Assembly: GCA_017470505.1 (NCBI GenBank)
Contig: JAFUYO010000050.1
Coordinates: forward strand, 1-33,218
Length of the DNA stretch: 33,218 bases
Direction of reading: 5' to 3'
DNA from: Butyrivibrio sp.
GTDB lineage: Bacteria > Bacillota > Clostridia > Lachnospirales > Lachnospiraceae
How positions within the stretch are numbered: the first letter of the stretch is position 1; every line of letters begins with the position of its first letter. Shown here one piece after another: positions 1 through 33,218 of the stretch. Position numbers and translations under genes: made by a program. Below the pieces are notes generated by a model, which saw only the letters and a list, made by a program, of their open reading frames with translations, was not told the origin of the DNA and searched no databases.

Positions 1-91
1 AAAATCGGTCAATTTCAATTTAATAGGCCTCTTGTTTCCACAAGCCCCCAAAACACAACACAGCAAATAAACCTACATACTGCTATCTATC

Positions 92-460
92 CTAAGATTC
101 TGACATAACATCATCAATATATCCCAGAAAGTCCTCATTACTTAGTGAATATTCGCGATCCTGCATATAAGCTTCATCGTCAAACGTATCAATCTCTACA
201 TTCCCATGCGGCAAGTGATGATATCCACAATTTTCAAGAAAATCCTCGCCCAGAAGTGCAACTATACGGTCATTTTCAAGTATAAGGTAATAAAAGAAAC
301 GCTGAAACACCTCATTCCCAACCATCACATCCTTCGCGTGCACCAAATACCCTTTGAACGGAGTTCCCGATGCAGAAATAAAATTACCGCTTGGAGTATA
401 CTTCGACTTTATTAGATCGATAATCTTCTTTTTTTGATCCTCCGATAAACCATCTGTCAA
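92..460 (-). CDS. Small hypothetical protein, start damaged or unusual
   Basis: I do not recognise this 122-residue acidic soluble protein; it has no signal peptide or membrane segment. The only standard start in frame is a TTG at 460-458, without a good ribosome binding site. The frame stays open upstream to a TAA at 538-536 and encodes protein-like sequence there (FSIKFDPGAEQTVISVDF), but contains no ATG or GTG. A strong site (AAAGGA) instead precedes an ATG at 546-544 in another frame, giving a 29-codon ORF (457-546) whose TGA overlaps the TTG as TTGA. So either the gene has lost its start by a 1-nt frameshift, or the TTG is reached by coupled reinitiation. It follows the XRE regulator by about 100 bp. 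Confidence 0.5.
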   Translation of the reverse strand: MTDGLSEDQKKKIIDLIKSKYTPSGNFISASGTPFKGYLVHAKDVMVGNEVFQRFFYYLILENDRIVALLGEDFLENCGYHHLPHGNVEIDTFDDEAYMQDREYSLSNEDFLGYIDDVMSES

Positions 461-565
461 AAAATCGACTGAAATAACCGTTTGCTCTGCTCCCGGATCA
501 AATTTAATCGAAAAGATTTTATGCGGAAATTGTGTTTACGGAACATCCGATTTCCTTTGCGATAA

Positions 566-955
566 TTACTTCCCATACAGCGCTTTCACAAGCTCAAATA
601 CAATCTTCTTTTGTGACTCGTCCAGATTTTTGTAGTAGTACATCATTTCTGCGTTTTTCGAATCCGCATCATTTAAGGTTGCATATTTATCACTGTTTCC
701 ACTATCACATTCTGTCTGTACTGTCTTTGATGCCAGTACTTCAAAGCTGATCCCATATAATTTCGCCAGCTTATACAGTTTATCTGTTGATGGGGTGCTT
801 CTGCCTGTTTCATATGCAGAGCATGTTTCTCTCTCAATGCAGAGATATTCGGCTATATCTTTTTGTTTGAGTCCTTTGTCCTTGCGAAATCTCTTTAGGA
901 GCTGCCCCAGCGAGATCTCTGTATCTGTTATTCCTGTCGTAGTGCGTGTAGGCAT
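566..955 (-). CDS. XRE-family (Cro/CI-type) transcriptional regulator
   Basis: A 129-residue DNA-binding protein. The helix-turn-helix spans roughly residues 15-70 (LGQLLKRFRKDKGLKQKDIA, then a recognition region ending YETGRSTPS), followed by a short acidic linker and a C-terminal helix ending in ALYGK. The frame is open to 1021, but I choose the ATG at 955 because GAGGG lies 6 nt before it, whereas the longer start has no ribosome binding site and adds a non-conserved-looking tail. It lies 75 bp downstream of the Wzz-like gene on the same strand, so it may be the last regulator of the EPS transcript. Its target is unknown; autoregulation is common in the family. Confidence 0.85.
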   Translation of the reverse strand: MPTRTTTGITDTEISLGQLLKRFRKDKGLKQKDIAEYLCIERETCSAYETGRSTPSTDKLYKLAKLYGISFEVLASKTVQTECDSGNSDKYATLNDADSKNAEMMYYYKNLDESQKKIVFELVKALYGK

Positions 956-1029
956 TCCCGATCCCTCGTTCCAATATGTACACTCAAAAACGGCTCTCTT
1001 GATATACAAGATAAGCCACAAAATAGCCT

Positions 1030-2487
1030 TTAATAGATATCCGCTTCCTTGAGTCTTACCATCTCACTTATTACTCCGTCTCCAATCCACACAATAATGA
1101 CTATCGCCAGGAAAATGAGGACAAATATACCTGATATTTTGACTATGTTTACAATTCCCCCTCCTGCAAAGTACTGAGAAGGAACAGAGACCTGATAGGC
1201 ATTGGAAAATTTTGTCGTATCATAGTACTCCCTGGTAGTCTCTTCTATAAGGTCTATCCACTCAGAGAGCTTGCTGTTAAGATTACTGATAAGAGCGTTT
1301 GCATACTGCAGTTCATCTTCTGTAGCAGATGTAGTTTTGCTCTGCATTTTGTTCATGAGCTTATAGTATCTGTTTATTTCAGTGTTGATCTCAGATATCT
1401 GTGAGGAGAGCTCCAGCTTTTGAGCAATCAGTCTGTCATAGTACTCATTTGTCTGCTCTGCCTCCTGGGTAGTGTCCTGACTGCTTACAATGATCACAGG
1501 GTCCTTTTGATATGAATTTATTGACGCGGTTACATTTGACAGATTTACCTGAAGCTCTGAGAGTCTGTTCGTATATTCCTCAATCTGGTACTCATAATAC
1601 TCGATCTGCCTGGTCGCGTCAGTTGTAAGGGAATTGCTCTCCACATAGGACGAAAGCCTTGCAAGGTCAGCATCCTGTATAAGTCCGACAGACGTAGATA
1701 TATCACTGAATGAAAGACCTGTACCTGATGCCCTGAAATCGGGCGCTTCTGAAGCCTTGGCCTGAGCAAAATTCTTCATTAGCTTGAGCTGCGTTCTTAA
1801 AAGGTCCACGCTCTCCGAATAGTCATAGTCATCTCCGGATAAAAGTCCCGCTGTAACAGTCAGCACTTCGTTATTGGCATAGGTATCAAAGAAATACTCC
1901 TTGTAGCTTTCCAAAATGGCATTTAATATCTGATTTATCTGCCCAGTAGGAAATGTCCTGTCATCATAAAAGTAAACCACATATTGAGATGGGAAATATG
2001 ATACATCGAGAAGCTGCTGATAATACTGCCCATTATTCTCTGCCATCTTGTTGATAACTGTTATTCTCTCTACAGCATCTTCAGGAATAACTCCCTCCAC
2101 TGATATATTAGATCTGACATTTTCAATATATTCAGTAGATATTCCAAGGCCATCCAACGCCTTTTGTATTACTGCAGGGCTTTTTATCTTGTTGATATCA
2201 AAGGATGCTCCATTGGGATCCAACCCGCTTTCAATCCCGTCATACTGAAAGCTGATAAGTGCTCTGGCATAAGAGCTGTGATTAAAATAGTGGTCAATAG
2301 TTACTTTGATAAAACCTGCGGCAAATCCCAATATAATAGCCGCAACGCAAAGATAAATATATAATTTCTTTCGCCTGTTCATATTTCTGGCAACATCTAT
2401 AAGGTCAATAAATTGAGCATTGCGTTCGGTATTCCTCTTGACTTCCAGGATCACTTTCTGCCCGCCCTCATCAATTATCTTATTCAT
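1030..2487 (-). CDS. Wzz/chain-length-determinant-like EPS membrane protein
   Basis: A 485-residue inner-membrane protein of the polysaccharide co-polymerase type. One membrane segment lies near residues 42-63 (YIYLCVAAIILGFAAGF) and a second near 452-475 (IVNIVKISGIFVLIFLAIVI). The long extracytoplasmic region between them is largely helical and coiled-coil (about 270-430). This layout is that of Wzz/CapA proteins, which set chain length or couple polymerisation to export. No BY-kinase Walker domain is fused to it and none is seen nearby. Its ATG overlaps the stop of the SH3 gene by 4 nt (2484-2487), so the two are translationally coupled. The C-terminal tail is short and not tyrosine-rich. 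Confidence 0.8.
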   Translation of the reverse strand: MNKIIDEGGQKVILEVKRNTERNAQFIDLIDVARNMNRRKKLYIYLCVAAIILGFAAGFIKVTIDHYFNHSSYARALISFQYDGIESGLDPNGASFDINKIKSPAVIQKALDGLGISTEYIENVRSNISVEGVIPEDAVERITVINKMAENNGQYYQQLLDVSYFPSQYVVYFYDDRTFPTGQINQILNAILESYKEYFFDTYANNEVLTVTAGLLSGDDYDYSESVDLLRTQLKLMKNFAQAKASEAPDFRASGTGLSFSDISTSVGLIQDADLARLSSYVESNSLTTDATRQIEYYEYQIEEYTNRLSELQVNLSNVTASINSYQKDPVIIVSSQDTTQEAEQTNEYYDRLIAQKLELSSQISEINTEINRYYKLMNKMQSKTTSATEDELQYANALISNLNSKLSEWIDLIEETTREYYDTTKFSNAYQVSVPSQYFAGGGIVNIVKISGIFVLIFLAIVIIVWIGDGVISEMVRLKEADIY

Positions 2488-3530
2488 CTGCTCTCTCCAT
2501 GTTGTTTCCTTTTCTTTCTATCCATACGGGAATGTCTTCTGAATTCATGCATAACAGTACTAAGTACCAGTGCACCGATAACAGCCAGTAAAATAGCAAA
2601 AAATATAAACAAAAACGCATATATATCTATAAATCTCTTTTTGACTGATGTCTCCTCGCTGACCGCCAGATCCGGGTCATCCCATTTATGTCTTCTGTCA
2701 TAGCTTTCTGCGTAGGAAACAGTTGTCGAACCGGTGTTTCGTACTACTTTGGGTATTGTCGTTTTTTGATCAGGATTACCGTCTGAGATAAACTCTGTTG
2801 TCTCTTCTTCATTATCCTCATCAGAATCGCTGTCTGAATTATCTTCAATTTCCTCAACTGTATCAGCCCTTATATACCCTGTCTGCCCCAGATATGTGAG
2901 TCTGTACCAAAAATAGCCGTCTCTTTCGATCTTTTCATACGGCTTTGTTGTAATATCTTTTGGAATGACAATCATTACATTTCCATTCAAAGAAGGCTCA
3001 TCTCTGAGATTTGTGTTTGAAAGAACTCTGATCGACATATCTGCCGGTTCTTCGTCCTCGCTGTCTTCATTGTTTTCTTCAGATTCTAATGGTTCCTCAT
3101 CATTTTGGGAATCATTCGGAGCACCCTCGTTCTCTTCCTCGCCCTGCTCATCTTCTGCAGGCTCCTCTTCAGTTATTTCTTCTTCCCCTGCTTCTGCCTC
3201 CGGCACTTCCACAGCTTCCGCTTCAACTACCCTGCTGGCTATAATATAACCTGTTGTACCTCCCGGGAGAGATATATGATGCCAGCTCCTGCCCTGTGCA
3301 TCCTTTACTGTTTCCAAAATCGTAAAAGTATTCCCGGGTATTACATTGGCAACAGCCTTACTGCTCTCAGATGCAGATTCGTACAGTTTTTCCGATGTCT
3401 GTCCTGATACTGTATACTCTTTTGCAGCAATAACTATCATGTGATCTGCAAAAAAAACACCTAATATGATCAGTAGTATGGCCAAGACTGCCAGGAGCTG
3501 TTTTCTTATGGCAACCACATATTTCTGCAT
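2484..3530 (-). CDS. Membrane protein with two SH3-type (SH3b) domains
   Basis: A 348-residue envelope protein. An N-terminal membrane segment (about residues 8-30, LLAVLAILLIILGVFF) anchors an extracytoplasmic region with one SH3b domain (YTVSGQTSEKLYES to GYIIASRVV), a strongly Glu/Asp-rich linker, a second SH3b domain (IRVLSNTNLRDEPS to GYIRADTVEE), another acidic stretch and a C-terminal membrane segment (FLFIFFAILLAVIGALVL) with a basic tail. Bacterial SH3 domains commonly bind wall peptides or polysaccharide. I choose the ATG at 3530 because GGGAG lies 6 nt upstream; the GTG at 3569 lacks this. It is the first gene after the candidate LoaP-controlled terminator and is coupled to the Wzz-like gene, suggesting one export or attachment unit. 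Confidence 0.8.
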   Translation of the reverse strand: MQKYVVAIRKQLLAVLAILLIILGVFFADHMIVIAAKEYTVSGQTSEKLYESASESSKAVANVIPGNTFTILETVKDAQGRSWHHISLPGGTTGYIIASRVVEAEAVEVPEAEAGEEEITEEEPAEDEQGEEENEGAPNDSQNDEEPLESEENNEDSEDEEPADMSIRVLSNTNLRDEPSLNGNVMIVIPKDITTKPYEKIERDGYFWYRLTYLGQTGYIRADTVEEIEDNSDSDSDEDNEEETTEFISDGNPDQKTTIPKVVRNTGSTTVSYAESYDRRHKWDDPDLAVSEETSVKKRFIDIYAFLFIFFAILLAVIGALVLSTVMHEFRRHSRMDRKKRKQHGESR

Positions 3531-3584
3531 CCAATTCTCCCAGATATAATACTGCTTTCTTACTCCCACTAAAAAATGTTAAAT

Positions 3585-3619
3585 AAAAAATGCCTCTGCT
3601 TCTGACATTGGCATTTTTT
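3585..3619 (-). terminator. Intrinsic terminator between loaP and the EPS genes
   Basis: AAAAAATGCC (3585-3594) is complementary to GGCATTTTTT (3610-3619) around a 15-nt loop. Read on the minus strand it ends in a T-tract. It lies between the loaP stop and the SH3-protein gene, so read-through would be needed for loaP-proximal transcription to reach the EPS genes. Strength is uncertain because only four stem pairs are G-C rich. Confidence 0.6.
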
Positions 3620-3714
3620 CATCGTTTATTCAATCCATTTGTTTATTGCTCTTTTTGCGCAGGCTTCGCCATACCTGATATCTCGTGATATCCGGCCAAA
3701 AAGCTCTTATCCCG

Positions 3715-3761
3715 CTGCATCCGGAACAACGTGCCAAAGGCAACGATTGCATCAGATGCAG
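3715..3761 (-). promoter_or_regulatory. Two-stem RNA hairpin just after loaP, candidate LoaP site
   Basis: On the minus strand an outer 7-bp stem (CTGCATC 3761-3755 with GATGCAG 3721-3715) and an inner stem of 9 pairs with two single-base bulges (3749-3727, loop TTT) are separated by a 5x5 internal loop. It begins 5 nt after the loaP stop and precedes the terminator at 3585-3619. The 5' arm can also fold locally (TGCATC/GATGCA, 3760-3748), a possible competing structure. LoaP proteins are known to act through leader-RNA hairpins; the assignment here is inference. Confidence 0.6.
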
Positions 3762-3765
3762 GTTC

Positions 3766-4272
3766 TTAACTCTTTGCGACAATCTCAAGTCCAGCTGTTA
3801 TTCGCTTTGTTTCTCCGAACAGCTGTATTTCCAGGCATGCCTTCCTCTTATGCCTGTCAATTTTGACTATATACTGCTCAAATCCGCTTAAGGGACCACT
3901 GAGGATTTTTACCTCTCCATCCACGATGATACCGCGAGAAATATCTACTCTGTCCGTATGTCCCGTGATCCCATTTATGAATTCCTCTTCTCTTTTAGAC
4001 AGAGGAATGAATTCTCCATCATTACCAAGTATTTTTAAATAATCCTGCTGAGACCTGAGCTTCATATGTATCTCGTCAGGATTATCCGTTTCCACAAATA
4101 AATAGCCGGGAAATAATAACTTTTCTACTTCTATGTATCCGTCTTTATGTTTCTGCTTCTCCATTCTCGTTATGAGAAGTATCCTGCTATAGATGGTATT
4201 ATCTATATCTCTTTCAAACACTGCCTTGAAATCATGTTCTCTGCGGCTCTGAACCCAAATCACATAAAGCAT
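3766..4272 (-). CDS. loaP: LoaP-type NusG paralogue, transcription antiterminator
   Basis: A specialised NusG-like elongation factor of about 168 residues: an N-terminal NGN domain (begins MLYVIWVQSRREHDF, with core LLFPGYLFVETDNPDEI) followed by a KOW domain (VDGEVKILSGPLSGFEQYIV). LoaP proteins bind RNA polymerase and a leader RNA hairpin to suppress termination in long polysaccharide or antibiotic operons. The length matches the family. I favour the ATG at 4272; an in-frame TTG at 4278 is slightly better placed relative to a weak GGAAA, so the start is uncertain by two codons. It is followed within 50 nt by a structured hairpin, then by a terminator and EPS export genes, which fits cis action on this operon. 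Confidence 0.88.
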   Translation of the reverse strand: MLYVIWVQSRREHDFKAVFERDIDNTIYSRILLITRMEKQKHKDGYIEVEKLLFPGYLFVETDNPDEIHMKLRSQQDYLKILGNDGEFIPLSKREEEFINGITGHTDRVDISRGIIVDGEVKILSGPLSGFEQYIVKIDRHKRKACLEIQLFGETKRITAGLEIVAKS

Positions 4273-4278
4273 AATCAA

Positions 4279-4391
4279 AAACTGTCATTTCCAATAATAG
4301 GGCCGGCACTCAGTCCGGCCCAAACCACATGTTAAAGAAAAAAGTGTCATGCATGACCTCCATTTAAGGAATGGAGAACCTTGTCTTAATA
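4279..4391 (-). promoter_or_regulatory. Structured leader of loaP: two hairpins and a palindrome
   Basis: This 113-bp gap between the secreted-protein gene and loaP holds three symmetric elements: CTCCATT/AATGGAG (4358-4364/4370-4376), a perfect 12-bp palindrome GTCATGCATGAC (4346-4357) followed on the minus strand by ACTTTTTTC, and a G-C rich hairpin GGGCCGG/CCGGCCC (4300-4306/4315-4321) without a good T-tract. They could be a weak terminator plus a leader for loaP; I cannot assign a mechanism. Confidence 0.4.
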
Positions 4392-4961
4392 TCAGTGATT
4401 GCTGATTACAATATAAAATGTACCGAGATCTGTTACGGAGATGTTAATCTTGCCATTTGTTACAACAGCGCTTGTTGATGTGATCGATCCATTCTGGTGA
4501 ATCTGATATACAATTGCAGTTCTTCCATCGTACTTGTTACCTACGCCAAAAGACTGCTTAAGCACACCAAAGCCGGTATTGATCGCCTGTCCGGCTTTAT
4601 AAAGACGGAGCTTTGTCTTGAGGACAAGTATACCGTCATTGATATTCGCTTTTACGTAATCATCAAGGACCTTAGTTGCTGCTTCATTTGCGGGAGCAAC
4701 TACAGCTGTCTCAATTGAGCCGGGAACAGTCACTTCACTATAATTTGCTGTGATCCTCGTTCCCCCGACAGTTGCGGTGCCTTCATTCTTTCCTGTGGGT
4801 ACGGCATAAATCGTGTTGCCCGCCCTGGCCTCTGTTGTCTCTACTATTGATGTGCTCTCGGTGTTGGATGTTGTAGAACTGTCTGCTGCAAAAGCTGTCG
4901 TTCCAACTATCATTGAACCAACTAAAACTGCAGCAAGAATAGATGAGATTTTTCTCTTCAT
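4392..4961 (-). CDS. Small secreted protein of unknown function
   Basis: A 189-residue exported protein. A clear signal peptide (MKRKISSILAAVLVGSMIVG) ends at an AFA|AD cleavage site near residue 26. The mature part begins with a Ser/Thr-rich stretch, then a compact beta-rich domain ending in TFYIVISNH. It has no cysteine and no sorting motif, and I do not recognise a family. The start is secure: a full AGGAGG lies 9 nt upstream of the ATG. It sits between the sortase-like gene and loaP on the same strand, so it probably belongs to the head of the EPS transcript; a structural or envelope role is only inference. Confidence 0.8.
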   Translation of the reverse strand: MKRKISSILAAVLVGSMIVGTTAFAADSSTTSNTESTSIVETTEARAGNTIYAVPTGKNEGTATVGGTRITANYSEVTVPGSIETAVVAPANEAATKVLDDYVKANINDGILVLKTKLRLYKAGQAINTGFGVLKQSFGVGNKYDGRTAIVYQIHQNGSITSTSAVVTNGKINISVTDLGTFYIVISNH

Positions 4962-4996
4962 TGGTTGTTGCCTCCTTTGCTTGTATCATGTGGTTT

Positions 4997-5024
4997 ATAT
5001 TAAATCCCGAACAGGATCTAATAT
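4997..5024 (-). promoter_or_regulatory. Intergenic hairpin after the sortase-like gene
   Basis: An 11-bp stem (ATATTAAATCC 4997-5007 with GGATCTAATAT 5014-5024, one G-T pair in the transcript) starts 2 bp after the stop of the sortase-like gene. It has no T-tract, so it may be an RNA-processing or partial-attenuation hairpin ahead of the highly translatable secreted-protein gene. Confidence 0.4.
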
Positions 5025-5025
5025 T

Positions 5026-5892
5026 CTATTGGACCAGCACTCTCCCATTAAACGTAGCCTGAATGATCTGCCGGCTTCCGTCTGAATCAATTCCCGTTAA
5101 CGTAATGATGTTCCAGGAAGAGAGTGCCTTATCCTGAAGATTGTTGTTTATCACAGCAGTCATATCTCTGATTGCAAAAATCTCTCTAACAAACTGCTCA
5201 TATTCTGAATAGTCGTAAAAATTGTATTTTACAAGAGGTCTCCCGGTATCCTCTGTGTCATACGCAGCAAAGACTTTGTACTCAGTCACATACTCATCTG
5301 AATATACATATATGAGCTCATTTTCCTTCATAAAATCAGGGTCATAATATTTGATGAGATCACTAAACGGTCCATCCTCATCTGCCTTCGCGTAAAGACA
5401 TGTGACCGGATCTGTGAAATCTGTCTCATTGCCCATGTCTACAAAGATACAGCCGTTTGGATCATCTTCACCATCAGTATCATGCGTCAGATAGTATTCG
5501 TTACTGTCGTCTCTTTTCAGAACTGGGCTGTTTATATCCGTTCCCGGAATAACAATATAAGCACAGATATCGGAGTTTTTCGATTTCAGAAGGTCCAGGT
5601 CAACCACTGTGTCAGGAAGGCTTCCTGAAATCGCCTCATCTGTCACATCATAAGAAATAATTGCTTCTTCTCCTTCTTCAAGATTTTCAGGAAGGTTCTC
5701 TGTGTCAGCAATTATTTCACTCTCAGCGCTATCATCAATCAGAGACGCAGCACTCTCAGTAGTGCTCATATTCGCTGCTGCCTCATCAGAATGAGTCGTT
5801 TGCTTTTTTATGTAATTATCTTTCTGAGCCGTGCCACATACCGTGACAGCCATAACCATCAGTAAAGCTATTCCCCACAAGTTCCTGTTCAT
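5026..5892 (-). CDS. Sortase-B-like lipoprotein lacking catalytic His and Cys
   Basis: A 288-residue exported protein. The N-terminus is hydrophobic and ends in VTVC-GT (Cys19), a near-match to a lipobox. After a Ser/Glu/Asp-rich linker, residues about 96-288 follow the class-B sortase layout: NSDICAYIVIPGTDINSPVL, YYLTHDTDGEDDPNGCIFVD, then CLYAKADEDGPFSDL where active enzymes have YGHN, and ITLTGIDSDGSRQII where active enzymes have TLSTC...R. The catalytic His therefore aligns with Lys169 and the Cys with Ile268, while Arg274 is kept, so transpeptidase activity is not expected. It is the first gene of the EPS-side transcript, behind the promoter at 5979-6008. A scaffold or polysaccharide-attachment role is inference. 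Confidence 0.75.
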   Translation of the reverse strand: MNRNLWGIALLMVMAVTVCGTAQKDNYIKKQTTHSDEAAANMSTTESAASLIDDSAESEIIADTENLPENLEEGEEAIISYDVTDEAISGSLPDTVVDLDLLKSKNSDICAYIVIPGTDINSPVLKRDDSNEYYLTHDTDGEDDPNGCIFVDMGNETDFTDPVTCLYAKADEDGPFSDLIKYYDPDFMKENELIYVYSDEYVTEYKVFAAYDTEDTGRPLVKYNFYDYSEYEQFVREIFAIRDMTAVINNNLQDKALSSWNIITLTGIDSDGSRQIIQATFNGRVLVQ

Positions 5893-5978
5893 GGTCTATG
5901 CTATTCATACCCCTATCGGGTACCCACATCCCAACAATATACGTTCAATAATATTACTATGCTCGTAGTAACACATTT

Positions 5979-6008
5979 AATATATACCTTTTATCGTTAC
6001 TATGTCAA
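5979..6008 (-). promoter_or_regulatory. Sigma-70-type promoter for the sortase-like/EPS transcript
   Basis: On the minus strand TTGACA (6008-6003) is followed after 16 nt by TATATA (5986-5981), or after 18 nt by TATATT. The consensus -35 and the position about 90 nt upstream of the ATG at 5892 make it the likely promoter of the leftward EPS-side genes. Confidence 0.6.
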
Positions 6009-6013
6009 CGTTT

Positions 6014-6027
6014 ATTGTTTTAACAAT
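6014..6027. promoter_or_regulatory. Palindrome in the divergent promoter region
   Basis: ATTGTTTTAACAAT is a perfect 14-bp palindrome directly upstream of the leftward -35 box and about 40 bp before the rightward one. The position suits an operator for one of the local regulators, for example the XRE protein at 6147-6425; this is inference. It is too short to match the usual Rex operator. Confidence 0.4.
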
Positions 6028-6066
6028 ATTTTTTTCGTATTATCTTTTCTATGGGAAGCTATGTTT

Positions 6067-6095
6067 TTTACAATACTAATAGTTATCAATATTAC
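6067..6095 (+). promoter_or_regulatory. Probable promoter of the plus-strand XRE gene
   Basis: TTTACA (6067-6072), a 17-nt spacer and TATTAC (6090-6095) lie about 50 nt upstream of the ATG at 6147. The hexamers are near consensus; no experimental support is possible from sequence alone. Confidence 0.45.
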
Positions 6096-6146
6096 GTGAA
6101 CTAAGAATCTGTTACAGTTCCTAAGGTTTATTGAAGGTTTGATTTC

Positions 6147-6425
6147 ATGAGCAGAACATCTGAATATAAAAATGAATATGACACAAAAAATATCTTTTAC
6201 ATTAAGAAATATGGAAAGATGCACGTATGTCTTGCTGAGATAATAGAAAGAAAGCATATGACCAGAAACGCCCTTGCCCGCGCAACTGATACAAGATTTG
6301 AGGTTGTCAAGAAATGGTATGATGACACGGTAACCAGTATAGATCTTGATGTCCTTGCAAGGTTCTGTTATGTTCTGGACTGTAAACCGGAGGATCTTAT
6401 CAAATATCAGTTAGAGGAATCATAA
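6147..6425 (+). CDS. Small XRE/YozG-like helix-turn-helix regulator
   Basis: A 92-residue protein with a helix-turn-helix over residues about 28-88 (LAEIIERKHMTRNALARATD, then VVKKWYDDTVTSIDLDVLAR, then CYVLDCKPEDLIKY). The closing CKPEDLIKY is typical of compact Cro/CI-type regulators. It is one of the few plus-strand genes here and diverges from the sortase-like gene, sharing a 254-bp promoter region with a palindrome, which suggests local control of the EPS side or itself. AAGG lies 9 nt before the chosen ATG. An internal ATG at residue 24 is possible but has a poorly spaced site. Confidence 0.8.
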   Translation: MSRTSEYKNEYDTKNIFYIKKYGKMHVCLAEIIERKHMTRNALARATDTRFEVVKKWYDDTVTSIDLDVLARFCYVLDCKPEDLIKYQLEES

Positions 6426-6426
6426 A

Positions 6427-6458
6427 AGCGCAGCGGTTACACATCATTCCGCTGCGCT
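6427..6458. terminator. Bidirectional terminator between XRE and LCP genes
   Basis: A perfect 10-bp inverted repeat (AGCGCAGCGG 6427-6436 with CCGCTGCGCT 6449-6458, 12-nt loop) lies between two convergent genes. T-rich sequence follows on the plus strand and TTTTAT on the minus strand, so it probably serves both. Confidence 0.85.
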
Positions 6459-6465
6459 CTTGTTT

Positions 6466-7563
6466 CTATTCAACCTTCTCATAAAATATATCTATGATCA
6501 TGTCATACAGCTGATCCGGATCATAACTAAATTCCTCATGCTCCGTCTTGCCTATGACTGTTGTTCCCTCCAGTGAATATATGTTGTCAAAGTCAAAAGT
6601 GTAATCAAGTGTATTCGAGGCCATATATGTAATCTCACTTACGGTTATATCCGTAACTATGTATGGTGACAACTCATTATATATTTTTATCGGGACAGTG
6701 ATGTCTTTTGCCGTTTCCTCTCTTAGTTTGGAAATAAACGCTGCAATATATTTCTTTTGTCTGTTAAGCCTGTTGGTAGCCGAATCAAATTCTGTAGTGT
6801 CTCTGTACGTGACATAAACATGCGCCTGATCATCCGTAAGGGTATTGCTCCCCTTTTGCAGCGATGCTTTTATCCCATCGCGCTCAGCCTGAAAATCTTC
6901 TTCAAGATTAATAGTCACTCCACCAACAGCTGAATTGATAGCCTTTATCGCGCCCATGTTAATTGAGAAGTAGCCGTGTACAGGCAGATTATAAAACAGA
7001 TTCGAAACCGCCTTTTTCATCCTCTCGCAGGATATCTCCGCCCCGTCTCCATATCCATGCTGGAGACATATCTGTCCTTTGCCGCTCCCTATATATTCCC
7101 CATTATCATCATATACATCAATCTCTGTCATAGTGTTTCTATTAATAGTGATAAGCGACGTATTCTTCGTATGGGGGTTAAAGACTGCAAGAATGATAAG
7201 ATCTGCCTGTCCTCCGTCGATACCCATATCCACCGCCTGAACCTTGCCCATCTTATCGATTCCCATAATGAGAAAAGTCAGTATATCTTCATTATACTGA
7301 TAAATAGCATCATTATATCTCACCCATCCCTTCTCCCATGTGCGCTCCTCCTCTGCCGCAACATCACCCTGCGCTTCAGTTTGAATGCTTTCAAGCGTGG
7401 GAGCACTGCTCTCTGCCTTCCTGTAAAGATTGCTTTTGCCCCTGGCATTTAATACGCCAAAAGATATGATGCCGATGAGTGCAAGGAGAGCTATGACAGA
7501 CAATACCACAATTATTACGTTTCTTACTCTTTTCGGCCATTTCTTCTTATTATCTTCATTCAT
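6466..7563 (-). CDS. LytR-CpsA-Psr (LCP) family cell-wall polymer ligase
   Basis: A 365-residue membrane protein. A basic N-terminus and one membrane segment (about residues 15-38) are followed by a 50-residue linker and the LCP domain from about residue 95: TFLIMGIDK, SLITINRNTMTEI, the segment PVHGYFSINMGAIKAINSAV and the arginine-rich VTYRDTTEFDSATNRLNRQ. These are the pyrophosphate-lipid binding residues of enzymes that attach polysaccharide or teichoic-acid-like polymers to peptidoglycan. I choose the ATG at 7563 because GGAG lies 9 nt before it; the frame extends 11 codons further without a site. Its place beside the EPS genes suggests it anchors that polymer. It ends at a bidirectional terminator. 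Confidence 0.9.
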   Translation of the reverse strand: MNEDNKKKWPKRVRNVIIVVLSVIALLALIGIISFGVLNARGKSNLYRKAESSAPTLESIQTEAQGDVAAEEERTWEKGWVRYNDAIYQYNEDILTFLIMGIDKMGKVQAVDMGIDGGQADLIILAVFNPHTKNTSLITINRNTMTEIDVYDDNGEYIGSGKGQICLQHGYGDGAEISCERMKKAVSNLFYNLPVHGYFSINMGAIKAINSAVGGVTINLEEDFQAERDGIKASLQKGSNTLTDDQAHVYVTYRDTTEFDSATNRLNRQKKYIAAFISKLREETAKDITVPIKIYNELSPYIVTDITVSEITYMASNTLDYTFDFDNIYSLEGTTVIGKTEHEEFSYDPDQLYDMIIDIFYEKVE

Positions 7564-7661
7564 GATAATTACTCCTATCGAAGTTACTATTATCATAGTA
7601 TATCATAGCCTGCAGGAAACCAAAATCCTGTCCGGGCAGCAATTTCTTATTGAACAAAAAA

Positions 7662-7686
7662 GCAGGATGTCGATGTGACATCCCGC
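7662..7686 (-). terminator. Terminator of the nnr-alr-cheY operon
   Basis: A 10-bp stem (GCAGGATGTC 7662-7671 with GACATCCCGC 7677-7686, one G-T pair, 5-nt loop) followed on the minus strand by TTTTTTGTT. It lies 40 bp after the response-regulator stop. Confidence 0.85.
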
Positions 7687-7726
7687 CAGTGACCTTAGAA
7701 TATGATAAATGCTTGATACGCCCTGC

Positions 7727-8080
7727 TCAACACTCCTTAATAGCGTTTAATATGTCCTCATTTTCGTAGGGCTTGGTGATGAACTTAAAGGCGCCGAGCC
7801 CTAATGCCTCTTTTTGTTTCTCGTCCTGGCCGGCTGCGGAGATGACGATGACTTTGGCGTCGGGGTCAAACTCCCTTATCTGCGCAAGGGCCTCAAGGCC
7901 GTTTAACTCAGGCATGGTTATGTCCATTGTCACAACATCGGGAGAGAGCTTCTTGTAGAGTTCGAATCCCTCTTTTCCGTTGATGGCTTCTGCCACAACT
8001 TCGTACCCGGAAGTCTCCAGCATATTTTTCAGCATTCTTCTTGCAACTCTGGAATCGTCAACGATAAGCACTCTCTTCAT
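7727..8080 (-). CDS. Stand-alone CheY-like response regulator
   Basis: A 117-residue single receiver domain with no output domain. The acidic pocket (Asp8, Asp9), phospho-acceptor Asp53 (VVTMDITMPELNG), Ser81 and Lys103 (FITKPY) are all present, so it should be phosphorylated and act by protein interaction, as chemotaxis CheY does. Its ATG overlaps the alr stop by 4 nt (8077-8080), so it is translated with alanine racemase. That pairing is odd for a chemotaxis protein; a chemoreceptor lies 5 kb away but no CheA is in the window, so its partner kinase is unknown. A terminator follows. Confidence 0.9.
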   Translation of the reverse strand: MKRVLIVDDSRVARRMLKNMLETSGYEVVAEAINGKEGFELYKKLSPDVVTMDITMPELNGLEALAQIREFDPDAKVIVISAAGQDEKQKEALGLGAFKFITKPYENEDILNAIKEC

Positions 8081-9258
8081 GATTGTTCCCTCCCTTCAAA
8101 TATCCTCGGCACTCTCCTGTTGATGTCGCAGGTGAGCTCATAATTAAACCTTCCGCTGAGGTCGCCCAAAAGCTCTGCAGTGATGCACTCGCCTGATACC
8201 GCATCTCTTCCTAAAATAATAACTTCATCTCCCTCTGTGACGCCGGGGATGTCTGTCACATCCACCATGAACTGGTCCATGCAGACCCTTCCAAGGATTC
8301 CGGCTCTTTTCCCTCTTATGAGGACATAGCCCTTGTTGGAGAGGCTCCTCGGATAGCCGTCTCCGTACCCAAAGGGAATTGTTGCGATCCTGGTCGGCCT
8401 TTTCGTCACAAAGGTTCCGCCGTAGCTGACAGGGGTGCCCGCGAGCACGTCCTTTACCATGACCGTGTGGCTGATGATCTCCATCACGGGCTTAAGCGAA
8501 ATAATATCTCTCGGAACTTCGTCCGATGGCCACATTCCGTACATCGTAACTCCCGCCCTGACCATGTCCATTGACGACTCGGGTATTGATATAATGCTTG
8601 CGCTGTTTGCGCAGTGCTTTATCGGGATGTGATAGCCTGAGGCCTCCTCGACGTCTTTTAAGAACTTCTTGAAGAACTCTTCCCTCTCTCTCGCATTTGT
8701 GAGGTCCTTCTCATCTGCCCTCGCAAAATGAGTGAACACGCCCTCAACAGTGATTCCCGGCAGGGCCAATACTTTTTCAAAAAAAGCTTCTCCCTCCCTG
8801 TCAGGAGTTATGCCAATCCTGCTCATCCCCGTGTCCACTGCGATGTGGACAGGCGCAGGACCACTTATATCACCCTTTTCAAGAAGGTTTAGTGCCATGT
8901 CCGATAGCTCTTTTGCCGAATCGTATCTGAAGACGGTGGGCCTGATATTCTCTTTTATCATGCGCTCGTATGCGTTTCCAAAGGTGTAGCCCAGTATCAG
9001 GATTGGCTTATTTATCCCGGCATCCCTAAGTTCAAACGCCTCCTCGCAGGTAGCTGTCGCGTATCCCCAGATGTAGTCCCTGCTCTCGAGGAATTTACCG
9101 ATGCCGACAGCGCCGTGCCCGTAGGCGTCGGTCTTGATGACAGCCATGATCTTCGTGCCCTCGGGGATGTTCCTCTTCATGGCGAGGAGATTGTCCTCGA
9201 TGGCAGATAAATCTATCTTTGCATACACCCTCGGGTGCTTATCAAATTCCGTACTCAT
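8077..9258 (-). CDS. alr: Alanine racemase
   Basis: PLP enzyme interconverting L- and D-alanine for peptidoglycan synthesis, in the cytoplasm. With the ATG at 9258 it has 393 residues, a normal length, and places the PLP lysine (VIKTDAYGHG) at residue 42, close to Lys39 of characterised enzymes. Later motifs are intact: DTGMSRIG, the HCANSASI segment, RAGVTMYG, the catalytic Tyr in PVSYGGTF and RVCMDQFMVDV. The frame is open to a TTG at 9375, which would add 39 residues without a ribosome binding site; GAGGA lies about 10 nt before the chosen ATG. It follows nnr on the same strand and overlaps the cheY-like gene, forming a three-gene operon. Confidence 0.95.
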   Translation of the reverse strand: MSTEFDKHPRVYAKIDLSAIEDNLLAMKRNIPEGTKIMAVIKTDAYGHGAVGIGKFLESRDYIWGYATATCEEAFELRDAGINKPILILGYTFGNAYERMIKENIRPTVFRYDSAKELSDMALNLLEKGDISGPAPVHIAVDTGMSRIGITPDREGEAFFEKVLALPGITVEGVFTHFARADEKDLTNAREREEFFKKFLKDVEEASGYHIPIKHCANSASIISIPESSMDMVRAGVTMYGMWPSDEVPRDIISLKPVMEIISHTVMVKDVLAGTPVSYGGTFVTKRPTRIATIPFGYGDGYPRSLSNKGYVLIRGKRAGILGRVCMDQFMVDVTDIPGVTEGDEVIILGRDAVSGECITAELLGDLSGRFNYELTCDINRRVPRIFEGREQS

Positions 9259-9399
9259 ATCATATGTGTCCTCGTAATATATAAAAATGCTGCCTGCAGC
9301 GTTCTCGCGCCTCTGCCGGTATACCCGGTCATTCATAATTCCGGGTCTTGACGCAGTAATCGGAAAATCAGGCAAGGGAAATAGTAAATTTATACTGCT

Positions 9400-10956
9400 T
9401 CAGTCCAGAACCTCAGAGAGCGCTGCCACAATATCCGTCGCAACAAGGCTGTATCTTCCGAACTTTGCAGCGGCGGCATCACCTGCTCTTCCGTGTACGT
9501 ATGCCGCTGCAGCAGCGGTGTCAAAGCCGCCCATTCCCATGGAAAGGAATGCTCCGACGATACCACTCAGAACATCGCCGCTTCCTGCGGTCGCCATTCC
9601 GTCATTTCCACTAACATTAATATATATCTTTTTCTCGTTGCTGTCAGCAACTATACTCCTTGCGTCCTTACAAAGAATGGTGGCGTGCATCTTTTTGGAG
9701 AGCTCAACAGGGTATTCCAGAAGGTGCTCCTTGCATGCCTTGACGCCCGCCTTGTAAAGCCTTGCAAACTCTCCCATGTGGGGCGTGAGGATCAGCTTTT
9801 TACCATTGGTCGCGTAGTTGCTCGTAAGCCGATACAGCTTCTCATCTCCCGCTATCAGGTTAAGGGCGTCCGCATCGAGGATCATGGACTTGTCGTAGTC
9901 AGAGAGCATCACATACATGAGCTCCGCCCCCTTGCCCTCACACCCTATCCCGGGGCCGACGACAGCCTGGGTTGACCATTCCATCGCCTTTTTGAGCTTG
10001 TCCCTCACAGGCTCATAGTCCTCGTACACATCGAGAATAGCTTCCGGCAAAAGAGCTCTGACAGCCTCTGCATTTTCTATCGCGGTAAAAACCCTCACCA
10101 TGCCCGCTCCCGCTTTGAGCGCAGCTGATGCAGAAAGGATGCAGGCTCCGCTTATGTCCTTTGAACCGGCTACAACCAGTACTTTCCCATTTGTTCCCTT
10201 GTTGGCATCGCGCTTCCTCACCGGCAACAGGTCCTTAACCTCGCCGTCGTAGTACACAGCGGCAGGAGGTTTCTGCAAAAAGCTCTCCTCTGTTATTCCG
10301 ACATCGCAAACTGTGACTTCACCTGAATACTCACAGCCGGGGTATAGGATGTGGCCGATCTTTTTAAAATTAAAGGTGACCGTCTCATCTGCCAGAACGG
10401 CTTCTCCCAACACCTGCCCGGTATCGGAGGACAGTCCCGTCGGAATGTCAACCGATATGACCCGGACATCGCTTCCCATTTTGTTTTTGCACTCATTTAT
10501 ATAGGCAGCGGCTTTCAGATAGTCGCCGGAGAGCGGGCGCGACAACCCCACTCCCAAAAGAGCATCCACATACACGTCATAATCCCTGTCCGCGGCCAGG
10601 GAGAAAAATGAACCTGCGGGCTTTGGCGTAATCCCGTAGTTCTCAGCAATCTTCAGCTGTTTCAGACACAGGTCGGTATATTTTGTGGGGTCGCCTGCTG
10701 TGCAGAGAGTCACCTCGTACCCGCGCTGCTTCAGAATCCTGGCTGCGCAGATGCCATCTCCGCCGTTGTTCCCTGTCCCCGCAAGGATGAGGACCCTGTA
10801 CCTTCTGCCGGGATTTCTTTTGCTGCGCCACAAATCTATCCTGTCACAGACAAAAAGAGCTGCCCTCTCCATCAAAACCTCAGAAGACACTCCGAAGTGC
10901 TCGGATGTGTTTCTGTCATAGATCTTCATCTCATTTGCTGAAACTGCGTATTTCAT
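9400..10956 (-). CDS. nnr: Bifunctional NAD(P)H-hydrate epimerase/dehydratase
   Basis: A 518-residue metabolite-repair enzyme. The N-terminal YjeF_N (NnrE) domain (about 1-220) epimerises R- to S-NAD(P)HX; visible motifs are LILAGTGNNGGDG, DALLGVGLSRP and SVDIPTGLSSDTG. The C-terminal ribokinase-like (NnrD) domain (about 235-515) dehydrates S-NAD(P)HX; visible motifs are VLVVAGSKDISGA, VVGPGIG, LILTPHMGEFARL and SGNDGMATAGSGDVLSG. Both active sites look intact and the length is normal for the fused form. GGGGGG lies close upstream of the ATG. It is the first gene of the nnr-alr-cheY operon, an order in which nnr and alr are often neighbours in bacteria. Confidence 0.95.
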   Translation of the reverse strand: MKYAVSANEMKIYDRNTSEHFGVSSEVLMERAALFVCDRIDLWRSKRNPGRRYRVLILAGTGNNGGDGICAARILKQRGYEVTLCTAGDPTKYTDLCLKQLKIAENYGITPKPAGSFFSLAADRDYDVYVDALLGVGLSRPLSGDYLKAAAYINECKNKMGSDVRVISVDIPTGLSSDTGQVLGEAVLADETVTFNFKKIGHILYPGCEYSGEVTVCDVGITEESFLQKPPAAVYYDGEVKDLLPVRKRDANKGTNGKVLVVAGSKDISGACILSASAALKAGAGMVRVFTAIENAEAVRALLPEAILDVYEDYEPVRDKLKKAMEWSTQAVVGPGIGCEGKGAELMYVMLSDYDKSMILDADALNLIAGDEKLYRLTSNYATNGKKLILTPHMGEFARLYKAGVKACKEHLLEYPVELSKKMHATILCKDARSIVADSNEKKIYINVSGNDGMATAGSGDVLSGIVGAFLSMGMGGFDTAAAAAYVHGRAGDAAAAKFGRYSLVATDIVAALSEVLD

Positions 10957-11001
10957 AGCCTGCCCCCCGGGTCTGTATCCCGCTATACTGTTATACTCAT
11001 T

Positions 11002-11020
11002 AACGGAATGCTATTCCGTT
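11002..11020. promoter_or_regulatory. Palindrome upstream of nnr
   Basis: AACGGAAT (11002-11009), a 3-nt gap and ATTCCGTT (11013-11020) form a perfect 8-bp inverted repeat about 46 bp upstream of the nnr start. It lies where the nnr promoter should be, between it and the terminator of the rex operon. It could be an operator or a small hairpin; no T-tract follows on the minus strand. Confidence 0.4.
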
Positions 11021-11031
11021 TTCGAGTATAA

Positions 11032-11055
11032 AAAGGCCGCCCAATGGCAGCCTTT
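11032..11055 (-). terminator. Terminator of the rex operon
   Basis: A 10-bp stem with one G-T pair (GGCAGCCTTT 11046-11055 with AAAGGCCGCC 11032-11041, loop CAAT) followed on the minus strand by TTTTTAT. It lies about 50 bp after the coiled-coil gene. Confidence 0.85.
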
Positions 11056-11101
11056 ACATTTTTTAAGTTGCTGTTTGCGCCTTGCGGCACTCCCGGCAGA
11101 C

Positions 11102-11761
11102 TCATTCTACATATTCTTCCCCGCTATCCACCGGTCTTCTGATAGGGTGCCTGCGGTTGGGGTCATACTTCATATCAAAAATATCTATAACTTCAGGGCC
11201 GAAAATCTGGTGCATGTACGAGTAGAGGTTATAGTTCTCCATCTCAGCCTCCTGAAGCCTTATCACGTTCTTCTTGAGCTCAACCCTGACCTGTGAAATC
11301 CACTCATCGAGCCCCTTTATGTAATCTGTATTCTCATGAAGGGTGCTGTAGCATACCTTCATGGTCTCTATCATAAGTTTGTAATCGACATCATAGATTT
11401 CCCGGGAAAGATCAAGCAGCTCGTCGTCGTGGTTCTCAAGCTTTTCATTGCACTCGCCTATAAGCCTTGTCCGCTCGGAAATCTCCTTTTCTATAGCGGG
11501 ACTGCCACCGGATTTGTTGGCCTGATCCCTCAGCGGCACTATCTCCGAGAGAAGTGTCTTTTTCAGCTTCTTGATCTTCTTGGTCTCCATTCGGATCTTG
11601 CCGTCACGCTCAACCAGAGAATTGAGCTTGTCCGACAGCTCAACAATCTCCGGAGTCATCTCGGTCTGCGTAAAAAGCTGATGCCATTTATTATCCAGCG
11701 TAAGGATGGGAATACTCTTTCCCTCCAGCGCGGACATGTAAGCTTCATCGTCTCTAGCCAT
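11102..11761 (-). CDS. Coiled-coil protein encoded after rex
   Basis: A 219-residue soluble, highly charged protein. The N-terminus (SALEGKSIPILTLDNKWHQL) is followed by a long helical, coiled-coil region (about 35-135; KIKKLKKTLLSEIVPLRDQ) and a more globular C-terminal third with EMENYNLYSYMHQIFGPEVI, ending in a Pro/Arg-rich tail. No enzyme motif is visible and I do not recognise a characterised family. The ATG has AGAGG 6 nt before it and lies 12 bp after the rex stop, so the two are one operon. The pairing may mean a redox-linked or structural role, but nothing in the sequence shows this. Confidence 0.75.
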   Translation of the reverse strand: MARDDEAYMSALEGKSIPILTLDNKWHQLFTQTEMTPEIVELSDKLNSLVERDGKIRMETKKIKKLKKTLLSEIVPLRDQANKSGGSPAIEKEISERTRLIGECNEKLENHDDELLDLSREIYDVDYKLMIETMKVCYSTLHENTDYIKGLDEWISQVRVELKKNVIRLQEAEMENYNLYSYMHQIFGPEVIDIFDMKYDPNRRHPIRRPVDSGEEYVE

Positions 11762-11773
11762 CAGGACCTCTCA

Positions 11774-12418
11774 TTAAGGTTTTAAAGTCTTTTCATACCT
11801 GTCTATATTATACGATAATTTCATCAAACTGTCAGATAAATGTACATTTTCTACCTGAATATTGTCAGGAACCTCGAGGTCGACGTGGGCAAAATTCCAG
11901 ATGGCCTTGATCCCGCACGAAGTCAGCCTCTGCGCCATAGGCACAGCCTGCTCCTTGGGGATTGTGAGCACAGCTATCTCTATCCCGTTCTCTCTTATAA
12001 AGTCCTCGACCTCATCCACAGGCCTCACCTCGACATCTCTGATCTTAGTCCCGTAGAGCTCGGGGTTACAGTCAAAGGCCCCCTTGAAGACAAAGCCCCG
12101 CCTCGTAAAATTGGTGTATCCCGCAATCGCCTTGCCAAGGTGTCCTGTCCCGATAATAACGAGCGAATGCTGCCTGTCAAGTCCAAGGATCTTGCCGATC
12201 TCGTCGTAGAGATACTCCACGTTGTAGCCGTATCCCTGCTGACCAAAGCCACCGAAATTGTTAAAGTCCTGCCTGATCTGTGACGCAGTGACCTTCATTA
12301 TGTCACTGAGCTCCTGCGATGAGATTCTCTCAACACCACGCTCTTTAAGGTCTCCCAAGTATCTGAAGTATCTCGGCAGCCTGCTGATCACCGCCTGAGA
12401 AATCTCTTTTTCCGCCAT
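11774..12418 (-). CDS. rex: Redox-sensing transcriptional repressor Rex
   Basis: A 214-residue repressor that senses the NADH/NAD+ ratio and controls fermentation and energy genes. The N-terminal winged helix (about 1-80) carries RLPRYFRYLGDL, SSQELSDIMKVTASQIRQDF and the FGGFGQQGYGYNV segment. The Rossmann domain begins LVIIGTGHLGKAIAGY and includes FDCNPELYGTKI and the C-terminal domain-swapped helix (HLSDSLMKLSYNIDRYE). All landmarks are present and the length is standard. GGAG lies 9 nt upstream of the ATG. The promoter (12605-12633) is separated from this site by a 145-bp inserted element, so rex mRNA carries an unusual structured leader. Confidence 0.96.
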   Translation of the reverse strand: MAEKEISQAVISRLPRYFRYLGDLKERGVERISSQELSDIMKVTASQIRQDFNNFGGFGQQGYGYNVEYLYDEIGKILGLDRQHSLVIIGTGHLGKAIAGYTNFTRRGFVFKGAFDCNPELYGTKIRDVEVRPVDEVEDFIRENGIEIAVLTIPKEQAVPMAQRLTSCGIKAIWNFAHVDLEVPDNIQVENVHLSDSLMKLSYNIDRYEKTLKP

Positions 12419-12441
12419 AATCTTATCTCCGATAAATAAAC

Positions 12442-12586
12442 GTAACTATTCAGAGCCAAGACTCGGAAACGCCCGCGTTTCCTCGTTGTCGGATATCCGC
12501 CAAATGAAAACATTTAAAAATGCATCTGCCCGAGCGGGCTCGGCATCTGCATTTTCAAATGTTTTCGCTTGGCTCTGAATAGTTAC
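12442..12586. mobile_element. 145-bp MITE-like element with 8-bp target duplication
   Basis: The ends are a perfect 19-bp inverted repeat, GTAACTATTCAGAGCCAAG (12442-12460) and its complement (12568-12586). Immediately outside are identical 8-bp direct repeats AAATAAAC (12434-12441 and 12587-12594), a target-site duplication. Inside, a second imperfect inverted repeat (about 12505-12565) centres on CGAGCGGGCTCG. There is no ORF. GTAA ends plus an 8-bp duplication fit an IS66-type non-autonomous element (family inference). It lies in the rex 5' leader. Confidence 0.88.
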
Positions 12587-12604
12587 AAATAAACTACAAT
12601 AAAT

Positions 12605-12633
12605 ATTTTATCTGTCTGTTAAATACATGTCAA
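12605..12633 (-). promoter_or_regulatory. Sigma-70-type promoter of rex
   Basis: On the minus strand a consensus TTGACA (12633-12628), a 17-nt spacer and TAAAAT (12610-12605). The expected start point near 12598 lies just before the inserted element, so the element is transcribed as rex leader RNA. Confidence 0.7.
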
Positions 12634-12655
12634 TACAAAATCAGAGCCAAAAAAA

Positions 12656-12687
12656 CCTCTGACCACGCGGTTTTCGGTGATCAGAGG
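12656..12687 (-). terminator. Terminator of the chemoreceptor gene
   Basis: An 11-bp stem with one G-T pair (CCTCTGACCAC 12656-12666 with GTGATCAGAGG 12677-12687, 10-nt loop) followed on the minus strand by seven T. It ends the chemoreceptor transcript and lies 23 bp before the rex -35 box. Confidence 0.9.
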
Positions 12688-12729
12688 CAGTTGTAAAAAA
12701 ATATATATTCCGAAGTTTTGAAGATGCTA

Positions 12730-14454
12730 TCAGGGCTTGAAATAACTTATCGCATCCTGCATACCCGAAGCGAGTTCCTGAAGCTTACCTGCGGACTCTG
12801 TGATGATCTGGAATGTCGCGTTGAGCTCCTGCATGGAGGCGTTGGTCTCCTCTGTGGATGCCGCGTTCTCCTCCGAGATTGCAGAGAGGTCTGATATGAT
12901 CTCGACCAGCTTGTCCTTGGCGTTTCCGAGCTCTCCTATGTGAGCCGCAATGCTGTCGGTGCTGCTTGAAACATTATCAACATTTGTCTCCATGCTCTGC
13001 ATGTTGTTTCTGGTATCATCCAGCTGCTCTGCCTGCTGCTCAAAGTTGGCATTGAGCTTCTGCATTACTTCTACTGATGCCTCAGAATCAGCAACCAGTC
13101 TCTCGACGATCTTCTTGATCTCCTCAGCTGAATTGCTGGACTGAACAGCCAGCTGTCCTATCTCGGTTGCAACAACGGCAAAGCCCTTGCCCGCATCTCC
13201 CGCTCTCGCCGCCTCAATACTTGCATTGAGTGAAAGAAGATTTGTCTGTGACGCGATCTCCGTGATAGCCTGTGAGAACTTGGAAATTTCTTTTGCCGAC
13301 TCGTTTGTGGAATCTATGGTCTGCCCGATTTCCCTGACTGAATTCTGAACCTCGCTGCTCTGCTCGATCAGCTTGTTGAGTGCGCTCATGGCTGCCTCAC
13401 AGGATGCCTTCATCTCCCCTGCGTATGCGTTGAGTTCCTCTACGTTCTCGGCTACCTCATCGATATCTCTTCCGATGTTCTGGGTGTTGCCGGCAGCGCT
13501 CTCTACGCTCTCAGCCTGTGATACCGCTCCCTTGGAAATCTCATCTACAGCCTGTGAAACCTGGCTGGATGCGGTGGATGCCTGGGATGCGGAATCCGAA
13601 AGATCTGCTCCGGAGCGCTTCAGTTCACTTGACATATCCATCGTGGTCCTGATGACTTCGCCAAGCTTACTTGAGAGCATCTGTGCTCCGTCGGCGAGCA
13701 TACCGATCTCATCATCTCTCGCAATTGCGCTCTGATCTATATTGAGCTTGAGTTCTCCGTGTGAGAGATGCCCGAGTTCTTCTGCGATGGCTCTCATCTT
13801 GACTGAAGTCTTGTTGGCAATTACTAATCCGACAATCGAAAGAGCTATTGCCAGGATAGCAGAAATTGCAACCATTCCCATGACAATCCTTCTAATGCCG
13901 TTTTCTACGCTGTCATATTCTCTGCCGGCATAAACCATTCCGACAACGGATCCGTCGGAATTATACATAGGAGAGTAATAACATGAAAAATTCTCGGTTG
14001 CTCCCGCCGGTATGGTCTTTTCTACATAGTATTCCGATTTCTGGCTGAGTACTTTATTTGCAACCGTATCTGAGATCGTATATCCTGTTGCCTTGCTGCC
14101 GTTCTGGCCAATCATTGTCGTTATAACTCTCTCTTTGCCATAGAATAAAGAGTAATCGATTCCTGTCTTTGCCTTGAGCTCATCCATGATGTTTTCATAC
14201 TCTTCCATGATGTTCTCGCCGCCCTTATAGACAACTCCGTTCTCCATGGTCCAGTCGCCGTCCCATACTGTAGCCATCTCACTGGCCAGCTGCTCAACAG
14301 CAATCTTCAGTTCCTCTTCCACCAGACTGGTATAAGTATTGCCAATCTCAACCGCGCTTATGATAGTGAGCACCGCCGAAATACCGATTATCGCGCATAT
14401 CGCTGCGATTATAAGCTTGGTTACCAGTTTACCGTTCCTGACTTTTTGTTCCAT
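12730..14454 (-). CDS. Methyl-accepting chemotaxis protein, single Cache sensor
   Basis: A 574-residue transmembrane chemoreceptor. Membrane segment 1 (about 10-35, [19 protein letters not shown]), an extracytoplasmic Cache-like domain (about 38-185, including [20 protein letters not shown]), membrane segment 2 (about 190-215), a HAMP linker, and the signalling helices. The CheA/CheW-binding tip is canonical ([20 protein letters not shown], then [15 protein letters not shown]). I choose the ATG at 14454, with AAGGAGG 9 nt upstream; the frame runs 8 codons further without a site. The ligand is unknown. It is transcribed alone and ends at a strong terminator. It implies motility or a chemosensory array, though no che or flagellar cluster is in the window. 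Confidence 0.95.
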
Positions 14455-14658
14455 ACTGAAGCTACCTCCTTGTTGCAAAAAATGTCAAAGCGCAAGGGAG
14501 ATTTTTATGTCAAACATCGGTACGTTTCTCCCCTGACAAAATAATTATAAGAAAATTATACATTATCATCAGCAAAATGACCTAACAAGTTTATTAAATT
14601 TTGATTAAAACGACACGAAATTAAGTTCCAACGCAGAATTTTTAGTTCCCGGGTAGTC

Positions 14659-14681
14659 ACAGGAGTCACATGGGCTCCTGT
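14659..14681 (+). promoter_or_regulatory. Hairpin in the leader region of the TRIC gene
   Basis: ACAGGAG (14659-14665) pairs with CTCCTGT (14675-14681) around a 9-nt loop. It lies about 80 bp upstream of the leader ORF in the gap between the divergent chemoreceptor and TRIC genes. No T-tract follows, so it is more likely a leader structure than a terminator. Confidence 0.35.
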
Positions 14682-14763
14682 AGAGGTTTACTTTTAGGAG
14701 CAAATACTTTATTATTTTGCATATCGCCTGTTACTTTATTTTAAAAAAGGAGATATCAAAGAT

Positions 14764-14808
14764 ATGGAATATAGAGATTACATGGTAAGGGCCACGGCGG
14801 GGAATTAA
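14764..14808 (+). CDS. 14-codon leader ORF ahead of the TRIC gene
   Basis: The ORF reads MEYRDYMVRATAGN and stop. It has AAAGGAG about 11 nt upstream, a better site than many genes here, and its TAA (14806-14808) lies one base before the ATG of the TRIC gene. This arrangement suggests translational coupling or a leader peptide. No run of a single amino acid points to classical attenuation. It may also be a chance ORF that uses the TRIC leader. Confidence 0.4.
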   Translation: MEYRDYMVRATAGN

Positions 14809-14809
14809 T

Positions 14810-15460
14810 ATGACATCGACAATAATGATGGTAATTGAATATACAGGTATCATCGCCTTCGCGATATCGGGTGCCGTGGTTGCCGCCAAGAAGGACATGG
14901 ATATCTTCGGGATCAACCTACTCGCACTCGTGACTGCGACAGGCGGAGGTCTCATCAGGGACCTCATAATAGATGTGACACCTCCCGCAATGTTTGTAAA
15001 TCCTGCCTACACTCTCATCACACTGATAACCGCGAACGTAGCTTTCCTGGTGATGTATCTGCACAAGCCCGTTCCCAAGGGAATCACCCCTGTCTATGAC
15101 TCTCTTCTGTTCTGGCTCGACACACTCGGACTTGCAGCCTTCACTGTGGATGGGGCATTTTCAGGGATTCATCACGGGTACGGCGACAATCTCTTTTTAG
15201 TTGCTTTCGTGGGAATCGTGACCGGAATTGGCGGAGGTATTATCAGGGACATCTTCGCCGACAAGGTGCCGGCGGTATTTATTAAGCACGTCTATGCTAT
15301 AGCCTGCATCGCAGGCTCAGTCGTACTGGTTATTTTGTGGAAGTACACCGGGAGCGAGCTCTTAAGCTCACTCGCCGGCTTTTTTACCATTGTGGTGCTC
15401 CGCTTCATGGCCATGCACTTCAAGTGGAATCTCCCCACCGTGCACCTGCACGACGAGTGA
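14810..15460 (+). CDS. TRIC/UPF0126 (YicG-like) membrane channel protein
   Basis: A 216-residue integral membrane protein with about seven hydrophobic helices built as two inverted halves. Each half carries the family signature, GGGLIRDLI (about residue 46) and GGGIIRDIF (about 143); the first helix contains GIIAFAISGAVVAAKKDMDI, also typical. Prokaryotic TRIC proteins form trimeric cation channels; the physiological substrate of this subfamily is not settled. GGGG lies about 9 nt before the ATG. A 14-codon ORF with its own ribosome binding site ends one base upstream, so translation may be coupled. It converges with aguB across a 315-bp gap filled by a palindromic element. Confidence 0.92.
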   Translation: MTSTIMMVIEYTGIIAFAISGAVVAAKKDMDIFGINLLALVTATGGGLIRDLIIDVTPPAMFVNPAYTLITLITANVAFLVMYLHKPVPKGITPVYDSLLFWLDTLGLAAFTVDGAFSGIHHGYGDNLFLVAFVGIVTGIGGGIIRDIFADKVPAVFIKHVYAIACIAGSVVLVILWKYTGSELLSSLAGFFTIVVLRFMAMHFKWNLPTVHLHDE

Positions 15461-15511
15461 TGCCGCACCGGCCAATCAAATTTCCCCGGCGTAATGACTC
15501 GTTCCAGGGCA

Positions 15512-15746
15512 TTTTTCTCTATTTGAGATTTTATTATTTTTTTGACCCTTTTTACGCTTTTTTCAAGCTGTTTTCAAAGCTGTTTTTCACTATATTGCCT
15601 TTTAAAAAAATTTTGCCCCCTGAAACGCAATTTCAGGGATCAAATTTTTATCGTGATTGCCATATAGAGAAAACGCATGTAAATACATCCCGTCAAAACC
15701 GCCTAAAAGGGTCAAAAATTTATCAGAACCCCTATATAGTGAAAAA
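15512..15746. repeat. Eight-box palindromic element, copy 1 (3' of aguB)
   Basis: Boxes in order: TTTTTCTCTATTTG (15512, degenerate), TTTGACCCTTTT (15541), TTTTTCACTATAT (15583), CCCCCTGAAA (15616), TTTCAGGGATCAAA (15631), ATATAGAGAAAA (15662), AAAAGGGTCAAA (15705), ATATAGTGAAAAA (15734). The second four mirror the first four, so the whole can fold as one long interrupted hairpin. It ends 30 bp past the aguB stop and fills the TRIC-aguB gap. The spacing matches copies 2 and 3 to within 1-2 bp. Confidence 0.8.
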
Positions 15747-15775
15747 CGAGAGCTTGATTCAGATGAGCGCCGAAC

Positions 15776-16666
15776 TCAGCAGCGGCCGGTGATAGGCGCG
15801 TAGCACTCAGGGCGGCGGTCGCGGAAGAGCCCCCACTCAAGGCGGGCTCTTCGGATTCTGTCAAAGTCGTAGGACGCATAGATGATCTCCTCCTGGTCGC
15901 GACTCGCTTTTGCAATCACCTCACCTGTCTCATCAGTCAGAAAACTGTTTCCATAAAATGAAAGAGAGCTCTTCTGGTGACCGTTTTCTTCACAGGGCTC
16001 CACGCACTCAGTTCCGATGCGGTTTGCGGCAGCCACCGGCACGATATTTGCGGCGGCGTGCCCCTGCATCGTCCTCATCCAGTGCCCCGAGCTGTCTACA
16101 TCGAGTATGGGCTCAGACCCAATGGCTGTGGGATAGAGAATAATGTCTGCGCCTAAAAGCGCAAGGCAGCGCGCCGTCTCGGGAAACCACTGATCCCAGC
16201 AGATCCCGACTCCCACTCGACCATACCTTGTCTCAAACACCTTAAAGCCCGTGTCACCCGGAGTAAAATAGAACTTCTCCTGGTAATAGTGATCATCCGG
16301 AATGTGGGTCTTTCTGTAAACTCCAAGACTCTTCCCGTCTGCATCGATCATCACAACAGAATTGTACAGGACATTTCCGTCCCTCTCGTAGATACTGATG
16401 GGCATGACGATGGAGAACTCCCTGCAGACCTCCTTAAATCTCAGGACTGCAGGGTTAACATCTGCAGGGAGCGCATATTCATAGTACTCATAGCGCCTCT
16501 CCTGACAGAAGTACTGCCTCTCGAAAAGCTCCGACAAGAGAACGATATTCGCGCCCTCAGAAGCTGCCCTCCGCACAAGCGCTTCCGCCCTTTCTATGTT
16601 TCCATCCTTTTCGTACCCTTTCGCCCCGCATGCAAACTGCACACACGCAACCCTGACATTACCCAT
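15776..16666 (-). CDS. aguB: N-carbamoylputrescine amidase
   Basis: A 296-residue nitrilase-superfamily enzyme that hydrolyses N-carbamoylputrescine to putrescine, CO2 and ammonia. The catalytic triad is visible: Glu46 (LLSELFERQYFCQ), Lys119 (YRKTHIPDD) and Cys156 (GVGICWDQWFPE). Substrate-family motifs such as GHWMRTMQGHAAANIVPVAA and the normal length support AguB over other nitrilases. The ATG at 16666 has only a distant AAGGGA (13 nt), so the start is likely but not certain. It lies 10.9 kb downstream of aguA on the same strand, split from it by the giant-protein operon. A tandem repeat forms its upstream region and palindromic element copy 1 lies after its stop. Confidence 0.94.
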   Translation of the reverse strand: MGNVRVACVQFACGAKGYEKDGNIERAEALVRRAASEGANIVLLSELFERQYFCQERRYEYYEYALPADVNPAVLRFKEVCREFSIVMPISIYERDGNVLYNSVVMIDADGKSLGVYRKTHIPDDHYYQEKFYFTPGDTGFKVFETRYGRVGVGICWDQWFPETARCLALLGADIILYPTAIGSEPILDVDSSGHWMRTMQGHAAANIVPVAAANRIGTECVEPCEENGHQKSSLSFYGNSFLTDETGEVIAKASRDQEEIIYASYDFDRIRRARLEWGLFRDRRPECYAPITGRC

Positions 16667-16929
16667 TTTCTGGCAAAATCCCTTCTATCTTCACATTTGA
16701 CTTGAATTTTCAGCCGATATCAGCTGTTCCATCCATTTTTTCTGGCAAAAACCTCCATTTCGCCATCTTTGACTGGAAATTCCAGCTGATATCAGCTGTT
16801 CCAACCATTTTTTTCTGGCAAAAACCTCCATTTCGCCATTTCTGACTGGAAATTCCTGCTGATACCAGCGGTTCCACTCATTTTTTTTCTGGCAAAAATC
16901 TCCATTTCGCCATTTTTGACTGGAATTTC
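16664..16929. repeat. 73-bp tandem repeat forming the aguB upstream region
   Basis: About 3.6 head-to-tail units; TGGCAAAA recurs at 16671, 16743, 16816 and 16890 (periods 72, 73, 74). Period changes come from T-run length. Units contain TTTCTGGCAAAAACCTCC, CATTTCGCCAT, TGACTGGAAATTCC and a palindrome, perfect in one unit (CAGCTGATATCAGCTG, 16783-16798) and degenerate in the others. The unit nearest aguB is the most diverged and overlaps its start codon. It spans exactly the gap between the papain-like gene and aguB. Confidence 0.9.
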
Positions 16930-18624
16930 TTATCTTGCGAGTTTCTTCGGAACGTAGATCTGATCGTAGACGACATCGTTTGCGCTATCCTTCATGGCCT
17001 CGATTCCGTCCTTGTGGAGAAGGGTGTCCTGGCTCTTCGCAGCGCCTGCATTCTTGTCACGTTCGTTTACGACAAACTCGTTCTTCTTCCTGTCGTATTT
17101 GAAGGTCTGGAACTCCTCTGCTATCTCCTCTTCATGTCCCTTTATATCAACCAGCCATGTGAGTTCGATATGGAATTGGCTGGTTTCGGCAAAGATCTCA
17201 TCAACAGTACATTTATAGTCCATGACATCATCAGGATCCCCTTTATGAGAAGGTCTGAGTGAGTCCCTGACCTTAAGTATATTGCCATGTAGCTCCTCGA
17301 TCAGAACCCAGTGGTTATCATGGCACATTGCAACAGGTCCGTGCTTTAAGTTAGGACTTAAGATCTCTAAGAATCTCCTCTTAGCCAAATCCAGGCTGCC
17401 GGAAGATCTTATAATCGAAGCTGTTCTGACCGCTGTATTGTCGAGCTTACTGAAAATATAATCTCCGAATACAAAAGGATTTCCTGTTTCGCTTCCTTTA
17501 TGCATTCCCGTTACAACTCTTACTGCTTCATCATAATCTTTCTTTGAAGAAAAGGCTGTATCCTCAAACTTGGGGATAGAAATCTTACTATCCCGCACCA
17601 TTTTCATGCTAGAAACCTTTTTAACTGCCCTGGCGTTCATAAGACCTGACATCGCACATGCCCAGCAGAACAGACCTGTCTGCCTGTCATAAGGTGTATG
17701 CTCTCCATTTTGAGGTGCAACAACATCCTTATCATAGGCAATAGGCGCTCTTTCATTACTGATGTTTTTCGCCTCAAGGGCCTTTACCTTGTCCGCAGCC
17801 TCCTTGTCCGCAATGAGCTTTTTGGGAACGTAGAGCCTTACATTGAAGATATCTTCCTTTCTCGATGAACGGTATCCGTCTTTCTGGAAAACAAGCTCTT
17901 CATCAATGCCCTGCTCCTGTATCAGGGCAGTGACATTTCCATCAGCGTCTAATTTAAGTCCTCCGTAGTTATCTTCAAAGGTGTCTATATTCCTGTCGAC
18001 ATCCTCCATCCAGTAGAGAACCACTCCTGTCTGATCACCACTGGTTCCGAATACCCATTCAAGTTCCTCCGGCTCCAGCCCCTTGGAGTAAGCGTCCATG
18101 TTTCGTTTTGTCAGGAGTCTGTTATCCTGCGTTATACCGTAGATGGTTGCAAAGCTTCCCATTCTCTTTATGACAACAGGTCCCTTTGTCTCTTCAAGCT
18201 TCTTTTGTATGAACGCAAGAGCATTTGCAGTATCCCCGGTTCCGATAAGGTTTGACATATCAGTTGACACCATGACCTTGTTTGGCAGATACTTAAAGGC
18301 CATATCAGCGCAGGCATAAGGACTTCCCTCTTCTTTTCTGGTCTTTCCAAAAAATCTCTTGCCGTTTTCTGACTCATCTTTGGTCTCTAAGATATCCTTT
18401 CCGCCCAGAACAGCCTTACCTGCGTGATAGTTAATAAGTGCTGCAAAAGCGTGAGCCCATGAATCTGTACCGGGGTCCTTCTCTCCTCTGAAGGTATGCG
18501 GGATTCCCTTATCCTTGATCACAAAACTCTTCGACCAGTCAATATTATTGTCTATAAGGACATACGTTTTTCCATTATCGTAGCTTATCATCTTTGGAGC
18601 GAAAGGACTCTCATTTTGATTCAC
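16930..18624 (-). CDS. Tandem papain-like cysteine protease region (3' part of a frameshifted gene)
   Basis: Two papain-like domains. The C-terminal one looks active: DRQTGLFCWACAMSGLMNA (Cys320, Gln315 before it), GPVAMCHDNHWVLIEE (His438) and KVRDSLRP (Asp454). The N-terminal one matches in outline but lacks the residues: GTDSWAHAFAALINYHAG has Ser55 for Cys, and GPVVIKRMGSFATIYGI has Ser157 for His, so it is probably a pseudo-domain. The GTG at 18624 is only the first start codon; it has no ribosome binding site. The same frame runs open upstream to 19050 as a Glu/Lys/Gln-rich linker, so this is best read as the continuation of the gene at 19004-20032. No signal peptide. Substrate unknown; self-processing or effector-type cleavage is inference. 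Confidence 0.75.
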   Translation of the reverse strand: MNQNESPFAPKMISYDNGKTYVLIDNNIDWSKSFVIKDKGIPHTFRGEKDPGTDSWAHAFAALINYHAGKAVLGGKDILETKDESENGKRFFGKTRKEEGSPYACADMAFKYLPNKVMVSTDMSNLIGTGDTANALAFIQKKLEETKGPVVIKRMGSFATIYGITQDNRLLTKRNMDAYSKGLEPEELEWVFGTSGDQTGVVLYWMEDVDRNIDTFEDNYGGLKLDADGNVTALIQEQGIDEELVFQKDGYRSSRKEDIFNVRLYVPKKLIADKEAADKVKALEAKNISNERAPIAYDKDVVAPQNGEHTPYDRQTGLFCWACAMSGLMNARAVKKVSSMKMVRDSKISIPKFEDTAFSSKKDYDEAVRVVTGMHKGSETGNPFVFGDYIFSKLDNTAVRTASIIRSSGSLDLAKRRFLEILSPNLKHGPVAMCHDNHWVLIEELHGNILKVRDSLRPSHKGDPDDVMDYKCTVDEIFAETSQFHIELTWLVDIKGHEEEIAEEFQTFKYDRKKNEFVVNERDKNAGAAKSQDTLLHKDGIEAMKDSANDVVYDQIYVPKKLAR

Positions 18625-19003
18625 ATCTTCTTCGTAATCTTCATCGTATTCTTCATCAGAGTAGGTTTCACTGTCAGCTTCTTCCTGCTCATCCTGATTC
18701 TGCTCATCCTCATTCTGATTACTCAGACTCTGCGTATCCTCAGTCTTTGTTTCGTTCTCTTTCTCGAGTTCCTCTTCGCCCTCTTCGTCATCATCAGGAA
18801 GTCCCTCAAAAGGATTGTTCTCGCGCTTCCTGATTATCTCTTGGTTGTCCTTTTCGATCAGGTTAGCATCAAGTTCTGATGAACTCTTGGCCTTACCCTC
18901 AGTCTCTTCAGCCTTAACCTGTCCGGTAGCTTCCCTGTCCTTGTTATCTTCAGACTTCTTCTGATCTCCAGCCTTTTCTGCTTCCTGATCCTTCTTGTCT
19001 TCT

Positions 19004-19053
19004 TTAACCTGCTCTTTCTTCTCTTCCTGATCCTTCTCTTCGCATTGGCTTCA
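19004..19053 (-). other. Frameshift joining two halves of one gene
   Basis: The upstream ORF stops at 19006-19004. The downstream frame opens right after a TGA at 19053-19051, giving a 47-nt overlap in which the +1 frame reads as the same Lys/Asp/Gln/Glu-rich linker (CEEKDQEEKKEQVKED) that continues for about 140 codons, while the original frame turns into RREGSGREERAG. Removing one base near AAGCCAATG would fuse the ORFs into about 1034 codons. It may be a mutation, an assembly error or, less likely, programmed shifting. Confidence 0.75.
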
Positions 19054-20032
19054 CTACTGAATGAGATGTAGTCATCTCCTGTTTGTCGCCTTCGTACGTC
19101 GCGATGCGCTCCCCCTCACTCTCAAGGCTCTTTCCGAGAGCTTTGATACCGTCCTTGTGGATATGGCGAACAGACCTCATGTCCCTGTAGGCCTCGAGGT
19201 ATTCCTTCAGCTTTTTATCGGTTGTCTTTTCAATCAGTCTCTCAAGCTGATTGTCTGTATAGTTTACATCCTTGGACGCAAGATACTGATAGTAGGGGCT
19301 CTTCATCATGCGCTTCCTCTTGCCGATGTACTCCTCGACCTTCTTTAGTGTCTCCACCTTGGTAAAGAGGTCTGAGAGATTGTCGCCCTTAGGAGCATAG
19401 CCGCCCTCTATCGCATCCTTAAGATGCTTTTCAAAGATCTTGCCGTTCCGGCAGATTTTGAGATTATTCTCAATGTTTTTTACAAATTCCTTGTCGCCGT
19501 CGATCTTGATATCTTTGTAGGAAATCTTCTTAAACTTCGCCATGGCATCAGCAAACTCTTTTTCGGAAAGAGCTCCGACGGGCGTCTCCTTGTCGATGAT
19601 CTCAAAGTCCTCGAGTTTTTTGGCGTAGTCATATCTCTTTATGGCTTCTTTGGCACGCTTTTCCTTGTCGTCATCAGAAAGGTTTTTGTACCTCTGCTTG
19701 TCGAGATTCTCTATCCCTTCCTTTCCAAAGGTCAAAAGCTCAGCTCTCTCAAGTTCGCCGTGGTAATAATTGAGGTTTATATGCGCATTGCGCTTTATCT
19801 GATCCTTTGTGAGGGGCTTTATCTTTTCAGCTCTTTTCCTCAGCTCCAGCCTCTTAATCTCCTCGGGTGTGCGCTTTCTTCCCGATGAAGTATACAGTTT
19901 CGAGTCATGAAAAAGAAGAGTGTTCTTGTTTGCTTCGGCTTCCTTCTTTTTCTCACCTGTCTGCAAAACTTCATTTACTTTATTTTTGTTCTTATCTTCT
20001 ATGTTCTGAAGATCAGTTTTGTTTAAGCCCAT
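19004..20032 (-). CDS. Helical N-terminal part of the frameshifted papain-like protein
   Basis: A 342-residue Lys/Glu-rich, mostly helical protein without signal peptide or membrane segment. The last dozen or so residues are probably off-frame (see 19004-19053). The region around DLFTKVETLKKVEEYIGKRK and KSPYYQYLASKDVNYTDNQL resembles in style the segment ARLAYVEAIDKYIDFKLRCD of the giant neighbour, hinting at a shared helical module. The start is secure: CGGAGG lies 7 nt before the ATG at 20032, and the GNAT gene ends 20 bp upstream, so it is the third gene of the operon. Fused with the downstream frame it would give helical region, charged linker, pseudo-papain domain, papain domain. Confidence 0.7.
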   Translation of the reverse strand: MGLNKTDLQNIEDKNKNKVNEVLQTGEKKKEAEANKNTLLFHDSKLYTSSGRKRTPEEIKRLELRKRAEKIKPLTKDQIKRNAHINLNYYHGELERAELLTFGKEGIENLDKQRYKNLSDDDKEKRAKEAIKRYDYAKKLEDFEIIDKETPVGALSEKEFADAMAKFKKISYKDIKIDGDKEFVKNIENNLKICRNGKIFEKHLKDAIEGGYAPKGDNLSDLFTKVETLKKVEEYIGKRKRMMKSPYYQYLASKDVNYTDNQLERLIEKTTDKKLKEYLEAYRDMRSVRHIHKDGIKALGKSLESEGERIATYEGDKQEMTTSHSVVKPMRREGSGREERAG

Positions 20033-20052
20033 TTCATTCCTCCGGATTTATA

Positions 20053-20874
20053 TTATGCAAAAAGCCTTACAGCGTAATCAATTCCATCAATCCTGTATCT
20101 GTCTGCATCCTCTCCTGTAAGACGCTCGACAAACTCAGAACTGCTGCCTTCCCTGTCCGAAAAGTACAGACAGTTCCCGGCCTTTTCATTCCTGTCGAGT
20201 ACATCTGCCAGAGCTTTGCACAGATCCATTACTCCGCCGACGCCCAGTCCGTTATGGAAAAAAAGCACCTCCAGGTCGCCATCCTCTATCTCTTTGGTGA
20301 GGATAACTCCCCCGATCTCGTCGCGCTCCTTTAAAAGAAAACTGTACTTCTCAGAGTATCCCTCATAAACTTCCTCCGGGATTTCCAGTTTTTCCATGTA
20401 AGCTATCAGCATGTTCTTCGTATTATTATCAGTTGGCGTTGCAACAGGATGTGAGTCGTAGCTGGCTTCCCTTATCCTGTCCATATCCTCCTCATAGATA
20501 AGGTCGGACACCGGCACTCTGTAAAGACCCCTGTCACGGGCAATGAGGAACTGTTTATCTGTCAAAAAATCCCTGACTGCAAGATCGTCTGCCGCAAAAG
20601 TTGTCTCTATACCGTCGAGTCCCATTCCTTCGATGAGCTCCATCGCCTTGTCAAAGAGAAGGCTCCCTGCCCCCTCTGCCCTGTAATCGGGATAGGTGTA
20701 GAGCCAGGATATCTCGAGCATATTGCTCTTTATTGCAAGGGCCATGGCTGCGCAGGGGGAGTTCTCTTCATCGAGAACCCCAAGCGAAGCGTCACTCCCC
20801 TCACCAAGATATCTCTCAGGTATAAGGTCATCAAAAAATTCCTTATTATCATCTGTTATTCTTGTGAGTTCCAT
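20053..20874 (-). CDS. GNAT-family N-acetyltransferase
   Basis: A 273-residue protein with one clear GNAT fold (about residues 1-120). The acetyl-CoA binding segment is DYRAEGAGSLLFDKAMELIE (R-x-x-G-x-G), preceded by the typical strand MLEISWLYTYP. The C-terminal half may be a second, degenerate GNAT-like domain (VLFFHNGLGVGGVMDLCKAL). The ATG has GGAGG 6 nt upstream. It lies 90 bp after the giant gene and 20 bp before the papain-like gene, so all three should be co-transcribed. The acceptor is unknown; the lysine-rich linkers of its neighbours, or polyamines from the flanking pathway, are testable guesses. Confidence 0.85.
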   Translation of the reverse strand: MELTRITDDNKEFFDDLIPERYLGEGSDASLGVLDEENSPCAAMALAIKSNMLEISWLYTYPDYRAEGAGSLLFDKAMELIEGMGLDGIETTFAADDLAVRDFLTDKQFLIARDRGLYRVPVSDLIYEEDMDRIREASYDSHPVATPTDNNTKNMLIAYMEKLEIPEEVYEGYSEKYSFLLKERDEIGGVILTKEIEDGDLEVLFFHNGLGVGGVMDLCKALADVLDRNEKAGNCLYFSDREGSSSEFVERLTGEDADRYRIDGIDYAVRLFA

Positions 20875-20896
20875 CTTTGCCTCCAGAAATCTTCTA

Positions 20897-20959
20897 TTCT
20901 TGAATTATATCTCAGAAATCCGCATATATCGCGGTTTTCTAGGGAACATGATTCAGCAG
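20897..20959. repeat. 63-bp dispersed repeat, copy A
   Basis: This stretch matches 31290-31352 at 52 of 63 positions by eye, with no gaps. On the minus strand it contains a hairpin (GAAAACCGC with GCGGATTTC) followed by TGAGATATAATTCAAG. It lies between the giant gene's stop and the GNAT start, so it may act as a partial terminator, an RNA-processing site, or a promoter (TATAAT) for the two downstream genes. Confidence 0.65.
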
Positions 20960-20963
20960 CTTC

Positions 20964-23900
20964 TTACTTCTTTTCTTCCTTCTTCATCGATTCAACAATC
21001 TGCTTGAAGGTCGGGTACTTGTCCTTGTTTGCACGCTCTTTGCCAAAATTGTAGCAGGCCTTATAAAGAACTTCGATAGTCTTCTTATTCTTTTGTATTT
21101 CTTCATAAATCGCAACATTTGCATCTCTCTGTTCCTTGGTTTCAAGGATTTTCTCAATACTGTCCCCTTCCTTGTTAATACGGAAGAAGACTCTGTCAAA
21201 ATACATTGAATTACCGCTAATATTAGTGCACAAATCCCCTATGCTGAACAAATATTTATTCTGCTGATCCCATTCTTTAAATGCCGGAGATAATTTTCTG
21301 AGTCCATCCCAGCCAAGTGCCTTTATTCCAAGCTGATGAAATACATCCGGTGAATTAGTCATAACCCTTCTATACCATTCGGCAATCCTTGGCTGGAATT
21401 CCAAAAGCTCAGCATCTGTAGGATTTTCTTTGGTAGGAATAGGCGGCATTTCCATCTTGTTAACCAGATTCTCAATATTTCCGACTTCTTCTTCAATCAT
21501 CTCATTGATTGTTTTCTCATCAATTTTGTAGGTTCCTTTCTCATTGTCGGCATTCTCATCCACAAAGGCTCTCAGCCACTTAAGGTTCCACTCATGGTTT
21601 GCCAGGTTTTCAGGTTCATCGATCACCTTGAAATATTTGTCGAACTTGACAGGCCTCATCACGGTGAAAGCAAGCCTGTCCATTTGTTCCCTGGCGTAAT
21701 TGATCTTATCGTACAGTCCTTTTGGCCATTTTGGCATCAAAGCCGCATACTCCGGATAGAATTTGATCACGCATGCATCTCTGAATGCCTTCACATAATT
21801 AATTGCTTCATCCGTCACATCAGGGGCTTCTTTCCTCATTTTTTCCCTGGTCTTATTATCTATATACAGCCTGTTGTCGATGTCTTTCTGGGTAAGTGTG
21901 AACTCGCGTTTATATTCAGTATTCTTCGCAGCTTTATACTTGCCCACAAATACAAGTAAACTATTCGCAAGAATCTTTACCAGCTCAGTGTCACGTTTAT
22001 CTCTGTTTTGTTTATCCTTTTCACTGAGTCCTTCCTGCTTATTCACAATCTGTTTTGCACCCATGGCAATATTTACTCCATATTTCACCTGAGCTATCTG
22101 TACCATCAAATTATAAAGATTGCTGCTATAGTCAAAGAGCATCTGGAACTTTGGATTGTCTTTCCAATACGCATCAACTACCGGTTTTAATTTTGCAACA
22201 TTCTCAAGCGAAAGAGATCTCATATTTGCTTCAAATATTTTCATTCCATATCTGTCAACAAGCATTTCACAGGTTCTTATAACCTCATCAAGTACCTTTT
22301 CATCTTCTGTTCCCTCAGGATAATTAAAGAAAATGTCAGGTATAGGATACGTCATGATATCATCAAATATATGAGGTATATGATCAGCGAGCATTTTATC
22401 CAGCTTTTCCTGAGTTTCGGAATCGCTCATCTTGTTCTTGTCAAAACCTCTCAAAAACTCCAGGTTCCATTCATGAGCCTTTGCATATTCAGGAAGTGGA
22501 TTCCCTTTCTTGTCGAATTCGACAAACTTCATCGCACCTGTAAGTACTCTGTCAATACTTGAAGCAGCAGCGCCTGCTATTTCATGCATTTTTTTTGAGT
22601 CAGTATTTTCATAGAGTTTCATATACTCAGGATGTCTTAAAAATGCCGCATTTTTTTTGTAATTGCGCCAGAGATTGTAGGACCACAATGTCAACCTTGG
22701 CTCTTTCTTTTTTGCACTGCTATACTCTTTATTCTCAGCGCTTGAAAGCTTGTAAACCACATCATCTTCAGCGTAGTAATAGTATCTTCCCATAAACGGG
22801 TGATAGCCCTTCTTGCCGCACATCTCGGCAGTTATTCCGTCAACCGCAACGCCCCTGGCAGCTCTCCTTATTTTCTCATCTGCAGCCTTGGCCTTGGCAT
22901 CCTCCTTCTTCTCGGATGTCTTCTTGTCGTTAATTACGTTTATGCTGTTCTTGTTTTCTTCTTTATTGGATTCCTTGACCTCGTTAATTACGTTTGCGGC
23001 ATTCTTGTTCTCTTCTTTATTGGATTCCTTCTTGTCGTTAGTTACGTTTATGCTGTTCTTGTTATTTTCCTTCTTCGCAGCTTTCTTTGAATCTTTCTTA
23101 GTAGCTTTCTTTGATTCTTTCTTTACTTCTTCCTTTACTTCTTTCTTTTTGTCTTTCTTTGTATCTTTCTTTGCGGTTTCCTTTGTAGCTTTTTTTGCGG
23201 CTACTTTCTTTGTATCTTTCTTTACATCTTTGTCCGCGTTATTGTCTTCAGTCTCCTTGGCAACGGGTCTTCTTACGAGGACTTTGCCCCTGTTGGCAGC
23301 TTTGATCTCATTTTTGTGCTGTGACAGGAATATAAGAAAACTGATTATTGAACCTTCTGAACCGATTTCCTTTGCCATATCCATTCGTGCATTACTTTCT
23401 TCCACGATATCCATATCCGGATTAAAATCAATCCTGATGCCGTATTTCTGAACTATAACCGCATCTATTACAGCCTTAAGCTGAGGGCCAAAGTCGCACA
23501 AAAAATCAAATCGCTTATTGTTCTTCATAAATTCTGCTGCCCACGGCACTTCCTGCTCACTGAACTCTTTGCTTGTATGAGTTTTTGCAATCTCATCCCA
23601 GATTGATCCCGGCATCTTATCGACGAGAGCTTCAACAAAGTTAATTACCTTCTGCTCTGTCTTTCTATCAAGTTCTGCTGTCGGGTCATCAAAATTCAAA
23701 AGTTCCTCCGGAATCTGAATTGAATCAAGCACCTCAAGCGACTTACTTATAGTCGACTTGGTCATAAACTCCTTTTTCTTTTCATCTTTTTCATTTCCTG
23801 TTACAGCCTTGAGATACTCCTTATTCCATTCAAATTTTTCTCTGTCTTTGTTTGTAAGCGGTTTTCCATTTCCATCGGTGTTAAAGGATTTAAGCGGAAA

Positions 23901-26900
23901 TACGTAAAATCTGGTGAGCCTCCCCCGGTCTACCATATATTCATCTGTATTTCCAAATTTCCAGTCTGACGCTTTCTTAGACTTCAGATACTTATCATAA
24001 GCCCATCTGGTGATCTTTGGCTTTTTGGCTTTAAGATAATCGCACTGCTTATCTACCAGCACATTGTACTCAGTGTCCTCATTTTCACTGAGCTTATATA
24101 CAATCCCATCCTCTGCATAGTAGTAGAACGTCTTTCCGTCAATAACCTTTGTCGTCCCTTTCTTGCCGCACTTTTTGGCTGTTACTCCATCTATAGCCTG
24201 ACCGTATCCTGCTTTCTTCTTTTTATCGGTAAGAGGTACATACTTGATCCTGTCTTCATAAACAGACTCTACGCCCTCCTTGTAGTCGTCAAGCACCTCT
24301 GCATAGGATACCTGTGTGTTCTGAAGCTGCCTAAGTTCATAGAGCAGGCCGGGCAAAGCAGGATAATATGCATCATAAACCTCTTTGGCGCCTTTCTTAT
24401 TCGCCTCGTTGACAACGATAGTTTTCCCACCATTAAAGTCTACGTTATGCTTGAGCTTTACGTAAGAGCCAAATACCTGGAATATAACAGAATGTGCAAA
24501 AGCATACTTATTGTAGAATTTATTCTGTTTGTCAAATTCATTAAACGGCTCCCATGCTCTTCTGAGACCATCCCAAGAAAGAAACTTTGCATTCAGTTCA
24601 TTCCATTTCTCCATCCCGTGCTCAAGAGTCCTCTCAAACCAGGCCTCAAGCTGCTTGTTATACGCCTCTGTCTCCTCTTTACTAAGTACTGCCTTCTCAG
24701 GAAATGGAGGCATTTCATATCCGTCAAATAAATGATCCATCTCTTCGGATATCATCTCATTGATGGTCTTTTCATCTACCTTGTTTTCACCCTCTTTTCC
24801 CTTCTCTTCCCAGGCTCTGAGCCACTTCATGTTCCAGTTGAAATTCTTCATATTTTCAGGCTCATCTATGGGTTTATATGCTCTGTCAAACTTGACAGGA
24901 CGCATCACTGTAGCTGCAATTCTATCGACAGAATCAACTGTAAAGCTTGCCTTTCTGAACTTATCACATGCTTTGTCAATTGCCTCCTTGTACGCAGGGC
25001 ATGCATTGTATGCACCTATTGTGTTACCATGCATCTCATAAGCTTTAAGCGCAACCAAAGTAGGCTTCTCCGGAGACTGTAAGAGTTTTTCAATTTCTCC
25101 TTCCTTGAAGTCCCCAAGAAGACCTGGCTCAACCTTTTCGAGCATACCTCCGCCAATCTTGTTCTGCACAAGATTCTCTTCCTTGGGCTGCTCAACCTTG
25201 ATCTCGTTCTGGTTTTTGTTCTCTTCTTTGTTTTCTTCTTTGATTTCGTTCTGATTCTTGTTTTCTTCTTTATTCTCTTCCTTAGGCTGCTCTACGTTCT
25301 TATTCTCTTCCTTGTTCTCTTCCTGATTTACAGGCTCTTCTTCGCCATCATCGAACAGATCTCCCTTGAGATCTTCAGCAATCTTGTTGAGGTTATCCTC
25401 CTGAGCGTTATTCTCATCCTGATTATTCTGCTGAGCATCCTTGTTCTCTTCCTTAGGCTGCTCCTCAACGTTTTTGTTCTCTGCCTTGTTTTCTTCTTTG
25501 TTCTCTGCCTTTTTCTGCTCGTTGTTATTAATTTCGGCATTAACTAAAACGATACGGTTCTCCTCAACCTTAGGCTGTTCCTGTGCAACCTTGTTCTCTT
25601 CTGCCTTCTGCTCTCCGGCCTTGTTCTGTTTTACAGCCTCGTCCTTCTTATCTTCCTTCTTCAGAAGATTCTCCATACCTCCAATAACATTGCCGGCTTT
25701 TTCAATAGCTTCTGCATTCTTGGCAATGATTTCTTTCTTGGCAGCATTCTTTTTGGCGTCAGCTTTTTTGCCGGCAGCTTTCTTTCCGGCAGCTTTCTTC
25801 TTTGCGTCTGCCTTTTCACCGTCAGCTTCCTTCTTGGCACTCGCCTTTTTAACCTGCTTTTCCTCGGACACATCCACATTGATGATGTCATTTCCATAGA
25901 GGTCGACAGGTCCTATATTGTGGAGCAGCTCGCCCTCTGCGAGCAGAATATCGCTTCCATCCAGAACACTTGTGTACTTTTTGAATGCCTTCTCGATATT
26001 CGTATCCTCGGCTTCCTGCTGATGAGTCCTTCGGCCATTTTGTGTAACTCCAAAGGCATCCTTGCGCTTAACCGCTCCGGTCTTATCTCTGTAAAACTTG
26101 AAATTTGGATCACTCTCAATAACAAACCTTCCGCGCTTTTGTGAAAACTCAATGTTGTGGTCGCAGCGAAGTTTGAAATCTATATACTTATCGATGGCTT
26201 CAACATAGGCAAGCCTCGCCCTTATCTCCTTGTTCTCCCTGAAATAATCCGCAACGGATCCCTCTTTTTTCACCATCTCCTTGTAGTACGGAAGCGCTCT
26301 CTTCGTGAGGTCATAGTAGTCCCTTAAGTGCTCCATTACATAGTGTCTTGCGCCATCATGCAAAAGATCTTTTGCCGAAGGAAGGGGAATGCTCTCAAAC
26401 CTCTTTACAGCCTCCATCTCCATGGCTGCCTTCTCATCGCCATTGGCAGCCTTATATGCCTTGTTCCACTCATGGTTCTCCTCCTCAGACTTCATGACAG
26501 CCGCGCCATTCATGTCGCGCAGTACAGCCTTTTCAGGCCATTTGCTGTCTCTGAGCTGATACTGGTAGTATTCCAGATTCGCAAAAATCCTGGTATCGGT
26601 TTCACTAAACAGCGGGCTCTCCTCCCTGTACTCCTTTTTGAGAGTTGAATAAGTCGTGCTGTTAAGCTTATTGCCTTCCCTCCAGGCATCAATGGATCTG
26701 GGCACGTTTGCAATGATGTCTTTTTTGGCGCTCTTGATCTTGTCCTTTATCCCTGAGAGCTTTGAATTCAGTTTTCTTTCCAGGCGCTTGTTCCCACTTG
26801 CAATCTCATCATCGATGAAATGCTCGAGCTGGTCCTGCAGAATAAGGGCGCAGGAGAGCCTCGCCCTTGCCTTTAAGTACGCCTCGTTCTTCTTGCTCTT

Positions 26901-27404
26901 ACTCTTATATTCAGCGGCGTTGAGCATGGCATTGAGGCGGTATTCCATTATCGTTTCCCTGTGGAGATACTGAGTGTAGGAATCCTGATCCTGGTCATTC
27001 GCAAACTGTGCCATCTTTGAGCTCATGAGGTTGTAATTGTCCTCTGCTTTTCTGGCGCTTCCTTTACGCTTTCTGGCATTATGGTTTGTGTAAAGAGCCG
27101 CATACTGCTCCGTCAGATGCACCTTAGCCTGACCCTCCTTGAGGTCGTGGTAGTGCATTGCTTTTTGGGCGACACGATCCGAATCCCTGAAATAGTACTT
27201 AGTGCGCATGGCAAAATCCGAATCCTTGAGCTTTTGGTTGAAGTGCTCTTCAAGCTGGTTGGCGTCGTAGTCAAACTCCCTGTGGTCCAAAAGACCCGGC
27301 AGCGCCTTGTTCCTGACTGCGTTTCTGAAGGCATCCTGATTCTGCCCCTGCTCTTTGTACTGCTCAAAATTTGATTTTGTTTTCTTAAACTCAAAATCTG
27401 CCAT
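20964..27404 (-). CDS. Giant 2146-residue modular repeat protein, function unknown
   Basis: No signal peptide, membrane segment or catalytic motif is visible. Helical N-terminus (1-290); Lys/Ala-rich (510-570), Glu/Asn/Lys-rich (590-750) and Lys-rich (1380-1510) linkers carrying short peptide repeats (EENKEENKNQNEIK; ESNKEENKNSINVINDKK). Between them one module of about 170 residues recurs up to five times: clearly at 820-990 and 1905-2075 (TVMRPVKFD, IDEPEN, WNxKWLRA, DEKTINEMI, WDGLR), more diverged at about 295-430, 1157-1330 and 1613-1775 (always xxHEWN or FEWN then a Leu/Phe-rich helix). A second module (AIDGVTAKKCGKKG, then YYYAEDGIVYKLS) occurs at 1068-1120 and 1518-1560, each ahead of a first-type module. 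GGAG lies 8 nt before the ATG. It leads the operon with the GNAT and papain-like genes. Confidence 0.9.
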   Translation of the reverse strand: MADFEFKKTKSNFEQYKEQGQNQDAFRNAVRNKALPGLLDHREFDYDANQLEEHFNQKLKDSDFAMRTKYYFRDSDRVAQKAMHYHDLKEGQAKVHLTEQYAALYTNHNARKRKGSARKAEDNYNLMSSKMAQFANDQDQDSYTQYLHRETIMEYRLNAMLNAAEYKSKSKKNEAYLKARARLSCALILQDQLEHFIDDEIASGNKRLERKLNSKLSGIKDKIKSAKKDIIANVPRSIDAWREGNKLNSTTYSTLKKEYREESPLFSETDTRIFANLEYYQYQLRDSKWPEKAVLRDMNGAAVMKSEEENHEWNKAYKAANGDEKAAMEMEAVKRFESIPLPSAKDLLHDGARHYVMEHLRDYYDLTKRALPYYKEMVKKEGSVADYFRENKEIRARLAYVEAIDKYIDFKLRCDHNIEFSQKRGRFVIESDPNFKFYRDKTGAVKRKDAFGVTQNGRRTHQQEAEDTNIEKAFKKYTSVLDGSDILLAEGELLHNIGPVDLYGNDIINVDVSEEKQVKKASAKKEADGEKADAKKKAAGKKAAGKKADAKKNAAKKEIIAKNAEAIEKAGNVIGGMENLLKKEDKKDEAVKQNKAGEQKAEENKVAQEQPKVEENRIVLVNAEINNNEQKKAENKEENKAENKNVEEQPKEENKDAQQNNQDENNAQEDNLNKIAEDLKGDLFDDGEEEPVNQEENKEENKNVEQPKEENKEENKNQNEIKEENKEENKNQNEIKVEQPKEENLVQNKIGGGMLEKVEPGLLGDFKEGEIEKLLQSPEKPTLVALKAYEMHGNTIGAYNACPAYKEAIDKACDKFRKASFTVDSVDRIAATVMRPVKFDRAYKPIDEPENMKNFNWNMKWLRAWEEKGKEGENKVDEKTINEMISEEMDHLFDGYEMPPFPEKAVLSKEETEAYNKQLEAWFERTLEHGMEKWNELNAKFLSWDGLRRAWEPFNEFDKQNKFYNKYAFAHSVIFQVFGSYVKLKHNVDFNGGKTIVVNEANKKGAKEVYDAYYPALPGLLYELRQLQNTQVSYAEVLDDYKEGVESVYEDRIKYVPLTDKKKKAGYGQAIDGVTAKKCGKKGTTKVIDGKTFYYYAEDGIVYKLSENEDTEYNVLVDKQCDYLKAKKPKITRWAYDKYLKSKKASDWKFGNTDEYMVDRGRLTRFYVFPLKSFNTDGNGKPLTNKDREKFEWNKEYLKAVTGNEKDEKKKEFMTKSTISKSLEVLDSIQIPEELLNFDDPTAELDRKTEQKVINFVEALVDKMPGSIWDEIAKTHTSKEFSEQEVPWAAEFMKNNKRFDFLCDFGPQLKAVIDAVIVQKYGIRIDFNPDMDIVEESNARMDMAKEIGSEGSIISFLIFLSQHKNEIKAANRGKVLVRRPVAKETEDNNADKDVKKDTKKVAAKKATKETAKKDTKKDKKKEVKEEVKKESKKATKKDSKKAAKKENNKNSINVTNDKKESNKEENKNAANVINEVKESNKEENKNSINVINDKKTSEKKEDAKAKAADEKIRRAARGVAVDGITAEMCGKKGYHPFMGRYYYYAEDDVVYKLSSAENKEYSSAKKKEPRLTLWSYNLWRNYKKNAAFLRHPEYMKLYENTDSKKMHEIAGAAASSIDRVLTGAMKFVEFDKKGNPLPEYAKAHEWNLEFLRGFDKNKMSDSETQEKLDKMLADHIPHIFDDIMTYPIPDIFFNYPEGTEDEKVLDEVIRTCEMLVDRYGMKIFEANMRSLSLENVAKLKPVVDAYWKDNPKFQMLFDYSSNLYNLMVQIAQVKYGVNIAMGAKQIVNKQEGLSEKDKQNRDKRDTELVKILANSLLVFVGKYKAAKNTEYKREFTLTQKDIDNRLYIDNKTREKMRKEAPDVTDEAINYVKAFRDACVIKFYPEYAALMPKWPKGLYDKINYAREQMDRLAFTVMRPVKFDKYFKVIDEPENLANHEWNLKWLRAFVDENADNEKGTYKIDEKTINEMIEEEVGNIENLVNKMEMPPIPTKENPTDAELLEFQPRIAEWYRRVMTNSPDVFHQLGIKALGWDGLRKLSPAFKEWDQQNKYLFSIGDLCTNISGNSMYFDRVFFRINKEGDSIEKILETKEQRDANVAIYEEIQKNKKTIEVLYKACYNFGKERANKDKYPTFKQIVESMKKEEKK

Positions 27405-27455
27405 GGGTTTCTCTCCTTTGTTAAAGTCATTTTATATGCATTTTTATACAATTAT

Positions 27456-27484
27456 TTTATACGAAAACCGTAAGCTTTTGGCAA
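27456..27484 (-). promoter_or_regulatory. Sigma-70-type promoter of the giant-protein operon
   Basis: On the minus strand TTGCCA (27484-27479), a 17-nt spacer and TATAAA (27461-27456), about 50 nt before the ATG at 27404. It lies in the 123-bp gap after aguA, so the operon need not depend on the polyamine transcript. A direct repeat AAGCTTTTGG flanks the -35 box. Confidence 0.6.
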
Positions 27485-27527
27485 AAAAGCTTTTGGATAT
27501 TGACCTTCGCATCATTGTGCTGCAAGT

Positions 27528-28856
27528 TTATGCGTATCTACCCAGCGGAATCTGCTGCGTTATGCAGTGGATGTTCCCGCCGCCTAAGAGTATTGCTCTC
27601 GCGTCTATTCCTATGATTTCCCTGTCCGGCATAAGCTTTTTTAATATGGAAAGAGCTCTTGCATCGCTCTCACTGTTATCTCCCCCAAACTGCGGAACGA
27701 GCGCCGCGCCGTTTATGAAATAAAAATTGACGTAGCTTGCCGCAAGCCGCTCGCCTTCGCTTCGCTGATCCTCACCCTCCTCAAATTCGTAATTGGCAAG
27801 GTCCTTACCAGTGACAAGAACCGGATGGTCTGGTATAGGGAGCTTGTGAACCTTTATCCTGCGGCCCTTCGCATCAGTCGCGCTCTCAAAAAACTCGAGG
27901 TCTGCGCGTGATAGCTCATACTGAGGATCGCCCGTATTGTCGGTCCAGGCGAGGACCACCTCAGCTGGCCCTATGAATGCGCAGACATTGTCGACGTGCT
28001 CATTGGTCTCATCGCCATATATTCCTCTCGGGAGCCAGAGAACTTTCTCTGCCCCGAGGTAGGTTTTGAGGTTCTCCTCAATCTCTGCCTTTGTAAGATT
28101 TGGGTTTCGTCCTCTGCTGAGAAGACAGCTCTCCGTCACCATGACTGTCCCCTCGCCGTCACAGTTTATGCTGCCGCCCTCGAGGATGAAGGGAAGGATA
28201 CTCGTAGCCGGCGGCTGATCTGGGGTGCTATCGTTATCTGTCGCAGTATTGGTGGAGATGGCGGTGCTATCGTTGTCCGGTGCAGCGTTGGTGGAGATGG
28301 CGGTGCAATCGTTGTCTGCCGCGGCGTTGATGGAGATGGCGGTGCAATCGTTGTCCTCCGCGGGCTGTGGCCTTGCGAGCGCCTCGTAGTAGTCAATTCC
28401 CATCATGTTGCAGAAGGTCGCCGCCACCTTGTCGTCCCGCTCCCAGCTCTTGTAGAGTCCGTCATACTCCCCGCCCCACGCATTGAAGCCGAATTTCACG
28501 GCGCGGAGGCTTTTAGGATAATGTGATGCTGTCACGAAAATGGGTCCGACATCTCTCGCCCAGGCATCATCCGACTCAATCTGCAGGATGTGGATTCTGC
28601 TTTGTTGTATGTCCGGAAGCCCTGCGATCAGCTCTTTTGCCTCATCCATGTGAGCAGCATCAACCAGCAGATAGAGATTTTCGCGCCTTGCAATCTCTCT
28701 GAAGATCTCAGCGAACGCACTAAGCGCAGCCGAGCGCTCTTTTCCCCAGCTGCCGGGACGCGTGGGATAGATCATGATTGTTCCGTCGTGTGCCCAAAAC
28801 TCCGCAGGCATCATATATCCATCTTTCTTGGGTGTTGAAGTTATGATTTCTGACAA
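27528..28856 (-). CDS. aguA: Agmatine deiminase with a repeat insertion
   Basis: A 442-residue enzyme converting agmatine to N-carbamoylputrescine and ammonia. Family motifs: [61 protein letters not shown] and the catalytic Cys431 ([14 protein letters not shown]). The start is a TTG at 28856 with AAGGAG 5 nt upstream; the first in-frame ATG would cut into the conserved N-terminus. Unusually, residues about 167-218 are four tandem copies of a 13-residue unit ([13 protein letters not shown]) with no counterpart in typical enzymes of about 370 residues. It lies downstream of nspC on the same strand, with palindromic element copy 2 between them. Confidence 0.94.
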
Positions 28857-28919
28857 TATTGCTCCTTATAATGTGGGATTTGTGCCCCTTCTTACCTTGT
28901 ATACTTTTCTTACAGCACA

Positions 28920-29151
28920 TTTTTCTGTATATGAACGTTTCATTATTTTTTTGACCCTTTTCACCTCTAAAAAGGCTTTCTCAAAAGCTTGTTTTTCACT
29001 ATATGATGTTTCATTATTTTTTTGACCCTTGAAACCATATTTTAGGGGTCAAATTTCAAACAAAATCAGCTATAGTGAAATCAGGCTGCGAAAACAGGTA
29101 AAAAAACAGCAAAAAAGGGTCAAATTTTAAACGAACACCCTTTATAGTGAA
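28920..29151. repeat. Eight-box palindromic element, copy 2 (3' of nspC)
   Basis: The clearest copy, with boxes TTTTTCTGTATATG (28920), TTTGACCCTTTT (28950), TTTTTCACTATAT (28992), TTTGACCCTTGAAA (29021), TTTAGGGGTCAAA (29041), CTATAGTGAAA (29070), AAAAGGGTCAAA (29113) and TTATAGTGAA (29142). It ends 58 bp past the nspC stop and begins 63 bp upstream of the aguA start codon. It occupies most of the 353-bp gap, in which I see no gene. Confidence 0.85.
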
Positions 29152-29209
29152 CTCGCATCGCCATTAACGACTCCTGCCAGTGCGAAACTATAGAAGATTA
29201 TTTTTCCTC

Positions 29210-30544
29210 TTACAATCTCGACTTGAAATCGCTGTAGTCAAATGTCTTCAGAACTTCGACCTCTCCGTCGAGGTGCCTTATATCTATATCCGGCAGAGGC
29301 ATTCCGTTAAAGGTATTGTTCTTTACAAAGCTGTAGATTGCCATGTCTTCAAAATAGAGCTTGTCGCCGATCTTTTTTTCCTCGGCGAAGCTGTAATCTC
29401 CAATCACATCACCTGCAAGGCAGGTTCTGGATGATAGCCTGTAGGTGAAATTCATCTCGCCCGGCTGCTCCGAATCCATGAGCGGAGGTCTGTAAGGCAT
29501 CTCGATGACATCCGGCATGTGGCAGGATGCAGAGGTGTCAAGGATGAGAACAGGCATCCTGTCGGTCTGCACCACATCCATTACCGTAGTTACGAGGTAT
29601 CCCGCATTAAGCGCAATCGCTTCACCGGGCTCAAGATAAACCTCGATTCCGTACTTCTCCCTGATGTAGCGGATCAGTCTCACAAGGGCATCCCTGTCAT
29701 AGTCCTCTCTTGTTATGTGATGGCCGCCGCCTAAGTTGATCCACCTGATTTTTCCCTCAAAGCCTGTGAGTCCGAACTCGGCGTTCAGGTCGTCGGTATC
29801 ATCTTCAATTCCATCGAGGCTCTCAATCTCATCAAAATCATCGCTGTACTCGCTGCCGGCGCTCTCCTCATAGCCCATGTCCCTGAACACGAAGCTGTCA
29901 TAGTCATCCTCAATAACAGGATTCGGAAAGAATCTGGAAAAAACCTGCTCAACCTTCAGAAAAGTCTCCTCGAGCGGCTCAAAGCCCTGCTCGCACAGGT
30001 TGTGAATATGGATTCCGTCAACACCATCGGGAAGCATGTCCGGCAGGTGCTCATTTCTGATGCCAAGGCGCGAGCCCGGGGCACAGGGATCATAGATCTC
30101 ATGGGCGTCCTCTGCGCTGATCTCAGGATTCACTCTGATGCCAACGGAAATCTTGCCATCGGCTGCATATTTTTCCCAGACGGGTCTGTGGTGCTCAAGC
30201 TGGGTGAGCGAATTGAATACGATGTGATCACAGATCTGACAGATCTCTTCCATCTCATCATCTTTGTAGGCGGGCTCGTAAACGTGATTCTCCCTCTCGA
30301 CTCCGCCATAGGCTATCGCCTTGAATTCTTCATGTGCAAGCCTCGCCTCATAAATCCCGGAAGCCGTCGCTCCCGCAAGGTATTCTGCGATTATCGGATA
30401 GGTCTGGTACGCGGAGTAAGCCTTCTGCGCCAGAAGGATCTTCGCCCCGGACTTGTCCTGTACATCCCTGAGTATTTCCAGATTATCCCGCAGTTTCTTT
30501 TCATCGATAACATATGCAGGCGTCTGTACTTCACTGATTTTCAT
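29210..30544 (-). CDS. nspC: Carboxynorspermidine/carboxyspermidine decarboxylase
   Basis: A 444-residue PLP-dependent alanine-racemase-fold enzyme that removes CO2 from carboxy(nor)spermidine to give spermidine or norspermidine. The PLP lysine is Lys41 (ILLAQKAYSAYQTYP). Other family landmarks are GSRLGIRNEHLP, IHIHNLCEQ, NLGGGHHITREDYD, VYLEPGEAIALNAGYL and DTSASCHMPDVIEMP. Residues about 207-262 are an acidic Asp/Glu/Ser-rich insertion between the HNLCEQ and NLGGGHH segments, explaining why it is about 60 residues longer than usual. AGAGGA lies 8 nt before the ATG. It is on the same strand as the synthase and aguA. Carboxyspermidine is the more likely substrate because putrescine is made locally, but sequence alone does not decide. 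Confidence 0.94.
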   Translation of the reverse strand: MKISEVQTPAYVIDEKKLRDNLEILRDVQDKSGAKILLAQKAYSAYQTYPIIAEYLAGATASGIYEARLAHEEFKAIAYGGVERENHVYEPAYKDDEMEEICQICDHIVFNSLTQLEHHRPVWEKYAADGKISVGIRVNPEISAEDAHEIYDPCAPGSRLGIRNEHLPDMLPDGVDGIHIHNLCEQGFEPLEETFLKVEQVFSRFFPNPVIEDDYDSFVFRDMGYEESAGSEYSDDFDEIESLDGIEDDTDDLNAEFGLTGFEGKIRWINLGGGHHITREDYDRDALVRLIRYIREKYGIEVYLEPGEAIALNAGYLVTTVMDVVQTDRMPVLILDTSASCHMPDVIEMPYRPPLMDSEQPGEMNFTYRLSSRTCLAGDVIGDYSFAEEKKIGDKLYFEDMAIYSFVKNNTFNGMPLPDIDIRHLDGEVEVLKTFDYSDFKSRL

Positions 30545-30608
30545 GTTAGTTGTCCTCTATCCTTAGTTTATTGTGCATGACATTTTGCTGTTTGGTCTGC
30601 AATGTGTC

Positions 30609-30636
30609 ATTATAAGCTTGGTTTTATGCCTGGCAA
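30609..30636 (-). promoter_or_regulatory. Sigma-70-type promoter of nspC
   Basis: On the minus strand TTGCCA (30636-30631), a 16-nt spacer and a perfect TATAAT (30614-30609), about 65 nt before the nspC ATG. The rest of the 292-bp gap to 30836 shows no gene. Confidence 0.6.
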
Positions 30637-30836
30637 TATTGCAAGGTCAATTGTGCTACTGCTTGTTTTTTGATTACAAGTCATTGTTTACAAATGCAGT
30701 CATGTATGCTATATTTAACCTCTGATCTAATTGTCTGAAATATCTGTACATTCTTAATGAATCATTATTTTCACACATTAGAACAAATCACAATCTAAAA
30801 ACACATACATAATTATTTTAAGATTAAAGGAGGATT

Positions 30837-31282
30837 ATGTCTATTAAGAATCTATTAACTGAGCGTGAAGAACGCATCACTAAGGAGCTGAAAAAGCTTG
30901 AAAACAAACTGAATAAACTCCCCGAAGGACTGCTTGTATGTAATTACAGAAACGGAAAAGTGCGGTGGTATGAGGAGAGAACTGAGAACGGAAAGCGCCA
31001 AAGGCACTATCTGTCAAAAAGAACTGACAGTTCAAGAATTGATGACCTCGTTCATAAGACTTATTTCACCTACAAAAAACGTGAGCTCGAAGCAGAGCTT
31101 GTTGGCATTGGGGACTGCTTCATAAAAACAGTTACGTCCAGAGTTCTCTTTATAAGACGTCTCTCTATATTTCTGCCGGCTATCTTCCGGGAGATTCTTT
31201 TATCATCACGTCTGAAACTGATACCCATCCACTAAATTACGAACGTGTCAGAGAAATTGCAACCATGTACTTTCTAGATTAG
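30837..31282 (+). pseudogene. Decayed nuclease-like hypothetical gene, internal deletion and frameshift
   Basis: The start is perfect (AAAGGAGG, 5 nt, ATG) and the first 80 codons look real (MSIKNLLTEREERITKELKK to LVHKTYFTYKKRELEAEL). The same frame then becomes improbable and stops at 31235. From about 31095 the +1 frame instead reads a sensible C-terminus (KNSYVQSSLYKTSLYISAGY, then ITSETDTHPLNYERVREIAT, then MYFLD) to a TAG at 31280-31282. From memory, Lachnospiraceae carry intact relatives of roughly 300 residues with this N-terminus and C-terminus and a predicted restriction-nuclease-like core between; that core is missing here. It lies on the opposite strand between the polyamine genes nspC and the synthase. 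Confidence 0.7.
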
Positions 31283-31430
31283 CTATGACTTCTTGAATTA
31301 TATTTCAGAAATCCGCATGTACTTCGGATTTCGTGAGAACATGATTAGGCAGGCAAACAGGCCCTTCGGCGAAGCCGACTTAAATGGCCTGTTTGCAGAC
31401 ATCTTGAATGTTTCATTCAAGATGTCATAG
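31283..31430. repeat. 148-bp inverted-repeat element containing the 63-bp repeat, copy B
   Basis: The ends CTATGACTTCTTGAAT (31283-31298) and ATTCAAGATGTCATAG (31415-31430) are inverted repeats with one mismatch in 16. Inside are copy B of the 63-bp repeat (31290-31352), a perfect 11-bp inverted repeat GCAAACAGGCC/GGCCTGTTTGC (31353-31363/31386-31396) enclosing CTTCGGCGAAG, and a 13-bp hairpin (31398-31410/31414-31426) followed by TAGTTTTT that could end plus-strand transcription. It starts right after the pseudogene stop. I see no target duplication. Confidence 0.6.
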
Positions 31431-31478
31431 TTTTTCGCTGTTGATTGATCTGGTATTAAACATTGGCGTTTTTGGGGA

Positions 31479-31684
31479 AAGTTCACTATAGGCAGGCTCC
31501 GTTGAAACTTTGACCCTTTTGCTGTGTTTTTCGAGTAACTTTTTGAGACGATTTTCATTATATCGCTTTTCACGAAAATTTTGATCCTTGAAATGCGTTT
31601 TTAAGGGTCAAAAAAATAATAATTTTTCTAAATAGTGAAAAGTGCTCATAAAAAATAGTGATTTTTCATGGCAAAAGGGTCAAA
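31479..31684. repeat. Eight-box palindromic element, copy 3 (3' of the synthase gene)
   Basis: Seven of eight boxes: TTCACTATA (31482), TTTGACCCTTTT (31509), TTTTCATTATAT (31552), TTTGATCCTTGAAA (31580), TTTAAGGGTCAAA (31600), AATAGTGAAAA (31631), AAAAGGGTCAAA (31673). The eighth is not recognisable near 31701. An extra AATAGTGA lies at 31654. It ends 37 bp past the synthase stop. With the 148-bp element it fills the 438-bp gap, which has no convincing gene. Confidence 0.8.
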
Positions 31685-31720
31685 ATTTCAACACTCACGC
31701 CACACAAGGCATGCTCTCTC

Positions 31721-32983
31721 TCACTCAACAAGCGTCGGGTTCTCGTCCACAACCCAGGGGAGGCCGTACTCATTCAGCATCTCCATGTAGGGGTCGGGGT
31801 CGAACTCGTCGGTTGTATATACGCCGGGCTTCTTCCAGGCGCCGGTGAGAACGAGGGCTGTTCCGATCATCGCAGGTACGCCTGTCGTGTAGCTGATGGC
31901 CTGGCTGCCGAGCTCTTTGTAGCACTCCTGGTGGTCGCAGACATTGTAGATGTAGACTTTTTTCTCCTGTCCGTCCTTGATGCCTGTGAAGATGCAGCCA
32001 ATGTTTGTCTTTCCGACAGTCCTGGGACCGAGACTTGCGGGGTCAGGAAGAAGCGCCTTCAAAAACTGAATTGGAACGATATCCTTTCCTTCGAATTTGA
32101 TCGGTGTGGTTGAGAGCATCCCGACATCCTCAAGACACCTCATATGGTCCAGATAGCTCTGACCAAAAGTCATGAAAAACCTGATTCTCTTAACCTCGGG
32201 GAAGTTCCTTCCAAGTGCTTCGATCTCCTCGTGGTGCAGAAGATACATATCCTTCTTTCCAACCTGAGGGAAATCGTACTCCCTCTTTATCTCCATCGGC
32301 TTTGTCTCAATCCAGTGTCCATTCTCCCAGTAGCTGCCGTTTGCCGACACCTCGCGGAGATTGATCTCGGGATTAAAGTTCGTCGCAAATGCGTAGCCGT
32401 GGTCTCCGCCGTTGCAGTCAAGAATATCGATAGTGTGAATCTCATCAAAGAAATGCTTTTTGGCGTAGGCTGTGAACACGCTGGTAACACCGGGGTCAAA
32501 CCCTGTTCCGAGAAGGCCTGTTATGCCCGCTTCCTTAAACCTGTCCATGTAAGCCCACTGATAGCTGTAGTCGAAGTAGGCTGTGAAGCCCTTCTCTTTG
32601 CACCTCTTCTCGTAGGCAGCGCGCCACTTGGGCTCATCTGTATCCTCCGGCTCATAGTTGGCGGTATCGATATAGTCCACCCGGCACTCAAGACATGCGT
32701 CCATGATGGCAAGATCCTGATAGGGAAGCGCAACGTTCAAAACCGCATCCGGCTTGTACTCTTTTATCAGCCTGACAACGTCCGCCACATCGTCTGCGTT
32801 GACAGTAGCCGTCGTGATTTTTACCGGCGCCCCGCTCTTTTCAATCTTCTCCTTCATAGCCTCGCACTTACTAACCGTGCGGCTTGCAAGGCGCATCTCC
32901 GAAAAGACCTTGCTGTTTAGTGCGCACTTCTGGATTGCAACCTGCGCAACTCCGCCGCACCCTATTACTAAAAGTCTGCTCAT
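31721..32983 (-). CDS. Carboxynorspermidine/carboxyspermidine synthase (saccharopine dehydrogenase family)
   Basis: A 420-residue NAD(P)H-dependent enzyme that condenses aspartate semialdehyde with putrescine or diaminopropane to give carboxyspermidine or carboxynorspermidine. The Rossmann motif is at the very start (LLVIGCGGVAQVAIQKCALN), followed by AVLNVALPYQDLAIMDACLE, DYIDTANYEP, GLLGTGFDPGVTSVFTAYA and DCNGGDHGYAFATNFNPEIN. The last two are typical of carboxy(nor)spermidine synthases rather than lysine-pathway saccharopine dehydrogenases, and the pairing with nspC confirms the role. Length is standard. AAGGGGG precedes the ATG by about 8 nt. It is the first polyamine gene in transcription order, and palindromic element copy 3 follows its stop. 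Confidence 0.93.
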   Translation of the reverse strand: MSRLLVIGCGGVAQVAIQKCALNSKVFSEMRLASRTVSKCEAMKEKIEKSGAPVKITTATVNADDVADVVRLIKEYKPDAVLNVALPYQDLAIMDACLECRVDYIDTANYEPEDTDEPKWRAAYEKRCKEKGFTAYFDYSYQWAYMDRFKEAGITGLLGTGFDPGVTSVFTAYAKKHFFDEIHTIDILDCNGGDHGYAFATNFNPEINLREVSANGSYWENGHWIETKPMEIKREYDFPQVGKKDMYLLHHEEIEALGRNFPEVKRIRFFMTFGQSYLDHMRCLEDVGMLSTTPIKFEGKDIVPIQFLKALLPDPASLGPRTVGKTNIGCIFTGIKDGQEKKVYIYNVCDHQECYKELGSQAISYTTGVPAMIGTALVLTGAWKKPGVYTTDEFDPDPYMEMLNEYGLPWVVDENPTLVE

Positions 32984-33015
32984 TTTTTATTCCCCCTTGT
33001 ATTGGTCCTAATGTG

Positions 33016-33029
33016 TACCGCCTGCGGTA
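33016..33029 (-). promoter_or_regulatory. Palindrome upstream of the synthase gene
   Basis: TACCGC, a 2-nt gap and GCGGTA form an inverted repeat 33 bp before the ATG at 32983. It would lie in the 5' leader or at the promoter and could be an operator or small hairpin. I could not identify convincing promoter hexamers here. Confidence 0.35.
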
Positions 33030-33096
33030 ATTCGACATGTGAGAAGTCCTGATGTCATTTATCCCTTAGGACAGTCTTTAGGAACTGTAGCGAAAT

Positions 33097-33217
33097 AACT
33101 TGAACATTTTACTTGCCTGATTTCCCAAATGCTGCGTCAAGAGCCTTAACAATGCCCGCATTGTCTGCGTTTTCTTCCTTGCCTTTGAAAAATCATTCTG
33201 CGTAAAATGTTCAGTTA
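33097..33217. repeat. Inverted-repeat element at the right edge
   Basis: TGAACATTTTAC (33101-33112) is perfectly inverted at 33202-33213, and the similarity continues outward (AACT... and ...GTTAA) and inward (TGATTT at 33117 and AAATCA at 33190). The centre holds ACAATGC/GCATTGT (33149-33155/33158-33164). No ORF is visible. The size and layout resemble a MITE, but the window ends too soon to look for a target duplication. Confidence 0.5.
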
Positions 33218-33218
33218 A

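What the first reader, a model, noticed from the sequence alone, without database searches (positions are those of the whole stretch)
15512..31701. Three-copy palindromic box element placed after the stop codons of polyamine genes
Copies at 15512-15746, 28920-29151 and 31479-31684 share the order b-a-b-a-a'-b'-a'-b', with a close to TTTGACCC and b close to TTCACTATA. Relative to the first TTTGACCC, the TTCACTATA box starts at +42 in all three, the G of the central TGAAA lies at +81 in all three, and the mirrored boxes lie within 1 bp of each other (+97/98, +125/126, +167/168). The sequence between boxes has diverged strongly. Each copy sits 20-60 bp past the stop of aguB, nspC or the synthase, and I saw none elsewhere in the window. 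Fixed spacing with drifting sequence suggests selection on a long hairpin or on an array of protein-binding sites, which could stabilise, terminate or co-regulate polyamine mRNAs. A recently spread non-autonomous repeat is the main alternative.
Basis: partly seen in the sequence, partly recalled or inferred. Interest (0 to 1): 0.75.

Follow-up and report, generated by a model that had tools for sequence, protein, structure and literature searches.

The report
Nuclease-linked palindromic repeat arrays
Three long mirror-image DNA elements between polyamine genes of a Butyrivibrio-like bacterium belong to a genome-wide repeat family that appears tied to its own DNA-cutting enzyme gene, a possible independent counterpart of the REP-repeat systems of other bacteria.

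Summary
The three copies are real and their spacing is as constant as claimed, but nothing ties them to polyamine genes. The window is from a Butyrivibrio-like MAG whose genome holds at least 27 copies of this type (3 in the window) and 3 of a second type, beside unrelated genes. Each is a palindrome of four bipartite sites (word b, then word a). Words are 81-95% identical between copies, long spacers 36-37% (shuffled 26-27%), and spacer arms hardly pair. Other Butyrivibrio genomes carry the same layout with different words; with few exceptions all copies of a word change together, which points to a trans-acting reader. The likely reader is a PD-(D/E)XK nuclease of about 260 aa, found in 69 of 79 genus genomes. 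Palindromic arrays lie just downstream of 14 of 31 of its genes against 0 of 120 other genes, and word sharing follows protein relatedness. The window holds a broken copy of this gene near the third array. Best reading: a REPIN-RAYT-like nuclease-plus-repeat system with an unrelated enzyme. Linkage is well supported; movement by the nuclease is inferred.

The parts
15509..15745 (.). Array copy E1 (type T1), between an aguB-like gene (- strand, stop at 15776) and a convergent gene (14810-15460 +, Pfam Gly_transporter)
28917..29153 (.). Array copy E2 (type T1), between the nspC-like gene (stop at 29210, -) and the agmatine deiminase gene; box starts about b1 28922, a1 28950, b2 28994, a2 29021, a2' 29046, b2' 29071, a1' 29117, b1' 29143
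31476..31713 (.). Array copy E3 (type T1), 7 bp from the stop of the carboxynorspermidine-synthase-like gene; outer right b box lost
30837..31085 (+). N-terminal piece (profile residues 1-83) of a broken gene of the PD-(D/E)XK nuclease family; part of ORF 30837-31235
31103..31273 (+). C-terminal piece (profile residues 201-257) of the same broken gene; no match to the middle part was found
31398..31426 (+). Terminator-like hairpin after the broken gene, inside a separate dispersed repeat of about 135 bp (about 31284-31430)
29210..30544 (-). nspC-like decarboxylase; context gene
31721..32983 (-). Saccharopine-dehydrogenase-family (carboxynorspermidine synthase-like) gene; context
27528..28856 (-). 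Agmatine deiminase (Pfam PAD_porph) gene; context
15776..16666 (-). Carbon-nitrogen hydrolase (aguB-like) gene; context

Best explanation
The element is one member of a lineage-specific population of palindromic arrays, each made of four copies of a bipartite site (b, about 26 bp, a; two sites per arm, arms mirrored), that serve as the cognate repeats of a family of PD-(D/E)XK nuclease genes. Shown: the layout, the conserved words and spacing, dispersion, different word sets with the same layout in other species, and arrays next to nuclease genes. Inferred, well supported: the nuclease, probably through its N-terminal part, reads the words of its own array. Inferred, weaker: cutting at or near an array lets the array be copied or moved to new intergenic places, where copies are tolerated mostly just after stop codons; solo arrays are thus non-autonomous, like REPINs beside a RAYT. 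In this genome the nuclease gene seen near E3 is broken, so the T1 arrays may now be orphans unless an intact partner sits in the unassembled part or among the other family genes.
For: (1) At least 27 T1 copies in one genome with constant spacing; words 81-95% versus long spacers 36-37% pairwise identity over 19 copies. (2) Same layout, other words: G011 has 4 arrays with one word set and 5 solo arrays with another; G046, G005, G052, G071, G086 and G001 have further ones; the mixed model R2 finds arrays in 10 of 79 genus genomes. Word changes hit the copies of a word together, with few exceptions. (3) Linkage: arrays on both sides of a nuclease ORF in G084 and G086; one after it and one further upstream, beyond another ORF, in G046; arrays about 65-110 bp after a nuclease gene in G011, G071 and G005. 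Systematic score: 13 of 31 downstream, 3 of 32 upstream, 0 of 29 and 0 of 30 segments 700 bp away; repeat with 3' flanks of other genes as control: 14 of 31 versus 0 of 120, and 10 of 31 versus 0 of 120 with three or more separate arms. (4) In G011 two nucleases 62% identical to each other each adjoin an array with their own words, and the solo arrays carry one or the other set. (5) Word sharing correlates with protein identity, r=0.28, 0 of 5000 permutations. (6) Window: nuclease gene remnants end 200 bp before E3. (7) The C-terminal half matches PADLOC PDC-S68 at profile positions 1090-1216 of 1221 (E 6e-28) and HEAT_CxxC_PDDEXK (3e-4); R-S-K, E156, D186 and E201-H are invariant in 31 sequences. 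(8) Insertion: relatives have the polyamine genes close together where G000 has arrays; on C5 a T1 array abuts and truncates a T2 array.
Against: 17-18 of 31 nuclease genes have no downstream array by my score, and at least 2 that pass (L363, L339) look like other hairpins rather than word arrays. The loci tested are the best-scoring family matches plus three of G000, not a random sample, and one with a stop codon inside (L351) was dropped. Three intact-looking family genes of G000 carry no T1 words nearby. No nuclease remnant was found within the up to 4 kb held around the arrays outside the window. No target duplication in 12 copies. No biochemical or population evidence of movement. The word-protein correlation could partly reflect shared ancestry of flanking DNA, although pairs at 80% identity or more were dropped.
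Confidence: 0.68

Rival explanations
1. Solo arrays are leftovers of full array-nuclease-array elements after recombination between the two flanking arrays (like solo LTRs); arrays themselves do not move.
For: G084 and G086 genes have arrays on both sides; the window keeps gene remnants near E3.
Against: Only the window, of the 25 sequences searched that hold the 30 arrays, keeps nuclease remnants; 27 T1 arrays against one remnant would need many clean deletions.
Confidence: 0.12
2. The arrays are host-used protein binding sites (chromosome organisation or repair) and the nuclease is a domesticated partner; spread is slow and selection acts on each copy in place.
For: Words have 0-5 mismatches in 52 letters in 19 of 24 copies while the closest copies share only 61% of spacer letters at the median, more word conservation than simple ageing suggests; spacing almost without indels.
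Against: The window positions are not shared by the relatives compared; species use different word sets and copy numbers; outer boxes are often lost (b1 recognisable in 15 and b1' in 16 of 24).
Confidence: 0.12
3. One reading: a long RNA hairpin after stop codons that terminates or stabilises mRNAs.
For: RNA folding of E2 beats shuffles (z -4.8 on + strand, -3.3 on the strand in line with nspC); 21 of 30 copies lie within 60 bp of a stop codon; pairing in boxes holds across types; spacer arms are slightly more complementary than shuffled (0.41 versus 0.36; inner spacers 0.53 versus 0.46).
Against: That excess is small and leaves very large internal loops; a1=a2 and b1=b2 within a type is not needed for a hairpin; no array scores as a terminator in 28800-31800; E2 and E3 sit between genes that form one run in relatives. 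A side effect on mRNA remains possible.
Confidence: 0.05
4. An ordinary MITE of a DDE insertion sequence; linkage to the nuclease is incidental.
For: Size, inverted repeats and intergenic dispersion fit a MITE.
Against: No target duplication; no such element at the 10 stretches around isolated T1 words that I checked; nuclease linkage is far above control.
Confidence: 0.03

Closest known systems
REPIN-RAYT systems (REP doublets with REP-associated tyrosine transposases)
   Same: An enzyme gene with cognate palindromic repeats in its flanks, dispersed extragenic solo repeats, more than one repeat type per genome each near its own enzyme gene, long-lived populations (REPIN side: passages of PMC3116915; abstract of PMC8049555)
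   Different: The enzyme matches PD-(D/E)XK nucleases, not HUH/Y1 transposases; the repeat is about 235 bp with four bipartite sites, not a doublet of short REPs; tens rather than hundreds of copies (REP numbers recalled and from the abstract of PMC2817692 in a search listing); Firmicutes host
ERIC, Yersinia palindromic and similar intergenic repeats / MITEs (recalled; ERIC and NEMIS named in the PMC3116915 passages)
   Same: Palindromic, intergenic, roughly 100-250 bp
   Different: No nuclease partner that I know of; here internal direct repeats and words that change in concert
BIMEs (REP clusters; search-listing abstract of PMC2817692 and recall)
   Same: Alternating inverted words with regular spacing; some nuclease loci here have long alternating arrays (G078, G000 C17)
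   Different: Different words, different enzyme
Homing endonuclease genes of PD-(D/E)XK type (recalled)
   Same: Small nuclease gene, possibly selfish
   Different: No array of repeated sites and no solo repeat population known to me for them

Membership tests
REPIN-RAYT | Enzyme is a RAYT (Y1/HUH) transposase | tested here: not met
   Linked proteins match PD-(D/E)XK nuclease profiles and no transposase family; that no RAYT reads these arrays was not tested
REPIN-RAYT | Cognate palindromic repeats flank the enzyme gene | tested here: met
   14 of 31 downstream versus 0 of 120 other genes; 3 of 32 upstream, 0 of 59 far segments; both sides in G084 and G086
REPIN-RAYT | Dispersed extragenic solo copies with the same words | tested here: met
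   at least 27 T1 copies in G000; two word sets in G011
REPIN-RAYT | Excision or transposition intermediates seen | not testable with these tools
   needs read data
MITE of a DDE transposon | Target site duplication | tested here: not met
   12 T1 copies, no excess of flank matches; old duplications could have decayed
MITE of a DDE transposon | Parent element with the same ends and a DDE transposase | tested here: inconclusive
   10 stretches around isolated T1 words showed no such element; no whole-genome scan for transposases was run
Intrinsic terminator | GC-rich stem followed by a T run | tested here: not met
   one search lists no site inside E2 or E3; E1 was not scanned
Rfam families | Match at gathering score | tested here: not met
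   0 matches in the window
PD-(D/E)XK nuclease superfamily (linked protein) | Homologous domain and conserved acidic residues | tested here: met
   PADLOC PDC-S68 C-terminus E 6e-28, HEAT_CxxC_PDDEXK 3e-4; invariant E156, D186, E201 in 31 sequences; weaker PHROG match to a Holliday junction resolvase, 0.004; no structure or activity test

The most novel reading that the evidence does not exclude
A previously undescribed class of nuclease-repeat elements: a PD-(D/E)XK nuclease that by itself recognises a fixed-geometry palindromic array of bipartite words and spreads it, with word specificity diverging together with the enzyme so that several mutually blind nuclease-array pairs coexist in one genome.
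Probability: 0.4. Interest if true: 0.9.

Novelty: new variant of a known kind. Interest (0 to 1): 0.76.

Why it matters
It would show that the 'enzyme plus dispersed cognate palindrome' life style known from REPINs and RAYTs arose again with an unrelated nuclease fold. It gives a natural series of enzyme-word pairs (69 of 79 genus genomes carry the nuclease) from which DNA recognition rules could be learned, and it makes testable whether a PD-(D/E)XK nuclease can mobilise DNA without a DDE, HUH or recombinase partner.

Tried and rejected
Orientation bias: covariance-model scores suggested that copies point one way relative to their gene, but I had put all training copies in + contig orientation, so this is an artefact and is not claimed.

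Parent element with separate left and right ends: isolated T1 words on C26, C27 and other contigs were checked in 10 stretches; none showed the b-a-b-a ends. An exact pattern of mine with a wrong gap range found nothing.

Layout scan of 921 kb of other fetched loci, by self-similarity alone, gave nothing clearly above its shuffles (best 42 versus 38). That scan also missed the T2 copy in L085 and the partial copy in L087.

Viral contigs: 36 stretches matched a two-word pattern; of the 22 I read none showed the palindromic array by eye, and most look like coding repeats. Phage records: 3 short partial DNA matches; plasmids none. By protein: 3 phage and 11 plasmid records, partial, mostly the nuclease domain, several under helicase or ATPase annotations. 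Viral protein scans: none with the two-sequence query, two partial relatives with the larger alignment, one inside a 1206-aa helicase-like ORF.

A block after the gene remnant (about 31284-31430) first looked like part of the element, but similar blocks occur elsewhere (L363, L070, L072, L084), so I treat it as a separate repeat.

Same insertion site in G084 and the window (synthase-nspC gap): tempting as one inherited insertion, but the C-terminal remnant is no closer to the G084 protein (45%) than to that of G046 (46%); left open.

G046 first looked like array-gene-array; another ORF lies between its left array and the nuclease, so it is not counted as flanked on both sides.

Literature: nine answered searches listed no description of these arrays or of a nuclease tied to them; only open-licence PMC papers are held and only the top of each list is shown. 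Seen of papers: PMC3116915 passages, PMC8049555 outline and abstract; others only as search listings.
Full report
Where it is. The best public relatives of the window's nspC protein are Butyrivibrio records (80 best kept), so the window probably comes from a Butyrivibrio-like MAG, 2.75 Mb in 56 contigs, 84% complete.

Observation. The three copies are as described, with small corrections of offsets. The order is b1 a1 b2 a2 | a2' b2' a1' b1' with commonest offsets -28, -1, +44, +70, +96, +121, +167 and +193 (words taken one letter longer to the left for b and a). Among 24 T1 copies that I anchored (27 known; C22:19810, C34 and C11, truncated, left out), recognisable boxes lie within 2 bp of these places (sought within 3 bp). 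Pairwise identity over 19 copies is 0.81-0.95 in six boxes (outer b boxes not included), 0.36-0.37 in the two long spacers (shuffled 0.26-0.27) and 0.44-0.48 in the two short ones (shuffled 0.30-0.35). Spacer arms are only slightly more complementary than shuffled: 0.41 against 0.36 (long), 0.53 against 0.46 (short). What is held is a set of words at fixed distances rather than a continuous hairpin.

Genome-wide. A covariance model and BLAST find at least 27 copies of this type (T1) and, with a second query, 3 copies of a second type (T2) whose words differ but whose spacing is the same where complete enough to tell. Of these 30, 21 lie within 60 bp of a predicted stop codon and 2 between divergent ORFs; gene calls were simple ORFs and no random-intergenic control was run. 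Pfam matched 14 of 20 neighbours tested, without a common function: ClpC-like, LuxS, chemotaxis receptor, SpoIIE-domain, histidine kinase, TelA, Mrr-type nuclease, ABC permease and others. I saw polyamine genes only beside the window copies; 20 neighbours of the other copies were tested, not every one.

Insertion. In 32 of 33 relative loci compared (some the same contig fetched twice) synthase and nspC lie within about 180 bp; in L137 they are 3.8 kb apart. nspC and agmatine deiminase are within about 110 bp where both were seen; aguB and the convergent gene are within 25 bp in 3 of 4 loci and 1 kb apart in L126. In the window these gaps are 1176, 353 and 315 bp with an array in each. On contig C5 a T1 array abuts and truncates a T2 array.

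Age. The best spacer match of a T1 copy to any other is 61% at the median (null 38%); 6 of 24 copies have a partner at 70% or more; 19 of 24 copies have 0-5 mismatches in 52 word letters, the five truncated ones 6-12. This looks like an old, slowly growing population whose words are conserved more than the spacers.

Other species. Among 40 relatives (24 of the genus) the T1 model gave two weak places. Reading one (G011) showed the same layout with other words; four such arrays exist there, with a1-a2 distance 72 and spacers without evident similarity. A model made from T1, T2 and these (R2) found arrays in 10 of 79 genus genomes at E up to 0.05, with strict filters. I read 22 further places. 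Words differ by species, and by subfamily within G011, yet in the complete arrays the boxes keep the same offsets from the centre (about 16, 41, 88-90 and 114-117). Several weaker places (G014, G084, G086 C295, G001, some of G046) show only part of the layout. Between types changes hit the copies of a word together, with few exceptions: for example G to T at the same word position in a1, a1', a2 and a2' between T1 and the G011 type. A hairpin would tie a1 to a1' but not a1 to a2; a trans-acting reader ties all. Within T1 alone the alignment gives only modest covariation (score 0.104 against 0.077 shuffled; pairs with a change on both sides 6 against 4.5, reached by 107 of 500 shuffles).

The linked gene. 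In G084 two arrays flank a 259-aa ORF directly; in G046 one array follows a homologous ORF (47% identical) and another lies upstream beyond a further ORF. No convincing Pfam, NCBIfam or PDB relative was found, but the C-terminal half matches PADLOC candidate-defence profiles at their C-terminal end (PDC-S68, E 6e-28) and a PD-(D/E)XK profile (3e-4), and plasmid proteins annotated as helicases or ATPases carry a similar domain. In 31 family members R-S-K, E156, E173, D186-F, E201-H and G204 are among the invariant residues. I call it a PD-(D/E)XK nuclease from these matches; the motif assignment is recalled. That the N-terminus binds DNA is inference.

Distribution and linkage. The family profile matches 69 of 79 genus genomes at E up to 1e-6, 1-9 places each. 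For 32 gene loci (the 30 best-scoring fetched minus L351, which has a stop inside, plus three of G000) I scored palindromic arrays in 360 bp on either side: 13 of 31 downstream and 3 of 32 upstream pass (score at least 12 and above all 15 shuffles); segments 700 bp away pass in 0 of 29 and 0 of 30. Because gene ends carry terminators, I repeated it with 3' flanks of other Butyrivibrio genes: 14 of 31 against 0 of 120, and 10 of 31 against 0 of 120 when three or more separate arms are asked for. Of those that pass, L339 has a single arm and L363 looks like another repeat. Adjacent arrays carry gene-specific words, some as long alternating series. Over 30 of 31 genes with enriched words and 432 pairs below 80% protein identity, word sharing correlates with protein identity (r=0.28; 0 of 5000 permutations reach it). 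In G011 two nucleases (62% identical) adjoin arrays with different words, and the solo arrays there use one or the other set.

Back to the window. G000 has three intact-looking family genes on other contigs, without T1 words nearby, a C-terminal fragment on C36, and two pieces in the window: 30837-31085 (profile residues 1-83) and 31103-31273 (201-257). The window gene is broken: nothing matches the middle part, where most of the conserved nuclease residues lie, and 30837-31235 reads as a 132-aa ORF. Array E3 begins about 200 bp after it; I saw no T1 words on its other side. So the window holds the remains of a nuclease locus near an array, in the synthase-nspC gap; G084 has array-gene-array in the same gap. 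Whether this is one inherited insertion or two is open.

Mechanism. Shown: layout, dispersion, word concert, linkage. Inferred: the nuclease reads the words (linkage and word-protein correlation), and nuclease action spreads arrays (insertions, a truncated neighbour array, related copies). No target duplication was found in 12 copies, so a DDE-type insertion is not indicated. Gene 3' ends are probably where such insertions do least harm; effects on mRNA are possible but secondary.

Known systems. The way of life resembles that of REPINs and RAYTs (PMC3116915 passages; PMC8049555 abstract), but the enzyme belongs to another superfamily and the repeat has another build, so it is not a member. 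Nine literature searches listed no earlier description in the open-licence library searched.

Noticed in passing
window 31284-31430: A separate dispersed repeat of about 135 bp with a terminator-like hairpin; relatives at 74-87% identity in other G000 loci (L363, L070, L072, L084) and twice around a nuclease gene in G086 (L336).
   Followed up: partly
window 16930-27404: About 10 kb including a 2146-aa ORF without Pfam match at 1e-8 (20964-27404) lies between agmatine deiminase and aguB, which are close together in relatives.
   Followed up: no
L078 (C53:7837-8069) and L079 (C25:85142-85375): Two nearly identical truncated T1 copies lie inside a duplicated segment with GAATTGTAAC/GTTACAATTC at its ends, perhaps another mobile element that carried an array.
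   Followed up: no
L334 and L336, upstream of the nuclease genes: The leader before both nuclease genes holds a shared short palindromic stretch (GGATATTCATCCAA), possibly a regulatory site.
   Followed up: no
L360 (G078), downstream of the nuclease gene: A long alternating series of TTTGTACCC and its mirror at roughly 26-28-bp steps, much longer than the four-site array.
   Followed up: no
L319 (G046 C18:637659) and L328 (G001 C16:247159): The same solo array, by eye similar along its whole length including spacers, in two congeners: probably a vertically inherited solo array.
   Followed up: no
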